The position numbers and the translations under genes were made by a program. 64,000 nucleotides of DNA from Algoriphagus hitonicola (GTDB taxonomy: Bacteria > Bacteroidota > Bacteroidia > Cytophagales > Cyclobacteriaceae). Positions 1-64,000 of the stretch are shown in pieces; the first letter of the stretch is position 1; each line of letters starts with the position of its first letter. Location of the stretch: NCBI RefSeq assembly GCF_900113375.1, contig NZ_FOPC01000009.1, positions 124,001-188,000 on the forward strand, read 5' to 3'. The notes beneath the pieces are model-generated. The model searched no databases. It was not told the origin of the DNA and saw only the letters and a program-made list of their open reading frames with translations.

Positions 1-1
1 G

Positions 2-475
2 ATCACCGATTCCACCATCAATTACCTGAAAGCTCAAATCCAAGCCGGAGCGGATTTGGTCCAGATTTTTGACAGCTGGGCTGGAATTTTGGGTCCAAAG
101 CAATACCATGAATTTTCATTGAAATACATCGCTCAAATCTGTGATGCCATCGATGAGGTCCCTAAAACTGTTTTTGCAAAAGGAGCATTTTTTGCGCGGG
201 AGGAAATGGCAAAATTAACCTGTGAAACCATCGGTCTGGACTGGAATATGGGAATCGCCGAATCCCGAAAATTAATTGGGACAGAGAAAACGCTTCAAGG
301 AAATCTCGATCCTGCGGCGCTTTATGGCAATCCGGATCAAGTCAGAAAAGCTACCCAGGAAATGATGGAACAATTCAAAGGCTCACGGCACATTGCTAAT
401 CTGGGCCATGGTGTCTATCCCGACATTGATCCTGAGATGGTCAAAATCTTTATCCAAACGGTCAAAGAGTTTTAA
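2..475 (+). CDS. hemE: uroporphyrinogen decarboxylase, C-terminal part (5' truncated by window edge)
   Basis: This is the C-terminal 157 codons of HemE, which decarboxylates uroporphyrinogen III to coproporphyrinogen III in cytosolic haem synthesis. The open frame runs in from the left edge, so the true start lies outside. The segment [15 protein letters not shown], a conserved substrate-pocket region, is followed by an FAKGA segment, a GLDWNMGI segment and the late block [12 protein letters not shown], all in the order seen in full-length HemE. The C-terminus near residue FIQTVKEF is normal. Another haem gene, hemB, lies about 8 kb away on the other strand, so the pathway genes are near each other but not in one operon. 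Confidence 0.93.
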
Positions 476-529
476 ATTCGGACCACCGAAAAACCCGAAC
501 TTGGTTTGAAAAACTTATCGGTTTTGATC

Positions 530-1339
530 CTATCCAATAAGTTGGATCTTATCCCCGACTTTGATTTCTCCGGCTTCCAAAGCCACGGCATTTTGCCCGA
601 AAAGCACTTTGTTATTATTGGTTCTGTAGGTCGCCAAAGTTCTCAAGGGCTCTTTGCCTAATTCTGCCGTTTGCTGATCCACTGTGGTCATCACGCATCG
701 TGCGCAGGGCTTTACGACTTGGAAGTTCAAGTTTCCGATTTTCAATTTCCGCATAGAATCCTCCAGGTAAGGGGTCCCTCCCGAAAAGACAATATTGGGG
801 CGAAAACGATCCATTTTTACGGGGATATCCAGTCTCGAATTAAGATCATCCAAAGACGACTGACCGATGACCAAGTAAGGCATCCCATCTGCAAAACTGA
901 CAGTTTCGCCATTTACTGCATATTTTGGACTCACAGGACGATGTGATTGTTCAGTCATTTTGACTAGGATTACATCGAAACCCAAGCTATCGGAAAACCA
1001 TCGATCATAGTCCGAGCCGACTTTTTTCGCCTCCATCTGATCATCCCAAACGGTCACCAAGATCGACTCCTCTGTACATTCATCAAAAGGAATAAAAATT
1101 TGACTTTTCGGATCATTCTTTTGAAATACAGAAAGTCCATCTGCCTTGATTTCTACCTGAAGCAAAGCCATCTTGTGAATTTTGCGTTGGGATACAAACA
1201 TCCTATCAGGAGTGACCAACATCCATCTCCGATCATAGCGAAAGCCTCTTTCTCTGACTTCCGCGGATTCCACTCGGATCCCTCCGAGCGATTTGATCGG
1301 ATAAATAAAAATATCTTGTACCTCTAATTTTTCACTCAT
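530..1339 (-). CDS. MOSC domain protein with N-terminal beta-barrel (YcbX/MOCS-C type)
   Basis: The 269-residue protein opens with the MOSC N-terminal beta-barrel signature (IYPIKSLGGI, then RGFRYDRRWMLV) at residues 10-45 and ends with the MOSC domain, where KPCARCVMTTVD (about residues 211-222) holds the conserved cysteine expected to carry sulfur or contact molybdenum. Family members are molybdenum-cofactor-binding reductases or sulfur carriers, for example YcbX, which reduces N-hydroxylated bases. The exact substrate cannot be read from the sequence. It converges on hemE with a 54-nt gap. The ATG at 1339 gives the usual family length. Confidence 0.88.
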   Translation of the reverse strand: MSEKLEVQDIFIYPIKSLGGIRVESAEVRERGFRYDRRWMLVTPDRMFVSQRKIHKMALLQVEIKADGLSVFQKNDPKSQIFIPFDECTEESILVTVWDDQMEAKKVGSDYDRWFSDSLGFDVILVKMTEQSHRPVSPKYAVNGETVSFADGMPYLVIGQSSLDDLNSRLDIPVKMDRFRPNIVFSGGTPYLEDSMRKLKIGNLNFQVVKPCARCVMTTVDQQTAELGKEPLRTLATYRTNNNKVLFGQNAVALEAGEIKVGDKIQLIG

Positions 1340-1492
1340 TTCATTTCTATTATCAAGTGTTGATCATTCGTTTTTCTGGCTTACCTGAATTACCCAGAGC
1401 CCACCTCGGAGAAAAACCAAATTCGGCTTAATATAAAGTATCTTACATTATGGCTTTGCTGAAAAGCAAAGAAAAATACAGTGGATTTGGGA

Positions 1493-1618
1493 CTACCAAA
1501 AACAAAACGAGCCAAAAAGCCCGGAATTTTCTTCCAAATAGAAAATCAATCCAATCAGAAGTCCTACAGCGAGCCATCGAAGTCGCTCGGCTATTTTGTG
1601 AGTAAAATTCATCTTCAT
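1493..1618 (-). CDS. possible small membrane peptide, 41 aa
   Basis: A minus-strand frame from ATG 1618 to TAG 1493 encodes 41 residues: a charged N-terminus (MKMNFTHKIAERLRW), one hydrophobic stretch (LAVGLLIGLIFYL, about residues 16-28) and a short tail. This positive-inside, single-helix layout is typical of real small membrane proteins. No family is recognised. The upstream base composition gives no further support, and a chance frame in a 500-bp gap is possible. Confidence 0.3.
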   Translation of the reverse strand: MKMNFTHKIAERLRWLAVGLLIGLIFYLEENSGLFGSFCFW

Positions 1619-1782
1619 CTTAGTTTAGAGATGATGTATTCCGGTCAAAAGTTGCATGATCAATCGCTCAATTAAAAAAACTGCCAATTTCACAATTACC
1701 GATTAATTCTTCGTGCCAAAAACAGCGGGATCAACTCAAAAACTGCCAACGATTCTGACAATCTGACACGAAAATTCGGCAA

Positions 1783-1810
1783 TTAAGGGATGGCACAAGC
1801 ATTGAAGAAA
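1783..1810 (+). promoter_or_regulatory. candidate sigma-54-like (-24/-12) promoter of dnaK
   Basis: TGGCAC at 1791-1796 and TTGA at 1802-1805 place GG and GA exactly ten bases apart, the spacing of a sigma-54 -24/-12 element (consensus GG-N10-GC), with the last base deviating. Direct repeats CTGACA (1755-1760, 1763-1768) and CTGCCAA (1681-1687, 1743-1749) lie upstream, where an activator could bind. No TAnnTTTG box is seen between here and the dnaK ATG. Confidence 0.35.
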
Positions 1811-1851
1811 GGGAAGCATATCGAATTAGCAACTAAATAAAAATTATAATT

Positions 1852-3771
1852 ATGGGAAAAATTATAGGCATTGACTTGGGTACTACCAACTCCTGCGTAG
1901 CAGTCATGGAGGGAAATGAGCCTGTAGTCATCCAAAACAGTGAAGGCAGAAGAACCACACCGTCAATTGTGGCATTTCTGGACAATGGAAATGGAGAGCG
2001 AAAGGTAGGTGACCCAGCGAAACGTCAGGCCATTACCAATCCAGCCAATACCATTTCTTCAGTAAAACGATTTATGGGAAAGAAATTCTCTGAAGTTTCT
2101 GATGAGAAAAAGCATGCTTCCTATAAAGTAGAGCAAGGACCAAATGACACAGTAGCCATCAAAATTGGTGACCGCTCTTATACTCCTCAGGAGCTCTCGG
2201 CGATGATCCTTCAAAAAATGAAGAGTACCGCTGAAGATTTCTTGGGACAAGAAGTGACTGAAGCCGTCATCACCGTTCCGGCATATTTCAACGATTCCGA
2301 GCGTCAGGCGACCAAAGAAGCCGGACAAATCGCAGGTCTTGAGGTAAAACGTATCATCAATGAGCCTACCGCCGCCGCTTTGGCGTACGGTATGGACAAG
2401 AAAAACAGAGATATGAAAATCGCTGTGTATGACCTTGGTGGTGGTACCTTTGATATTTCTGTTCTCGAGCTCGGTGATGGTGTTTTCGAAGTAAAATCTA
2501 CCAATGGTGACGTTCACTTGGGTGGGGATGACTTTGATCAGGTAATTATTGACTGGCTAGCCAGCGAATTCAAGTCTGAAGAAGACATTGATTTGAAGCA
2601 GGATCCTATGGCGCTTCAGCGTCTGAAAGAAGCTGCTGAAAAAGCAAAAATTGAGCTTTCTAGCTCTTCTTCCACAGAAATCAACCTGCCTTATATCACG
2701 GCTACTCAGACCGGACCAAAGCACTTGGTCAGAACGCTGAGCAGATCAAAATTTGAGCAGCTTTCTGAAAATCTTGTAAAAAGATCCATGGATCCATGCA
2801 AAAAAGCCTTGGCTGATGCAGGTATGGATCCTTCAGAAATAGACGAGGTGATTTTGGTGGGTGGTTCTACCAGAATACCAAAAATTCAAGAAGAAGTAGA
2901 GAAATTCTTTGGCAAGAAACCATCTAAAGGGGTAAATCCTGATGAAGTGGTCGCTATCGGCGCTGCGATCCAAGGTGGTGTATTGACTGGAGAAGTGAAG
3001 GATGTACTTCTCTTAGATGTGACTCCTTTATCCCTTGGTATCGAAACAATGGGTGGAGTTTTCACCAAATTGATCGAATCCAACACTACTATCCCTACCA
3101 AAAAATCCGAGGTATTCTCCACCGCAGCTGATAATCAGCCTGCAGTAGATATCCATGTATTACAAGGAGAGCGCTCCATGGCCAAGGATAACAGAACGAT
3201 CGGAAGATTTCAGCTTTCTGATATTCCACCTGCACCACGCGGCGTACCTCAAATCGAAGTGACCTTCGACATTGATGCCAACGGTATCCTTAATGTATCT
3301 GCAAAGGACAAAGGAACCGGCAAAGAGCAAAAAATCAAGATTGAAGCTTCATCTGGACTTTCTCAAGAGGAAATCGACAGAATGAAAAAAGAAGCAGAGG
3401 CAAACGCAGCTACCGACAAAGCGGAGAAAGAAAAAATCGACAAACTCAATCAAGCTGACAGCTTGGTCTTCCAGACTGAAAAGCAACTGAAAGAATACGG
3501 AGACAAACTTTCTGAAGGAAACAAAACCGCCATCTCAGGTGCTTTGGAAACCCTCAAATCTGCACATCAAGCTCAAGACCTAGCTGGAATTGATGCCGCT
3601 ATGGAGGGATTGAACAAAGCTTGGGAAGCAGCCTCTCAGGAAATCTACAACGCCACTCAAGGTGCTGGAGCGCAGCCAGGTCCAGATGCCGGAGCAAGCT
3701 CAGGCACATCAGAATCCAGTGACGGAGTATCGGATGTAGATTACGAAGAAGTCAACGAAGACAAAAAATAA
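1852..3771 (+). CDS. dnaK: molecular chaperone DnaK (Hsp70)
   Basis: The 639-residue protein is full-length DnaK, the ATP-driven Hsp70 that binds exposed hydrophobic peptide segments in the cytosol with DnaJ and GrpE. The ATPase domain starts with [16 protein letters not shown] and contains the phosphate loop [14 protein letters not shown] (about residues 193-206) and [14 protein letters not shown]. The linker is [16 protein letters not shown], followed by the substrate domain, the helical lid and an acidic tail ending in [12 protein letters not shown]. It is monocistronic by position: a stem-loop follows within 40 nt. No dnaJ or grpE is adjacent. The upstream sigma-54-like element suggests stress control, but this is inference. 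Confidence 0.98.
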
Positions 3772-3788
3772 AGATCTAAACCAACATG

Positions 3789-3826
3789 AGAGCGCCTGAG
3801 CATATCGCTCAGGATCTCTTCTTTTG
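3789..3826 (+). terminator. intrinsic terminator after dnaK
   Basis: CCTGAGC (3795-3801) pairs with GCTCAGG (3807-3813) around a five-base loop, followed by a T-rich tract (ATCTCTTCTTTT). It lies about 20 nt after the dnaK stop. Confidence 0.6.
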
Positions 3827-3827
3827 A

Positions 3828-3875
3828 GAGCCAAGAGTCAAGATGAAAATCGAGAATCTTGGCTCTTATTTCTTA
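3828..3875 (+). terminator. second stem-loop between dnaK and the GroES-family gene
   Basis: GAGCCAAGA (3828-3836) pairs perfectly with TCTTGGCTC (3857-3865) around a 20-base loop, followed by TTATTTCTT. It may be a second terminator for dnaK or a 5' structure of the GroES-family transcript, since the next start codon is only 27 nt downstream of the stem. Confidence 0.4.
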
Positions 3876-3891
3876 AATATCGAAAATCCAC

Positions 3892-4266
3892 ATGCAGCTC
3901 ACAGCCGATAACAAACTAAAAAATCTCATTGTCGTAGGGGATCGGGTATTGATCCGATTAAAAAAACCCAACGAAAAGACCGGTTCTGGACTTTACTTGC
4001 CTCCTGGCGTACAGGAAAAAGAAAAAGTACAGCAGGGATATATCATCAAAGCCGGACCGGGTTATCCTATCCCTTCTCCTGTGGAAGAGCACGAGCCTTG
4101 GATGGAAAATGATGAAAAAGTCAGGTACGTCCCCCTTCAGGCCAAAGAAGGAGATCTAGCTATATTTCTTTTATCCGGAGCCCATGAGGTGGTTTATGAA
4201 GGAGAAAAATATTTTATCGTTTCCCAAGGAGCTATTTTAATGCTCGAAAGAGAACAAGATCTTTAA
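3892..4266 (+). CDS. GroES-family co-chaperonin, divergent, without adjacent groEL
   Basis: The 124-residue protein has the GroES fold signature: GDRVLIRLKKP (residues 17-27), a mobile-loop-like segment EKTGSGLYLPPGVQEKEKVQQG (28-49), and the closing strands YEGEKYFIVSQGAILMLE. It is about 25-30 residues longer than usual because of an insertion after AGPG (PIPSPVEEHEPW and following, about residues 60-80), in the region where GroES forms its roof loop. GroES normally caps the GroEL ring and is encoded directly before groEL; here no groEL follows and a terminator does. It is probably a second GroES paralogue of Bacteroidota next to dnaK. Partner and role are not known from the sequence. Confidence 0.85.
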   Translation: MQLTADNKLKNLIVVGDRVLIRLKKPNEKTGSGLYLPPGVQEKEKVQQGYIIKAGPGYPIPSPVEEHEPWMENDEKVRYVPLQAKEGDLAIFLLSGAHEVVYEGEKYFIVSQGAILMLEREQDL

Positions 4267-4291
4267 ATGAAGGAGAAAAAGAATTAACCAA

Positions 4292-4325
4292 AAAGAGCTC
4301 GGATATTACGAGCTCTTTTATTTTT
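4292..4325. terminator. bidirectional terminator between the GroES-family gene and the repeat protein
   Basis: AAAGAGCTCG (4292-4301) and CGAGCTCTTT (4309-4318) form a ten-base perfect stem with a seven-base loop, with T tracts on both strands. It can serve both convergent genes, and it overlaps the last codons region of the minus-strand gene. Confidence 0.8.
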
Positions 4326-4686
4326 AATGCCACCAGAATTTTTTCTTTTTCAGGGCCTTGGGTTCAATATAGGAAGCTTTTGAATTTACCTTGACCTTCT
4401 TAGAATTTTCCCAAACTTTTTGATTCTTGGCTTCCAATCCTTTTGGATTGTTGATTTCGGTTCGGGTTTGGACATTCAGTGTTTTAGATTCACTAGTCCA
4501 AAATTTAGATGATTTGGCATTTACTCCTTTTTCAAACTGGGGGCTTTCAAAGGCTGTGAGTAAATTAACTTCTCTTTTTTTCTCCCAAATTTTCTGATTT
4601 TTTGCTTTCGGGCCTTTGGGCAAATCCTGCCCAAAAGAAAAACCTCCTATCATGAGAGTCGCAGCTAATAAAAGGGTCTTTTTCAT
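4324..4686 (-). CDS. small secreted protein with four PKG-x-x-AK-x-x-K-x-W repeats
   Basis: ATG 4686 gives 120 residues starting with a clear signal peptide (MKKTLLLAATLMIGGFSFG, then QDLP). An upstream in-frame ATG would add eight unrelated residues and is less likely. The mature part is built of about four imperfect copies of one unit: LPKGPKAKNQKIWEKKRE, FEKGVNAKSSKFWTSESK, NPKGLEAKNQKVWENSKK, and a shortened EPKALKKKKFWW at the end. Each copy keeps Gly or Ala, Ala-Lys, Lys and Trp. The protein is very basic. No family is recognised. It could be a periplasmic or surface polyanion-binding protein, but this is only inference. Confidence 0.7.
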   Translation of the reverse strand: MKKTLLLAATLMIGGFSFGQDLPKGPKAKNQKIWEKKREVNLLTAFESPQFEKGVNAKSSKFWTSESKTLNVQTRTEINNPKGLEAKNQKVWENSKKVKVNSKASYIEPKALKKKKFWWH

Positions 4687-4913
4687 ATCTCTGTATAATT
4701 GGGTACACAAAAGTATACAGAAATAAGACTTTTTTGTTTCGGAAATCAGTATTTATTTTAGGTATTATCCTGTTTTTTAAAATTTTATTCTTAAATACGA
4801 AATTTTTCAAGCTAAAAACAAGGTTAAATTTTAAGCTAATTTGTAAAACAACACCCTAAACTTCACTCTTTTGGATCATTTTTAATCCCTCAACCTTTCA
4901 AAGAACCCTCTTT

Positions 4914-4945
4914 ACTAAAAAAACCGAGGTGAAAATCACCCCGGC
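4914..4945 (-). terminator. terminator after the porin gene
   Basis: On the minus strand CCGGGGTG and CACCTCGG form an eight-base stem (one G-T pair) with a five-base loop at 4923-4943, followed by a run of T (plus-strand A run 4915-4921). It lies about 30 nt after the porin stop. Confidence 0.7.
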
Positions 4946-4972
4946 TTTTCTAACAATAGACCCTGTTTTTAA

Positions 4973-6145
4973 TTAGAATGCAAAAACGGCAGCAAGTAAA
5001 ACCGAAGAAAGATTTTTGGATGCTGCCAAATCTTTATTCATGAAAAACTCATTTTTCATGGTATCCAGTCTGAGTTCTGGTATGAGTGTCAGATTTTTTC
5101 CGATTTTGGCATTTCCAGACAATGTCACCGCAAATACAGATCCGTCTCCATCCTCATCGATTCCCACCACTCCATCGAGACCGTCATTAAAGACATTAAA
5201 ATATTCTCCCCGCAATCCCAACCCAAATTTTTCAGATGTAGTCGTTTGCAGATATCCTGCAAAGCCATAAAAGCCATAGCCATTCCCTCCGATTTCTTGA
5301 ATATCCGATCCACTGAACAATTCGCCGGATGCCGTACTATTGTAGGTGGTGTTCACTCCCACATACAAGGCCTCGGTTAGATTAAAACCAGTGGTCAAAT
5401 CGATCTGAAAGGTATTCCCCCCCGAACTTTGTCCATCAACTAAGGATCCGTCGTTGACCAGCTTTCCATCCTGATCTCCATAGACTAGGTTTAGGTAGGT
5501 ACTCCCCGCATCGGTAGAATACCCCAATTGAGCGCCGAGTGTATAGGTTCCGTTGAGGTTAAACTCCGTCATATCTGTCGGGTTCATCACCGATGTCATC
5601 AAGGAGAATTTATCTGACAAGGCAAAGTCAACCTTAAGTCCGGTATGGGAAAAAGGACCATAGGAAAACATATAGGAGGTAGAATAATTGAAATTACCGG
5701 TTGGTGAAATGACCTCATATCCCAGAAAGGTATTAAAATTACCCATTGTGAATGTCACCTTCTCGGAGACATTCCAATACACATATAATTGATTTAAGAT
5801 TTGAGAACTACCCGCTACTCCACCCCCGTAAAGCGGAGAACCAAAAACTGCATCTTCGCCTCTTGGTCCAAAGACCAAATCTACAACAGCCCCGATTTTT
5901 TCTCCTTCGTAAGTGGCGATAATATTGGCCATCCCTAGGGAGAAACCGGGTAAATTCCCAAATGAAGTGGCTGGAGCCATGGTATTTTCCCCTTTGTTTG
6001 GGGCATTTAAGTTGGACCGAAAATAGGCATCAACTGAACCTGAAAGCATCAGGGTAGGAGTATCACTTTCTGAGGTTTCTTGAGACAATACTACATGAGT
6101 GGAGCTAATCGCTACGCATAGAATTAGTAAGAATATATTTTTCAT
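4973..6145 (-). CDS. outer-membrane beta-barrel porin-like protein
   Basis: From ATG 6145 the protein has 390 residues and a signal peptide (MKNIFLLILCVAISSTHVVLSQ). An upstream in-frame ATG at 6199 would put 18 unlikely residues before it. The mature protein alternates short strands rich in aromatic, Gly, Asn and Thr residues with turns, and ends in a phenylalanine (VLLAAVFAF), the usual C-terminal signal for barrel insertion. It resembles the phosphate-porin/Bbp2-type barrels of Bacteroidota that open with SGSVDAYFRSN. It lies 107 nt downstream of amt on the same strand, so it may be co-expressed with the ammonium transporter and let small nitrogen compounds cross the outer membrane. That role is inference. 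Confidence 0.8.
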   Translation of the reverse strand: MKNIFLLILCVAISSTHVVLSQETSESDTPTLMLSGSVDAYFRSNLNAPNKGENTMAPATSFGNLPGFSLGMANIIATYEGEKIGAVVDLVFGPRGEDAVFGSPLYGGGVAGSSQILNQLYVYWNVSEKVTFTMGNFNTFLGYEVISPTGNFNYSTSYMFSYGPFSHTGLKVDFALSDKFSLMTSVMNPTDMTEFNLNGTYTLGAQLGYSTDAGSTYLNLVYGDQDGKLVNDGSLVDGQSSGGNTFQIDLTTGFNLTEALYVGVNTTYNSTASGELFSGSDIQEIGGNGYGFYGFAGYLQTTTSEKFGLGLRGEYFNVFNDGLDGVVGIDEDGDGSVFAVTLSGNAKIGKNLTLIPELRLDTMKNEFFMNKDLAASKNLSSVLLAAVFAF

Positions 6146-6252
6146 TTTACTTTTGAATGTTGGTGAATGATAGAGTTGACCAATAGGACCCTGACCCAAT
6201 CGAAAGAGAGTCGCGTTTTTTTTCTTTGGGCAGGGTTCTTTATTTTTTTTGA

Positions 6253-7548
6253 TTATTCGTCAAAGACGATGGTATATCCTCGGATTCCATGTTCGTGAGA
6301 ATCCAGTCCAGTTCGCTCATGCTCTTCTGAAACCCGGATTCCCACAGTCTTTTTCAACAGGAAGAAAATACCAAATGCCGCAGTGAAGGCAGTAGCCCCG
6401 CAGATGGCCACACCGATAAGCTGAGTAATAAAGGAGTGATCAGGATTTGTGGAGAAAATCCCAACGGCTAAGGTCCCCCAGATTCCGCAGGTGAGGTGAA
6501 CCGATACAGCGCCTACGACATCATCTAGCTTCATCCGGTCCAATAAAATTGCCGAAAGCACCACCAAAATTCCTCCGATAAATCCTACCAATACCGCAGA
6601 TCCTGGATTAATGACATCCGCACCTGCGGTAATCGACACCAAGCCTGCCAAAATACCATTCAGCACCATACCCAAATCCAGTCGCTTAAAGGTAAAGTAG
6701 GCCGTTAAAAATCCTCCCAACCCACCAGCACAGGCCGCAAGTGAAGTTGTCACCAATACAAAAGACACTAATCCCGGGTCTGCCGAAAGGACAGAGCCTC
6801 CATTGAACCCAAACCAGCCCAACCAAAGCAAAAAGACACCGATGACAGCAAGAGGAACACTCGCACTTGGTTTTTCGATGGTTTTTCCATTGACATATTT
6901 TCCAATTCGGGGACCGACCAAAATCACTCCAGCCAATGCTCCCCATCCACCCACTGAGTGGACAAGCGTACTCCCCGCAAAATCATAGAAGCCCATTTCA
7001 TTCAGAGCTCCACCTCCCCATTTCCAGCTTCCAATGATTGGATAAACTAGTCCGACAAAAAGCAGGGTAAAAAACAGATATGCTCCTAATTTGACCCGCT
7101 CGGCAATCGCACCGGAAACTATCGTGGCGGCGGTGGCTGCAAACATCGCCTGAAACAGAAAATCGGTCCAGTACGTGTAGCCTCCATTTGCATATCCGGA
7201 TGTGATATCCGCAGAGCCCGGGGCAAACCAAAACATATTCCACCCTGCTGAGTCAAAACTCAACCAGCCTGGAACATCAAATCCGGGATACATTAAATAA
7301 AACCCTATGGCAGCATAGGAAATTATCCCGATAATGGGAGTCACGGTATTCTTAAACAGAATATTCACCGTGTTTTTGGCTTGACCAAAGCCGGCCTCCA
7401 CTCCGGCAAAACCCAGGTGCATGATAAATACCAGCGCCGTGGACAACATCATCCAGACATTGTTTGTGGTCAGGATGTTTTGGGATATCTCCAGAGAGAG
7501 ATCCATCGCGGCCATGTCATTGGCCAACAGGGTTGCAAAATTCTTCAT
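6253..7548 (-). CDS. amt: ammonium transporter
   Basis: The 431-residue protein is an Amt/MEP/Rh channel that moves ammonium across the inner membrane. Family marks include WMMLSTALVFIMHLGFAGVE at the first helix (residues 32-51), DFAGSTLVHSVGGWGAL with the first pore histidine (about 190-206), GWFGFNGGSVL, and LTCGIWGTLAVGIF with the second pore histidine (about 353-366). Eleven hydrophobic segments are expected. ATG 7548 is the only sensible start. No glnK/glnB regulator lies beside it, unlike the common amt-glnK pair. It leads a probable two-gene unit with the porin. Confidence 0.96.
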   Translation of the reverse strand: MKNFATLLANDMAAMDLSLEISQNILTTNNVWMMLSTALVFIMHLGFAGVEAGFGQAKNTVNILFKNTVTPIIGIISYAAIGFYLMYPGFDVPGWLSFDSAGWNMFWFAPGSADITSGYANGGYTYWTDFLFQAMFAATAATIVSGAIAERVKLGAYLFFTLLFVGLVYPIIGSWKWGGGALNEMGFYDFAGSTLVHSVGGWGALAGVILVGPRIGKYVNGKTIEKPSASVPLAVIGVFLLWLGWFGFNGGSVLSADPGLVSFVLVTTSLAACAGGLGGFLTAYFTFKRLDLGMVLNGILAGLVSITAGADVINPGSAVLVGFIGGILVVLSAILLDRMKLDDVVGAVSVHLTCGIWGTLAVGIFSTNPDHSFITQLIGVAICGATAFTAAFGIFFLLKKTVGIRVSEEHERTGLDSHEHGIRGYTIVFDE

Positions 7549-8002
7549 AGGTTTGAGATTAAATTTGAACTTTTTTCAAAATTTTATTGGGTTAAAATGA
7601 AATTCAGCCCAAACGAATGTAAAGTAATTTTGTTCAATAAAAAAAATCACTTTTTCATTTATAACCATTTTTTATTGATTTTATGATTGTTTTTAATACC
7701 TATTATTGAAAATAATTCAATAAAAATGGATTTCTTGGCTGATTTTTAAACCTTCTAGTTAAAAAAATATTATTCTGTTTTCATATAGATAATTTTTTGA
7801 AATCGATTCCGAAAATGCAGAATCAGTATAAAAAATAATTATTACGGATACTAACGGAATTAAATTCTATTTTTAATATTTTTTTACAATATCATATTGT
7901 TTAGTGGATATTATCAAAAATATAAATTTTTAATCCTTGGGTATTTTTTTAACCTAAAAATCAATTTTTTACATTTTTTTGAAAAATTAGCCTCCTTTTT
8001 AA
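7549..8002. other. AT-rich 450-bp intergenic region upstream of amt
   Basis: This stretch is extremely rich in A and T and holds no coding frame with family features. It must contain the amt promoter on the minus strand, but I could not pick one convincing TAnnTTTG or -24/-12 box. Nothing else is seen. Confidence 0.4.
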
Positions 8003-8040
8003 AGGCAAAAAAGAAGATCTCCCTAAAAAAATGGAGATCT
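8003..8040 (-). terminator. terminator after hemB
   Basis: AGATCTCC (8015-8022) pairs with GGAGATCT (8033-8040) around a ten-base loop. On the minus strand the stem is followed by TTCTTTTTTGCC. It lies about 25 nt after the hemB stop. Confidence 0.8.
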
Positions 8041-8064
8041 CACCTACTTGGAATAACCTGAATT

Positions 8065-9036
8065 TTATTGGCGATGCATCTGAGCAAATTCCTTCGCGAA
8101 ATAACTTAGTATGACCTTAGCTCCGGCCCGTTTTATACTGGTCAGCATTTCTACAATCGCTCGATCATTCTCCAACCACCCCTTTTCAACCGAGGCTTTC
8201 AGCATGGAGTATTCTCCCGATACATTGTAGGCTGCAATTGGCAAAGGATAATTTGTATTCAAAAGCTGAATAATATCCAAGTATGCAAGAGCAGGCTTGA
8301 CCATCAAGAAATCGGCTCCTTCCATGAGGTCAAGTTCAGCTTCAATCAAAGCTTCTCGACTATTAGCCGGGTTCATCTGATAGGTTTTCTTATCCCCAAA
8401 CTTCGGGGCTGAATCCAACGCATCCCTAAATGGCCCATAAAATGCGCTTGCATACTTGGCAGTGTAGGACATGATAGAAGTGTCAGTAAATCCATTTTGA
8501 TCCAGTAGCTCACGAATAAATCCTACCCTCCCGTCCATCATATCAGACGGGCCCAGAATATCCACTCCTGCCTCTGCCTGCGCCAAAGCCATTTTTCCCA
8601 AAATCTCCAAAGTCTCGTCATTGAGGATTTTACCATCTTTGACCAAGCCATCGTGACCATCACTGCTGTATGGGTCCATCGCCACATCTGACATCAGGCA
8701 GATTTCTGGAAATTCCTTTTTGATCTCACGCAATCCCTTGAGGTAAAATGTCTCTGGATTGTAGCTTTCAGTAGCAGTGGTGTTTTTCAACTGCTCAGGA
8801 TAAGCGGGAAATACATCGATTGCTTCAATTCCCAGCTTCATGCACTCTTCGACTTCCTTCAGTAGGGTATCAATAGAAAAACGGAATATCCCAGGCATCG
8901 AGCTCACTTCAATTTTTTTTCCTTGGCCTTCGACCAAAAACATCGGAAAAATCAGATCCTTTACAGAAACTGATGTTTCTTCTACCAAATTTCGTATTGC
9001 TTGAGATTTTCGATTTCTTCTGGGTCGTCGGTTCAT
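8065..9036 (-). CDS. hemB: delta-aminolevulinic acid dehydratase (porphobilinogen synthase)
   Basis: HemB condenses two 5-aminolevulinate molecules to porphobilinogen in the cytosol. ATG 9036 gives 323 residues starting MNRRPRRNRKSQAIRNL, the usual N-terminus. A longer TTG-started frame to 9072 would run through a promoter -7 box. The Schiff-base lysines lie in FYGPFRDALDSAPKFGDKK followed by the YQMNPAN region, and in DFLMVKPALAYLD. The metal-site segment reads DVAMDPYSSDGHDG, with Asp where zinc enzymes have Cys, so this is the zinc-independent, magnesium-type enzyme. It stands alone between two oppositely oriented neighbours. Confidence 0.97.
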   Translation of the reverse strand: MNRRPRRNRKSQAIRNLVEETSVSVKDLIFPMFLVEGQGKKIEVSSMPGIFRFSIDTLLKEVEECMKLGIEAIDVFPAYPEQLKNTTATESYNPETFYLKGLREIKKEFPEICLMSDVAMDPYSSDGHDGLVKDGKILNDETLEILGKMALAQAEAGVDILGPSDMMDGRVGFIRELLDQNGFTDTSIMSYTAKYASAFYGPFRDALDSAPKFGDKKTYQMNPANSREALIEAELDLMEGADFLMVKPALAYLDIIQLLNTNYPLPIAAYNVSGEYSMLKASVEKGWLENDRAIVEMLTSIKRAGAKVILSYFAKEFAQMHRQ

Positions 9037-9049
9037 GGATTTTTTGGTT

Positions 9050-9072
9050 TCTTTTGCCAAAGGTACAATCAA
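9050..9072 (-). promoter_or_regulatory. hemB promoter -7 box
   Basis: On the minus strand TACCTTTG (9065-9058) exactly matches the Bacteroidota -7 consensus TAnnTTTG. No clean -33 TTTG lies at the usual distance. A start point near 9051 would leave a leader of about 15 nt to ATG 9036. Confidence 0.4.
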
Positions 9073-9160
9073 ACCTCCCCTTCTTAAAATCCTTAAGAAA
9101 TAATCATCAATTCCCTCTCAAAAAATCGGATTTCCGTAAATTGAGGAAAATAATTTTTCC

Positions 9161-10147
9161 ATGAACCAAGTAAAATACATCCAAACACTTTTTGGTCAGA
9201 GAGAGACTTTTCAATGCCTAGATGTCCGGGATCTGAACACGATCCGCGCAATCCCTAATCCATTATTTAAACCTTTGGGTATTTGTACTCATTCCGAACT
9301 TCAAAAATTAAAAAGGAAGGGTTTTAGTTCCGAAATAGGAAGTGAACTGATGAAACGGGTCGAAAAACTAAGCCATTATTTCCAACCCAACACCCCAATT
9401 CTTCTTTTTGACGAGGTCCCCCAGCTTATGGCTCAGGCCATTTGGCAACATTTTCGTCCCCAACATCAAGTTTTCATTTATAAAGGAGGAATGAAAAAAC
9501 TACTTCTTGAGGCGGAAACTGTGTTTTCACGCCACTATGATTTCATGGTGCTTTGCGGGCCTACTGGGGTGGGAAAAACGGACTTATTGGAAGAATTATT
9601 CAAAAAAAACCAACAAGTCCTCAATCTAGAATCTCTGGCAAATCATCAAGGTTCTACTTTCGGCAATCTAAGACAGGAGAACCAAGCCCCACAAGAAACC
9701 TTCCTGCTGAAACTAGCCGCCAAATTAGATTCCTTTGACCCAAAGCTTCCCGTCTTCACCGAGTCAGAAAAACTAAGTTTAGGGAAAAATATAATCCCTT
9801 TAGGACTTTCTGAGCAACTTGAAAAAGGAAAAATGATCCTACTTACGCTGTCAAATAAAAAAAGAGTCGAACGGCTGGTTTCCCAATACGCAGGCATAAA
9901 TGACGGGGTGCTAGCTGAGGGTATAGAAACTCTAAAATTTAGAATAGGAAAGGAAAAATCAGTAGAAATTCTTTCCCATTTGAAACGGAAAAATTATGCA
10001 TCCGTGGCGGAAGGGCTTTTAGCATACTTTGATCACTCCGATTCCTATCAAAAGCCGCAAAAAAAAGAGCTCTTTGCCACCCTAGAAAATGGTAACGTAC
10101 AGGAGTCGGCTGACACCTTATTGTCACAAATTTATTCAAATTATTAG
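9161..10147 (+). CDS. MnmH/SelU-like protein with an inactivated rhodanese domain
   Basis: The 328-residue protein aligns along its length with the canonical tRNA 2-selenouridine synthase encoded at the other end of this window. The rhodanese half keeps CLDVRD (residues 19-24), but the catalytic loop is gone: where MnmH has YCWRGGMRS, this protein has FDEVPQLMA (about 83-91), with Asp in place of Cys. The nucleotide-binding half is intact: GPTGVGKTDLL (133-143) and NLESLANHQGSTFG (155-168), against NLEGLANHKGSSFG in MnmH. It therefore probably binds ATP or GTP and perhaps tRNA but cannot transfer sulfur or selenium by the usual route. It stands alone, divergent from hemB. Function unknown. 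Confidence 0.75.
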   Translation: MNQVKYIQTLFGQRETFQCLDVRDLNTIRAIPNPLFKPLGICTHSELQKLKRKGFSSEIGSELMKRVEKLSHYFQPNTPILLFDEVPQLMAQAIWQHFRPQHQVFIYKGGMKKLLLEAETVFSRHYDFMVLCGPTGVGKTDLLEELFKKNQQVLNLESLANHQGSTFGNLRQENQAPQETFLLKLAAKLDSFDPKLPVFTESEKLSLGKNIIPLGLSEQLEKGKMILLTLSNKKRVERLVSQYAGINDGVLAEGIETLKFRIGKEKSVEILSHLKRKNYASVAEGLLAYFDHSDSYQKPQKKELFATLENGNVQESADTLLSQIYSNY

Positions 10148-10149
10148 GG

Positions 10150-10178
10150 CAAAAAAAACGTCTCCCGATGGAAGACGC
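10150..10178 (-). terminator. terminator of the giant operon
   Basis: On the minus strand CGTCT and AGACG form the outer stem with two further G-C pairs inside, followed by eight T residues (plus-strand A run 10150-10159). It lies about 160 nt beyond the last stop codon at 10337, leaving a long 3' untranslated stretch in which no coding frame is seen. Confidence 0.65.
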
Positions 10179-10336
10179 CACTGTGTTGACACCGAATTAT
10201 TGCATTACTCTTCGTTATGCTGTTACTCAGACTTCAATTTTCCGTTTTCTTCTGCATGCCTACTCAGATTTCTAACACTCAAGGTGCATTTATCTTTACC
10301 TTAGACTGGTTTCTTATTTTGTTCTAAATTAAGCGA

Positions 10337-12262
10337 TTACGTATTATTTTCCAAGACTTGATCAAAATTTAATCCGCTACTTCCCTCGCCTCTTCCGGTA
10401 CGTTTTCTTCTCCCATACCAGGTGACGATTTTACCATGATACCAACGCGTGCGCTGATAGGTGCCCGTTAATTTAACTCCAGACCGAGGTACTTCCTCCT
10501 CATCAATAAATAGGGGTTGAAGTTGTTCATCATTCGGATTTATACCTTCTCGAAGCAACTGCGTGCGGGGTCTGACTGCATGCGTAGGGAATAACGCTGT
10601 AATCCGAGGCATGGATGCTCGCTGAAAATGGACCTCCCGATTGGAGCCATTCCGATGTACCGAGATAAATGGAATCCAATTCTCACTGATTGTATTACCC
10701 AGTTGATACTTTAGCATTGCTTTGTAAGTACGTGCTTTAGCTTCAGGGGAATTTGAATCAATCTCGGGAAGGGCTATCCTTGACATTGCCGAAGGCTCCT
10801 CCTGAAGCTTCTCTAGTATTTGCTGAAAATTCCGGGCAGCTTCATAGCCGTCGATCGATCCCCCCAAACCGTCAGGAACTTGACTTTCGATCGCCCAAAC
10901 GAGATTAGCCATTTCATCACGGATCAGTTTAATCTCCTCAATAGGCTCGCTCTCCATGGTTCGGGCAACTACCGGAGGCAGCAAAATACGTTTGTCAAAA
11001 TCAGGCTTTTCAAACTCTCCCTTTTCTACAGAAAGGGAGAACATATTCCAATCGTTCCAGTCATTTCCAGCTTGATGAGCAGGCTCTATGAAATAATTTT
11101 GTCCAAAAGTATCTCTGACGACAATCCCTTCTACCTCAGCAAAAGAGCCGGTAGGGATATCATAAGGGATAGAAAGCCAATCATTACTGTATTGCATGGC
11201 ATATTGAGTGACGAGGATTTTGGCGATATCAGTATCGGAAGCTTTCAAATTACCCAAATCTATCGATCCGTCTTCCATCTCCCACCAGCGGGAATTGGGC
11301 ATTCCCGCAAATGCTGCCTCAGTCGGAATCAAGCTGATGACCTTTCTGGTTTTTACCGATTCGTCAAATTCGCTACCTGAAGAAGAATTTTCCTTGCTTA
11401 CGTCAAATGAATACCAATCCAAATGTCCCTGAAAATACGCTGCGGCAGAAAGTTCAGTTTGTCCGCCATTTCCCTCCTCCACCTTGGCTTTGAAACTATA
11501 CTCTAACCGCTCCTGATACCAACAGTTGTCTTCGGGATCAACGGGAATATTCAATTCCTCTCTCACAAATTGGATCCAATTACTCGCAGCCACCTCTAAG
11601 ATCCCTCGATGCTTCAAATGGACAAACTGATCCTTATCTGGACTTTGGTTTTCTGCCAAAACCAGTGAATTGATTTTAGTATAATCTCCGGCTAAAAACA
11701 CCCATAATTCCAAACCATTTAGGGCCCTGCCAGCCAAGGCTCGAAGAAAGGCCGTCGCTTGTTGTAGACTCAGTTGACGGGCTTTGGAAATCTCCTCGCC
11801 CACCGACTCATTGTCTTTATTCAATTCAGGAACCTCAAATGGGAATTTGGCTAAAAGGTTATTTTTGTATTGTCCAGGGTTATAGCCATCTTCTTCAGGG
11901 GCATTTGCTCCTTGCTCATCCAGAAGCTGAAGAAATTTCCGACCCCATTTTGCTGCTTTTTTTAAATCAACCTGAGGAATAAGCCGCTCTATCTGTGTTT
12001 CAAGAGGGATATTTTCGGAATAGGATGGACTAGAACCGTTTGGAAATTCCAAATTCGAAATCCGGACAGAATTTACCGCCACTTTGGCAAATATGGCTGA
12101 ACCTGCATCTTCACCCTTGAATTCACCAAACTGGTACTGTCGGGCAAGCATCCACAGGGGATCATGGACACGAGCAGCCAACGCATCTTCTAGCTCCTCT
12201 TCCCGTGGTCTACCTTCTATTCGATTAAAGGCCCTAAATGGCGCACAATAAATATTACTCAT
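10337..12262 (-). CDS. 641-aa conserved protein of unknown function, last gene of the giant operon
   Basis: No characterised family is recognised. The N-terminus has a striking block: NRIEGRPREEELEDALAARV (residues 13-32) directly followed by DPLWMLARQYQFGEFKGEDA (34-53), a wording I recall from uncharacterised proteins of other phyla. Later come WWEMEDGSIDLG, a YSNDWLSIPYDIPTGSF segment, a VVRDTFGQ segment and RDEMANLVWAIE. The tail is basic (WYGRRKRTGRG). No signal peptide or membrane helix is visible. It is soluble and rich in Trp and acidic residues. The start lies 2 nt after the stop of the 2156-aa gene, so translation is probably coupled and the product should work with the other three giants. 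Confidence 0.75.
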   Translation of the reverse strand: MSNIYCAPFRAFNRIEGRPREEELEDALAARVHDPLWMLARQYQFGEFKGEDAGSAIFAKVAVNSVRISNLEFPNGSSPSYSENIPLETQIERLIPQVDLKKAAKWGRKFLQLLDEQGANAPEEDGYNPGQYKNNLLAKFPFEVPELNKDNESVGEEISKARQLSLQQATAFLRALAGRALNGLELWVFLAGDYTKINSLVLAENQSPDKDQFVHLKHRGILEVAASNWIQFVREELNIPVDPEDNCWYQERLEYSFKAKVEEGNGGQTELSAAAYFQGHLDWYSFDVSKENSSSGSEFDESVKTRKVISLIPTEAAFAGMPNSRWWEMEDGSIDLGNLKASDTDIAKILVTQYAMQYSNDWLSIPYDIPTGSFAEVEGIVVRDTFGQNYFIEPAHQAGNDWNDWNMFSLSVEKGEFEKPDFDKRILLPPVVARTMESEPIEEIKLIRDEMANLVWAIESQVPDGLGGSIDGYEAARNFQQILEKLQEEPSAMSRIALPEIDSNSPEAKARTYKAMLKYQLGNTISENWIPFISVHRNGSNREVHFQRASMPRITALFPTHAVRPRTQLLREGINPNDEQLQPLFIDEEEVPRSGVKLTGTYQRTRWYHGKIVTWYGRRKRTGRGEGSSGLNFDQVLENNT

Positions 12263-12264
12263 AG

Positions 12265-15200
12265 CTATTCTGGTTCATAACCAGTGTTTATCCTAGAAAA
12301 ATCTACATACAATCCCATTTTGGAATCGCTATCTTCATCGATTTCCTCATCTAGCAGCCGTTGGACATGCTCCGTATTACCGTAGGCCAAAGTCGCTGTG
12401 GCAGGGAGTAATTGGGAATACATGGACTCCTCCACATGCTCTGGCTCGACCGCCCTGAGTTTGCTCAGACTAAATGCTTCCTCTATGCAATGAGCAAGTT
12501 CTTCAAAGTCCCAAGCGCCATTCTTTTCTGCCGGTACTGCAAGGAGCAAACTTTGGGGAGCCCTTGCATCAGGTTGATTGAAATGAAATGCAATCCCCGT
12601 GGTTTGCTTGGCAATAGGGATCAATTCTGTCCATTCGTCCAATACCAATCCACAGCATTTTTCCTCCACTTCCTGCTGGCCAAGTATCAAAAGTGACAAT
12701 CGGTCGCCATCAGGCTGGTAGGTATCTGGGTAGGCCGCTCCAAACCAATAATCTCGATCATTCAATGGGGGAAGATTGTCCATATCCCAGGGAAGTTGAA
12801 CAGGTTTTAGATTCAAAGGGTCTTCGTAAAGGAGTTCACCGAGCATAGAAACGGACTCCAACTGAGACATTGGTTTTCTAACATGGGAAATCTCAGCCCA
12901 CCAATCCACTAAATCACTTTCTCCAGAAAGATTTCGTAATGGGCTTTCACCCCATGGCATAGCCAGTTGGCTACTGATTTGAGCAGCATTGGTTAGACTG
13001 ATTTCTGGAAGAATTTTAAACCCACTTCCCAAAAACTTGGAGCTAAAGTCCTGGCAAAAGGTCAACCATTTTGCCTGCTCAACCTCTAAATCCAAGGCTG
13101 ACAGTTTCCCCTCTGCAAAGGAGATCTGCTGTTCCATTTTCGCTTTTGCTGAAACAATCCGCTGAGCCATAGTCAGCACATCTTCAGTTGGATTTGATGG
13201 ATAAAATCCAGCAAATCCGAACAGACAGAGGGACTTTAGTGAATCAATGGCTAGATTTCGTTCAATTTCGGTATAGGTAGTTTTACCAGATTGAAAGGGA
13301 GATAGCGTCTCCAAAAGATTTTTATAGTCTTGGAGAATCGAATTAATTCTCGATTTGATTTTACTGATGTTGATCCCCGTTGCCTCTGCTCCAAAGTTTG
13401 CATCATCTTCAGCGATTCTAAAATCACGTGCATCGCTGCTTCGAGCAGATCCGATGACTTTGCCCAAATGCTGAATCAATGAAATCAACTCCCCAAAACT
13501 CAAATCCCCGGGATTGCCGGGAGAATTAAATCTGAATTCGATTTCGCCTTCAGTACTTTGCCCCAAACCTCGAAGATAGTCCAAACAGCGAGCCTGAAGT
13601 TCTTCCTGACTTTCATCACCTCCCGCAGCTACCAACATCACCAAATCGATCGGCTGAAGTCCCAAATCAATCAAATTGACTGGAAAATCTCCAGAATCGA
13701 GTTTGACCATCCAAGAAATTTTAGCAGGATTTCCGATTCGGGCAGCTAGCCAGTGATTGAGCGCAGGTTCGGCTTTGCCTCGTGGGCTTTCTGGAACTCC
13801 AGCCCAAGGAGACCCAACAGAACCTGAAATCGGGATCTGAAGAATAGCCCGGTGTGAGACCATCACACCTTGTCGCATACTTCTGATGATATCCGGATCC
13901 ATGATGCTTTTCCCTTCTGCGATGGCATCCAAAATCGCCGCTGCTTTAATATGATTACCACGAACAAGTTGATATACGCCCTCAGCAGTCATCAGGTCAC
14001 CAAGAGCATCAAGTGCATCCATCAAATTGTCTATTTCATGAATGATGGCCCTAATTTTTTTGCGCTCCAAATCAGCTGTAGAACCCACATCAGGAGCACT
14101 TGGATTGGGGAGACTTCCTGTCAATCCCCAGGGATAATTAGAAAAGCCAATCGTACCTGAGTTAGACGTAATGACACTTTCGACCAAAGTCTTATCATCT
14201 AAAAGGTAGGATTCAAAATGATCAATCAAAGCAATTCCGTCCACGACATTAGCGGGGCGTATGCTCTCCTTTTGAACTTGACTTGCCGATTCAATATTTT
14301 CATCTGAGTAGCTTGGAAACTTCCTTCGAAGGCGATAAATGTATTTATCCATTTCTAGCGGATTGCCTGCACCATTATCATATTTCTCGTGCAGTGCCCG
14401 CTCAAACTGATAACCTAGCAAAGCTCCCAATTCCTGGCCTTGGCTAACTCCCTCCAGCAGGTGAAGTGCTTTTCTTATCCTACTCGATGTTAAATTAATA
14501 GCCAGGGGATTGGCTGTTCCTTCTTGATTCTTCATCGCATTAAATCCTGCACGCAGAACTGCGGCAGTCACGGCATGATTCATACTTGGCCCATGAACGA
14601 AACCCTGACTATCCGGCTGCCGACTGACCAATCCGCCATTGATAGGCTCCAGGCCTTTGGGAAGGGTATTTATAAGCTGCTGAGGAGATTTTTCCCGACG
14701 TAAATCATGCACAAAACCGAAAGCGCCCAAATAAGTACCTTTTTCGTTTTCCTTTCTCAACTCGCGAAGTCTGAAATTGGATAAGCCAGTCAACCAAGCA
14801 TCCAGTCGATAACTCACCAAATCAATATGCGAGGCAAAAAGTCGCTCTAATAACTCTACATCAAGGTCAACCAATTTTTCAAGGGCATTTTTGGCAAAGG
14901 TCGAACGATCAAAAACTAAGGCTCCACGAAGCATCGCAAAAAGTGCTGTGTATTGAGTAAGTTCTTCTTCTTCAAAGGTGACTTTGGGGAGTTCATCAAA
15001 TTGCAATTGTGTGATTTTACTGAGATTCTCTGGTTTGAGTAGCCATTCGATATAGTTAACTCCCTTATCCGTGATGGCTAGCTTCTCTCCTAATCTTGGA
15101 TCTTGGACCAGCGGCCCGAGGATGAAGTTCCCTTCAGTAAATCGGTTTTTGTAAATGTCTGCTTTACTGATCGCATTGCTTTGCGCAAAAGAAGTGGTAA

Positions 15201-18200
15201 GATCCAGGTTTTTGAGCAGTTGATTATAATTATTGGCCACCTTGGTAGGTGCAAAAACATCATTTTCCAAATCCCAATTAATCACAAAAGTGGAGTCTTC
15301 TGGTTCTTTCCAGCGACTCGCTGCATTGACTCCAAATCGGTAAAAGAACTCCTTTGAAAATGGTTCCAATCCCAAAATCTTTAAAAACTGTCCTTGAGGA
15401 TCATTTTTATATTCTGGGTCATTGATGGAAATGGGCTTAGTTGGGAAATGCTCAAACGCTGCTTTTGTCTGTTTCAAAAACAGGGTAAGGTTTTTAATAT
15501 AGTTGGCCTCTGAACCTTTATTTAATGCCCCTTGAGATTTAAATGATTTCACCGGACTGATCGGCAAAACACCATAGGGCTGATTATCGATTTTAAAACT
15601 AGGAATAGTCCCAATCCCTGAAACATGTCGAAGCATGAAAAGCATGGTCTGGCTGATATCGTAGTCCTCCATCAGGCTGTCCACCATATTTTTGAAATAG
15701 TACTCCAGCGAGGCCGAAAAGAGCGAACGGTTCATTGCTCTTCCATTACAAATATCTTTTTTGTCGAAATGCTTCATTAATCGAATCAAATCCTCAGACA
15801 TCCCTAAGCCCTCTTTGAAAAACTGACCGTCCGATATCAAAAGCTCATTTTGATCCAAAGCACTATTGACAAACTCGGCCTGGTCCCCATTAAAAAACAC
15901 CTGGTAGGCTTCGTCAAAATCATTATCTAGTCCCCGATAGGGTGATTTGACAGATTCTGTATTGTTGGTCGCTGTGCCCAATGGCAAAAATTCCAATCCA
16001 CCTTCACTATACAGGTGATTGGTAAAAAGCTTATCGATCAATTGTTGACTGGATTGAGCATCTTTGTTTTGGACGCCATAGGCCATCACCAGATCAAAGC
16101 CCTCTTCAAAATCAGTCTTGTCAAGAGGAATCTTCAAGCCCATTCCAACTTCTACTGCTGCTTCAAAATCAAACATCCAACTCAGCGATTGGGGAACTTT
16201 CAACTCGCCATCCTCCAAGTGATCAAACTCATCTGCTTGATTTCCACTGGGGTCAAGACTCAGAGGAAGTGGATTGGGGATAGTTTTACCAGTGACAATG
16301 TGCTGGTATTCATCTCCACGCTTGGTCACAACCACAAACCGGTCCGGCAGCGCTTCGGTAAATCCAGCCCGATCCCAACCTTTACTTTTTTTCTCTACTT
16401 CAGGAAAGGTTAGTTTAGGCTTAAAAGGCAGATTCAAGCCTTTCAAATTCGATTGATAAAATTGATAGATCAGTTTTCCAACTTCGTTGACTTGCTTCAC
16501 AAAAGCCTTGATATCCGATTCCTGAAGGCTTCTGCTCCGTGAGCGTTTCCAGGTGGCTGCCCAATCAATGGCTTCCCGGCAGTGTGCCAAAGCCTGATCA
16601 AGAAATTCCTTATTTTCCAGGCAAACTGTAAACCGTTTCGGCTGAAGGTAAATTTTAACCTTACTTGACCAAGCCGCAAAGGCATCTACCATTTTTTGCA
16701 AATCGGTCGTATTGCGAACAAAGTCTCTTCTTTTCGGCACATAGAATAATTCTCGGATAAGAATGTCCCAAAATTCATCTTTGATTTCCTCTACCTGATC
16801 TAATTTGACCTCTTGCGGCTCCAAAATCTTGATAGCATAAGCTGCTCTTCGTGCCCCCATACTAGCAGCGGCAGCACGCCAAGCACCCAATTCAGCATTT
16901 TTTCGATTAGCTGGCAAAAACCGATATACCTCATGATAAAAGTCTTGAGCCATTTTGATTTCATTTTCGGTCAACCGCTCATCATGATTGTCGATGGCAA
17001 TATCATCCGGAAAAATGCGTACCCACAATTCCATCACCTCGACAGAAGAAGGTACCCGAAATACTACCCTGTCCCGATTTAGCTCATAAAACCGATCACG
17101 AGGATCATTTATATCCACCAATTGATCCAAAATATGATTTTCTATTGCTAGCAGTTTACTCTCCGCCTCCACTCTGGCAGCAGTAGCATCCGGCCTCGGA
17201 TTGGCAGTGAGGACATTATTCACCTGATCCTTCAAACTGTAATAGGCACTTTTCAGCTGATTGTAATCCCCTCTTGGAAGCAAAATCGTATTGGATGAAG
17301 AGATTTTGATTTTTTCTTGAAGCTCTCCAAGCTGTTTGGTCAGTACATCAAGTTGTTTTTTGGGGACTGAGGCCTTACTTGAACGAATTACTTCTCGGGT
17401 TCTAAGCAAATTGATCCGGGTGTCATTTGCTGCTCGGGCACTGAGTCGGATTCGATCATCTGCTATGATTTGGTTTTCGGTTTTGACCAGTTCCGGATCG
17501 AGCTCTCTTAATTGGTTCAGGTAGCTCGTAATCTGATTTGAAGCCTTGGTCAAGGAAGCCTTTTGAGCTGGTGTCACGACTTTTACCCTTCGGATCTTCT
17601 TTTGAAAATCAACCAATTGATTCTTCAATTTCAGAAAATTCGCCTTCAATTCTTTAATCTCTGTCAAACTACCCTCAAGCGGAATCTGTGCATGTTCGTG
17701 GATAGATTTCAGCTGGGGAAATAGCGCTTTTTGTGTAGTTGATACAGTTCGTAAGTTGAGGGAAGAAAATCTGGATTGCCCCATCATCCTGTTCATGGCT
17801 TTGAGGATTTCCGCATTCAACTGCTTGACAGGATAGGTTTTCAACTGTCCTCGAGACCTGATCACCGGAACATGTTCTTCATCTATTCGCTTTTTGAGCC
17901 CATTGATTTTATTACGGAGGTTATATTCTTCTTTCTTGAGGTCTCTGATCCCGGTATAGCCAATTTTGAAATTAGTCAGCCGTACATCTCCGCTTTTATG
18001 ACGCCGCTTGATATACGAAATCTTACTTTGAATTTCCTTAATCACCTCCTCAGTCGCCCCGAAATCCGGCTCATCTGCAAGCTTGTCAAGTTCTTCGATT
18101 TGAAGATCAATTTTATCAAGCTCGGCGTCTAATTTGGCAGCGTTGATTTTATTGGAGACAAAAATCGCATCAATACTCTTATTCAGTTTATTTAATGAAT

Positions 18201-18735
18201 CCAGGTACTTTTTACCCTTCTCAAAAATGGAAACTGAGGGAGTCTTTAGCTTCTCAATTGTTTTGGTTAGCCTTCCAATTGCTGAAGAAAGGTCTCCAAT
18301 TTTCCCACTGTATAGGGAATCTTTTTCTATTAGCTTGGCCAAAGAGTCCAAATCCTTAGCTGCATCACGAAGGACTATTTTGTCTGCTCGGGTAGCCTGA
18401 TCAAACGCTTCGATTTGGGAGATTTGTTTTTTGATTACGCTGTTAAACGTTGTGATTTTTGACTGGATCTGTCGAGCGTTTAGCTGCTTTTTTCTTTCGG
18501 GTAAAAAGAAAGTTCGGATCTGATGATGAAGCTTGTATAAATCTTGAATAATCCCACCTACATGAGGTTGATTGGGTTTTTCAGGAGTAATTATCCGGGC
18601 ATATTTCACAAACTTCGTCTCAAGCCGTACAGGAAGCATCAATACGGGAAAATCATCGCTGCGCTGGTTAAAGGCCGATTTGATATGGTGAAAAGTGGGA
18701 TCGTTATATTTTCCTATGAGTTCTGTGGTGGGCAT
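12265..18735 (-). CDS. 2156-aa giant protein with a long coiled-coil region, function unknown
   Basis: The protein opens with FPVLMLPVRLETKF (residues 29-42). Residues about 60-540 then form a Lys/Glu/Leu/Ile-rich helical stretch with heptad-like spacing, predicted coiled coil. After it comes ELWVRIFPDDIAIDNHDERL (569-588) and AWRAAAASMGARRAAYAI (619-636). Further blocks are LSWMFDFEAAVEVGMGLKIP (851-870), GTIPSFKIDNQPYGVLPIS (1042-1060) and, later, GPSMNHAVTAAVLRAGF. From memory, the first two blocks sit close together in similar uncharacterised proteins, which would make the coiled coil an insertion. No signal peptide, membrane helix or enzymatic motif is seen. Spacing to its neighbours is 2-4 nt on both sides, so it belongs to one transcription and translation unit. 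Confidence 0.75.
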   Translation of the reverse strand: MPTTELIGKYNDPTFHHIKSAFNQRSDDFPVLMLPVRLETKFVKYARIITPEKPNQPHVGGIIQDLYKLHHQIRTFFLPERKKQLNARQIQSKITTFNSVIKKQISQIEAFDQATRADKIVLRDAAKDLDSLAKLIEKDSLYSGKIGDLSSAIGRLTKTIEKLKTPSVSIFEKGKKYLDSLNKLNKSIDAIFVSNKINAAKLDAELDKIDLQIEELDKLADEPDFGATEEVIKEIQSKISYIKRRHKSGDVRLTNFKIGYTGIRDLKKEEYNLRNKINGLKKRIDEEHVPVIRSRGQLKTYPVKQLNAEILKAMNRMMGQSRFSSLNLRTVSTTQKALFPQLKSIHEHAQIPLEGSLTEIKELKANFLKLKNQLVDFQKKIRRVKVVTPAQKASLTKASNQITSYLNQLRELDPELVKTENQIIADDRIRLSARAANDTRINLLRTREVIRSSKASVPKKQLDVLTKQLGELQEKIKISSSNTILLPRGDYNQLKSAYYSLKDQVNNVLTANPRPDATAARVEAESKLLAIENHILDQLVDINDPRDRFYELNRDRVVFRVPSSVEVMELWVRIFPDDIAIDNHDERLTENEIKMAQDFYHEVYRFLPANRKNAELGAWRAAAASMGARRAAYAIKILEPQEVKLDQVEEIKDEFWDILIRELFYVPKRRDFVRNTTDLQKMVDAFAAWSSKVKIYLQPKRFTVCLENKEFLDQALAHCREAIDWAATWKRSRSRSLQESDIKAFVKQVNEVGKLIYQFYQSNLKGLNLPFKPKLTFPEVEKKSKGWDRAGFTEALPDRFVVVTKRGDEYQHIVTGKTIPNPLPLSLDPSGNQADEFDHLEDGELKVPQSLSWMFDFEAAVEVGMGLKIPLDKTDFEEGFDLVMAYGVQNKDAQSSQQLIDKLFTNHLYSEGGLEFLPLGTATNNTESVKSPYRGLDNDFDEAYQVFFNGDQAEFVNSALDQNELLISDGQFFKEGLGMSEDLIRLMKHFDKKDICNGRAMNRSLFSASLEYYFKNMVDSLMEDYDISQTMLFMLRHVSGIGTIPSFKIDNQPYGVLPISPVKSFKSQGALNKGSEANYIKNLTLFLKQTKAAFEHFPTKPISINDPEYKNDPQGQFLKILGLEPFSKEFFYRFGVNAASRWKEPEDSTFVINWDLENDVFAPTKVANNYNQLLKNLDLTTSFAQSNAISKADIYKNRFTEGNFILGPLVQDPRLGEKLAITDKGVNYIEWLLKPENLSKITQLQFDELPKVTFEEEELTQYTALFAMLRGALVFDRSTFAKNALEKLVDLDVELLERLFASHIDLVSYRLDAWLTGLSNFRLRELRKENEKGTYLGAFGFVHDLRREKSPQQLINTLPKGLEPINGGLVSRQPDSQGFVHGPSMNHAVTAAVLRAGFNAMKNQEGTANPLAINLTSSRIRKALHLLEGVSQGQELGALLGYQFERALHEKYDNGAGNPLEMDKYIYRLRRKFPSYSDENIESASQVQKESIRPANVVDGIALIDHFESYLLDDKTLVESVITSNSGTIGFSNYPWGLTGSLPNPSAPDVGSTADLERKKIRAIIHEIDNLMDALDALGDLMTAEGVYQLVRGNHIKAAAILDAIAEGKSIMDPDIIRSMRQGVMVSHRAILQIPISGSVGSPWAGVPESPRGKAEPALNHWLAARIGNPAKISWMVKLDSGDFPVNLIDLGLQPIDLVMLVAAGGDESQEELQARCLDYLRGLGQSTEGEIEFRFNSPGNPGDLSFGELISLIQHLGKVIGSARSSDARDFRIAEDDANFGAEATGINISKIKSRINSILQDYKNLLETLSPFQSGKTTYTEIERNLAIDSLKSLCLFGFAGFYPSNPTEDVLTMAQRIVSAKAKMEQQISFAEGKLSALDLEVEQAKWLTFCQDFSSKFLGSGFKILPEISLTNAAQISSQLAMPWGESPLRNLSGESDLVDWWAEISHVRKPMSQLESVSMLGELLYEDPLNLKPVQLPWDMDNLPPLNDRDYWFGAAYPDTYQPDGDRLSLLILGQQEVEEKCCGLVLDEWTELIPIAKQTTGIAFHFNQPDARAPQSLLLAVPAEKNGAWDFEELAHCIEEAFSLSKLRAVEPEHVEESMYSQLLPATATLAYGNTEHVQRLLDEEIDEDSDSKMGLYVDFSRINTGYEPE

Positions 18736-18739
18736 GGCA

Positions 18740-21700
18740 TTATTCGGTTAGCATGGTGGACGCATGACGTGCAAAAAGAATTGGAGACTGATAGAGAATA
18801 TAGGCCATGTCACTACTACTGGCATTCCACTTGACTTTAGGAGAACCCAATCCAATACTATTCCCATTAACCTGCAATTTCCCATTAACCTCCAGGTAAG
18901 GAGGATACTGGTTAATATCATTAGTAATGTGCTGCCATGCTAAATCGTCCCAGCTATTTAGTGAAGGCAAGGTTTCGGCAGCATCATCTAATCCAAAACT
19001 GATCTGGGCTGGACGCTCTCGCAACACGAAAAACCAACCTGGATCCCCAGTTCGATTTCCGTTGGCCTCTTCAGGAGTAAGCTCAAATCCAAAGAAATAA
19101 ACATCCGGCTCTAATGTGCCACTAAGGACCGGCCATTTGACATTCTGAAGATCATCATAATCACTTAACTTCCTAGGCAAAGCTGGATTGCCATTTTGGT
19201 ATACTGCCTTCTGTGCATAAACCAATGTGTTTGGATACTTCCTCAATAGGTCTCCCTTGATCAATAAGACCAAACCTATCCCCTTCTTGGCTTGGTTATT
19301 TCCCAAAGAAGAATTCCAAAGGTGGATCTTATTGATATCTGCACATTTATCCTGATTTTCAATTAGTTCACTCAAATCAGCCATTGAGCCTACATTCGGA
19401 TTATTTTCATAATCCCAAAAATGCCTGAAATAACTTCCTCGCATATCGGTAGGAAATTCCCTCCATAAGAGTTCGCGAGAAAACTCATGATTCATTCCCA
19501 CAAGAAATGACTCCACAAATTTCCAATTTGGCTCCATCAAGGTAATGGTATTGGGCTCGATCTCAGAAATATTGGGAATAATGTAATCCGGAGAAATTTC
19601 TTTGAGGTAATGATAAACCGGAAATGGAAACCTTGGATAGGCCATGATCGGTTTATGATTTTCCGGTGCCGCTCCTTTGAAAAATGCCCCAAGTTTTCGC
19701 TTAAAATTGACTTTTGGATCCAGTTTTCCTTGAAGCGTAGCCACGAACGTCGCCTCCAATACGGGTTTAATTGGTCGGGTCAACACCTTAAATGCAGCAG
19801 GATCGGTGGCGGCATTGATATTAAAAACCGTAGAAAAGCTATTTGAATATTCTATCCGACTTTTCAACATTTCTACCTGTTGGAATTGAATCAGGGTGGA
19901 ATTGGTCGATGCTGACTTCTTTTTGAACAGAATTTGCTTTTCAAACTGAAAATCAGAATTAACAGTCTTGACAGTGCCATAGATTCCTTCATCAAAATCA
20001 TCACTGATCCTACCCTCAAAGACATCATTTTCTACCAAAAATTCCCAGGCTTTATTGGCTTGAATGACTTTACGTGAGCCGGCTTTCTTGAACGAATTTA
20101 CAATTGCAAAAGCTCGCTCATATTCTGCGGTTTTGGTAAACTCCGCCTGCAGTGCAGGAAGAAATAAATCCGTATTATTTACCATCGGACCCACAGCGAT
20201 TAGCACTGTAGCAAATCGCTCCATAAAAGATTTGGGCGGATTGGTCACCACCTGATTTATTAACTCAAACGTTTTTGTGGAGCTAATCGACATTAATGGT
20301 TCTCCTTTGGGAGGTGCAGCTGAGATTTTGCCTATATCCCCTTCGGCCTTATTCATCTTGACAAAAAGTTCCTGATTAAGGACCGCTTTAGCTCCATCCA
20401 CACCGCCATTCATCAAAGCGGTGGGGGTAAAATTATTGGCTACTTTCAAAAACGTCCCGGATCGAATTGCCGTAGGAACGGTCGATGTCTTTAATACTTT
20501 TTTGATTGTTGCATTAGCCTGAAACTTGATCATTTCAAAGGATTTCCCTGCAGCAAGAATCAAATTCAGGTGATCGAATTTTTGGATTTTCTTAGAAAAG
20601 AGTGCCTTTGACGCTCTTTTTGCAAGCTCATTTTCCCGGATTTTTTGATTGGCCTCATTGATTTCACCGATCTGTTCCCATGCCAATTCCATAAACTTCT
20701 CTTGGTGCTTTTGAACGACCTGGACCCCAAGCCCCGCTGCGGCGCGATTGCTGGGATGCAGGTTTAATTTATGAACCCAATCTGTTCCATTATTGGATAG
20801 CTTATCGATTCCTTTATGCCATTTCGCATAGATGGGCGGTGTGATAATGGGATCATCTTCCCGATTGGGGGTGAAGAAAAAAGCAGAATTATCCGAAACC
20901 GTGGTGCTTTGTAAATTGAAAGATAAATTAAGCACCTCTAGCAGTTGTTGCTTTAGCGCCAAATTTGTCATGGGCCAAGCTGCTGTTTGGTAATTGGGGT
21001 GGCGCATTGCACCTTCTACAAAACCCAGCGCATCATCACCCACGGGCATAATTCCATAACCCATATCATCCAACAGCATCTCACGCTTCCCGATATTTTC
21101 GGGGAGTTCTCGCGCTTTCAAAAGCTGGGCTAAACTTTCAAAATCTCCACCTTGATCCACTTTGAAGTTCCAAGTGAAATAATAAGGGTAATCATTAGGG
21201 TTAGTACCTTCAGTGATCGCATGGTTGCTCCAAGAGGACTGCTGCGCGGGCACCTCATGCGTGTCCAGGTTTAATCCAGCGCGACGCCCTGTCTCAAAGG
21301 CGGGAATCAAAAAAGCATGATATCGATTCGGGTCATAATCAAGACCAGGACTGGGATCGGTATATTCGAGTTTGCGAGCGCATAGCAACCGGGAAAGGGC
21401 CGAGTCAGGATCTTTGGCAATCAAATCGGCTAAATACGAATTAAGATTGGGGCTATTGTTTGCAATTTCCTCCAGCACCTGTACATGGGCAAGCGCATAC
21501 GTGTCTTCTTTATTGCAAAAAACTTTGGATAAAGCCTCATTGGTAATCGTGATATACGGAGTGGGAGTTCCGCCTTTGCTTTTTTCAAATTCATTTTCTC
21601 TAAGCACAATCAAAGCCAACCAAGGACGTAATTTTTCTCCATTGGGCCTTGCCGGCGTAAACCGCCAAGGAAGATCCTCCTCATAAAATTCAATGTAGCA

Positions 21701-21994
21701 AAGATTGTTGGTTTCAAAATTTGCCACACCGTTTTTTGGGTGAACCCGGATAATTGACTGGGGATTGACACCTAGCACATCTCCTGGGCCTTGCACCTTG
21801 ACTGTCTTGGTGATAGTGGATTCTTTGTTCTGATCACCTTGGATTCCTTTAAGTGTGGCAGAAACCGAGATTTCGGGACGCTCCAAAACCGGATTGCCAG
21901 GAAGAGCAGCTCCCAAAGAATCCACTTCAATGATTTCATTTCCGAGTCCCATTCGAACCCAAGGCAAAAAAGAGTAGTTTGCTAAATCTGGCAT
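18740..21994 (-). CDS. 1084-aa conserved protein of unknown function, second gene of the giant operon
   Basis: No named family is recognised. The protein begins LANYSFLPWVRMGLGNEI (residues 4-20), continues with VQGPGDVLGVNPQSIIRV (67-84), then YIEFYEEDLPWRFTPARPNG (100-119) and LRPWLALIVLRENEFE. The middle, roughly 430-800, is helical and less distinctive. The C-terminal third carries ELLWREFPTDMRGSYFRHFW (841-860), LVLLIKGDLLRKYPNTLVYA, FFGFELTPEEANGN (967-980) and GDPGWFFVLRERP. These conserved Trp/Pro-rich blocks suggest a folded, slowly evolving core. No signal peptide or membrane helix is visible. It starts 2 nt after the stop of the DUF6603-like gene and ends 4 nt before the 2156-aa gene. 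Confidence 0.75.
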   Translation of the reverse strand: MPDLANYSFLPWVRMGLGNEIIEVDSLGAALPGNPVLERPEISVSATLKGIQGDQNKESTITKTVKVQGPGDVLGVNPQSIIRVHPKNGVANFETNNLCYIEFYEEDLPWRFTPARPNGEKLRPWLALIVLRENEFEKSKGGTPTPYITITNEALSKVFCNKEDTYALAHVQVLEEIANNSPNLNSYLADLIAKDPDSALSRLLCARKLEYTDPSPGLDYDPNRYHAFLIPAFETGRRAGLNLDTHEVPAQQSSWSNHAITEGTNPNDYPYYFTWNFKVDQGGDFESLAQLLKARELPENIGKREMLLDDMGYGIMPVGDDALGFVEGAMRHPNYQTAAWPMTNLALKQQLLEVLNLSFNLQSTTVSDNSAFFFTPNREDDPIITPPIYAKWHKGIDKLSNNGTDWVHKLNLHPSNRAAAGLGVQVVQKHQEKFMELAWEQIGEINEANQKIRENELAKRASKALFSKKIQKFDHLNLILAAGKSFEMIKFQANATIKKVLKTSTVPTAIRSGTFLKVANNFTPTALMNGGVDGAKAVLNQELFVKMNKAEGDIGKISAAPPKGEPLMSISSTKTFELINQVVTNPPKSFMERFATVLIAVGPMVNNTDLFLPALQAEFTKTAEYERAFAIVNSFKKAGSRKVIQANKAWEFLVENDVFEGRISDDFDEGIYGTVKTVNSDFQFEKQILFKKKSASTNSTLIQFQQVEMLKSRIEYSNSFSTVFNINAATDPAAFKVLTRPIKPVLEATFVATLQGKLDPKVNFKRKLGAFFKGAAPENHKPIMAYPRFPFPVYHYLKEISPDYIIPNISEIEPNTITLMEPNWKFVESFLVGMNHEFSRELLWREFPTDMRGSYFRHFWDYENNPNVGSMADLSELIENQDKCADINKIHLWNSSLGNNQAKKGIGLVLLIKGDLLRKYPNTLVYAQKAVYQNGNPALPRKLSDYDDLQNVKWPVLSGTLEPDVYFFGFELTPEEANGNRTGDPGWFFVLRERPAQISFGLDDAAETLPSLNSWDDLAWQHITNDINQYPPYLEVNGKLQVNGNSIGLGSPKVKWNASSSDMAYILYQSPILFARHASTMLTE

Positions 21995-21996
21995 AA

Positions 21997-24900
21997 TTAT
22001 AATTCTAAAATATCACTGGAAACCACTTGTATACTTCGAGAACCCTTTTTGGAAGTTGATTTGACCACGTTCATCGCATCGATATAAGTCATTTGCTTCT
22101 CATTAGGCAAAACCGTCAGATCTTCCGTGCTAGCCACCGCAAAGGCAGGCTTATTCAATTCCACACGATGAAGATTATGGATTTTTGTTTGTTTAGCCGA
22201 AAGCTTGGATTGGGCTATTGCACCATTTTTACTAAAATAAGCTCCTTCCATTTTAGGTAATGAAAATGTATTTCCCCTAACCAAACTCCACTGAGTATTG
22301 ACTTCATCCATGACCATCTCTTCGTACTGAACGGGACGATTGGTCAGTTTGCCACAGGATAACTCACTTCCGGCTTTTAAACTGACACCGGAGTCCTGAG
22401 GATTGAAAGAAGGTAAGCTGAGCTTTTCATTATCAGGCAAGTCCACAAAGTTGGCAGACGCAAAAAGCTCTTGAACAAAACTTGGGTCTAAATCAGAGTT
22501 ACCAATGGAAATCTCAGGTATTTCAAATTGGGAATAGTCTGCAGGCTTAAATTGTCCAAACTTGCTTATCTCCACATTGAGAGGGACGATTTTCTGACTG
22601 ATCTCTATACTGCCATTAGGTGTCAAAATCAACTCGCCTTCATCACTCAGTGCCTTCATGCGCAGTCCCGAACTTCCCACTGACTTGGTAATGCTTCGCC
22701 AATTTTGAATATCCTCCAAGGCCTCCAAAAGCAATGGAAATACCTCAATATCCGGTAAACTGGTATCTCGCTTATCTCCCCAGGTGACATCAAATTTGAC
22801 CTTGACGGAGAAAAATAGTACCTTAAATTTAGCGGTACCTTTAGCACGCCAAGGAGCGGGACCTTCAAGGCTAAACTCAAGCGATAGGCTTAGAAGCGTT
22901 GTACTGCCAGCCATAACCGCCAATCTTGCTCTTGCATCGGCGATAAAGCGGAAAGGTGAAAATTGGAATAATACATCAAAGCCAAACTCTCCTACTACCT
23001 TAAATCCAGCAACGCCAAAGTAAAAATCAATCCCGGCACCAAATTGTACCGTATTGGAAGTCACTGCAAAATAACAAGTCAGCGTCAAGCGGGGGTTGCC
23101 CGAGAGAATCTTAAGTGTCATCCGCTTCATGGTCGGAATCTGCAAATGGGTAGGCGGCTTAAACCTAGGATGGAAACCTCCCACAGAGAGGACAAAATCT
23201 GGCTTTTCGCCCCAACTAATCCGCAGCACCATGTCGCCTTCCAAGCCAAAAGTCAATACTTTGGAATCAAAAAGACTAGCATCAAAGCTGAGCATGCCTT
23301 TTTCAAAATCAATCAGGCCCAAGAATGCTACTTGGATTTTGATCAAGGAGACATTTTCATCCGGCAAAATTACTCGCAATACACCCAAAATCCCAAACCG
23401 AACTGGATTGGCAAATTCAATGGCAATTCCCAAATCCACTCTCAAAATAGTCGGAACTCCCCAGGTAATCGCGGCCATAGGTCCCAAAACAAACTGATCC
23501 CGTTTGACTGGAAAGACCTCTTTAATATCAGTCAATATCTTATTGATATTGGCAATGATATCTTTAGGGAAAAGAATATTCTGGATTGTCCCCGATCGGA
23601 CACCGTCCCGTAGACGCTCTACTTGGATCGTCCGGTGAATCCCGAGAATCCCCCCCAATCCTGACAAGAAAAAGCCAAAACCCAATGCGATCCCCGTTCC
23701 GAATTCTACTGAAACAATAAATAATACTGAAGTACCCGGCTTGCCATCTGGCATTTTGCTGTTGATGATTCCAATGGCCGATACGGCAAACATATTCATA
23801 AAGGAAAGCTCGACAGCACCGGCATATTCTCCTTTTTCATCATCAAAAAATAAGTATCCCCCACCACTAAATACAGGTGTATCCAAAGACACTCCCAATC
23901 CTGTTGGTGGCAAGAATCGGATATCAATATTTACAATTCCAAAATTGGAATCCCCTTGAGGAACCCCGTTGTTAAAAGTTGCCTTTGTCAAAGTCGCCTC
24001 AATACCCAATCCTTCTACAGAAGCAGCCACCGGTCCCAAAACAATACTTGCTCCAGATAGGGAAATTCCAAGATCCACACCGGCTCCACCGTTATCTTTA
24101 TAGGTGATTTTTATTGCATCAAGGCTGACAGCATTTCCAAACTTTCCGTTCACCGGAATCAAGGCTTCACTTTGTGCCCCTCCAAAGGAAACACTCAAGC
24201 CCGAAGGCCAGCGAATATCCAAGTCAATATCAAAGGTATTCCCAAACTGAAGATCTTTAAGATTTACCTCACTGGGAAGCAGGTTATCCATCCCTGGAAT
24301 AACTATCTGGTTTTCAATTAGACCCCCAAGGATAAAATCCCATTCATCGGAAGCAGATCGACTCAGACCGATTTTATTGAGATAAATCCGAACAACGCTT
24401 GGAATATCGAGGACTTTTAATGCATCGGTGCTGGGAGTGATTTCACCTATTATATGGAAAGCCCCCTCGCTGTCAATCATTATATCCACCTCAATGGCTG
24501 TGGAATCACCACCCAATCCCTCGATTTCAAGCGCTCCTTTTAAGGCAATGGAAATATCAGAACCAGCTTTGCTAACTTCCACTGAAGAAATCGAGATCTT
24601 GACATTTCCCAAATGGAATACAGCAGTACTTCCAATAGATCCCGTAAAGTTACCTGCAGAAGGAACAGTAAAACTGATCTCCACCTTCGCCTGCTGATCC
24701 GAATCATCTTTCAATCCTGGGATTTCCAGTTCACCCTCGAAAGTAAACGGATACTCCAAACTGTCAGAAGTAAAACTTAATTCTAAGGTTTTAAGTAAAA
24801 AGGCAAATTCTCCGACTTTGATTTTTTGATCCTGATTGACGGAAATTTGGTATTTTTTACCCGCCTTTTCATAGCTAAAACCAATAGCAATCTCTGCTGG

Positions 24901-27900
24901 ACCTGAACCGTTTTCTTCCTCAAATCCCGAAAAACCCAATCCAGCTTGGGCACTGATACTTTCCAGATCGCCATTTAAAATCTGTAAGTCAAACTCCTCA
25001 ATAAACAAACTGACATCACCTAGCTTGAGCTCGGTCCGTTGCCCATCAGGATTCGCTTTGATCGTGTAGTTATTTCCATTCGAAAGCTGAAACTCAAAAT
25101 CCAATTCGTCATGTCCGGGTTCACAAGCAGGAATTTTTAGATTTCCTTCAAAATTAGCATCAGTCAAGTTTCCATTCTGAATGGCAAATCCAAATTGGCT
25201 GAAATTAAAATCAATATCTCCGATTTTGAAGATAGGCAGGGTAGTGGCTGCAAATGTCAATTTATTTGTAGCCTTGGTATAGCTCACCGAAACCCCGACA
25301 AAACTATCTCCCCCGGGAAGTTTAAATTGGGCCTCACCACTGATGGATGACAGACCGGAATTCTGAACGACCAACTCAAAATCCAAGTCTTTAATTTCCA
25401 ATCCACTTCCATCTAGCGTACCGGAAGATGTGATTTTTACGGTGTAAGAATCTCCTTGATTTTCAACTTCAAAAGTGAAATTCAAACTGCCTCCATTGGT
25501 AAAAATAGGCATGGTCATCGATCCCGTGAGATTAGCCGAATCAAATGCCCCATTTTTGATCAAAAATGCCAGATCAGCAATATTTAGGGTGAAAATAGCC
25601 AAATCAACCTGAGGCAATGCCGATGCAGAAAGCTCAAAAATCTCATCCCCATTTTTGGAATAAGCTACTTGAACAGCGAATGGTTGATCGGCTTGGCTGA
25701 TTTCAGGAATAAGAAATTTTGCCCCACCACTAGCATTTTTTACCCCTCCATTATCCACTTCGATATCCAAATCCAAATCACTCAATTCAAATATTCCAAA
25801 ATTGGCAGTTTGTCCACTGCCGTTGATCTTGATTTCGTAGGAAGAGTTTGACTGAATTTCCAAGTCGAAGGCTAAGGGATTCCCATCAAATACAGGAACG
25901 GTGATTTCTCCATTGATCTCCGCCGAATAGCTCTGACCTTGTACGGCCTCAATCCGGATTTTTTCGAATTGTAAATTGAAACTTTCGAGATCGGCCGACA
26001 CATCATTCAACTGGATAATAAAGGTGTGGTCATTTCCATTTTTCTCAAAAGAAATCGCAAAATTAAATGGACTATCCAAGCCGGGAATTAAAAGCGATCC
26101 TCCACCATTTACTGATTCGAGTTCCTTGTCTTCTACTTTCAATTCAAAGTTTAAAAAAGACAAACTAAGCGGACCAAATTCAATTGTATTTTGATCAGGT
26201 GTGCCGATAAGATCGATTTCATAGCCTTTTCCGTTGGCATCTACTACCAATTCAAATTGAATCCCTGCTCCACCGGTGGAGTCCGGAAGTTTAAAATTAC
26301 CCGAAGCTTGTCCATGGTGATAGTCCCCATCTCTAATCTCAAAATCCAGGGATGCAAGCTGAAGCTCTCCACCGAATAATTCGACATCCACAGGATTTTG
26401 TAATCCGATGTTATACTGATCCAGTGTTCGGGAATACACAAACGAAACCTGCGTAGCAGAATTAAAAACGGGTATCTGAAGTTCACCACTTCCTGAAAAA
26501 TCCTGAAGCACTCCATTAGCTACCTCAAAATCAATATCAAGCTGCTTCAATTCAAAATCCCCAAACTTCACGAGTTGGGTTCCACTATTTACATCAACTT
26601 GATATGTTTTACCCCGGTCAAAATTCACCTCAAAATCCAGTTCTCCTCCCTCTTCAAATACGGGTAAAGTTAACCCTCCCGAGGCCGAAGCTTGAAACTG
26701 TTGACCATTTTCTAGGAGTAAATTGATTTGTGTAAAACTCAAGCGAAAACCTTCGATCTCGGCTGCTACATCATTGAGCTGGATTTCGTAGGTCACATTC
26801 GCCCCGTTGATTTGAGTAGCAAAATCAACGTCAAAAGCCTGACTCAATCCGGGTAAAAGCAACTGACCCTCACCTTCAATACTTTGCAGCTGCTTATTGA
26901 CAACGTGCAGGTCAAAAGAATTCAATGATAATTCGACGGGACCAAAAACCAACTGATTATCCTGTGGATTACCCGTCAGCTCGATATGAAAATCTTCCCC
27001 TTGATTAGATATATTGAGATTGAAATTAATTCCCGCTCCATCAGTCGTATCCGGCAATTTGAGTTTCCCATTAATTTGACTGTTGGTAAATGTATTATTG
27101 ACAAAAAGAAATCGAATTTGTGAAAACTCCAGCTGGCAACCGGCAATTTCCGGGGTGCCAAAATCGCTAACTGCTATGCTTAGATTTTCATTGGAAGCAC
27201 TTCGGGTAAACTGCAATTCTACCTGTATGGGAGTGCCGGAAGTAACTTCAGGCATGGTCAATTCCCCATCACCTGTCACATCCTGAAGCAATTCATTCTC
27301 ATACAGCATTTCGTATTGCTGTAGGTTTAGCTCAAAGCCTCCATGTTTGAGAGTTTGATTAGTAGGATTGCTGACTTCGAGTCGAAAGCGATTCGTGGCT
27401 TCATTTTCAAAATTTATCCCAAAATCCAGCTGACCATCTTCAAACAAGGGCAGGCTTACCTTGCCCTCCCACCTGCTTTCATTCAATGTGCCGTTTTTAT
27501 GTATTCTGAGAAAAACCTCGTCAAAGTTCACCGAACCAAATCCCAGTGGAATTGGAGTGAAATCCTGCCCCGTAAACTCAAAATGTGGTTCGGAATATCC
27601 AAAACGAAATGAAGTTTTGGCTGGGCTTTGCGTAGCCGAATCATTGAATCCAGGCAATTCCGCCCAGCCGTGAATATCAATCTCCGAGGGCGAAGAAGGG
27701 TAAGTGAGGACCTCAATTTTTTCAAAAAAGACCGAAATACTTCCTTTTTTCAGCTCTTGCCCTTCTGGATTTTGGGCTTGGTAGCGGACATCACCATTAT
27801 TGAGCAATTCGACAGAAAAGTCGATCGTACTTCCATCCAAAAAATCAAATTCAAACGCTCCCGACATTTGGGTACCAGATTGAAAATCTCCATCCTGAAT

Positions 27901-28599
27901 CACCAGAGTCAATTGGGTGAGATTGGCCCTGATTCCTTGTAATCGGGCTGGAGGAAGATTGCTGGCAGTTCCAGTAAATATCCCAGAAGCAAAATCCAAT
28001 TTAAGGTTGATTGGCTGAGAGGCGGCATTATTTAGCGCATTGAGCCCAGGCATCAACACATCAAGATCTAATGAAAGCCCGGACAGCATGGATGCGGTAA
28101 ACGAAAGCTCGGATTCTTTGAGGTTCATGTTTACTCCATGGACCTTGCCCTCGATCACTCCTGTTTGAGTGATGAAAAACTCCCGAGTTCCGTTATTGTC
28201 TCGGATTCCAATTTCATAGGGGATTTTGACTAATTCATCACTCACCCGATCCCGTATAGACAGAAGCTGAGATTCTGCACGAAAAATTAATTCCTCAATA
28301 GCCGTGGTGGTTTCATTGAGTTTGATATTAAACTCTTTTAAAACCGATTCTAGATCTTGGAGAAAAAATTCAAATTCCTCAGTAGCCAAATCCTGAACTG
28401 TCTCGATGACGTATTGCGCGGATTCCTTGGAGACCGAAACCGGGATTTTGATGGGAAGATCTGCATTATCCCGCAAATGCTCCAGAACCATTTCAGCCGT
28501 ATCAGAAGGATTGGAAATCAGTTGATCCAATTGTCCTTTGAGCTGGCTGATCCCCGAATCCGAGAGCAACGATTCAAAAGGTAGGTTGATTACAGCCAT
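21997..28599 (-). CDS. 2200-aa repeat protein with DUF6603-like region, first gene of the giant operon
   Basis: Layout: residues 1-230, a helical then mixed N-terminal part without signal peptide; about 240-1370, roughly 18 tandem beta-type repeats of 62-70 residues, each with a core such as GSGELQIPVF or NGKLKLPD followed by alternating hydrophobic strands; about 1450-1940, a DUF6603-like region with FSGGGYLFFDDEKGEYAGA (1577-1595), FLSGLGGILGIHRTIQVERL (1644-1663), LGPMAAITWGVP (1705-1716) and GGFHPRFKPP (1807-1816); then a 250-residue tail. DUF6603 has no known function that I recall. The regular amphipathic strands would fit a long beta-groove or solenoid. It is the promoter-proximal gene of a four-gene operon and is 2 nt from the next gene. 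Confidence 0.8.
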   Translation of the reverse strand: MAVINLPFESLLSDSGISQLKGQLDQLISNPSDTAEMVLEHLRDNADLPIKIPVSVSKESAQYVIETVQDLATEEFEFFLQDLESVLKEFNIKLNETTTAIEELIFRAESQLLSIRDRVSDELVKIPYEIGIRDNNGTREFFITQTGVIEGKVHGVNMNLKESELSFTASMLSGLSLDLDVLMPGLNALNNAASQPINLKLDFASGIFTGTASNLPPARLQGIRANLTQLTLVIQDGDFQSGTQMSGAFEFDFLDGSTIDFSVELLNNGDVRYQAQNPEGQELKKGSISVFFEKIEVLTYPSSPSEIDIHGWAELPGFNDSATQSPAKTSFRFGYSEPHFEFTGQDFTPIPLGFGSVNFDEVFLRIHKNGTLNESRWEGKVSLPLFEDGQLDFGINFENEATNRFRLEVSNPTNQTLKHGGFELNLQQYEMLYENELLQDVTGDGELTMPEVTSGTPIQVELQFTRSASNENLSIAVSDFGTPEIAGCQLEFSQIRFLFVNNTFTNSQINGKLKLPDTTDGAGINFNLNISNQGEDFHIELTGNPQDNQLVFGPVELSLNSFDLHVVNKQLQSIEGEGQLLLPGLSQAFDVDFATQINGANVTYEIQLNDVAAEIEGFRLSFTQINLLLENGQQFQASASGGLTLPVFEEGGELDFEVNFDRGKTYQVDVNSGTQLVKFGDFELKQLDIDFEVANGVLQDFSGSGELQIPVFNSATQVSFVYSRTLDQYNIGLQNPVDVELFGGELQLASLDFEIRDGDYHHGQASGNFKLPDSTGGAGIQFELVVDANGKGYEIDLIGTPDQNTIEFGPLSLSFLNFELKVEDKELESVNGGGSLLIPGLDSPFNFAISFEKNGNDHTFIIQLNDVSADLESFNLQFEKIRIEAVQGQSYSAEINGEITVPVFDGNPLAFDLEIQSNSSYEIKINGSGQTANFGIFELSDLDLDIEVDNGGVKNASGGAKFLIPEISQADQPFAVQVAYSKNGDEIFELSASALPQVDLAIFTLNIADLAFLIKNGAFDSANLTGSMTMPIFTNGGSLNFTFEVENQGDSYTVKITSSGTLDGSGLEIKDLDFELVVQNSGLSSISGEAQFKLPGGDSFVGVSVSYTKATNKLTFAATTLPIFKIGDIDFNFSQFGFAIQNGNLTDANFEGNLKIPACEPGHDELDFEFQLSNGNNYTIKANPDGQRTELKLGDVSLFIEEFDLQILNGDLESISAQAGLGFSGFEEENGSGPAEIAIGFSYEKAGKKYQISVNQDQKIKVGEFAFLLKTLELSFTSDSLEYPFTFEGELEIPGLKDDSDQQAKVEISFTVPSAGNFTGSIGSTAVFHLGNVKISISSVEVSKAGSDISIALKGALEIEGLGGDSTAIEVDIMIDSEGAFHIIGEITPSTDALKVLDIPSVVRIYLNKIGLSRSASDEWDFILGGLIENQIVIPGMDNLLPSEVNLKDLQFGNTFDIDLDIRWPSGLSVSFGGAQSEALIPVNGKFGNAVSLDAIKITYKDNGGAGVDLGISLSGASIVLGPVAASVEGLGIEATLTKATFNNGVPQGDSNFGIVNIDIRFLPPTGLGVSLDTPVFSGGGYLFFDDEKGEYAGAVELSFMNMFAVSAIGIINSKMPDGKPGTSVLFIVSVEFGTGIALGFGFFLSGLGGILGIHRTIQVERLRDGVRSGTIQNILFPKDIIANINKILTDIKEVFPVKRDQFVLGPMAAITWGVPTILRVDLGIAIEFANPVRFGILGVLRVILPDENVSLIKIQVAFLGLIDFEKGMLSFDASLFDSKVLTFGLEGDMVLRISWGEKPDFVLSVGGFHPRFKPPTHLQIPTMKRMTLKILSGNPRLTLTCYFAVTSNTVQFGAGIDFYFGVAGFKVVGEFGFDVLFQFSPFRFIADARARLAVMAGSTTLLSLSLEFSLEGPAPWRAKGTAKFKVLFFSVKVKFDVTWGDKRDTSLPDIEVFPLLLEALEDIQNWRSITKSVGSSGLRMKALSDEGELILTPNGSIEISQKIVPLNVEISKFGQFKPADYSQFEIPEISIGNSDLDPSFVQELFASANFVDLPDNEKLSLPSFNPQDSGVSLKAGSELSCGKLTNRPVQYEEMVMDEVNTQWSLVRGNTFSLPKMEGAYFSKNGAIAQSKLSAKQTKIHNLHRVELNKPAFAVASTEDLTVLPNEKQMTYIDAMNVVKSTSKKGSRSIQVVSSDILEL
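24490..27912 (-). repeat. about 18 protein-level tandem repeats of ~65 residues in the DUF6603-like protein
   Basis: Repeat cores of the type G-x-x-x-(L/I)-x-(L/I/V)-P start at residues 246, 310, 377, 443, 509, 576, 640, 703, 765, 832, 895, 957, 1024, 1087, 1150, 1217, 1287 and 1353 of the 2200-aa protein, a spacing of 62-70 residues. Residues 509-764 and 765-1023 match each other better than other repeats do, module for module. Confidence 0.8.
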
Positions 28600-29023
28600 A
28601 AAAGTAGATGGTTTGAAAAATTCAACAAAAACTCAACAGGTTGAATCTAAGTAGATTAAATCAGATTTAAAAAATTTTGTATGTAATTTTTTAAAGAAAT
28701 ATTAGAATGAAAAATATTATACAATCAATAAATTATTTTGTCCATTGCCTTAAATGAAAAATTCAATTTTTTTTAAAAAAGTGATATTTGCTTCTGAAAA
28801 AAAATTTTTAATCTTCCGAAAAACCAAAAAAGCCGGATTAAGGGTCATCTATTTTTTCAATAAACTCTTTCCTTGCCTTTCTAAAAGTTAGCCTGGGATA
28901 GTAATCGGAACAGGCTAAAATTGAAGGAAACCGGTTCTCAGGCAGTATCCTTTCCAAATGTCTTAAAAAGTAGCTCCAAGCATCCGAATAGATTGTTTCG
29001 TATCAAAATAGTGACTATAAATG
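28600..29023. other. intergenic region upstream of the giant operon
   Basis: The part next to the operon (28600-28837) is very AT-rich and should hold its promoter on the minus strand. I could not pick one box with confidence; a TATAATATTTTT stretch near 28720 is the best hint. The other half contains the coding remnant at 28838-29002. Confidence 0.4.
28838..29002 (-). pseudogene. 54-codon coding remnant without a start
   Basis: A minus-strand open stretch ends at TAA 28838 and reads like the C-terminus of a real protein (SDAWSYFLRHLERILPENR, then FRKARKEFIEKIDDP), with a natural mix of charged and aromatic residues. A stop codon lies directly before it and no ATG is available, so it is probably the relic of a decayed gene. 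No family is recognised. Confidence 0.3.
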
Positions 29024-29683
29024 TCACCTAATATCCAAAATCTCAAATAACACGTCTGGGTCCAAACCCTGATAATCCTCGATGTAATGATGACAAGCGG
29101 GCAGCTCTTCCTGAGTATGAGAAGAAAGCACAGCAACTACTTTCATGCCCGCATTTAAGCCTGCCGTAGCCCCTGAAAAGGAATCTTCAAACACGATACA
29201 ATCAGCGGGATGTACATTGAGCTTTTCGGCGCTTTTCAGGTAAACTTCCGGATCTGGCTTATGCTTGGTAACATGCTCACTGGCCATGGCTGATTCGAAG
29301 TGAGGAAACAAGTTTAATTTTCCCGCAATCAATTCTAGGTTGGCCATCGGGGCTGAAGTAGCCACGGCAGTTTTAAGACCTCTGGCTTTTATTTTTTCTA
29401 AAAACTCCAAGAAACCCGAAATAGGATCTACATGATGCTGGTAGATTTCCCGAAACAAACTCTCTTTCTCATTCTCGAGTAAAAGCAATTCTTTCCCCTC
29501 GATTTTCCGCTTAAAAAAATGACTCATTATATATGAGTTGCTTTTACCATACATATGAAGGGAAAATTCCTCCTCTGTCGGAAACATATCCCGTTTTAAA
29601 AAAAACTCCTTAAATGCTAGTGAATGAAATGGGTTAGTATGGCAGATGACGCCATCCATATCAAATAAAATCGCTTTGCTCAT
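29024..29683 (-). CDS. HAD-superfamily hydrolase, beta-phosphoglucomutase-like
   Basis: The 219-residue protein has all four HAD motifs: the nucleophile loop LFDMDGVICHT (residues 6-16), the Thr/Ser motif VATSAP (about 110-115), Lys in EHVTKHKPDPEVYL, and the metal-binding acids in CIVFEDSFSGATAG. The helical cap between motifs I and II is of the C1 type, as in beta-phosphoglucomutase and small sugar-phosphate phosphatases. It acts in the cytosol on a phosphorylated metabolite that cannot be named from the sequence. It follows rocD on the same strand after 75 nt and may share its transcript. Confidence 0.9.
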   Translation of the reverse strand: MSKAILFDMDGVICHTNPFHSLAFKEFFLKRDMFPTEEEFSLHMYGKSNSYIMSHFFKRKIEGKELLLLENEKESLFREIYQHHVDPISGFLEFLEKIKARGLKTAVATSAPMANLELIAGKLNLFPHFESAMASEHVTKHKPDPEVYLKSAEKLNVHPADCIVFEDSFSGATAGLNAGMKVVAVLSSHTQEELPACHHYIEDYQGLDPDVLFEILDIR

Positions 29684-29758
29684 GATTGATTAGTAAGGAA
29701 AAGGGGTTGCCAAACTTTTCAGTCAAACAACCCCCTATCTAAATAAATTCTGCTCTTG

Positions 29759-31024
29759 TTAAAATTTTGAAATCACCCGCTCGATGATGTCACAGCATTC
29801 GTGCAGCTGCTCCTCCGTCATGACTAGTGGCGGTGCAAATCGAATGATATTTCCATGGGTAGGCTTGGCCAATAATCCGTTTTCGGCCAATTTCACACAG
29901 ATGTCCCAAGCGGTGGAGCTATACTCAGAGTCATTAATCACGACTGCATTCAGCAAGCCTTTACCTCTGACCAGTTTGGCAATGGGGAAATTATCAATCA
30001 TTTTTTGCATTCTCTCCCGGAATAATTCACCCAGTTTACGGGCATTTTGAGCTAATTTCTCATCACGAACTACCTCAAGGGCAGCAATTGCTACTTTTGC
30101 ACCTAGTGGATTTCCACCAAAAGTGGATCCGTGTTGGCCTGGCTGGATTACATCCATGACTTCTTTATCAGCTAAGACCGCAGATACCGGATAAAAACCA
30201 CCTGATATGGCCTTCCCCAAAATCAACATATCCGGCTTGGTATACGTCTCCTGCTTTTCACAGTGACCTTCACAGGTACAATTACCGCATACTGCCAAAA
30301 GCGAACCTGTCCGCGCTATCCCGGTTTGGATTTCATCAGCGATCAGCAAAACTTCTTTTTCTGAGCAGGCTTCTTTGGCTTTTCTGATATAATCATCCGT
30401 AGGAGTGTACACTCCCGCTTCACCTTGAATCGGTTCTACTAAAAAAGCCACCACATTTTCCTGACCCAATGCGGCTTTTAAAGCCGTGATATCATCGTAT
30501 GGGATTCGGATAAAGCCGTCAGTGTAGGGTCCAAAATTCTTTCGGGCATTGGCATCATTGGAAAAAGAGATGATCGTAGTCGTCCTGCCGTGGAAGTTGT
30601 TTTCAGCTACAATGATTTTAGCTTCATTTTCAGCAACACCCTTTTTTTCGTATCCCCACTTTCGGGCGATTTTGATAGCGGTCTCCACTCCTTCTGCCCC
30701 TGTGTTCATCGGTAGGACTTTGTCAAACCCAAAATACTCGGTGATGTATTTTTCAAAAGGCCCCAACACGTCATTATAAAATGCTCGGGAAGTGAGGGTG
30801 AGTGTACCAGCCTGCTCGATCAGCGCATCCTTGATTCTAGGATGGCAGTGTCCCTGATTGACTGCCGAGTAGGCTGAGAGGAAATCGTAGTATCTTTTCC
30901 CTTCTACATCCCAGAGAAAAACACCCTCACCTCTGCTGAGCACAACGGGCAGGGGATGATAATTGTGCGCACCGTATTGGTCTTCCAAGGCAATCGCCCG
31001 CTTACTTGAAGTGATGGTCTCCAT
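29759..31024 (-). CDS. rocD: ornithine--oxo-acid transaminase
   Basis: The 421-residue PLP enzyme transfers the delta-amino group of ornithine to 2-oxoglutarate, giving glutamate semialdehyde. Marks are YDFLSAYSAVNQGHCHP (residues 46-62), the cofactor region TGAEGVETAIKIARKWGY, the aspartate in ADEIQTGIARTG (229-240) and the PLP lysine in LILGKAISGG (K271). Between DEIQTG and the lysine it carries an extra cysteine-rich loop, CGNCTCEGHC (246-255), not found in the usual enzyme of this family that I know, which could bind a metal. Length is otherwise normal. Probable operon with the HAD gene downstream. Confidence 0.93.
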   Translation of the reverse strand: METITSSKRAIALEDQYGAHNYHPLPVVLSRGEGVFLWDVEGKRYYDFLSAYSAVNQGHCHPRIKDALIEQAGTLTLTSRAFYNDVLGPFEKYITEYFGFDKVLPMNTGAEGVETAIKIARKWGYEKKGVAENEAKIIVAENNFHGRTTTIISFSNDANARKNFGPYTDGFIRIPYDDITALKAALGQENVVAFLVEPIQGEAGVYTPTDDYIRKAKEACSEKEVLLIADEIQTGIARTGSLLAVCGNCTCEGHCEKQETYTKPDMLILGKAISGGFYPVSAVLADKEVMDVIQPGQHGSTFGGNPLGAKVAIAALEVVRDEKLAQNARKLGELFRERMQKMIDNFPIAKLVRGKGLLNAVVINDSEYSSTAWDICVKLAENGLLAKPTHGNIIRFAPPLVMTEEQLHECCDIIERVISKF

Positions 31025-31094
31025 GATTTTTACTAAATTTGAGTTTCAAATAATTTCACTTAGGCAAATATAACAATTGCCTGAGAGGGCAACC

Positions 31095-31253
31095 ATGAAA
31101 ACAGAAAAGAAGAAGGGTGACTTACCAGAATTGGGCCCGGGAGATTATTATTTTACGAAGGAGGGATTGATGGTATTTACCGAGCAATATCATCTCAAAA
31201 GGGGCTATTGCTGCGGAAGTGGATGCCGACACTGCCCCTATCCGAAGCGCTAA
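31095..31253 (+). CDS. DUF5522 family small cysteine-rich protein, 52 aa
   Basis: ATG 31095 to TAA 31251-31253 encodes 52 residues. The C-terminal block LKRGYCCGSGCRHCPYPKR holds four cysteines and a histidine in the pattern of the DUF5522 family (RGYCCGxGCRHCPY), probably a metal site. The middle reads GDYYFTKEGLMVFTEQYH. The function of the family is unknown to me. It sits 100 nt before the rpmB promoter and is divergent from rocD. Confidence 0.8.
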   Translation: MKTEKKKGDLPELGPGDYYFTKEGLMVFTEQYHLKRGYCCGSGCRHCPYPKR

Positions 31254-31283
31254 AATAAACCAGTATATTTTTAAGAGGCTTTG

Positions 31284-31313
31284 TTGTTAATTCCCAAAAA
31301 GTTCCGATATTTG
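31284..31313 (+). promoter_or_regulatory. promoter of the rpmB-rpmG-ftsY operon
   Basis: TTG (31284-31286) and GATATTTG (31306-31313) are 19 bases apart and match the Bacteroidota -33/-7 pattern (TTG and TAnnTTTG, one mismatch in the -7 box). Transcription would start near 31320, giving a leader of about 35 nt. Confidence 0.5.
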
Positions 31314-31355
31314 CAGACTCATTACAGAAACGCATACCAATTACGATATAAAATC

Positions 31356-31598
31356 ATGGCAAAAGTTTGTGACATTACCGGAAAAAGACCTCGAGTAGGT
31401 AACAACGTGTCCCATGCAAACAATAAGACGAAGCGTAGATTCTACCCAAATCTTCACAAGAAGACCTTCTACGTTCCTGAAGAAGACGCATGGATTACTT
31501 TGAAAGTGTGTACCAAGGCATTGAAGACCATCAACAAGAAGGGAATCACTGCAGTGTTGAAAGAGGCACAAAACAAAGGAATGATTGTAATCAAATAA
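31356..31598 (+). CDS. rpmB: 50S ribosomal protein L28
   Basis: ATG 31356 gives 80 residues beginning [20 protein letters not shown], the standard bL28 start. The longer frame to 31281 covers the promoter and is rejected. The protein is basic and keeps [14 protein letters not shown] and the [17 protein letters not shown] segment. It is a large-subunit protein, here first in an operon with rpmG, the DUF4295 gene and ftsY. Confidence 0.97.
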
Positions 31599-31629
31599 TC
31601 AGTCACGACGTAATTTAAAGAGCAAGAAG

Positions 31630-31812
31630 ATGGCTAAGAAAGGAAATAGAGTACAAGTGATTATGGAATGCACAGAGCACAAAACTTCTGGCATGCCAGG
31701 TACTTCCAGATATATCACAACCAAAAACAGAAAAAACACCACTGAGCGTTTGGAATTGAAAAAATTCAATCCCATCCTGAAAAAGGTGACTGTTCACAAA
31801 GAAATTAAGTAA
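31630..31812 (+). CDS. rpmG: 50S ribosomal protein L33
   Basis: The 60-residue bL33 begins [18 protein letters not shown] and has [20 protein letters not shown] (residues 27-46). Only one cysteine remains, so the two zinc-knuckle CxxC pairs are absent: this is the zinc-independent form. It lies 31 nt after rpmB. Confidence 0.97.
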
Positions 31813-31848
31813 TTTAGCTGAGGTTTACCTCCATAAATAAACAAAAAC

Positions 31849-32001
31849 ATGGCTAAGAAAGTAGTAGCAACCCTGAAAAAAGAAGGCGGCGTATCTTACG
31901 CCAAAGTGATCAGAGCGGTCAAGTCTGACAAGACTGGCGCATACACCTTCAAAGAGGAAATGGTTCCGGCCACTTTGGTTCAGGATACTCTGAAAAAATA
32001 A
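31849..32001 (+). CDS. DUF4295 family protein, probable Bacteroidota-specific ribosomal protein
   Basis: ATG 31849 to TAA 31999-32001 encodes 50 residues, starting MAKKVVATLKKEGGVSYAKV and ending TLVQDTLKK. Small, basic, and fixed between rpmG and ftsY in Bacteroidota. I recall DUF4295 being seen as an extra large-subunit protein in a Bacteroidota ribosome structure, but this needs checking. The gap to rpmG is 36 nt. Confidence 0.88.
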   Translation: MAKKVVATLKKEGGVSYAKVIRAVKSDKTGAYTFKEEMVPATLVQDTLKK

Positions 32002-32096
32002 TTTGCCAAAAGCATCGTAATGATTTATAGTCCCTCTGTCCATCGGTCAGCAGGGACTTTTTCATTATATTCCACTTTCAATTCAATCATTTCAGT

Positions 32097-33053
32097 ATGG
32101 GAATCTTTGGTTTCTTCTCTAAGGACAAAAAGGAAAGTCTCGATCAGGGACTTCAAAAATCCAGTGAAAATATTTTCTCAAAACTTGGAAAAGCCGTCGT
32201 CGGAAAATCCAAAGTGGACGAGGAAGTTTTGGATGAACTGGAAGAGATACTCATTACCTCAGACGTAGGTGTGGATACCACTATCAAGGTCATCCAACGA
32301 ATCGAAGAGCGAGTAGCCCGAGACAAGTACCTTTCTACTGATGAACTCGACCGGATTTTGAAAGAGGAGATTGTTGCGCTTCTTGAGGAAAACAACACCC
32401 AGGACTTTTTGGATTTTGATATCCCCGAGGATAAAAAGCCCTACGTCATTATGGTCGTGGGCGTAAATGGCGTCGGAAAAACAACCACCATCGGAAAACT
32501 CGCCCATCTTTTCAAAAACGCAGGAAAAAAAGTAGTCCTTGGCGCAGCAGATACCTTTAGGGCGGCCGCAGTGGATCAGCTGATTCTTTGGGGGAATAGA
32601 GTTGGGGTGCCGGTAGTTTCGCATGGGATGAATACCGATCCCGCTTCAGTAGCCTTTGATGCGGTAAAGCAAGCTGTGGATCAAAAAGCAGATGTGGTCA
32701 TCGTCGATACGGCCGGCCGACTTCATACCAAGGTCAACTTGATGAATGAACTCAGTAAAATCAAACGGGTCATGCAGAAATTCATCCCTGAAGCTCCGCA
32801 TGAAATTCTTTTGGTTCTCGACGGATCTACGGGACAAAATGCCTTTATCCAAGCCAAAGAGTTTACCAAAGTCACCGAAATCACCTCTTTGGCCATCACC
32901 AAATTAGATGGCACGGCCAAAGGCGGAGTAGTTATTGGGATTTCCGATCAGCTAAAAATCCCCGTCAAATACATCGGTGTGGGAGAGAAAATGACTGATC
33001 TACAGCTCTTCAATCGTAAGGAATTTGTCGATTCATTATTTACCAAAAAGTGA
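32097..33053 (+). CDS. ftsY: signal recognition particle receptor FtsY
   Basis: The 318-residue GTPase is the SRP docking protein that delivers ribosomes making membrane proteins to the translocon. The N-terminal helical N domain (to about residue 105) precedes the G domain: G1 VVGVNGVGKTTTIGKLA (about 121-137), the insertion box with GAADTFRAAAVDQL, G3 VIVDTAGRLHTKVNLM, G4 ITKLDGTAKGG and the closing KYIGVGEKMTDLQLF. The acidic A domain of the E. coli protein is missing, as is usual here. It is the last gene of the rpmB operon; a terminator follows. Confidence 0.97.
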   Translation: MGIFGFFSKDKKESLDQGLQKSSENIFSKLGKAVVGKSKVDEEVLDELEEILITSDVGVDTTIKVIQRIEERVARDKYLSTDELDRILKEEIVALLEENNTQDFLDFDIPEDKKPYVIMVVGVNGVGKTTTIGKLAHLFKNAGKKVVLGAADTFRAAAVDQLILWGNRVGVPVVSHGMNTDPASVAFDAVKQAVDQKADVVIVDTAGRLHTKVNLMNELSKIKRVMQKFIPEAPHEILLVLDGSTGQNAFIQAKEFTKVTEITSLAITKLDGTAKGGVVIGISDQLKIPVKYIGVGEKMTDLQLFNRKEFVDSLFTKK

Positions 33054-33076
33054 TTTTCACCAAACAATCATTCAAG

Positions 33077-33104
33077 GTCCTGAAATTTTCAGGGCTTTTT
33101 TTTT
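33077..33104 (+). terminator. terminator after ftsY
   Basis: CCTGAA (33079-33084) pairs with TTCAGG (33088-33093) around three bases, followed by GC and nine T residues. Confidence 0.8.
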
Positions 33105-33172
33105 GCAAAAATTTGAACAATTGAAAACTTTTACCGTATTTCAATATGATATCATTTTAACATCATAATAAA

Positions 33173-34021
33173 ATGGAAAAAATAATCAAACCTTCATCGG
33201 GATACCTCTTCCTTGTTTTGAACTTGGCCCTTATCCCCGCTATCGTTTTTAGCTTTATTAATGAGCTTCCCGTCGTAGGGGTCATTGCCTGTCTTGCATT
33301 TATCCTGATCATTCCGGGATTTTTTACGCTTCAACCCAATAAGGCTATGGTTTTGATCCTTTTTGGCGCATACAAAGGAACGGTCAAGGCTAACGGTTTC
33401 TTCTGGGTTAATCCGTTTATGACCAAACAGAAGATTTCACTTCGCGTCCGGAACTTTGAAAACAAACCCCTCAAAGTGAATGACAAAATCGGTAATCCAG
33501 TCATGGTCGGAACCATCGTGGTCTGGCAAGTGGAGAATACGTTTAAAGCGACTTTTGATGTAGAGGATTACGAAAATTTTATTCATCTACAATCCGACGC
33601 TGCCGTTCGGAAAATGGCCGGAAAGTATCCCTATGATGACTTTGAGGCGGAAGATGCAGAAATCACCTTGCGGTCTGGTGTAGAAGAAGTCAACCACTCC
33701 CTGGAGTTGGAGATTTCTGAGCGGCTGGAGCACGCTGGAATTAAAGTGATTGAAGCCAGAATATCCCACTTAGCTTATTCGTCAGAAATCGCCTCAGCCA
33801 TGCTTCAGCGACAGCAAGCCACGGCTATTGTCGCTGCCCGACGTAAAATCGTGGATGGTGCCGTAGGGATGGTCGATATGGCCTTGGAGGATTTAAAACT
33901 AAAAGGGATTGTGGACTTCGACGAGGAAAAGAAAGCTGCCATGGTCAGCAACCTGATGGTGGTGCTTTGTTCGGACCGGGCGGCAAGTCCAGTTTTGAAT
34001 GTCGGCACACTCAATCAATAA
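33173..34021 (+). CDS. SPFH/band-7 membrane protein
   Basis: The 282-residue protein has two N-terminal hydrophobic segments (about residues 10-27 and 33-52) that anchor it in the inner membrane. After FTLQPNKAMVLILFGAYKGT it continues into an SPFH (stomatin/prohibitin-type) domain: VGTIVVWQVENTFKATFDVE, then the helical arm with LEISERLEHAGIKVIEARISH and SAMLQRQQATAIVAARRKIV. Such proteins form oligomeric membrane scaffolds. It leads a three-gene run with a PH-like membrane protein and an Arc-type DNA-binding protein, joined by a 4-nt gap and an overlap. Confidence 0.88.
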   Translation: MEKIIKPSSGYLFLVLNLALIPAIVFSFINELPVVGVIACLAFILIIPGFFTLQPNKAMVLILFGAYKGTVKANGFFWVNPFMTKQKISLRVRNFENKPLKVNDKIGNPVMVGTIVVWQVENTFKATFDVEDYENFIHLQSDAAVRKMAGKYPYDDFEAEDAEITLRSGVEEVNHSLELEISERLEHAGIKVIEARISHLAYSSEIASAMLQRQQATAIVAARRKIVDGAVGMVDMALEDLKLKGIVDFDEEKKAAMVSNLMVVLCSDRAASPVLNVGTLNQ

Positions 34022-34025
34022 AAAT

Positions 34026-34523
34026 ATGGCTTATCCGATTTTCAAGGAGCAGCAAAGCTATCGAGGCACTTGGGTCATGTATTTGATTCTGATGGTTGAG
34101 TTGCCATCCTTGATTCTTGTATCAGTGTTGGTTTTAAACGAGCCGGGAGAGTTAAACGATAAAGCTCTGACTTTGACTCTAATTCTCTCTATCATGATGC
34201 TCGCTTTTTTCTTCCTGATGAGTATCCAACTCAACACGAGAATTGATGATACGGGAATTCATTATCGATATTTCCCATTTATTAAGTGGAGAACTATCTC
34301 CAAAGATCAAATTCATGAAATGAAAGTTGTTCAATTCAATCCCTTGTCGGATCATGGAGGCTGGGGAATTAAGGGAAACCGAAGTACGAAAGCCTATACT
34401 GTCATTGGGCATCACGGATTAGAAATTGATTTAGGGGAAAAGAAAAAAGTCTTAATCGGAACCCAAAAGGAGAAAGAATTACGGCCTTTTCTGGAATATT
34501 GGAAAGAGGAGAATCATGGCTAA
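34026..34523 (+). CDS. two-helix membrane protein with a PH-like cytoplasmic domain
   Basis: ATG 34026 gives 165 residues, 4 nt after the SPFH stop; a longer frame would overlap that gene. Two hydrophobic helices (about residues 14-35 and 47-68) form a hairpin, followed by a soluble beta-rich domain: NTRIDDTGIHYRYFPFIKWR, then ISKDQIHEMKVVQFNP, and GLEIDLGEKKKVLIGTQ. This is the layout of membrane-anchored PH-like proteins. The last 8 nt overlap the start of the next gene. Role unknown; the tie to an SPFH protein suggests a joint membrane complex. Confidence 0.75.
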   Translation: MAYPIFKEQQSYRGTWVMYLILMVELPSLILVSVLVLNEPGELNDKALTLTLILSIMMLAFFFLMSIQLNTRIDDTGIHYRYFPFIKWRTISKDQIHEMKVVQFNPLSDHGGWGIKGNRSTKAYTVIGHHGLEIDLGEKKKVLIGTQKEKELRPFLEYWKEENHG

Positions 34524-34677
34524 TAAAAAACCATTCGCACTTCGACTGGATGAAGAAATGATGAAAGCGGTCGAAAAATGGGCTGCGGATGAATTTCGCA
34601 GTACCAATGGGCAGCTGGAATGGATTGTCAGAGAAGCGCTAAAAAAATCCGGACGATTGCCCAAGAAAAAGGAATGA
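34516..34677 (+). CDS. Arc/ribbon-helix-helix DNA-binding protein, 53 aa
   Basis: ATG 34516 to TGA 34675-34677 encodes 53 residues. FALRLDEEMMKAVEKWAADE (residues 7-26) is the ribbon and first helix of a ribbon-helix-helix domain, and STNGQLEWIVREALKKSG (29-46) is the second helix with the Arc-type turn. The start overlaps the preceding gene by 8 nt, so the three genes are translationally coupled. It may repress its own operon; no toxin partner is present. Confidence 0.8.
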   Translation: MANKKPFALRLDEEMMKAVEKWAADEFRSTNGQLEWIVREALKKSGRLPKKKE

Positions 34678-34723
34678 ACTATTCTTATAAAATTATGTTT
34701 TTAAGATTATAAACTTTATCATC

Positions 34724-35131
34724 ATGACCTATTCAAAAATTCTTAGAATCGCACTAATTGCCATCGGAGTTTATCTTTTCAATCCGATTTCCGAGGCTGT
34801 AGCCCAGGAAGTCATCATCGAAAGTGAAATGACCAAAGAGGAGAAAAAAGCACTTAAACTGGAAAAGAAAGTCAAAAAGGACGAATTAAAACTTTTAAAA
34901 AGCCAAGAGAAACTTGTCAAGGAAAACGAAAAGAAAGAAAAGATCCAAGACAACTATGAGAAAGATAATTCTGCGGGAAAACTCTCTCCCAATGACATCG
35001 ATAAAATCAACAAAAAAATAGACAAGCAAGATAAGAAAATCGAAAAACTGGAAAAGCAGATAGAAAAACTTGCTGAATCAATCGAAGACTACAAAGAGGA
35101 AATTGCCAAAATTGACCAAATGGTTCAATAG
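34724..35131 (+). CDS. secreted Lys/Glu-rich coiled-coil protein
   Basis: The 135-residue protein has a signal peptide (LRIALIAIGVYLFNPISEA, then VAQE). The mature part is almost entirely charged helix: KKALKLEKKVKKDELKLL, then IDKINKKIDKQDKKIEKLEK, with heptad-like spacing broken once at SAGKLSPND (about residues 87-95). Probably a periplasmic two-segment coiled coil. No family with known role is recognised. Monocistronic, closed by a strong terminator. Confidence 0.75.
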   Translation: MTYSKILRIALIAIGVYLFNPISEAVAQEVIIESEMTKEEKKALKLEKKVKKDELKLLKSQEKLVKENEKKEKIQDNYEKDNSAGKLSPNDIDKINKKIDKQDKKIEKLEKQIEKLAESIEDYKEEIAKIDQMVQ

Positions 35132-35162
35132 ATTTAACCGACCGCATTAGATCTGAATCAAG

Positions 35163-35201
35163 AAAAAAGGTTGTTTCCGATAAAGAAACAACCTTTTTTT
35201 T
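35163..35201. terminator. strong bidirectional terminator
   Basis: A 15-base perfect stem (35163-35177 with 35185-35199) around a seven-base loop, with A and T runs at both ends. It separates the coiled-coil gene and rimO, which converge here. Confidence 0.9.
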
Positions 35202-35232
35202 ACCAATCGAAGAAGGATTCAAATCCAACACA

Positions 35233-36573
35233 TCACTCCACTACTGAAGCATAGAGATCAAACTCTGAGGCCTCAAAAACTTTGGCCTGCACGAAATCTC
35301 CTACTCGGCAATACGTTTTCGAGGCATCAATCAAGACTTCATTATCTACTTCAACGGAGTCAAATTCGGTGCGACCCACGAAATAGCCGCCTTCTTTTTT
35401 ATCGATCAGTACTTTGAAAGTCTTACCCACTTTTTCTTGATTAAGGTCATAGCTAATTTGCTCCTGTACTTCCATCAAGTGATTGGCTCGCGCTTGCTTT
35501 TCTTCCTGAGATAGCTTGTCTTCCATTCCATAAGCATGGGTGTTTTCCTCATGAGAATAGGTAAAAACCCCTAATCGCTCAAATTTCATCCGCTCCACAA
35601 AATCCACCATCTCCTGAAATTCCTTTTCTCCCTCTCCTGGGTGACCTGCGATCAGCGTTGTCCGAATGGCAATCTCCGGGATCATTTCACGAATTTTATA
35701 AATCAGTTCCTCCTGCTTTTCACGGGTTGTTCCCCTACGCATGGCTTTCAGAACATCGGTCGACCCATGCTGCAAGGGAATATCCAAATACTTGCAAATA
35801 TTATTGCGCTCCTTCATCACCTCAATCACATCCAAAGGAAAGCCAGTTGGATAGGCATAATGAAGGCGAATCCAGTCAATTCCTTCCACATCAGATAGAT
35901 TGCGAAGTAACTCCGCCAGATTACGCTTTTTGTATAAATCCAGCCCGTAATAAGTCGAATCTTGGGCGATCAACAGCAACTCTTTTGTTCCTTGAGCGGC
36001 TTTATGCTGCGCTTCTTTGACCAATTCTTCAATCGGTCGAGAAACGTGGCCACCACGCATCAGTGGAATCGCGCAAAAAGAGCAAGGCCGGTCACAGCCT
36101 TCCGAGATTTTCATGTAGGCATAATGTGCCGAATGGGTCAGCAACCGTTCTCCGACTAACTCATGTTTATAATCCGCCTTGAATTTTTTCAAAATCGCCG
36201 GCAAATCCCGCGTTCCGAAAAAGGCATCCACCTGCGGAATTTCCTTTTCCAAGTCATCCTTATAGCGCTGCGAAAGACATCCTGTCACATAGACTTTATC
36301 GACCAAACCCTGCTCTTTGGCATCGACATATTGCAAAATCGTATCGATGGACTCCTGTTTGGCATTGTCAATAAATCCACAGGTATTGATAATAATGATA
36401 TTATTGTCATCCGAGTTGGATTCATGACTGGCGTTGATTCCGTTTCCTTTGAGCTGTGTCAAAAGAACTTCTGAATCCACCAGGTTTTTGGAGCAACCCA
36501 TGGTGATGATATTGACTTTGTCTTTCTTTAATGTTCTCGCTTTCACTGCTATTCCTCGATTTTGAGTTTGCAA
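35233..36573 (-). CDS. rimO: ribosomal protein S12 methylthiotransferase RimO
   Basis: RimO is a radical-SAM enzyme with two Fe-S clusters that adds a methylthio group to an aspartate of ribosomal protein S12. The N-terminal UPF0004 domain starts with VNIITMGCSKNLVDSEVL and has INTCGFIDNAK and VTGCLSQRY, giving the three cysteines of the auxiliary cluster. The radical-SAM motif is SEGCDRPCSFCAIP (CxxxCxxC), and a TRAM domain closes the protein. The ATG at 36573 gives 446 residues. A GTG at 36546 would give the more usual start KARTLKKDKVNIIT and may be the true one. Confidence 0.95.
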   Translation of the reverse strand: MQTQNRGIAVKARTLKKDKVNIITMGCSKNLVDSEVLLTQLKGNGINASHESNSDDNNIIIINTCGFIDNAKQESIDTILQYVDAKEQGLVDKVYVTGCLSQRYKDDLEKEIPQVDAFFGTRDLPAILKKFKADYKHELVGERLLTHSAHYAYMKISEGCDRPCSFCAIPLMRGGHVSRPIEELVKEAQHKAAQGTKELLLIAQDSTYYGLDLYKKRNLAELLRNLSDVEGIDWIRLHYAYPTGFPLDVIEVMKERNNICKYLDIPLQHGSTDVLKAMRRGTTREKQEELIYKIREMIPEIAIRTTLIAGHPGEGEKEFQEMVDFVERMKFERLGVFTYSHEENTHAYGMEDKLSQEEKQARANHLMEVQEQISYDLNQEKVGKTFKVLIDKKEGGYFVGRTEFDSVEVDNEVLIDASKTYCRVGDFVQAKVFEASEFDLYASVVE

Positions 36574-36622
36574 AGGTAGGGAAAAAGCCTTGCAAAGTAT
36601 GGGATGAGGCCAAATCTACTAT

Positions 36623-37411
36623 TCAAAAATCTTGGAGCTCTGTATTCCAAAGAAAAAGCCCATTTGCCGGAGCAGGAGGTATTTTCTCCCATCTGTTTTC
36701 TGGATTTTCCAACCGTTTAATAATTTCCTCCAAACTCCAAGTACTCAAACCCACGTACCAAACCGCTCGCATGATTTTCCGTACTTGATGATGGAGAAAA
36801 CCTTCTCCTTTGATTTCCATCATCCAGATTTTTTTTGAAAAAAACTGCCCTTCGAACAGACTGGATGGAGAAATTTGGCAGTGAATGACATTGCGCTGAT
36901 AGTCAGACTTCGATTCGGAAAGGGTGCAAAAAGCCTGAAAATCATGTTTTCCCTCAAAGAGTTGGGCAGCGGCATTCATTTTAGATAAATCTATTTTACC
37001 CTCAGAAACTTCGGCGACAAACGCTGTGGCAAAAGGATGAAGAATTGAATTTGAGAAAAAATAACGATAGGTTTTTGATTTCATCCTTGCGATCAGATTA
37101 AATGACCGGTCTGTTTCACTAACCCCAAGCAACTTAATTTCTCCTCCTAAATTCTGATTGAGCCGGTCAAGATAATTTTCCCAGTTGATTTCCTCCTTTG
37201 AAAAAAACTGAAAATATCCTTCCCGACAACTCACTCCCGAGTCGGTTCTACTCCCACCAAGAATCGTAAAATCGTCATTCCCCAATACAAATCGAAAAAC
37301 CCGCTCGAGTTTCCCCTGAATCGTCGGTTGGCCTTTTTGAACAGCCCAACCCTTGAATCGAGCCCCGAAATAACTGACTGCGAAGAGGTAAGAGAACGGT
37401 TTGCTTTGCAA
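36623..37411 (-). CDS. truA: TruA-like tRNA pseudouridine synthase
   Basis: The 262-residue protein has the TruA fold in order: SYFGARFKGWAVQKGQPTIQ (residues 14-33), the catalytic aspartate in GGSRTDSGVSC (about 52-62; usual form GRTDAGVHA), YRYFFSN, the FQAFCT segment and GFLHHQVRKIMRAVWYVG. TruA modifies U38-40 in the anticodon arm of several tRNAs. The active-site loop is diverged and the protein is slightly divergent overall, so target positions could differ. A gap of 49 nt separates it from rimO on the same strand, so the two RNA- or ribosome-modifying genes may be co-transcribed. Confidence 0.88.
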   Translation of the reverse strand: MQSKPFSYLFAVSYFGARFKGWAVQKGQPTIQGKLERVFRFVLGNDDFTILGGSRTDSGVSCREGYFQFFSKEEINWENYLDRLNQNLGGEIKLLGVSETDRSFNLIARMKSKTYRYFFSNSILHPFATAFVAEVSEGKIDLSKMNAAAQLFEGKHDFQAFCTLSESKSDYQRNVIHCQISPSSLFEGQFFSKKIWMMEIKGEGFLHHQVRKIMRAVWYVGLSTWSLEEIIKRLENPENRWEKIPPAPANGLFLWNTELQDF

Positions 37412-37492
37412 AATGATGAGGATTAATGTTCCGGAAGAGTTTGATGCTTGCTGCCGGTTCTGTAAATTTAAGGGAAACCCAAAAATACAGCT

Positions 37493-38065
37493 ATGAAATC
37501 AATTTTGACTCTATTCCTCGTTTTTAGTGGATTTTCAGTCTTTGCGCAATCCACACCGTCAAAAGAAACCCAAATCAAGTTAGCAACTCTTGCTGCTCCT
37601 GAAGATCAGCGAGCCGATGCGACTGTTTATGGATTTGATGGGACTTTACTTCGGAAGGGCAGCAATCAAACCGTTTGCTTAGGAGATGATCCCCGCCGAG
37701 AAAGCTTGAGCGTTTCCTGCTATCACATCAGCGCGCAGCCTTTCATGGAGCGAGGATGGGCCCTTCGCAAAGAGGGAAAAAATGCCCAAGAAATATTTGA
37801 CATTCGGGAAGCTGAATCCAAAGCGGGCAAACTCCAACTCCCTGATCAAGGGGCGACCCTACATGCACTTACTGCAGAACATAGTGATGTAAATTGGGAA
37901 ACAGGCGAGGCCAAAAACACCTACACCCGTTCTGTCGTCTATATCCCGTGGGCAACAGCAGAAAGCACCGGACTTCCACTAAAGCCCGCCAGTCCGGGTT
38001 TACCCTGGATTATGGATCCGGGCACGCATCGGGCGCATATCATGATCAATCCGGCGAGGGATTGA
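37493..38065 (+). CDS. secreted protein of unknown function, 190 aa
   Basis: A signal peptide (MKSILTLFLVFSGFSVFAQ) is followed by a soluble domain with two cysteines (TVCLGDDPRRESLSVSCYH, about residues 61-79) that could form a disulfide. Further blocks are YGFDGTLLRKGSN, RSVVYIPWATAES and the end WIMDPGTHRAHIMINPARD. No family is recognised. It is probably periplasmic or surface-exposed, and stands alone between the divergent TruA-like gene and the toxin-antitoxin patch. Confidence 0.75.
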   Translation: MKSILTLFLVFSGFSVFAQSTPSKETQIKLATLAAPEDQRADATVYGFDGTLLRKGSNQTVCLGDDPRRESLSVSCYHISAQPFMERGWALRKEGKNAQEIFDIREAESKAGKLQLPDQGATLHALTAEHSDVNWETGEAKNTYTRSVVYIPWATAESTGLPLKPASPGLPWIMDPGTHRAHIMINPARD

Positions 38066-38096
38066 GGATATTCAGTAAATTTGAAAAAAATCAGTT

Positions 38097-38395
38097 ATGG
38101 AACTTTCATTAAGAGAGGTCTTCGACGCCGCAAAAAACAGTTTTCAGAATTAATCAATATTCAGAAATCTGATTTCCGATTAGAGCAGATAGAATATAAA
38201 AAGACCGAAAAGATCTGGGAGGTAGTCGTTTCCTATTTGGTAGAAAACAAAAACATAAGCTATCCTTCGGATTTGGCCATTACCAACCTTGCAATAAGAC
38301 TTTCCAACTTACCTTATGAGCGAGTTTATAAAAGGCTAATAATCGACGAGAACAAAGAAGTTCTTGGAATATATATGTTTTCGGAAGCAGGATGA
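38097..38395 (+). pseudogene. PIN-partner gene interrupted by a -1 frameshift at A6
   Basis: ATG 38097 opens MELSLREVFDAAKN and stops at codon 19. The -1 frame from the A run at 38132-38137 continues KKQFSELINIQKSDFRLEQ to the end of a 99-residue product (LGIYMFSEAG). The two halves join sensibly as VFDAAKKQFSELI. The site reads A-AAA-AAC in frame, a known slippery heptamer. The alternative is a TTG-started frame from 38081 whose first residues look unnatural. The stop overlaps the ATG of the PIN gene (ATGA), so this is the usual place of an antitoxin. It may be a programmed frameshift, a recent mutation or a sequencing error. Confidence 0.6.
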
Positions 38396-38847
38396 TTTTT
38401 GTGGATACCAATGCGTTGATACTTTTGATAGTCGGACTAATTGAAAAGTCCCTTATCGCATCGCATAAACGTACTTCGATTTTTGAATCAGATGATTTTG
38501 AGAATTTGGCATTTCTGATCGGCGACTTAGGCAAAATAGTAACTACGCCAAATGTTTTGACAGAAGTGGACAACTTGCTGAATAATTTCCAAAAAGGACA
38601 TCGCTGGGACTATTACTTAGTAATAAGAGAATTGATAGCAAAATCAACAGAGAAATTTCTTGAGTCTAAAAAAATAATTGACTTCGATTCTTTTTTTGAG
38701 GTTGGATTGACTGATAGCGGAGTTTTAGAAATCTGCAAAAATTGTAATTTTTTGATTACCGGAGATTCCAAACTTGCTGATTACCCAAATGCCTATGGGA
38801 TAAAAGTAGTGGATTTGGTGAAAATCAGAAATGAAAGGTTGAATTGA
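38392..38847 (+). CDS. PIN-domain ribonuclease-like protein (probable toxin)
   Basis: The 151-residue protein has the four acidic residues of a PIN nuclease in place: D5 in FVDTNAL, E58 in VLTEVDNLL, D108 in GLTDSGVLEI and D125 in ITGDSKLADY. PIN proteins cleave RNA and commonly act as toxins. The ATG overlaps the stop of the frameshifted upstream gene by four bases, the arrangement of a toxin-antitoxin pair. It converges on a small antitoxin-like gene with a 7-nt gap. Confidence 0.8.
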   Translation: MIFVDTNALILLIVGLIEKSLIASHKRTSIFESDDFENLAFLIGDLGKIVTTPNVLTEVDNLLNNFQKGHRWDYYLVIRELIAKSTEKFLESKKIIDFDSFFEVGLTDSGVLEICKNCNFLITGDSKLADYPNAYGIKVVDLVKIRNERLN

Positions 38848-38854
38848 TTCAACC

Positions 38855-39094
38855 TTATTGAGGTAAGCTCGTTACTTTTTCAATTCTTGAAATCATCTCA
38901 TCCCAAGTAGCAAATTTCATTTTTCCAGAGTCAAACAATTCCAGTCTTCTTTTTAGCTCAGCTTGTTGTTGGGGTTTTAATTCACAATTAGATTCATTGA
39001 ACTCACTGACTATCGAAAACAAAATCTCCAACAATTGAGAATCGGCAGAATCGACTGCTTGATGAAGCTTTTCTTTTAAAATCGAATTTTGCAT
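38855..39094 (-). CDS. small antitoxin-like protein (addiction-module component type), no toxin beside it
   Basis: The 79-residue acidic helical protein ends with QQAELKRRLELFDSGKMKFA then TWDEMISRIEK, which resembles the C-terminal toxin-binding tail of addiction-module component proteins (CHP02574-like), in which the last helix carries W-(D/E)-E. No RelE-type toxin lies on its strand within reach. It may be an orphan antitoxin. Confidence 0.55.
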   Translation of the reverse strand: MQNSILKEKLHQAVDSADSQLLEILFSIVSEFNESNCELKPQQQAELKRRLELFDSGKMKFATWDEMISRIEKVTSLPQ

Positions 39095-39147
39095 ATCTTT
39101 AAAGTTAGTGAATTTAATTGATCAAACAGTTTTCTCCAATGACCGGA

Positions 39148-39174
39148 TAAAAACCCACCCCATTTCTGAGGTGG
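39148..39174 (-). terminator. terminator of the branched-chain amino-acid operon
   Basis: On the minus strand CCACC pairs with GGTGG around a ten-base loop, then GTTTTTA follows. It lies about 30 nt after the leuB stop. Confidence 0.65.
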
Positions 39175-39200
39175 TCCTTTCATTTTTAAATGGGATTAGG

Positions 39201-40268
39201 TTATCCCAATATTTTTGAAGCCAACCAGTCTCCCACTTCGGAGGTTTTGTAGGCTTTGCCGCCTTCGGCAATATCTTCGGTGACTATTCCTTCGGTTAAT
39301 GAAAGATTGACGATATCGGAAATTAGGTTAGCTTCTTCTTTTAGGTCAAATGCATACTCAAACATCATGGCAGCTGAGAGCACCGTTGCTAAGGGGTTCG
39401 CAATATCTTTTCCCGCAGCCTGCGGATAGGAACCGTGAATCGGTTCGAAAAGCTTCACATCGGAACCCAAAGAAGCAGAAGGCATCAAACCCATAGATCC
39501 GGAAATCACCGATGCCTCATCAGTTAAAATATCTCCGAATAGATTCTCGGTGATCAAGACATCATAAGCCTTTGGCCATTGGATCAATCGCATCGCCACC
39601 GCATCCACAAATTCGTATTCAACTTTCACATCCGGGTATTCGGCAGCCAATTCCTGCACAGTTTCCCTCCACAATCTGGAAGTCGCCATGACATTGGCTT
39701 TGTCCACGCAGGTCAGAAGTTTTCTTCTTTTTTGCGCCGCTTCGAAACCCATTCTGGCCAATCTCACAATCTCTTCTTTGCTGTACACATTGGTATCGAA
39801 AGCCTTGGTGCCTTGCTCATTTCGACCTCTGGGTTCGCCAAAATAAATCCCTCCAGTCAACTCACGAAAAAAGACAAAATCCACCCCTTCTACGCGATCC
39901 AGCTTCAAAGGCGACTTGTGCACCAAAGAAGGAAAAGTAAAGGTCGGCCGAACATTGGCAAAAAGACCCAACTTCTGACGCATTCTCAACAATCCCTGCT
40001 CAGGTCTTACTTTCGCTTTGGGGTCATTGTCGTACTTCGGATCTCCGATTGCACCGAAAAGGACAGCATCTGATGCCGCACAAATTTCATGGGTAGCATC
40101 CGGATACGGATCCCCGGTAGCATCGATGGCAGAGGCTCCGACAAGACCTTCTTTAAAGCTAATTTGATGTCCAAATTTTTGACCTATAGCTTTCACTACT
40201 TTGACTGCCTGAGCGATAACCTCAGGGCCGATACCATCACCCGGCAATAACGCGATATTCATTTCCAT
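39201..40268 (-). CDS. leuB: 3-isopropylmalate dehydrogenase
   Basis: LeuB oxidatively decarboxylates 3-isopropylmalate with NAD in leucine synthesis, and the same enzyme type can oxidise 3-methylmalate in the citramalate route to isoleucine. Marks in its 355 residues: [29 protein letters not shown], the [21 protein letters not shown] substrate region split by normal spacing, [13 protein letters not shown], the metal-site [13 protein letters not shown] and [18 protein letters not shown]. It is last in the operon and overlaps the end of cimA by about 30 nt. Confidence 0.96.
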
Positions 40269-41829
40269 AATTTGTGGATTCTTCTTTCTCTGGGTTGTAA
40301 TTAATTGTTTCTAAAATATTAAGCATCTTTTCGGTAGCCTTCATGGCCGCGATGGTTTGGTCCGCATCTAACCCCTTGGTCTTAAATAGTTTCCCAAATT
40401 CCCATGTGATCACGGTCTCTACAAAGGCATCTGTTTTCCCACCCGGAGGGATTGAAACATGGTAATCCGTCAACCTAGGCAGCTCTTTCCCAATTGACTT
40501 ATAAATCTTCTTCAATGCCCGCATAAAGGAATCGTATTGTCCGTCTCCTGTGGCACTTGCATCATAAAATTTCCCGTGAATATTCATCCGAAGCTGAACG
40601 GTAGGCTTCAGTCCCTTCGAATGAGTCATATGATATCCCTCGATGCTGATATTTCTGGTGATGGAGTTATTCTGTAATACATCGGAAATGATGTAAGGCA
40701 AATCTTCCGTCGTGACTCGCTCCTTTTTATCTCCAAGTTCTATGATTCGTTGTGTCACTCGGGCAAGTTCTTCTTTTTCCAAAGAAATCCCCAATTCCTC
40801 CAAATTCTTCAGAATATTGGCTTTACCGGAGGTTTTCCCCAGCGCGTACTTCCGTTGACGACCAAATCGCTCCGGAAGCAAATCATTAAAATAGAGATTT
40901 TTTTTATTATCTCCGTCCGCATGGATCCCGGCAGTTTGGGTAAAGACATTTTCTCCGACCACCGGTTTATTTGCAGGAATATGATGTCCGGAAAATTGCT
41001 CAACCAATTTGGATACACGGAAAATCTTGTGCTCCTGCACTCCTATCTGAAAACCTGTAAAATCCTTTACGACCGCTATCACGGACTCCAAAGGAGCATT
41101 CCCAGCACGTTCACCGAGACCATTGATCGTCGTATGGATCCCGGAGGCCCCATGAAGGATAGCCTCCATCACATTGGCCACCGACAAATCGTAATCGTTG
41201 TGCGCATGAAAGTCGAAATGGACATCGGGGAATTTCCCAACCAACTCATCGAAAAAGTGTCTGACCTCATCAGGAGACAAAAGTCCCAAGGTATCTGGCA
41301 ACATGATTCGTTTGATGGGCTGAGAACTTAGAAATTCGATCAAGTTGAGGGTATATTCCTTCGAATTACGCATCCCATTGGACCAGTCTTCCAAATAGAC
41401 GTTGACTTCTATTCCTTTTTCTTTCGCCAATTGGATGCTTTTGGCGATTTCGGCAAAGTGCTGTTCAGGAGTTTTTTTGAGCTGATGGGTGAGGTGATTC
41501 AATGAACCCTTCGTCAAAAGATTCATGACTCGCGCTCCTGCCTGTAAAATCCAATCTATTGAGGCAGGTGTATCGACAAAACCCAAGACCTCCACCCGGT
41601 CTAGGTAACCTTTCTGTTCGGCCCAGTGGGTGATTTTTTGAACCCCTTCTAATTCTCCCGAAGAAACGCGGGCGGATGCCACTTCGATCCGGTCTACTTT
41701 GAGTTCATCAAGGAGTAATTTAGCAATCTGGAGCTTTTCCGAAGGCAAAAAGGAAACCCCCGAGGTCTGTTCTCCATCCCTCAATGTGGTATCCATGATT
41801 TCTATTTTCCTATTCGCCTCCATTTTCAA
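40237..41829 (-). CDS. cimA: (R)-citramalate synthase, CimA type
   Basis: The 530-residue protein belongs to the LeuA/CimA/homocitrate synthase family: [20 protein letters not shown] (residues 12-31) holds the catalytic start, [13 protein letters not shown] the metal histidines and [13 protein letters not shown] the conserved lid segment. Its wording [17 protein letters not shown] and [15 protein letters not shown] follows the Leptospira-type citramalate synthase rather than true LeuA. A second enzyme with normal LeuA features is present upstream in the same operon. CimA makes citramalate from pyruvate and acetyl-CoA, the first step of threonine-independent isoleucine synthesis. The C-terminal 150 residues are the regulatory LeuA-dimer domain. 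Confidence 0.85.
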
Positions 41830-41831
41830 TC

Positions 41832-42422
41832 TTATTTGGACGCTTCAAAAGCGTCAATTTCAGCTGACATATTCAACAAGTAGTCGATATCGTCGAAACC
41901 GTTTTGCATATTGTCTTTTTTGTACTCATTGATGTCAAAAGGTTCAGATTCTCCCGTTGCGAGGAGTTTGATCTTTTGCTCGGGTAGGTTCACTTCGATT
42001 TCGGTCGAAGGATTTGCTTCGATTGCATCGAAAAGTTTTTCCGCAAATCCCGGTGAAACAGTCACCGGAAGTACACCGATATTCAGGCAGTTATTTTTGA
42101 AGATATCTGCGAAAAAACTGGAGACCACACAGCGGAATCCATAATCATAAATTGCCCAGACGGCATGCTCGCGACTGGAACCTGAGCCAAAGTTTTTTCC
42201 TGCTACCAAGATTTTTCCACTGTAAGTTGGATCATTGAGCACAAAATCCTTTTTCGGGTTGCCTTCTACATCATAGCGCCAGTCTCGGAATAGATTATCC
42301 CCAAAACCTTCTCGCTCCGTTGCTTTCAAAAAGCGCGCAGGGATGATTTGGTCCGTATCGACGTTTTCTGCGGGTAAAGGAACCGCTGTACTTTTCAGTA
42401 CTGTAAATTTATCGTAAGCCAT
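41832..42422 (-). CDS. leuD: 3-isopropylmalate dehydratase, small subunit
   Basis: The 196-residue LeuD swivels onto LeuC to close the aconitase-type active site. Marks are VPLPAENVDTDQIIPARFLK (residues 14-33), ILVAGKNFGSGSSREHAVWA (the loop with the catalytic serine) and FFADIFKNNCLNIGVLPV. It sits between leuC (88-nt gap) and cimA (2-nt gap). In the citramalate route LeuCD also isomerises citramalate. Confidence 0.96.
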   Translation of the reverse strand: MAYDKFTVLKSTAVPLPAENVDTDQIIPARFLKATEREGFGDNLFRDWRYDVEGNPKKDFVLNDPTYSGKILVAGKNFGSGSSREHAVWAIYDYGFRCVVSSFFADIFKNNCLNIGVLPVTVSPGFAEKLFDAIEANPSTEIEVNLPEQKIKLLATGESEPFDINEYKKDNMQNGFDDIDYLLNMSAEIDAFEASK

Positions 42423-42510
42423 TTTTTTCGAATTGAAAGATTGGAAAATTGGAAGTCATGATATGAAAATTTTACATTTTGAAAATTTCAGGCTTCTGAC
42501 TTCAAACCTC

Positions 42511-43917
42511 TTAATTATTAAATACTTCTCGAGGATCTGTGATTCGGCCAGTGACGGCAACTGCCGCTACGGTAAGTGGCGAGGCAAGCATCGTACGAGC
42601 ACCAGGACCTTGACGGCCTTCGAAATTTCTGTTGGAGGTCGAAACGGCATACTTTCCAGCAGGAATTTTATCATCATTCATGGCCAGACAAGCTGAGCAG
42701 CCGGGCTGGCGTAATTCAAATCCAGCCTCCTCGAGAATTTTCACCAATCCTTCTTCATGGGCCATTTTTTCTACTTCTCTGGATCCAGGCACAATCCAAG
42801 CCGTAATATTATCGGCTTTCCTTCGTCCTTTGACAAACTGAGCCACGGATCGGATATCCTCGATTCTTCCATTGGTACAGGATCCTACGAAAACATAATC
42901 CACCAATTTTCCTTTAACTGCTTCACCAGGCTGAAAACCCATATAATCCAGGGATTTTAGGTAAGATTTTTTATTTGATCCTTCCATTCCATCTAAACTG
43001 GGAATTGTGCCTTTTACTTTGATGCCCATTCCCGGATTGGTACCATAGGTGATCATCGGCTCAATATCTGCTGCGTCATAGGTGTACTCTTTGTCGAAAA
43101 CTGCCCCTTGATCGGTTTGAAGTGAGTTCCAATATTCCACCGCTTGATCCCAGGCTTCCCCTTTTGGAGAATATCGCTTCCCTTTTAGGTAATTATAAGT
43201 GGTTTCATCAGGTGCGATAAATCCTCCTCTTGCTCCCATTTCAATGGACATATTACAAATCGTCATCCGTGCCTCCATAGAAAGATTTCTGATGGCAGAT
43301 CCCGCATATTCTACAAAATAGCCCGTAGCTCCCGCAGCGGAAATTTTCGAAATGATATAAAGAATAATGTCTTTCGAGGTCACCCCATTTCCCAATTCTC
43401 CATCTACAGAAATCCGCATCTTTTTGGGTTTGGACTGCATGATGCACTGGGTGGCCAAAACCATTTCGACTTCGGATGTACCGATTCCAAAAGCAATCGC
43501 TCCGAACGCCCCATGAGTGGAGGTGTGAGAATCTCCACAGACAATAGTCATCCCAGGCTGGGTGACCCCGAGTTCCGGTCCAATCACATGGACGATTCCG
43601 TGATGAGCCGAACCCAAATCATGGAGTTCGATTCCATATCTTTTACAATTCTCCCGAAGTCGCTCCACTTGCATTCGAGAAAGTTTATCCTTGATCGTTT
43701 GATCTTGTGCCACGGTGGGCACGTTATGGTCTGGAGTGGCAATGGTCCGCTCTGGATATTTCACACCGATTCCCCGCTTTTCCAAGTTTAGGAAGGCGAC
43801 AGGAGAGGTCACTTCATGAATAAAATGTTTATCGATGAAGAACACGTCTGGACCCTGAGAGACCGATTTAACCACGTGTGCATCCCAAACTTTATCAAAT
43901 AATGTTTTCTTTTCCAT
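42511..43917 (-). CDS. leuC: 3-isopropylmalate dehydratase, large subunit
   Basis: The 468-residue LeuC isomerises 2- to 3-isopropylmalate using a [4Fe-4S] cluster. The cluster cysteines are in [10 protein letters not shown] and [10 protein letters not shown], and [20 protein letters not shown] and the early block [16 protein letters not shown] are standard. Five nucleotides separate it from leuA upstream. Confidence 0.97.
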
Positions 43918-43922
43918 AGTAA

Positions 43923-45431
43923 TTAAGCAGTCGCATATTCCTTGACCGGTATTTTATTTAATGCATCGACAAAGGCAAAAGCCGATGCCAATACGATATC
44001 CTCGTGAGAAGCGAAGCCATAGTAAGGCTTGTCTGATTTGATGACTCGCATGTGAACTTTTGCCACGTCATTGGAGCCATGAGTCATCGCCTGAATCAGA
44101 AATTCTTCCAGATCAACTTGAGGCTGAACGAGGACTTCGATAGCTTTCAACACCGCATCCACTGGACCCACACCGGTCTGAGTAGCTTTGAAGCTTTCGT
44201 TTCCGATTTTGAGCTGTACCGTAGAAGTGATTTCACCATTGGAGGAATAAGTCACCTTTTCTAATTCGATAAAATTGGATTCGTCCAGGTATTTCCCCAC
44301 CAATTCCAAGAGATCTTTTCTTCCGATATCTCGCTTAGAATCTGCCAAAATCAAAAACTCCTCATAAACTTTGCGAAGCTCTTCCCCCTCCAATTCTACA
44401 CCCAAGGCATCTAAGTGATGTTTCAAAGCGGCTCTTCCCGATCTAGCAGTCAAAACGATAGATGACTCCTCCACTCCTACTTCTTTGGGATCAATGATTT
44501 CATAGTTTTCCCGATGTTTCAACACCCCATCCTGATGAATTCCAGAGGAATGCGCAAAAGCATTTCTACCCACGATTGCCTTGTTGGGCTGTACGGGCAT
44601 ATTCATCAGCTTAGACACCAATCGACTGGTTTTGTAGATTTTTGGCGTATCAATGGATGTATGAACCGGAATGGATTTATGACATTTTATAGCCATGACC
44701 ACTTCCTCCATGGAGGTATTTCCAGCACGCTCACCGATTCCGTTGATCGTTACCTCTACCTGACGGGCGCCATGCTGCACACCGGCTACGGTATTGGCAG
44801 TGGCCATCCCCAGATCATTGTGACAATGCGTAGCAATAATCGCTTTATCAATATTGGACACGCGATTTTTTAGATCGGCGATAATTCCACCATACTGCTC
44901 GGGAAGGCAATAACCTGTGGTATCGGGAATATTTACCACTGTCGCACCGGCCTTGATCACTTCTTCGATAATTCTACAAAGAAAATCAGGTTCCGATCGA
45001 CCAGCATCCTCGGCATAAAACTCCACATCCTCTACAAATTGCTTGGCAAACTTCACCGCCGCTACTCCTCTTCGGATAATTTCCTCAGGAGTAGATCTTA
45101 ATTTGTACTGAATATGATAGGGAGATACCCCGATTCCCGTATGAATACGGCCTTTTTTGGCAAATTTGAGTGCTTGGGCAGCGACTTCGATATCCTTTTC
45201 TACCGCTCTGGAGAGCGCGCAAATGATGGGATTGGAAACTGCTTTCGAAATTTCAACTACTGAGTTAAAATCACCTGGGCTGGAAATGGGAAATCCTGCT
45301 TCGATTATATCCACTCCGAGATCTTCCAGCGCTTTAGCTACTATGATTTTCTCCTGGGTGTTTAACTGACATCCCGGCACCTGCTCCCCATCTCTAAGGG
45401 TCGTATCAAATATCCACAGCTTGTCACTCAT
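43923..45431 (-). CDS. leuA: 2-isopropylmalate synthase
   Basis: The 502-residue LeuA condenses 2-oxoisovalerate with acetyl-CoA, the committed leucine step. Marks are [20 protein letters not shown] (residues 8-27), [34 protein letters not shown] (metal site) and [16 protein letters not shown]. The C-terminal regulatory domain is present (from about residue 380), so leucine feedback is expected. It differs clearly from the citramalate-type enzyme downstream. Confidence 0.95.
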
Positions 45432-45452
45432 ATTTTTAGGGGTTTTGGGTTT

Positions 45453-46496
45453 TTAATTATTTTCTGGTCTCAACTGACGGACGACCGCTCCGGCCTGCCA
45501 CATTTCAGATTCTCTGAGCTCTTTTAATTCCGCCTCAAGTTTCACTCTGTAATCAGATTTAGAATTGGAATCGATCGATTTCTGGGCCTCTTTACCTGTT
45601 TTTACGGATTCGTAAAGTTCTTCGAAAACCGGTTTGGTTGCGTCACGGAAAGGCTTCCACCAATCCAAAGCACCTCGCTGTGCTGTCGTTGAGCAGTTAG
45701 CATACATCCAATCCATTCCATTCTCGGCTACCAAAGGCATCAAAGATTGGGTCAATTCCTCCACTGTCTCGTTGAAGGCTTCCGATGGGGTATGTCCATT
45801 TGCTCTCAATACCTCATATTGCGCAGCAAAAATCCCCTGGATGGCTCCCATGAGCGTACCTCGCTCCCCTGTCAAATCAGAGGTCACTTCCCGGTAAAAA
45901 TCAGTCTCAAAGAGATAGCCGGATCCCACTCCGATTCCCAAAGCGACTACACGGTCTTTCGCTTTGCCCGTGGCATCCTGATAAATTGCAAAGGAAGAGT
46001 TTAAGCCCCTGCCTTCGACAAACATCCGTCTCAAAGATGTTCCTGAGCCTTTTGGTGCAACCAAAATTACATCCACATCCGCAGGAGGAACGATTCCGGT
46101 TTTATCCTTGTAGGTCACTCCGAATCCATGGGAAAAATAGAGTGCTTTTCCTGGAGAAAGGTGTTTTTTTACCGTAGGCCAAAGGGCAATCTGACCCGCG
46201 TCAGAAAGCAAAAACTGAAGAATAGTTCCGCGCTCGCAGGCTTCTTCCAATTCAAACAAAGTCTCACCAGGAACCCAGCCGTCTGCAACGGCTTTGTCCC
46301 AGGTTTTTGATCCTTTTCGCTGTCCAACGATGACATTAAAGCCATTATCTTTTAGGTTCAAAGCCTGTCCAGGTCCCTGAACACCGTAACCCAGCACTGC
46401 GATCACTTCATCTTTTAGTACATCTTTGGCTTTTTCCAGCGGAAATTCCTCACGGGTCACCACATTTTCTTCAACGTTGCCGAATTTTAATTTCAT
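45453..46496 (-). CDS. ilvC: ketol-acid reductoisomerase
   Basis: The 347-residue class I enzyme isomerises and reduces acetolactate or acetohydroxybutyrate. The NADPH loop is VLGYGVQGPGQALNLKDNG followed by VIVGQRKGSKTWDKA, whose Arg and Ser suggest NADPH. The acidic metal site lies in EVTSDLTGERGTLMGA, with NETVEELTQSLMPL later. Nucleotide gaps of 21 and 41 bases join it to leuA and ilvN. Confidence 0.97.
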   Translation of the reverse strand: MKLKFGNVEENVVTREEFPLEKAKDVLKDEVIAVLGYGVQGPGQALNLKDNGFNVIVGQRKGSKTWDKAVADGWVPGETLFELEEACERGTILQFLLSDAGQIALWPTVKKHLSPGKALYFSHGFGVTYKDKTGIVPPADVDVILVAPKGSGTSLRRMFVEGRGLNSSFAIYQDATGKAKDRVVALGIGVGSGYLFETDFYREVTSDLTGERGTLMGAIQGIFAAQYEVLRANGHTPSEAFNETVEELTQSLMPLVAENGMDWMYANCSTTAQRGALDWWKPFRDATKPVFEELYESVKTGKEAQKSIDSNSKSDYRVKLEAELKELRESEMWQAGAVVRQLRPENN

Positions 46497-46537
46497 GATT
46501 TTCGGATTAATAGATTTATTAGTTTGATTTTTAGATT

Positions 46538-47038
46538 TTATTTCAAAAGCGAATCGATGGTCAACATCCGTTTCGCCACCGCCACCCTTCCTGACCTGGC
46601 AAATTCCAAAAGTCCATAGCCCTTAAGAATCTCCAAGAGTTCCTGCGTTTGTTCCTTATGTCCGGTGAGCTCCAATACCACAAACTCAGGCTCAGCGGAA
46701 ATTACTTTGGCATTGTGCTGCCGGATAATTTTTTCCAAACCTGCTTCCAGTCTGGCCACTGGGATTTTGTATAAAGCCAATTCTTGATAAACCACCGCAC
46801 TATCCTCGTGATAAAATGCCTTGATCACATCGATGATTTTTTCGATTTGATTTACAAGCTGAATGACCGTATCCTCGCTGGCTGCTACTTCGATGGTAAC
46901 CCGATGAATACCTTCCAATCTACTTTCAGAAGCAGTCAAGGCGTCAATATTAATTCCACGTCTCGTGAAAATGATCGTGATCCTATTGAGGATTCCGATG
47001 AAGTTTTCGGTAATGACAAAAATGGTATAGCGTTTCAT
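46538..47038 (-). CDS. ilvN: acetolactate synthase, small (regulatory) subunit
   Basis: The 166-residue protein begins with an ACT domain: FVITENFIGILNRITIIFTR then GINIDALTASESRLEGIHRVTI (residues 6-50), the valine-sensing fold that activates and feedback-inhibits IlvB. A second ACT-like half follows, ending VAKRMLTIDSLLK. It follows ilvB after 12 nt. Confidence 0.94.
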   Translation of the reverse strand: MKRYTIFVITENFIGILNRITIIFTRRGINIDALTASESRLEGIHRVTIEVAASEDTVIQLVNQIEKIIDVIKAFYHEDSAVVYQELALYKIPVARLEAGLEKIIRQHNAKVISAEPEFVVLELTGHKEQTQELLEILKGYGLLEFARSGRVAVAKRMLTIDSLLK

Positions 47039-47050
47039 ATTTGGGAATTT

Positions 47051-48745
47051 TTAGGAGAGTCTTACTTCCTCTACTGAACAACCGGTAGCGATCATCGGGA
47101 ATACATTGTCCTCTTTCTCTACGACTACTTCCAAAAAGAACGGTCCGTCGTGAATCAGCATATCTTCTATCGCCTCAGTTAAGTCTGTCCTTTCCGTTAC
47201 CTTTTGGGATCTAATATTATAAGCGTCAGCGATTTTTACGAAGTCAGGATTGTCCAATTCTGTAAAGGAATAGCGCCGATCGAAAAACATCTGTTGCCAC
47301 TGCCTTACCATCCCCAGAAAATTATTATTTAACAGAACGATTTTAACTGGAGCCTTGGTCTGCATAATCGTACCCAGTTCCTGAATAGTCATTTGAATGC
47401 CTCCGTCTCCGACTACACAGATGACTTGTCTTGAGTAATCGTAAAGCTGCGCTCCTAAAGCCGCCGGCAATGCAAAACCCATCGTTCCCAATCCCCCTGA
47501 AGTCACTTGAGTCCTGGTTTTTTTGTAGTTAAAATATCGCCAGGCGATCATCTGATGCTGACCCACATCTGTGACCAGCACCGCATCGTCAGCTTTGTAT
47601 TGATTGATCTGATTGATGACTTCTCCCATTGTCAATCCTGTCTTGGTGGGCGTAATATCATGCTGCATGACCGCCTCTTTTTCCATTTTCTCCAGTTCCT
47701 TAAACTTGCCCATCCAGCCTTCATGTGTTTTTTTATCAACCGCCTCGGTCAGCAGACTGAGGCTTTCCTTACAATCACCGTGAATGGCAACTTCTGCTTT
47801 GACATTTTTATTGATTTCGGCCGCATCCAATTCGAGGTGGATCACCTTGGCCTGCTTAGCGTATCGTTTCAAATCGCCCGTTACTCTGTCGTCGAAACGC
47901 ATGCCTACCGCAATCAACACATCGCATTGATTGGTCAGAAGATTCGGCGCATAATTTCCATGCATTCCGAGCTTCCCGACAAAATTTGGATGGTCCTCTG
48001 AAAGCGCTCCAGAGCCCAATAGTGTACAAGCCGCCGGGATTCCCGATTTGTCCAAGAAAAACTTTAATTCCGTTTCTGCTTTTCCCAGCGTGATGCCCTG
48101 CCCAAAAAGCAAATAAGGTCGCTCGGCTTCATTGATCAACTTAGCAGCTTGGGAAACTACAGCTTGATCAATAACCTGGTGAGTTTTATAGGATCTAAAG
48201 CCCAAACAAGGAACGTAGTTAAATGACCCGAAATCAACTTGGGCATTTTTGGTAATGTCAATCAAAACCGGTCCCGGTCTTCCCGAACGAGCGATATAAA
48301 ATCCTTTGGCAATGGCCGGAGCAATTTCCTCTACCGTACGGACTTGAATATTCCATTTGGTACCGGGCATGGATATACCGACCACATCCGTTTCCTGAAA
48401 AGCATCCGTCCCAAGCAAATGCGCCGCAACCTGACCCGTGATACAAACCAAAGGTGTACTGTCAATCTGTGCATCCGCCAGTCCTGTGATCAGATTGGTT
48501 GCACCGGGACCGGAAGTTGCCAAGCAAACGCCCACTTTTCCCGAGACTCGGGCATACCCTTGAGCCGCATGAATAGCTCCCTGTTCATGACGGGTAAGCA
48601 CATGTTTGATCTGCTCATGATAATCATACAATGCATCATACACCGGCATAATCGCACCTCCGGGGTATCCAAAAATAATCTCCGCTTGCTCGGCTATAAG
48701 CGACCGAACTACTATATCGGCTCCTCTGATCATTGAATCCTTCAT
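47051..48745 (-). CDS. ilvB: acetolactate synthase, large (catalytic) subunit
   Basis: The 564-residue ThDP enzyme joins two pyruvates (or pyruvate and 2-oxobutyrate). It has IFGYPGGAIMPVYDALYD and the catalytic glutamate in HEQGAIHAAQGYARVSGKVG (residues 45-70), a central FAD-binding domain and the ThDP signature VVGDGGIQMTIQELGTIMQ then VLLNNNFLGMVRQWQ. FAD is structural in this family. It lies 5 nt after ilvD. Confidence 0.96.
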   Translation of the reverse strand: MKDSMIRGADIVVRSLIAEQAEIIFGYPGGAIMPVYDALYDYHEQIKHVLTRHEQGAIHAAQGYARVSGKVGVCLATSGPGATNLITGLADAQIDSTPLVCITGQVAAHLLGTDAFQETDVVGISMPGTKWNIQVRTVEEIAPAIAKGFYIARSGRPGPVLIDITKNAQVDFGSFNYVPCLGFRSYKTHQVIDQAVVSQAAKLINEAERPYLLFGQGITLGKAETELKFFLDKSGIPAACTLLGSGALSEDHPNFVGKLGMHGNYAPNLLTNQCDVLIAVGMRFDDRVTGDLKRYAKQAKVIHLELDAAEINKNVKAEVAIHGDCKESLSLLTEAVDKKTHEGWMGKFKELEKMEKEAVMQHDITPTKTGLTMGEVINQINQYKADDAVLVTDVGQHQMIAWRYFNYKKTRTQVTSGGLGTMGFALPAALGAQLYDYSRQVICVVGDGGIQMTIQELGTIMQTKAPVKIVLLNNNFLGMVRQWQQMFFDRRYSFTELDNPDFVKIADAYNIRSQKVTERTDLTEAIEDMLIHDGPFFLEVVVEKEDNVFPMIATGCSVEEVRLS

Positions 48746-48750
48746 AGGTT

Positions 48751-50430
48751 TTAAAATTTATCGGTTACACAACCTTCAGACGCAGTAGAAACTAACTGAT
48801 TATATTTTTTTAAGGTCCCCTGGAGTCCAGAGATCGCCTTTGGGGACCAGGATTTTTTACGCTTCGCAAACTCTTCCTCACTGACATCCACCGACAGCGA
48901 TTGAGCATTGGTATCTATGGTGATTTCATCTCCATCTTGAATCAGACCAATGGGACCACCATTCCAAGCTTCTGGCGTTACATGCCCAACAACAAAGCCA
49001 TGCGTGCCTCCTGAAAATCGTCCATCCGTAATCAGCGCTACGTCAGCTCCCAGTCCCGCTCCGATGATCATGGAGGTTGGCTTAAGCATTTCGGGCATTC
49101 CCGGAGCACCTTTTGGTCCTACATTGCGAATGACGATGACATCCCCTGCCTTTACGACATGGTCTCGGATCGCATCATTGGCTTCTTTCTCAGAATCAAA
49201 AACCTTGGCAGGGCCGGTAAATAGTCGACCTTCTTTTCCAGTAATTTTTGCCACTGCTCCTTCCGGAGCCAGATTTCCATTCAGAATGCATAAATGCCCA
49301 GTCTCTTTGATCGGAGACTCGATAGGATGAATGACGTTGACTTTGGAGGGTACGATTGGTGTGACATTTTCAAGATTTTCAGCAAGAGTTTTTCCGGTTA
49401 CGGTCAAGCAGTCTCCGTGTAAAAAGCCTTTTTCCAAGAAATATTTCATAAATGCTGGTAAACCTCCCTGCTCATGCAGATCCTCCATCAGGAATTTACC
49501 GGAAGGCTTGAAATCTCCAATCATGGGGGTTGTTGCATTCAGCGCCTTGAAGTCCTCCAAATTAAAATCCACACCCGCCGTACGGGCTATGGCCAAAATG
49601 TGCAGTACCGCATTGGTGCTACCGCCTAGGGCTATCGCAACGCGTACCGCATTTTCGATGCTTTTTCTAGTGATGATATCGCTCGGCTTGATATCCTTTT
49701 CGAGTAAAATTTTAATGTACTTATTGACATCCTTACATTCCTGGATTTTTTCAGGTGAATTTGCTGGATTGGAGGCAGAGTAAGGCACAGACATCCCCAT
49801 AGCTTCGATTGCGGATGACATGGTATTTGCCGTGTACATTCCCCCACATGCCCCTGCACCCGGGCAGGCATTTCGGATAACGCCATCGTAATCTTCTTCT
49901 GAAATCGTCCCTTGGATTTTTTTCCCAAAAGCCTCAAAAGCAGATACAATATTGAGTTTCTCGCCTTTGTAATTGCCCGAGGCAATCGTACCGCCATAAA
50001 CCATAATCGAAGGACGGTCGATGCGAAGCATCCCCATGACCGCCCCGGGCATATTCTTATCGCATCCGGCCACTGCCACACATGCGTCAAATGAATGTCC
50101 TAAAATAAACGACTCGATGGAGTCGGCTATTATCTCCCTAGAAACCAGCGAATAGCGCATTCCAAGCGTCCCCATCGAAGTACCATCAGAAATCCCAATC
50201 GTATTAAAAACCAATCCTGTGAGCTCTTGCTCTTGAGAAGATTCTTTAATCAGTGCAGCAAAATCATTGAGATGCATATTGCAGGGATTGCTTTCATAGC
50301 CACAGCTCGCGATTCCCACGAATGGCTGCTTCATTTTTTTATCACTCAGTCCTGTGGCATAAAGCATCGCCTTACCGGCCGGATGCTCAGGATTATCGGA
50401 TATTTCCCAACTGTATTTCTTTAGGTTCAT
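48751..50430 (-). CDS. ilvD: dihydroxy-acid dehydratase
   Basis: IlvD removes water from dihydroxy acids to give the oxo acids of valine and isoleucine. ATG 50430 gives 559 residues starting [21 protein letters not shown] longer frame to 50472 would run through the attenuator hairpin and is rejected. The Fe-S cysteines lie in [31 protein letters not shown] and the [20 protein letters not shown] block. The metal serine region is [20 protein letters not shown]. It is the first structural gene of the operon, 14 nt after the terminator's T run. Confidence 0.97.
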
Positions 50431-50443
50431 AGGTTTTGGGTAT

Positions 50444-50475
50444 AAAAAAAGTGCCTCAACTGACTGAGGCACTTA
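50444..50475 (-). terminator. attenuator terminator of the ilv-leu operon
   Basis: On the minus strand AGTGCCTCA (50473-50465) pairs with TGAGGCACT (50458-50450) around a six-base loop, followed by seven T residues (plus-strand A run 50444-50450). It stands directly upstream of ilvD, so it would end transcription before the operon unless the antiterminator forms. Confidence 0.9.
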
Positions 50476-50513
50476 GGATTTTATTTTATCAGAATAAATA
50501 GTCTAGTGCCTCA
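50465..50513 (-). promoter_or_regulatory. antiterminator of the ilv-leu attenuator
   Basis: TGAGGCACT at 50513-50505 is an exact copy of the distal terminator arm and can pair with AGTGCCTCA at 50473-50465 instead. It starts 2 nt after the leader-peptide stop, so a ribosome that reaches the stop covers it and the terminator forms, while a ribosome stalled within the leader leaves it free. Confidence 0.8.
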
Positions 50514-50515
50514 CA

Positions 50516-50566
50516 TTAAATTCTAATGAGAATAATCAAGCTTAGCAAAAAGACCACTAGGTTCAT
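50516..50566 (-). CDS. leader peptide of the ilv-leu operon, 16 aa
   Basis: ATG 50566 to TAA 50516 encodes MNLVVFLLSLIILIRI. Eleven of 16 residues are branched-chain: five Leu, four Ile and two Val, including runs VV, LL and II-L-I. The stop is two bases before the antiterminator arm. This is the standard logic of ribosome-mediated attenuation: shortage of charged Leu, Ile or Val tRNA stalls the ribosome and lets the operon be read. The peptide itself needs no function. Confidence 0.88.
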   Translation of the reverse strand: MNLVVFLLSLIILIRI

Positions 50567-50580
50567 AAATTTCGGGTTGA

Positions 50581-50611
50581 GCAGATAAATTTCTTTTAAA
50601 TATTTTTCAAA
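50581..50611 (-). promoter_or_regulatory. candidate promoter of the ilv-leu operon
   Basis: On the minus strand TTTG (50611-50608) is followed after about 20 bases by TATCTGC (50587-50581), a partial match to the Bacteroidota -33/-7 pattern. Transcription would start about 10 nt before the leader ATG. Confidence 0.35.
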
Positions 50612-50952
50612 CTTAATTCCGAAAAACCACACTTACAATATTTAATTCGCCTTTTTGTTTATAAAACAAAATTTAAATGTAAGTAAAATAGATTTTTTCA
50701 GAATATTAATGGTAAAATGAAGACATTTTATCCTTTTTTAAAAAATTGAATTCAGGATTTAACCGTTTTTCAAAATATTATTTCGAATTTCGGTTTTTTC
50801 AATTTTTATCAATTTTCTTTTCCTTTTTAACAATGAAAAATCCGAATCGAAATCAATGCACTAATATTTTGAACTTTCTTTATAAAATTTTCAATTAAAA
50901 ATCCCAAGTTTTGCCTTTAAATTTTATCCTATTTTTGTTAAAATTTACATCT
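50612..50952. other. AT-rich divergent intergenic region between the ilv-leu leader and ispE
   Basis: Strongly AT-rich and without a coding frame. It should contain the promoter of ispE on the plus strand. I see no repeat or conserved box worth naming. Confidence 0.4.
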
Positions 50953-51759
50953 ATGATCACATTCCCAAATGCCAAAATCAATCTTGGACTTCACATCACC
51001 GGAAGGCGAAAAGACGGGTATCATCAAATCGAAACCTGTATGGTTCCGATCCCGCTCTGGGATGCCCTGGAGATGATTATTGACAAAAAGGGTGGATGGG
51101 AAAGTAGCGGATTGCCGATTCCTGGCGAGGCGAAAGATAATTTGATTCTAAAGGCGGAAAAACTCCTTCGTAAGGATTTTCAAGGCTTACCCAACCTCAA
51201 AATCCATTTACACAAACACATTCCTATGGGAGCTGGACTTGGCGGAGGTTCGGCGGACGGGGCCTTTGCGCTGAAGCTTATGAACAACCTTTTTGACCTG
51301 CACTTGGATGATTTTTTCTTGGAAGAATACGCAGCCCAACTCGGAAGTGATTGTCCATTTTTCATCGAAAACACCCCAAAAATCGCCAGGGGCCGAGGCG
51401 AAATCCTTGAGCCCGTTGACCTCTCGCTTAAGGGAAGTTATTTGGTACTGATCAATCCCGGAATTCACATCGGCACCAAAGAAGCTTACGCCGGTGTCAC
51501 TCCCGCCCCACCCAAAGTCAAACTGGAAGAAGTGATCGCCAACCGAAGTCGCTGGAAAAATGAATTGGTGAATGACTTCGAAGAACGTATTTTTAAAAAC
51601 CATCCACAAATCGCCGCAATCAAAAGTCAATTTTACGAGGCAGGTGCGTATTATGCCGCAATGTCCGGATCGGGTTCGAGTGTGTTTGGCCTTTTCGATA
51701 CAAAGCCAAGCGGTATTAATTTTTCAGGGCATTATTTTTGTTTTGAAAAAGAACTTTAA
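50953..51759 (+). CDS. ispE: 4-diphosphocytidyl-2-C-methyl-D-erythritol kinase
   Basis: IspE phosphorylates CDP-methylerythritol in the non-mevalonate isoprenoid pathway. ATG 50953 gives 268 residues starting MITFPNAKINLGLHITGRRK; a longer frame adds 14 unlikely residues. The GHMP ATP loop is PMGAGLGGGSADGAFAL (about residues 94-110), with the conserved DCPFF and, near the end, MSGSGSSVFGLF. The protein is a little short, as is normal in this phylum. A toxin-antitoxin pair follows after about 40 nt. Confidence 0.95.
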   Translation: MITFPNAKINLGLHITGRRKDGYHQIETCMVPIPLWDALEMIIDKKGGWESSGLPIPGEAKDNLILKAEKLLRKDFQGLPNLKIHLHKHIPMGAGLGGGSADGAFALKLMNNLFDLHLDDFFLEEYAAQLGSDCPFFIENTPKIARGRGEILEPVDLSLKGSYLVLINPGIHIGTKEAYAGVTPAPPKVKLEEVIANRSRWKNELVNDFEERIFKNHPQIAAIKSQFYEAGAYYAAMSGSGSSVFGLFDTKPSGINFSGHYFCFEKEL

Positions 51760-51800
51760 AAACGTATTTATTATTATATTTACCTTTAACTTCAAATAAA

Positions 51801-52046
51801 ATGGCTACGTTCACAAGTTCTCTCCCGGATGATCTCCTCGAAAAAGTTTCTTCCGAAGCTTCCAAACTATCAATTCCAAAAAATAAACTGATCGAAAAAG
51901 CCCTAAGGGCATATTTGGATTATTTGAAGCGTCTTGAATATGCCAAATCTTACAGAATGGCTTCTAAAGATCCTGAGGTATTGGAAATGGCAGAAGAAGA
52001 CATGGGAGAATACTTCAAGCAAATAGAAGAAAATGAAGCAAGGTGA
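51801..52046 (+). CDS. ribbon-helix-helix antitoxin of a MazEF-like pair
   Basis: The 81-residue protein begins ATFTSSLPDDLLEKVSSEAS, then LSIPKNKLIEKALRAYLDYL (residues 23-42), a CopG-type ribbon-helix-helix DNA-binding domain, followed by an acidic helical tail (EVLEMAEEDMGEYFKQIEEN) that would wrap the toxin. Its last 14 nt overlap the toxin gene. Confidence 0.85.
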   Translation: MATFTSSLPDDLLEKVSSEASKLSIPKNKLIEKALRAYLDYLKRLEYAKSYRMASKDPEVLEMAEEDMGEYFKQIEENEAR

Positions 52047-52365
52047 AATTTGGCATGAAAGATTAGACCCTGTAATCGGATCGGAGCAAGCTGGATTTAG
52101 GCCTGTAGTCATTTTGAGTGGAAACCTTTTAAACACCCATCTCCAGGTTGTCCTGGCAGCACCTTTGACAAGTAAAATCAAAGGATATAAAGGAAATCCG
52201 ATTTTAACACCAACTGAAAAAAATGGATTAAAAGTAGATTCAGAGGTTATGATTTTTCATTTAAGGTCAATATCCAAGCAAAAGCTCAAAACCAAAATTG
52301 GAGAGGTAGAAAAAAAGGAGATCAAACTTGCCATTGAGACCTTAAATGATATCCTTACCTTTTAA
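52033..52365 (+). CDS. MazF/PemK-family endoribonuclease toxin
   Basis: The 110-residue protein has the MazF pattern: KQGEIWHERLDPVIGSEQAG (residues 2-21), RPVVILSGNLLN, VVLAAPLTSKIKGY and DSEVMIFHLRSISKQKL. The conserved Arg and Thr of the active site are present (FRPVV, APLTS). MazF toxins cleave mRNA or tRNA at short motifs; the target cannot be read. Its 3' end overlaps the convergent eamA gene by four bases. Confidence 0.88.
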   Translation: MKQGEIWHERLDPVIGSEQAGFRPVVILSGNLLNTHLQVVLAAPLTSKIKGYKGNPILTPTEKNGLKVDSEVMIFHLRSISKQKLKTKIGEVEKKEIKLAIETLNDILTF

Positions 52366-53273
52366 CCCAAAGTCCTCACTGCTTTTCTCCGCTTATTCCA
52401 ATAATTCAACACTGGATAAATCAGCACAGAAATCAAAATAATCAACGTGCCCAAGTAAAACTCCGGAGTCATTTTTTCCTTTTCCCCAAAAATCAATACC
52501 GCCAAGACTATTCCGTAAACCGGCTCCAGATTAATCGTCAAGTTGATAGAAAATACCGTCAATCGCTTCATCAAATCTACTGAAACCGAAAAGGCATAGA
52601 CTGTACAAACTCCTCCTAAAATCAACAACCAAAACCAGTCAAAACCTTGCCAAGCCCATTGGATCCCTTCTCCTTCCGTCAAATACGCGGCATAAATCGG
52701 CATAAACGCCAAAATAAACATACTGGCTCCACTCATCTCATAAAAAGTAATCTGATAAGGATCGTGCTTTTTGGTCAGACGTCCGTTGATTACCGAAAAA
52801 CAAGCGGCCAGAAACGCGGAAGCCAAAGCCATCGCCAACCCCAGCCAGTAACCGGTTTCAAATTTGAAAATAACCACCAATCCGGAAATCACCATGATTC
52901 CCAAGGCTACCTCGTACCATTTGATCTTTGTCCTGTTAAAAAAAGGCTCCACAAAAGCAGTCCACAATGAAGTCGTCGCCATTCCTGCCAAACATACTGA
53001 TACCGTAGCAACTCGTGCTGACCAGAAAAACAGAATCCAATGCAGCGCGATCAAAATCCCCGTCCCGAGCACCTTCCACATTTCCTGTGTAGGGATCAGG
53101 ATATTTTTCTTTTTCCAAACAAAAAGCAAGGCCACGCCGATGGACGCAATCAAGGTGCGATAAAAAACCAATTCCAAAGCCGGAAGCGATATCAATACGC
53201 CCAAAATCGCAGTGAATCCCCAAATCAAAACGATTAGATGAAGCAATAAATAATCCTTGAAGCTAGCCTGCAT
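52362..53273 (-). CDS. EamA/DMT-family transporter
   Basis: The 303-residue integral membrane protein has about ten hydrophobic helices in two EamA repeats (for example LLLHLIVLIWGFTAILGVLI at residues 8-27 and LGLAMALASAFLAACFSVIN at about 143-162) and a basic tail (YWNKRRKAVRTLG). Substrate unknown; relatives export metabolites or amino acids. It starts directly after the lptG/F stop, as third gene of the tgt unit. Confidence 0.85.
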   Translation of the reverse strand: MQASFKDYLLLHLIVLIWGFTAILGVLISLPALELVFYRTLIASIGVALLFVWKKKNILIPTQEMWKVLGTGILIALHWILFFWSARVATVSVCLAGMATTSLWTAFVEPFFNRTKIKWYEVALGIMVISGLVVIFKFETGYWLGLAMALASAFLAACFSVINGRLTKKHDPYQITFYEMSGASMFILAFMPIYAAYLTEGEGIQWAWQGFDWFWLLILGGVCTVYAFSVSVDLMKRLTVFSINLTINLEPVYGIVLAVLIFGEKEKMTPEFYLGTLIILISVLIYPVLNYWNKRRKAVRTLG

Positions 53274-54347
53274 TTATCGCGGAACTGTTTTGTACAACAC
53301 CAATCCCACAAGCCCAAAAACGATATTGGGAAGCCAAACTGAAAAGATGGGGTATTCGGAGCCATTTTCGGCAAAAGTCCGGGAAAGAATAAACAATAAA
53401 ATATAAACAAAAGCCATCAAAAAGCCCATGGCAATCTGAAACCCCGATCCTCCCCGGGTTTTTCGAGCAGACATAATGACCCCGATAAAGGTTAAAATAA
53501 GCGCGGCAAAGGGAGACATAAAGCGTACATATCGCTCAATTTTATAAAATTCTACATTATCCGCACCTCGCGCTTCCAAGGTTTTAATCTGTCGACTGAG
53601 CTGGGGTAATTTGAGTGTTTCGTGATGTTTCTCGGGAATCCCAAAATCATCCGGCACAATCGACAAAACCGTATCCTTTGCCTCTCCCACGGTCCATACT
53701 TCCTTTCGATCTTTAAGCTCTCGGAGTCGCCAGTTTCGTAGTGTCCAGGAATTTTTTGCCGTATCCCACTCAATACGATCCGCTGAGAGCTTAGCCAGGA
53801 GTTTACCATCTTTAATAGTTTCCAATGTGAAAGTAAATCCGGAGTTACTGGTTTTATAAAATCGATTTAAGTAAGCATAACTATTTTCCCCCACTTTGAT
53901 ATGAACATTCTGCTCGGTGTTAGGTGCTCCTTTATCCAAATATACCAATCGGAATACTGTCACACCCTCTGTAGCGGTGGGCAAAACCCAGCCATTCAAG
54001 TAAAAACTTGCGGCTCCGATCAAAGCCGCTCCCATCAAAAAAGGACGAAGCAAACGTACAAAACTCACTCCACTGCTGAGAATCGCGATAATCTCTGTTC
54101 GTCCAGCCATTTTGGAGGTAATAAAAATGACGGAAATAAAAACCGTGATCGGGGTTAATAAGTTATTCAGATACAAACCATAATTTCCCATGTAGCGGAG
54201 GATTTCAGCCGAGGGAACCTGGTTTTGAATGTAGATATCGTTTTTTTCGGTAAAATCCAGCACCAAAACCACAAGAATAAGCATCAAGACCACAAAGAAG
54301 TAGGTCTTCAAAAAATCCTTTATTATCAGCTTATCGAGTAGTTTCAT
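53274..54347 (-). CDS. LptF/LptG-family permease of lipopolysaccharide export
   Basis: The 357-residue protein is a YjgP/YjgQ permease: LLDKLIIKDFLKTYFFVVLM at the N-terminus, a membrane helix bundle, a periplasmic beta-jellyroll domain (about residues 130-265), then more helices ending GLVGLVLYKTVPR. With LptB and LptC it moves lipopolysaccharide to the outer membrane. Whether it acts as LptF or LptG is not decided here. The gap to tgt is 3 nt, a common neighbourhood in Bacteroidota. Confidence 0.9.
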   Translation of the reverse strand: MKLLDKLIIKDFLKTYFFVVLMLILVVLVLDFTEKNDIYIQNQVPSAEILRYMGNYGLYLNNLLTPITVFISVIFITSKMAGRTEIIAILSSGVSFVRLLRPFLMGAALIGAASFYLNGWVLPTATEGVTVFRLVYLDKGAPNTEQNVHIKVGENSYAYLNRFYKTSNSGFTFTLETIKDGKLLAKLSADRIEWDTAKNSWTLRNWRLRELKDRKEVWTVGEAKDTVLSIVPDDFGIPEKHHETLKLPQLSRQIKTLEARGADNVEFYKIERYVRFMSPFAALILTFIGVIMSARKTRGGSGFQIAMGFLMAFVYILLFILSRTFAENGSEYPIFSVWLPNIVFGLVGLVLYKTVPR

Positions 54348-54350
54348 TGG

Positions 54351-55481
54351 TTAAAGTCGGGTGCTTACTTTTTTGACCATTTGATCTTTCCAAACGGCAA
54401 AATCACCTGCAAGGATATGTTCTCTGGCCTGTCCCACCAGCCACAAATAAAAAGATAAGTTATGAATACTGGCGATTTGCGCAGCTAAAATTTCCTTAGA
54501 AATCGTTAAATGACGCAAATAGGCCCTGGAGTAAAACGTACTCGCATAGTTTCCAATTGCGGGATCGATGGGACTGAAATCATCCTTCCATTTTTCATTT
54601 CGGATATTGATGATCCCCTCCGAAGTAAAAAGCATGCCGTTTCGGGCATTTCGGGTTGGCATCACACAGTCAAACATATCCACTCCGAGCGCGATGCACT
54701 CCAGAATATTTGCCGGTGTCCCGACTCCCATGAGGTAGCGTGGCTTGTCTACTGGCAAAATATCCGTGACCAATTCGGTCATTTCATACATCATTTCGGC
54801 AGGTTCTCCTACGGAAAGCCCTCCAATAGCATTTCCTTCTCTTCCCTGCTCAGCGATAAACTCAGCACTTTGCTTTCGCAGATCCTTATACACCGAACCC
54901 TGGACTATTGGAAAAAGCGTCTGACTGTAGCCGTATTTTCCCTCCGTAGCATCAAATCGATGGATGCATCGTTTCAGCCAACGATGGGTCATTTCCATTG
55001 AATTTCGCGCATAGCCGTATTCACAAGGGTAAGGTGTGCACTCGTCAAAGGCCATGATGATATCCGCTCCGATGGTACGCTGTATGTCCATTACATTTTC
55101 AGCAGTAAAATGGTGCTTAGACCCGTCGATATGGGATTTGAAAGTCACGCCTTCTTCTTTGATCTTACGGGTTCCGGCCAGGGAGAAAACCTGATAGCCC
55201 CCTGAATCGGTCAAAATTGGCCGATCCCAACCGTTGAATTTATGAAGTCCTCCTGCTTTTTCCAGAATATCCAATCCAGGACGAAGATAAAGGTGATAGG
55301 TATTTCCCAGAATTATCTGAGCTTGAATATCCTCCTTAAGTTCCCGCTGATGCACCGCTTTCACTGTCCCGGCAGTGCCCACAGGCATAAAAATCGGCGT
55401 TTGGATCGTCCCGTGATCGGTCTCCAGTTTTCCTGCGCGAGCTTTTGATTGGTTGTCGGATTTCTCTAATCTAAACTTCAT
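54351..55481 (-). CDS. tgt: tRNA-guanine transglycosylase
   Basis: The 376-residue enzyme swaps guanine-34 for preQ1 in tRNAs of the GUN group. Marks are TPIFMPVGTAGTVKAVHQRE (residues 27-46), ILTDSGGYQVFSLA with the catalytic Asp, GGLSVGEPAEMMYEM and LMGVGTPANILECIALGVDM. The zinc ligands lie in the C-terminal part, which has normal length. First gene of a three-gene unit with the LPS permease and eamA. Confidence 0.96.
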   Translation of the reverse strand: MKFRLEKSDNQSKARAGKLETDHGTIQTPIFMPVGTAGTVKAVHQRELKEDIQAQIILGNTYHLYLRPGLDILEKAGGLHKFNGWDRPILTDSGGYQVFSLAGTRKIKEEGVTFKSHIDGSKHHFTAENVMDIQRTIGADIIMAFDECTPYPCEYGYARNSMEMTHRWLKRCIHRFDATEGKYGYSQTLFPIVQGSVYKDLRKQSAEFIAEQGREGNAIGGLSVGEPAEMMYEMTELVTDILPVDKPRYLMGVGTPANILECIALGVDMFDCVMPTRNARNGMLFTSEGIINIRNEKWKDDFSPIDPAIGNYASTFYSRAYLRHLTISKEILAAQIASIHNLSFYLWLVGQAREHILAGDFAVWKDQMVKKVSTRL

Positions 55482-55576
55482 TTACTTATTTTAAGGAGAA
55501 TTAATACTTTTTTCATCTCCTGGTTTAGGCTTACAAAAATATCTACTTATTCTTAAACGAATGCTGAAATTGATTT

Positions 55577-55584
55577 TATATTTG
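55577..55584 (+). promoter_or_regulatory. -7 box of the glycosyltransferase operon
   Basis: TATATTTG exactly matches the Bacteroidota -7 consensus, 17 nt before ATG 55602. A clear -33 TTTG is not seen. Confidence 0.4.
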
Positions 55585-55601
55585 CCCAGCAAAACCCACC
55601 T

Positions 55602-56738
55602 ATGGACCTATTTTTACTCTGGACTCTCTTTAGCCTCGGGATAATCATTCAGGCCGTGTATTTATTGGTGATTTTTGGCAGAGTAGCCTTTTTTAATACA
55701 CCATCTACTAAGCAAGAAATTGAAAATGAGGAACCGGTCACCATTGTCATCGCCGCCAAAAACGAATTTAAAAACCTTAAAACACTGATCCCCAAACTTT
55801 TTGAGCAGGATTATCCCAAATTTGACGTGATGATCATCAACGATCAAAGTACCGATCGCACCAAACGACTGCTGGAAGAAATGATGGCCATCTATCCCAA
55901 GCTTCGCTCGGTCACCATCAAATACACACCCGATCATGTCACGCCGAAAAAATATGCGCTTACGCTCGGTATCAAAGTAGCTAAAAATGACGTCATCTTA
56001 TTAACGGATGCAGACTGTGTTCCGTGTTCGGATCAGTGGATCAGAAAAATGACAGCGCCGGTCCGGGAAAAAGGCAAACGCTTTGCTATTGGGTATTCTG
56101 CTTATGAGCAAAAACCCGGATTTCTCAACCGCTGGATTCAATTTGAAACCTTAATGACTGCCCTGTATTACCTGTCTTTTGGATTGTGGAAAGCTCCCTT
56201 TATGGGAGTCGGGAGAAATCTGTGCTACCGGAAAAGCTTTTTTATGGAAGTCAAAGCCTTCAAAGGAATCTGGCATCTCGATGGAGGAGATGATGATCTT
56301 TTTGTCAATCAATATGCCACTGGAAATAATACGTCGATTGTCCTAGATCCTGAAGCGAATACCTTGTCAAAACCCAAGGAAAATTGGGGCGATTACAAAA
56401 TTCAGAAAAAAAGACACCTGCATATTGGAAAATATTATCGCAGTGAGGATAAACGAAAAATCGGGTTTTATGCACTTTCCCATGCATTATTCTGGCTGGG
56501 AGGCATTGCTTTATTGATTTATTTCGGACTTCAGAGCAATTGGGAACATTTTCTGATTGTTTTCGGTATTATCCTTGGAAGATCATTTCTAATGTATGTG
56601 ATCTTTTCTACAGCGAGTAAAAAAATTAATGGATCTAAGGTCCCTTCGAATATCCTGATCAACGACTTTTTGTATTTGGGCTATTTTTGGATTTTAGGTT
56701 CCATTTCCCATCAGTCAAAGGATATTCAATGGAAATAA
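55602..56738 (+). CDS. membrane glycosyltransferase, family 2
   Basis: The 378-residue protein starts with a membrane helix (FLLWTLFSLGIIIQAVYLLV) and has the GT2 core: PVTIVIAAKNEFKNLKTLIP (about residues 44-63), VMIINDQSTDRTKRLLEE, the metal motif LLTDADCVP and LDGGDDDLFVNQYATGNN, followed by two or more C-terminal helices. It probably transfers a sugar to a lipid carrier or surface polymer. First gene of an operon; its last 10 nt overlap the sigma factor gene. Confidence 0.88.
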   Translation: MDLFLLWTLFSLGIIIQAVYLLVIFGRVAFFNTPSTKQEIENEEPVTIVIAAKNEFKNLKTLIPKLFEQDYPKFDVMIINDQSTDRTKRLLEEMMAIYPKLRSVTIKYTPDHVTPKKYALTLGIKVAKNDVILLTDADCVPCSDQWIRKMTAPVREKGKRFAIGYSAYEQKPGFLNRWIQFETLMTALYYLSFGLWKAPFMGVGRNLCYRKSFFMEVKAFKGIWHLDGGDDDLFVNQYATGNNTSIVLDPEANTLSKPKENWGDYKIQKKRHLHIGKYYRSEDKRKIGFYALSHALFWLGGIALLIYFGLQSNWEHFLIVFGIILGRSFLMYVIFSTASKKINGSKVPSNILINDFLYLGYFWILGSISHQSKDIQWK

Positions 56739-57340
56739 ACGAACGCGGATTTTCTAACAAGGCTCTCGAGGATTTTGATCTGATCGATCGGGCCGTGGAT
56801 CACAAAGATCAGCAGGCCTATGCTACCCTGATGAAGCGGTACAAAAAGGCTGTTTATTTCATGATTCTGAAAATGATCCGCGACGCAGACGATGCGGAAG
56901 ATCTGACCATGGAAGCTTTTGCCAAAGCATTCAAAAACCTCCATCGGTTTAAAAAAGACTATACCTTTTCTACTTGGCTTTTTCGGATCGCCACCAATAA
57001 TGCGATCGATTTTATCCGTAAGAAAAAACTCAAAACCATGAGTTTGAATACCACCATGTCTGACGATAGCGGTAATTCGGTCAATATCGACGTGGAAGAT
57101 GGAGACAATAATCCTCAGGATGAATTCATCAAATCCCAGCGGATCGAAATGGTACGGATTTTTGTTGACAAACTTCCAGCAAAATATCGAAAACTAGTCC
57201 AGTTACGCTACTTTGATGAATTGTCATACGAGGAAATCGCCCAGGAGCTCGAAAAGCCCCTAGGAACAGTAAAAGCCCAACTCCACCGCTCCCGAGAGCT
57301 CCTGTATGAAATCGCCTCCGGCAAAGAAAAACACATCTAA
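56729..57340 (+). CDS. sigma-70-family RNA polymerase sigma factor, ECF type
   Basis: ATG 56729 gives 203 residues; the frame before it belongs to the glycosyltransferase tail. Region 2 reads RDADDAEDLTMEAFAKAF with TFSTWLFRIATNNAIDFIRK. Region 4 is LPAKYRKLVQLRYFDELSYE then EIAQELEKPLGTVKAQLHRS. No anti-sigma gene lies next to it; the ribosome-methylating rsmG follows directly. Which promoters it reads is unknown. Confidence 0.92.
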   Translation: MEINERGFSNKALEDFDLIDRAVDHKDQQAYATLMKRYKKAVYFMILKMIRDADDAEDLTMEAFAKAFKNLHRFKKDYTFSTWLFRIATNNAIDFIRKKKLKTMSLNTTMSDDSGNSVNIDVEDGDNNPQDEFIKSQRIEMVRIFVDKLPAKYRKLVQLRYFDELSYEEIAQELEKPLGTVKAQLHRSRELLYEIASGKEKHI

Positions 57341-57985
57341 ATGAATTCGGGTACGCAACTGATCCAGTCCTATTTTCCCAATCTCAGCGAAAAGCAAATC
57401 GAGCAATTTGAGCGTTTGCAATCACTTTATGAAGAGTGGAATGCCAAAATCAATGTGATCAGCCGAAAGGATATGGATCAGTTTTATGTGCATCATGTCC
57501 TTCATTCGCTGGGAATTGCCAAGGTGATGGGATTTCAACCCGGCACCAAAGTCCTTGATATCGGTACGGGTGGCGGGTTTCCCGGGATTCCCCTGGCTAT
57601 TTTATTTCCGGATACCCATTTTCACTTGGTGGATTCGATCGGAAAGAAAATAGCTGTGGTCAAAGAAGTAGCCAGAGCGCTGAAGCTCAGCAATGTAGAA
57701 GCCCAACAAGCCCGAGCGGAAACTTTGGTTCGGAAGTATGATTTTGTGATCAGCCGTGCGGTCACGCGTATGATCAATTTTTACCCTTGGGTCAAAGGAA
57801 AAATCAAAAAAGAAGACTTTAATGAATTCCCGAACGGAATTTTATATCTGAAAGGGGGCGATATCGACGAGGAGATGGAAGAACTGGACAAATCCTATGT
57901 CACTTATCATCTGAGTGATTATTTCAAAGAAGAGTTTTTCGAGACCAAAAAGGTGGTCTATATGCCTTGGGAGGATAAAAGGTAA
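57341..57985 (+). CDS. rsmG: 16S rRNA (guanine-527-N7)-methyltransferase
   Basis: The 214-residue enzyme methylates G527 of 16S rRNA. The SAM site is VLDIGTGGGFPGIPLAI (about residues 69-85) and DSIGKKIAVVKEVARALKLS; FVISRAVTRM is the conserved catalytic-side block. The start codon follows the sigma factor stop without gap, so translation is coupled. Confidence 0.95.
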   Translation: MNSGTQLIQSYFPNLSEKQIEQFERLQSLYEEWNAKINVISRKDMDQFYVHHVLHSLGIAKVMGFQPGTKVLDIGTGGGFPGIPLAILFPDTHFHLVDSIGKKIAVVKEVARALKLSNVEAQQARAETLVRKYDFVISRAVTRMINFYPWVKGKIKKEDFNEFPNGILYLKGGDIDEEMEELDKSYVTYHLSDYFKEEFFETKKVVYMPWEDKR

Positions 57986-58348
57986 CGGATTTTATTGTTG
58001 AATCTGAATATCCGCTTTCTTACCCGTAAAAAATAATCGGCCTAAAAGCAGCGCAATAGTACAATTCTCCGAGACTTCGGTCTTCCGTCTCGATTAGCAA
58101 AGGAGATAGGACTACTGGAAGGATTCCGTATAATCATATTATTGAAAGTGCAGTCATTGTTAAAAAAATATGCCATTAAAAATACAATTCCCTTCCCTTT
58201 TCAAACTCAATTTTCCTCTAACTTTCTAATATGAAATGAGTTAGATTTCTTTATCAATCAATTAAATTCTTTAAGTGACAATTCCCGCCACTCCGCTTTT
58301 TTGCCTCCTTCAAATCCGCTAATTTGAAGCCTCAATTTTCGATAGCAC
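57986..58348. other. 363-bp intergenic region between rsmG and dnaE
   Basis: No coding frame of note. The only structure is a stem-loop at 58070-58092 described separately. The dnaE promoter should lie in the last 150 bases, but no good -7 box was seen. Confidence 0.4.
58070..58092. other. stem-loop with alternative UUCG hairpin downstream of rsmG
   Basis: CGAGAC (58070-58075) can pair with GTCTCG (58087-58092). Inside it AGAC-TTCG-GTCT (58072-58083) forms a competing short hairpin with the extra-stable UUCG tetraloop. There is no T run on either strand, so it is not a classic terminator. It may be an RNA 3'-end structure. Confidence 0.35.
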
Positions 58349-61300
58349 ATGTATATTATTTTCGATACCGAAACCACCGGTTTACCCCGGGACTACAATG
58401 CCCCCATGTCCGATGTGGACAACTGGCCCAGGCTGGTTCAGCTTGCCTGGCAACTGCATGATGCCAAGGGCAAACTGCTTTCCAATCATAACTATATCGT
58501 CAAGCCGGAAGGTTTTACCATCCCCTACAATGCCGAAAAAGTGCACGGCATCTCCACCAAGCGAGCACTAGCCGAAGGACATGATCTGAAGAAGGTATTG
58601 GCCATTTTTGAAAAAGACGTCGCTGAAGCCAAGCACCTAGTCGGACACAATATCGAGTTTGATATTAATGTGGTTGGATCGGAATTTATTCGTGCAGAAT
58701 TGGGAATGCCACTAACGGCCAATCCGCTGGACACCAAGGATATTTCTACCGAATTCTGTGCGATTCCCGGCGGCAAAGGCGGAAAATTTAAATGGCCTAC
58801 CCTCACCGAGCTCCATCAAAAGCTCTTCGGCAAAGGCTTTGGTGACGCCCACGATGCGGCCTATGACGTGGATGCTACAGCTCGCTGCTTTTTTGGCTTG
58901 ATCACTCAGGGAGTTCAGAAACCCGAGGATGGAATTGCTGTTGCCCAGGTGATTTATGAGGCGCCCGATTTGGCCGAAGCTAATTTTGCGCAAGCCAAAG
59001 ACGAACAAAAAGCCGCAGCCAAGGAAGTTCTCAAGCAAGCTGGAAAAGCAGATATCTCCGAACTGGTCGATGTGCCTTTCACGCACTTGCACGTACATAC
59101 CCAATATTCTGTATTGCAAGCTACTTCTGAAATTCCGGCACTGATCGCCAAAGCAAAATCCATGAATATGCCTGCCATTGCCATGACAGATCACGGCAAT
59201 ATGATGGGAGCTTTTCATTTTGTAAAAGCTGCCATGGGAGCAGATATCAAGCCGATCGTGGGATGCGAGTTTAACCTGTGCAGAGATCGAAAAAACAAAT
59301 CTTCCAAAAATGACGGCTATCAGACGGTTCTCATAGCCAAAAACAAGGCCGGCTATCACAATCTCGCTAAACTGGCCTCCTATGCCAATATCGAAGGCTT
59401 CTACTATGTTCCGAGAATTGACAAAGAAGTATTGGTTCAATACAAAGGAGACTTAATCGCTACAACTGGTGGTTTGTGGGGAGAGATTCCTTACCTGATT
59501 TTGAATGTCGGAGAAACCCAAGCGGAAGAAGCTTTCGTCTGGTGGAAAGAACAGTTTGGGGAGGATTTTTATGTAGAACTCAATCGACATGGAATTCCAG
59601 AAGAAGAAAAAGTAAATGAGGTCTTGTTGGATTTTGCGATGAAGTATGATGTAAAGTATTTCGCAGCGAATAATACCTACTACAATGACAAGGCTGATGC
59701 CAAGGCACATGACATTTTGCTCTGTGTAAAAGATGGGGAACTGGTCGAAAAACCCAAGAAATACATCGGTAAACGCGGAAGAGAATTCCGCTACGGCTTC
59801 CCCAATGATGAGTTTTACCTCAAGTCTCCAGAGGAGATGAAAAAACTTTTCGCTGACTTGCCGGAAGCCATCGAATGCACTCATGAGATTGTAGAGAAGA
59901 TTGAAGCCTATAAACTGGCTCGGGAAGTGCTCCTTCCCAAATTTGATATTCCTGAAGAATTTAAGCATCCCGAGGACGATCAGGATGGGGGAAAAAGAGG
60001 AGAAAATGCCTATCTGCGTCATCTTACCTACGAAGGAGCCAAGAAACGCTACTCCGAAATCACGCCGGAGATTCAAGAGCGGTTGGATTTCGAGTTGGAG
60101 ACCATCGAACGAACCGGCTATCCGGGTTACTTTTTGATCGTTCAGGACTTTACACGAGCAGCTCGGGATATGGGCGTTTCGGTGGGACCGGGCCGGGGAT
60201 CTGCGGCGGGTTCAGCAGTGGCCTATTGCATCGGCATCACCAATGTGGACCCGATTGAGTATGATCTCCTTTTTGAGAGATTCCTCAATCCGGATCGGGT
60301 TTCACTTCCCGATATTGATATTGACTTTGATGATGAGGGGCGCGGAAGGGTTATCGACTACGTAATCAAAAAATACGGCAGTAATCAAGTCGCTCAAATC
60401 ATCACCTACGGCACCATGGCTGCCAAATCAGCCATTCGGGATACTGCCCGGGTGCTGAATCTCCCCCTAGCTGAAGCAGGCAGACTGGCCAATCTTGTAC
60501 CCGACATCAAGCTCAAAGCGCTTTTCGAATTGGCAAAAAACAGACCCGCCTTGTTGGAAAAACTCAAAGGCCAAGGGGAATTGATACAAAAAGCAGAAGA
60601 ACTCATTCGAATTGCGCAAGGTCAGGACGAATCGGCCAAGACGGTCAATCAAGCCACGGTTTTGGAGGGATCTGTGCGGAATACGGGCATTCATGCCTGT
60701 GGAGTGATCATTACGCCTTCTGATATTACCAATTTTGTTCCTGTGGCCTTGGCCAAAGACTCAGACATGGTTTGCACCCAGTTTGACAACTCTGTGGTAG
60801 AATCTGCCGGTTTGCTCAAAATGGACTTTTTGGGATTGAAAACCCTCACGCTAATCAAGGATGCAATCAAAATCGTCAAAGAGCGTCATGGAATTCAGTT
60901 AGATGCGGATGAATTTCCAATTGACGACGAAAAAACATACGAGCTTTTCCAGCGCGGTGAAACAGTGGGTATTTTCCAATACGAATCCGCCGGAATGCAG
61001 AAATACATGCGTGAACTCAAGCCGACGGTTTTTGCAGATTTGATCGCTATGAATGCCTTGTACCGTCCGGGACCGCTAGCTTACATTCCATCATTTATCA
61101 AGCGGAAGCATGGCACGGAAGCCATCAGCTACGACTTGGATGACATGGAAGAATACCTGAAGGAAACTTATGGGATCACAGTCTATCAGGAGCAAGTCAT
61201 GCTGCTTTCCCAAAAACTGGCTGACTTTACCAAAGGTGAAGCTGATGTATTGCGAAAAGCCATGGGTAAAAAGCAAAAGGATGTCTTGGATAAAATGAAG

Positions 61301-62638
61301 CCTAAGTTTGTCGAGCAGGCCGCTGCCAAGGGGCATGATCCCAAAAAACTAGAGAAAATCTGGACGGATTGGGAAGCCTTTGCCTCCTACGCCTTCAATA
61401 AGTCCCATTCCACCTGCTATGCTTGGATTGCTTATCAAACGGCCTATCTCAAGGCACATTACCCAGCTGAATACATGGCCTCGGTACTCAGCAACAACAT
61501 GAATGATATCACGCAGGTGACTTTCTTCATGGAGGAATGTAAGCGAATGGGAATTCCTGTTTTAGGTCCGGATGTAAATGAATCCAAAAATGGGTTTACC
61601 GTAAATGCAGCTGGAGAAATTCGCTTTGGCATGGCAGCTATCAAGGGTGCGGGTTCAGCGGCAGTGGATGAAATCATCAAAGAAAGGGAAGCCAATGGCC
61701 CATTCAAAACCATTTTTGACTTTGCGAAGCGAGTCAGCTCCAAAGCGCTAAACAAAAAAACAATGGAAGCTCTGGCCATGGCCGGTGGTTTTGACTGTTT
61801 TCCTCAATACCATCGCAGACAATACCTCGAGGCTCCAGATGGAGATGTCACCTTGATTGAAAAGGCAGTGAAATATGCCCAAAAAATCCAACAAGAGGAG
61901 GAAAGTGCTCAAGTCAGCCTTTTTGGAGGAGCAAGTGGTAGTGCGGATATTCCTTTGCCCTCAGTGGCGCCACTTGAGCCCTTTTCCCAACTCCAGCAAC
62001 TCAATATTGAAAAAGAAGTGGTCGGGCTTTACATTTCTGGCCATCCACTCGATCAGTACAAACTCGAAATCGAATCCTTTACCAATGCTTCTTTGCCAGA
62101 CCTTAATGATCTGGAATCGCTCAAAGGCAAAAACGAATTGCGGCTTGCCGGATCTGTGTCCAGTTTTGCCCATCGTACGACCAAAAACGGGAAACCTTTT
62201 GGCACCTTAACCATGGAAGATTATCAGGGCGGTTTTACCTTCTTTTTGTTTGGAGATGATTACGTCAAATTCAAAGAATACTTCATGGCGGGATGGTTTT
62301 TGTTTATCAAAGGTCAGGTGGGAGAGAAAAGATGGAACAGTGAACTGGAGTTTAAAATCAACTCGATCATGCTGCTTTCGGAAGTTCGTGGCAAACTAGT
62401 CAAAGGACTAGAGGTCAATATTGATTTGGATGATCTGAATTACGATTTGATGGAAAAAATGGAGCAAATCACCGAAAAATATAAAGGGGAAGCCAAGCTG
62501 TATTTTTCAGTGATTGATCGAAAAGAGAATATCAGTCTGAAACTTTTCTCCAAAAAAACAGGGATTGATCCCAGCGCCGAAATGATCAGGGAACTCAATC
62601 AAATTCCCGAGGTTATTTACAAAGTGGTAAGTGACTAG
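58349..62638 (+). CDS. dnaE: DNA polymerase III alpha subunit with N-terminal proofreading exonuclease
   Basis: The 1429-residue replicative polymerase is longer than the roughly 1160 residues of E. coli DnaE because a DnaQ-like 3'-5' exonuclease is fused in front. It has DTETTG (D6, E8), HNIEFDINV (D105) and the DEDDh histidine H168 with D173. A linker of 50-60 residues follows, then the PHP domain (HLHVHTQYSVL from residue 246; MTDHGNMMG near 280), the polymerase core with GPGRGSAAGSAVAYCIGITN and the catalytic PDIDIDFDDEGRGR, the HhH and OB regions, and a C-terminal tail. The PHP metal histidines are kept. Confidence 0.95.
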   Translation: MYIIFDTETTGLPRDYNAPMSDVDNWPRLVQLAWQLHDAKGKLLSNHNYIVKPEGFTIPYNAEKVHGISTKRALAEGHDLKKVLAIFEKDVAEAKHLVGHNIEFDINVVGSEFIRAELGMPLTANPLDTKDISTEFCAIPGGKGGKFKWPTLTELHQKLFGKGFGDAHDAAYDVDATARCFFGLITQGVQKPEDGIAVAQVIYEAPDLAEANFAQAKDEQKAAAKEVLKQAGKADISELVDVPFTHLHVHTQYSVLQATSEIPALIAKAKSMNMPAIAMTDHGNMMGAFHFVKAAMGADIKPIVGCEFNLCRDRKNKSSKNDGYQTVLIAKNKAGYHNLAKLASYANIEGFYYVPRIDKEVLVQYKGDLIATTGGLWGEIPYLILNVGETQAEEAFVWWKEQFGEDFYVELNRHGIPEEEKVNEVLLDFAMKYDVKYFAANNTYYNDKADAKAHDILLCVKDGELVEKPKKYIGKRGREFRYGFPNDEFYLKSPEEMKKLFADLPEAIECTHEIVEKIEAYKLAREVLLPKFDIPEEFKHPEDDQDGGKRGENAYLRHLTYEGAKKRYSEITPEIQERLDFELETIERTGYPGYFLIVQDFTRAARDMGVSVGPGRGSAAGSAVAYCIGITNVDPIEYDLLFERFLNPDRVSLPDIDIDFDDEGRGRVIDYVIKKYGSNQVAQIITYGTMAAKSAIRDTARVLNLPLAEAGRLANLVPDIKLKALFELAKNRPALLEKLKGQGELIQKAEELIRIAQGQDESAKTVNQATVLEGSVRNTGIHACGVIITPSDITNFVPVALAKDSDMVCTQFDNSVVESAGLLKMDFLGLKTLTLIKDAIKIVKERHGIQLDADEFPIDDEKTYELFQRGETVGIFQYESAGMQKYMRELKPTVFADLIAMNALYRPGPLAYIPSFIKRKHGTEAISYDLDDMEEYLKETYGITVYQEQVMLLSQKLADFTKGEADVLRKAMGKKQKDVLDKMKPKFVEQAAAKGHDPKKLEKIWTDWEAFASYAFNKSHSTCYAWIAYQTAYLKAHYPAEYMASVLSNNMNDITQVTFFMEECKRMGIPVLGPDVNESKNGFTVNAAGEIRFGMAAIKGAGSAAVDEIIKEREANGPFKTIFDFAKRVSSKALNKKTMEALAMAGGFDCFPQYHRRQYLEAPDGDVTLIEKAVKYAQKIQQEEESAQVSLFGGASGSADIPLPSVAPLEPFSQLQQLNIEKEVVGLYISGHPLDQYKLEIESFTNASLPDLNDLESLKGKNELRLAGSVSSFAHRTTKNGKPFGTLTMEDYQGGFTFFLFGDDYVKFKEYFMAGWFLFIKGQVGEKRWNSELEFKINSIMLLSEVRGKLVKGLEVNIDLDDLNYDLMEKMEQITEKYKGEAKLYFSVIDRKENISLKLFSKKTGIDPSAEMIRELNQIPEVIYKVVSD

Positions 62639-62697
62639 CTTTCAGAAAGAATTTAACTATCTCCAATAGATAAAAAAATAAAGTCTGTAGGAACTTA

Positions 62698-62730
62698 TTG
62701 ATCCGGGATAGACTTTCTCTCATATATTTG
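62698..62730 (+). promoter_or_regulatory. trxA promoter
   Basis: TTG (62698-62700) and TATATTTG (62723-62730) match the Bacteroidota -33/-7 pattern; the spacing of 22 is slightly long. A start near 62737 leaves a leader of about 26 nt to ATG 62763. Confidence 0.5.
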
Positions 62731-62762
62731 AAAAATAGAACCGAAACTAAACGTATTATAAA

Positions 62763-63083
62763 ATGGCAAAAGCAATAGAAATCACCGATGCGAATTTTGA
62801 AGAAGTAATCAAGTCCGAACAACCCATCTTGGTGGACTTCTGGGCAGAATGGTGCGGCCCCTGTAAAATGATTGGACCAGTAGTAGAAGAATTAGCGGGT
62901 GATTACGAAGGAAAAGCGGTAATCGGGAAAGTAGATGTGGACTCCAATCCTGGCGTCGCACAGGCTTTCGGTATCCGATCTATTCCTACGCTTCTTTTCT
63001 TCAAAGACGGACAAATCGTCGACAAGCAAGTTGGAGCCGTTCCTAAAGCTATTTTGGCTCAAAAATTAGACGCTCAGCTCTAA
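62763..63083 (+). CDS. trxA: thioredoxin
   Basis: The 106-residue cytosolic thioredoxin has the redox site FWAEWCGPCKMIGPVVEELA (residues 26-45), the cis-proline in IRSIPTLLFFKDGQIVDKQV and normal length. It reduces disulfides of ribonucleotide reductase and other enzymes. Own promoter and terminator, so monocistronic. Confidence 0.97.
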   Translation: MAKAIEITDANFEEVIKSEQPILVDFWAEWCGPCKMIGPVVEELAGDYEGKAVIGKVDVDSNPGVAQAFGIRSIPTLLFFKDGQIVDKQVGAVPKAILAQKLDAQL

Positions 63084-63104
63084 TCAAGATTAAAACTATT
63101 TGAT

Positions 63105-63135
63105 AAGCCACGGGTTTTTCCTGTGGCTTTTTTTA
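63105..63135 (+). terminator. terminator after trxA
   Basis: AAGCCACGGG (63105-63114) pairs with CCTGTGGCTT (63120-63129), one G-T pair, around five T, followed by a T run. It ends 14 nt before mnmH. Confidence 0.85.
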
Positions 63136-63148
63136 TATTTCTAAGTCT

Positions 63149-64000
63149 ATGAATGAAACACTCCTCTCTCTCAATGAATTTTTTGAACTGCGAAAATCGC
63201 TGCCCATTTTGGACGCTCGTAGTGAGGGAGAATTTGCACAAAGTCATATTCCCAAGGCCGTTAATCTACCTATTTTGACTAATGAGGAGCGGGTCATAGT
63301 CGGAACGCTTTATAAGGAAAAAGGAAATCAAGAGGCTATTTTAAAAGGGTTTGAATTGGTCGGTCCACGCTTTCATCAGATTCAAAAAGAAGCCCTTCAA
63401 AAATTTCCGGGGAAAAAGCTCCTAATTTACTGCTGGAGAGGAGGCATGCGCAGTCAAATTCTATCCTGGGTGTTAGGCATGGTAGGATTTGAAGTTTTCC
63501 GACTCAAGGGAGGATATAAAACCTATCGATCCTTCACTTTTGAAGAGGTGCGAAAAACACGGAAAATGATCATACTTGGGGGCAAGACTGGAACAGCAAA
63601 AACGGTGCTTTTGCAGAAACTGGGAAAAAATGGTGAACAAATCATCAACTTGGAAGGCCTGGCCAATCACAAGGGTTCTTCCTTTGGAGCCATCGGGCAA
63701 GCCCCACAACCCAGTGTGGAGCAGTTTGAAAATCTATTAGCCGAGGAACTCTTACAAACCAATCCAGAAGTTCCCATTTGGGTAGAAAATGAAAGTCGGA
63801 AAATTGGAAGAACTATCCTCCCTGATGGTTTTTTTGAGCAAATGCAACAATCACCCATGCTCGATATTCACAAGTCGGAACAAGAACGAATTCAACATAT
63901 CGCGACGGAATATGGAAATCTTCCAAAAGCCGAATTAATATCAGCAATAAAGCGACTGGGAAAACGACTCGGGGGACTCCGAACTCAGCAAGCGATTACA
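63149..64000 (+). CDS. mnmH: tRNA 2-selenouridine synthase, N-terminal 284 codons (3' truncated by window edge)
   Basis: MnmH (SelU) replaces sulfur by selenium at the wobble 2-thiouridine of some tRNAs, through a geranylated intermediate. The rhodanese domain is intact: LPILDARSEGEFAQSHIP (residues 18-35) and the catalytic LIYCWRGGMRS (C95). The ATP/GTP loop is GGKTGTAKTVLL (144-155), followed by NLEGLANHKGSSFG. The open frame runs off the right edge. A paralogue with a dead rhodanese site lies at 9161-10147. Confidence 0.94.
   Translation, partial: MNETLLSLNEFFELRKSLPILDARSEGEFAQSHIPKAVNLPILTNEERVIVGTLYKEKGNQEAILKGFELVGPRFHQIQKEALQKFPGKKLLIYCWRGGMRSQILSWVLGMVGFEVFRLKGGYKTYRSFTFEEVRKTRKMIILGGKTGTAKTVLLQKLGKNGEQIINLEGLANHKGSSFGAIGQAPQPSVEQFENLLAEELLQTNPEVPIWVENESRKIGRTILPDGFFEQMQQSPMLDIHKSEQERIQHIATEYGNLPKAELISAIKRLGKRLGGLRTQQAIT

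Follow-up and report, generated by a model that had tools for sequence, protein, structure and literature searches.

What do four adjoining genes for giant proteins make, when only one of the products belongs to a named family? The question is raised by a locus of Algoriphagus hitonicola, which we analysed within a window of 64,000 nucleotides (the whole stretch of DNA under study). The answer proposed below draws on the four-gene set and on the genes that accompany it in related loci.

Organization and conservation of the four-gene set

The operon consists of four minus-strand genes at positions 10337–28599, namely, G1 (21997..28599, 2200 aa), G2 (18740..21994, 1084 aa), G3 (12265..18735, 2156 aa) and G4 (10337..12262, 641 aa), separated by 2, 4 and 2 nt; these lengths and gaps, given in an initial annotation, agree with the ORF coordinates. 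That annotation also assigned a family name to G1 alone, and indeed, among the Pfam matches of G1–G4 at E<=1, DUF6603 (PF20248) in G1 was the sole match above its curated cut-off, leaving G2, G3 and G4 without a named family; all other Pfam and NCBIfam matches of the four proteins were under their cut-offs. G1 is a DUF6603 member, with 429 bits against a curated cut-off of 27, and the domain lies at 22438..24144 (minus strand; G1 residues 1486–2054, E 2.4e-128). Based on 19-residue Kyte–Doolittle means, no membrane helix was detected in G1–G4, as had been claimed: the highest mean, 1.87 (G1 at 1625), falls within a predicted strand, and those of G2–G4 ranged from 1.07 to 1.58. Genes for secretion or lysis, like signal peptides, are absent from the conserved set.

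A closing terminator had likewise been proposed. A terminator-like hairpin (10-bp stem, then a T run) is present on the minus strand at 10179–10157, 3' of G4 and between convergent genes, but the scan as a whole was at chance level (23 sites found, 19.7 expected), so that the hairpin weighs only through its position. A promoter-like site with 11/12 matches (28716..28744, minus strand) is located 117 nt upstream of G1, from a class whose 30 sites likewise do not exceed chance (35.2 expected).

The order G1-G2-G3-G4 recurs in 90 of 93 loci from seven bacterial phyla and haloarchaea, some of these loci overlapping one another and their gap figures including large negative values from over-extended ORFs. 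This is the recurrence in distant phyla that the initial annotation had named as support for its view. The opposite outcome, families that stay largely separate, was not seen for G2, G3 and G4, while DUF6603 alone ranges wider: 6 of the 12 Bacteroidota genomes with DUF6603 above cut-off carried a sister-class locus and no G4. All four genes are constrained, with dN/dS of 0.073 for G1 (silent sites close to saturation, dS 1.97), 0.084 for G2, 0.103 for G3 and 0.087 for G4; in four of eight comparisons, saturation prevented a ratio from being obtained. It is thus well supported that G1–G4 form a conserved, collinear and constrained set.

The N-terminal part of G2 is common to the sister class of DUF6603 loci, and a relation between G3 and the third gene of those loci was undetected (hhalign E 0.74). 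G4 gave a match to that third gene at E 0.061 over 26 columns and to G3 at E 2e-4 with a probability of 47%; no argument is built on either match. In some relatives, FG-GAP, decapeptide-repeat or lamin-tail domains are inserted. One locus sits between integrases, with TIR, MoxR and TPR genes approximately 9–16 kb upstream. A phage-borne system was considered and rejected, as MT835531 (locus L073), where G2 had its lone match among phage records, resembles a bacterial contig and encodes a periplasmic-binding protein, an alcohol dehydrogenase and a STAND regulator.

The DUF6603 protein and its MnmH-like neighbour

Within the DUF6603 domain, 21 predicted strands (22780..23934, minus strand; residues 1556–1940) are amphipathic as a set, and 13 of the 21 are so in the single-strand test at p<=0.1. 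For the structure model of G1 (pTM 0.57), the best structural neighbour was ApoB-100, and porins also resemble it; since the rmsd is about 10 Å, the likeness is one of similar sheet arrangement and not of homology. These results predict G1 to be a long series of amphipathic beta strands resembling the ApoB belt and porins.

The G1 of the window is of a long form, in which an N-terminal 1430-aa extension contains amphipathic repeats with a period of about 128 aa (24310..28212, minus strand; residues 130–1430). The repeat region showed self-similarity peaks at offsets 129, 256 and 385 and a beta moment z of 11.6, and among the ORFs compared its matches were confined to two other long-form G1s. 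The idea that this N-terminus is a fused upstream gene found no support (best BLAST E against upstream genes, 0.83).

The initial annotation described the operon as flanked by housekeeping genes, which fails on the 3' side. The gene adjoining the G4 end (9161..10147, plus strand) encodes a divergent MnmH-like P-loop protein of 328 aa, and a gene of this type stands beside the operon in 11 of 11 genomes with a long G1 and in 0 of 38 others, among 49 genomes of the genus, an association possibly inflated by shared ancestry. The flank identity of carriers (56–100%) overlaps that of non-carriers (59–75%). The product resembles the P-loop half of MnmH, the tRNA 2-selenouridine synthase (E 3.2e-47), but differs from it in scoring 161 bits against a cut-off of 241, with a match over residues 103–317 only and the rhodanese half unmatched. 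A second gene, at 63149–64000 and separate from the operon, scores above the MnmH cut-off.

The exchangeable upstream gene and its C-terminal module

In 40 of the 51 systems read upstream, a gene of varying kind stands directly before G1, and in many systems this slot gene overlaps G1 by a few nt. Its products include PhoD-like phosphatases, subtilases, Nal1/trypsin-like proteases, M64-like metalloproteases, patatins, relatives of T6SS effectors that form pores and unassigned proteins, with hydrolases forming the majority of those assigned. A coupled upstream gene was absent from the three long-form systems and from 8 others of the 51 read, although the latter count is weak in GC-rich loci, where longest-ORF gene calling is unreliable. 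The window operon is without a slot gene, and its G1 bears the beta-repeat extension instead. On a quick tree of the core (42 rows, 11 of 39 forks open, long branches for L075, L125 and L121), 20 changes of slot label are required, the labels including 'none', 'long' and unassigned kinds.

The subtilases and trypsin-like proteases of the slot, two unrelated folds, have a C-terminal module in common. In the collections searched, with a seed in which a first version containing a misaligned row (L105) had been replaced, this module was seldom found elsewhere, with one core-less occurrence (G054); its best PDB match had an E of 0.48. A search of the open literature found nothing relevant to the effector combinations or to Nal1. 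The slot gene, its module and the MnmH-like neighbour, all overlooked in the initial annotation, say more about function than does the four-gene set, and the changing protease, phosphatase, lipase or pore-toxin-like gene before the core suggests an undescribed machine with swappable effectors.

A proposed apparatus, its alternatives and known systems

We tentatively favour, at a little short of even confidence, the explanation that the four genes specify the core of a multiprotein apparatus, so far undescribed, which carries an exchangeable effector and deploys it. In such an apparatus, the C-terminal module would dock the effector onto the core, G1 might form a barrel- or belt-like wall contacting or crossing a membrane, and G2–G4 would make the body and the target-binding parts. 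Assembly, which the initial annotation had also supposed, and delivery to other cells are inferred: the particle would exit by a route that needs no signal peptide, such as lysis, and act on other cells. In the long form, the G1 extension would replace the effector, either being active itself or leaving the effector to be encoded elsewhere, and the MnmH-like protein may be an accessory. Weighing against this explanation are the systems in which no upstream gene is coupled, the core-less occurrence of the module, the missing signal peptides and genes for secretion or lysis, the short and low-scoring BTH_I2691 matches described below, and, for G1, the high rmsd of the structural matches, the model's pTM and the strands that are not amphipathic singly. 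An immunity-like gene was likewise not noticed next to the slot gene. That these systems represent a new class of protein-delivery machine in bacteria and archaea, unrelated to contractile and Tc systems, with four giant proteins round an amphipathic DUF6603 beta-belt or barrel, an effector loaded via the module, and release followed by insertion into target membranes, is possible, with our judgement leaning against it.

The same core could instead serve an intracellular defence of the abortive-infection type, sensing invasion and unleashing the protease, lipase, phosphatase or pore former in the same cell. We regard this as unlikely, even though described conflict systems of bacteria include trypsin-like and S8 proteases, in some cases with small effector-associated domains (PMC7159879). 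The core's lack of visible signal peptides or membrane helices fits defence, as do its patchy and at times mobile settings (the integrase-flanked locus; DUF6603 in 20 of 72 genomes of the genus) and an immunity gene that is not obvious, none having been noticed beside the slot gene in an unsystematic look. Against it, the core has no NTPase or known sensor, none of the four core proteins matched PADLOC models at E<=0.01, only one of four slot proteins, a trypsin-like one, gave weak matches, and a very long amphipathic beta protein with inserted adhesion-type domains is unexpected in a sensor.

A released or surface particle displaying a hydrolase for nutrient scavenging or binding lipid, in which G1 would form a lipid belt like that of ApoB, would account for the predominance of hydrolases, the ApoB-100 neighbour, the lamin-tail, FG-GAP and decapeptide-repeat insertions, and a Tat-like start on one PhoD-like slot protein (judged by eye). 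It appears decidedly improbable, as the haloarchaeal pore-toxin-like proteins and the repeatedly exchanged mix of metalloprotease, trypsin and patatin are more effector-like, and the core is without signal peptides. The systems without a coupled gene, including that of the window, would suit a core that is an end in itself, serving as a giant assembly of structural or adhesive nature with frequent but incidental upstream passengers; the slot gene's overlap with G1, and a module common to unrelated proteases and rare away from the core, make this very unlikely.

Four giant families kept in order beside a slot that is repeatedly replaced resemble a machine under conflict-type selection. Should the system deliver proteins, it would be a delivery device of a new kind; should it be a defence complex, that too would be of a new kind. 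The exchangeable slot makes this question immediately testable.

None of G1–G4 matched any system already characterised; a clear match of this kind, to an unrelated system, was what the initial annotation had said would count against its view. DUF6603 is itself a family without an assigned function, named in none of 5.39 million open papers (subscription literature was mostly outside the scope), and G2–G4, the slot and the module lie outside it. The conflict systems noted above resemble the slot in placing a small C-terminal module on differing proteases of the trypsin and S8 classes, but as titled in PMC7159879 they are NTP-dependent, whereas the G1–G4 core has no NTPase match. Three haloarchaeal slot proteins, each with a strong hydrophobic stretch, match the C-terminal part of the profile of the BTH_I2691 T6SS effectors (Tke5, Ptx2); they differ in their archaeal hosts, in the approximately 100–130 residues matched and in scores of 39.5, 28.7 and 21.9 bits against a curated 150. 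With PHROGs, the best E for G1–G4 was 0.079, and one tail family gave 0.47 for G3.

Tc toxin complexes and extracellular contractile injection systems combine several large proteins lacking signal peptides with an exchangeable effector. None of their subunit profiles matched G1–G4 above cut-off: no TcA, TcB or TcC domain family appeared at E<=1, TcdB_toxin_midN reached 16.1 bits (cut-off 24.8) in the G2 of relative L017, and CIS_tube, at E 0.11 in G1, was under its cut-off. The conserved set also differs from contractile injection systems in containing no sheath, tube or AAA+ gene. The operon would resemble both kinds of system solely in the way that it may work, as several giant proteins deploying an effector that can be exchanged.

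Conservation and distribution of the four-gene core

The ORF check reproduced the coordinates and strand given in the initial annotation for the four minus-strand genes at 10337–28599 (G1–G4, encoding 2200, 1084, 2156 and 641 aa), together with the gaps of 2, 4 and 2 nt between them. In the Pfam search (E≤1), the only match of the core over the curated cut-off was DUF6603 in G1, and the NCBIfam, PHROGs and PADLOC searches of the core proteins yielded nothing worth naming. The dN/dS of the core genes was 0.073–0.103 in four of eight comparisons, silent sites being saturated in the other four. The description of the flanks as housekeeping genes held for the ammonium transporter and ALA dehydratase genes on one side and the HAD hydrolase and aminotransferase genes on the other, but not for the nearest 3′ neighbour (9161–10147), which is not an ordinary gene.

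As had been predicted, the same four families were found in the same order in distant phyla: of the 93 fetched loci that contain two or more core families, 90 were collinear, although loci from one genome overlap and are thus not independent cases. The three exceptions were L056, L052 (order 3-4-1-2) and L061 (G2 not found). L052, from a Propionivibrio genome, has the permuted arrangement G3-G4-slot-G1-G2, where the slot is the exchangeable gene otherwise located in front of G1; L056 (Adhaeribacter soli) carries a tandem pair of window-class DUF6603 genes, the second with a PhoD-like slot gene. Across core loci the median intergenic gaps were 1, 4 and 2 nt, and 65/72, 66/79 and 52/58 of the core pairs were within 30 nt or overlapping, some overlaps being artefacts of over-extended ORFs. 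Core genes were split in L039 and L077.

Searching with G4, at one genome per species, located 35 loci, which belong to Bacteroidota, Pseudomonadota, Actinomycetota, Chloroflexota, Nitrospirota and Myxococcota, phyla being taken from record titles and several records being metagenome assemblies. DUF6603 was present in all 25 genomes searched from this set. Plasmid records added haloarchaea and Gemmatimonadota, and the annotated ones showed DUF6603 followed by large hypothetical proteins in unchanged order. G2 was missing in one of 14 G4-bearing plasmid records, a counter-example from Streptomyces with IS5 transposase genes approximately 4–6 kb away. L073 (MT835531.1), deposited as an unverified phage, contains G2–G4; its remaining genes look bacterial, and the phage label is probably wrong.

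The distribution of the core system is sparse. Of 296 Bacteroidota genomes, 12 had a DUF6603 match above the cut-off, and the six with G4 were all among these 12, G4 lying 9–10 kb from DUF6603. DUF6603 was also detected in 4/198 Actinomycetota genomes, one being the already-known centre of the search, and in 20 of 72 genomes of the window's own genus, including that of the window.

Sister loci and the long form of G1

The other six Bacteroidota genomes in which DUF6603 passed the cut-off lack G4 and yielded seven sister loci, in which a diverged DUF6603 protein of 1292–3223 aa is adjoined by a diverged G2, with a third protein of 1222–1407 aa nearby, on varying sides, in six of the seven. G2 and its sister-class counterpart were related over 204 columns (hhalign E 2.8e-11), whereas hhalign detected no relationship between the third proteins of the two classes; DUF6603 plus a G2-type protein therefore looks like the oldest common kernel, as judged from these alignments. 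The neighbours of the sister-class loci (L093, L094, L096, L098, L100–L103 and L122) vary; among them are a protein with DUF4135 in L093 and one with WD40 repeats in L094. In L122, two collagen-like Gly-rich proteins recognized by eye (15832–17291) lie upstream of a 3183-aa DUF6603 gene.

The long form of G1, to which the window's own copy belongs, has approximately 1430 additional N-terminal residues with repeats of a period near 128; among the loci compared, this extension matched only two other long-form G1s. In 49 own-genus genomes of at least 97% completeness, the gene at 9161–10147 was present in 11/11 long-G1 genomes versus 0/38 others (Fisher 3e-11, uncorrected for ancestry), 12.3–12.5 kb from the DUF6603 match in the carriers, and the HAD neighbour was present in all 49. 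Its product is a divergent MnmH-type P-loop protein, the match being confined to the P-loop half, and we take it to be a putative accessory of the long form. A related P-loop protein (28.6% identity) adjoins G4 in L006, from another family. An MnmH gene over the curated cut-off, a paralogue of the operon-linked gene, is located at 63149–64000 and is cut by the window end.

The slot gene and its shared module

The slot gene is co-directional with G1, often overlapping by 1–8 nt, and its kind varies among systems. Among the 51 window-class systems whose upstream sequence could be read (not counting L072, which sits at the end of a contig), it was PhoD-like in 19 (Pfam in five, one below the cut-off; the others by BLAST to those), M64-like in four (Pfam in two, BLAST in two), Nal1/trypsin-like in four (sub-threshold Pfam in L047 and L050; module and motifs in L042 and L075), an S8 subtilase in three (Pfam in two; BLAST in L105), BTH_I2691-like in three, a patatin in one and of unassigned kind in six. 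No slot gene was found in eight, including Nocardia (L074), where an S8 gene lies downstream of G4, and a further three had long-form G1 with the slot absent. A Pfam scan of one of the two L075 trypsin-like proteins gave no match. The gene lies approximately 1 kb from G1 in L061 (PhoD-like) and 144 nt away in L107 (S8), and is split in L064 and L066. The window's genus has both G1 forms, with a PhoD-like slot in 5/5 short-G1 loci fetched and a slot in 0/3 long-G1 loci read upstream. The PhoD-like protein of L051 (3121–6375) has a Tat-like start, the sole export signal noticed by eye.

Most slot enzymes have intact catalytic motifs. All four M64-like proteins contain HExxH, both complete S8 proteins retain the motifs of the S8 triad, and the trypsin-like proteins contain GDSG (in the second L075 protein, as judged by eye). 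In L043, the PhoD-like protein lacked the motifs sought.

On a quick G2 tree (42 rows, 11 labels), 20 slot-label changes were needed against a possible minimum of 10, and none of 200 shuffles was as low. Well supported branches required at least six changes for PhoD and at least three each for S8, trypsin and M64; the haloarchaeal slot kind and the long form each formed one group. This clustering, together with the 20 changes, indicates that slots are inherited and repeatedly replaced.

A module of approximately 105 residues near the C-terminus is common to the S8 (L046, L105 and L107) and trypsin-like (L042, L047, L050 and L075) proteins, with between-class BLAST E-values down to 1.5e-10 and three invariant residues across ten rows. 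It is internal in one L075 protein and occurs additionally as a separate 138-aa protein in L047. Against the ORFs of the loci compared, its profile recovered only the ten seed members (E≤2.2e-33; next E 1). It was found in two plasmid records, both with the core; in 3/25 core genomes, always upstream of G1; and in 3/296 Bacteroidota genomes, two with an adjoining core and one (G054) without DUF6603 or G4. In the latter, L116 (9780–11192 and 12826–13854) holds an orphan Nal1-like protease with the module and, near it, a gene recognized by eye as patatin-like.

Proposed function of the system

The constant core, the variable enzyme- or toxin-like gene, the module on unrelated enzymes and the scattered, sometimes plasmid-borne occurrence together point to a putative effector-carrying apparatus under conflict selection. 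The haloarchaeal slot proteins are similar to the C-terminal portion of the family to which Tke5 belongs, and the portion matched may be the membrane-active one. Tke5 is a T6SS toxin that forms pores, and its helical region suffices for killing (PMC12909789). The effectors may act either on other cells, which we prefer, or inside the producer cell; neither an immunity gene nor a secretion signal was seen with the system. The intracellular reading retains some plausibility, as conflict systems that act within the cell are known to employ proteases of the trypsin and S8 types (PMC7159879).
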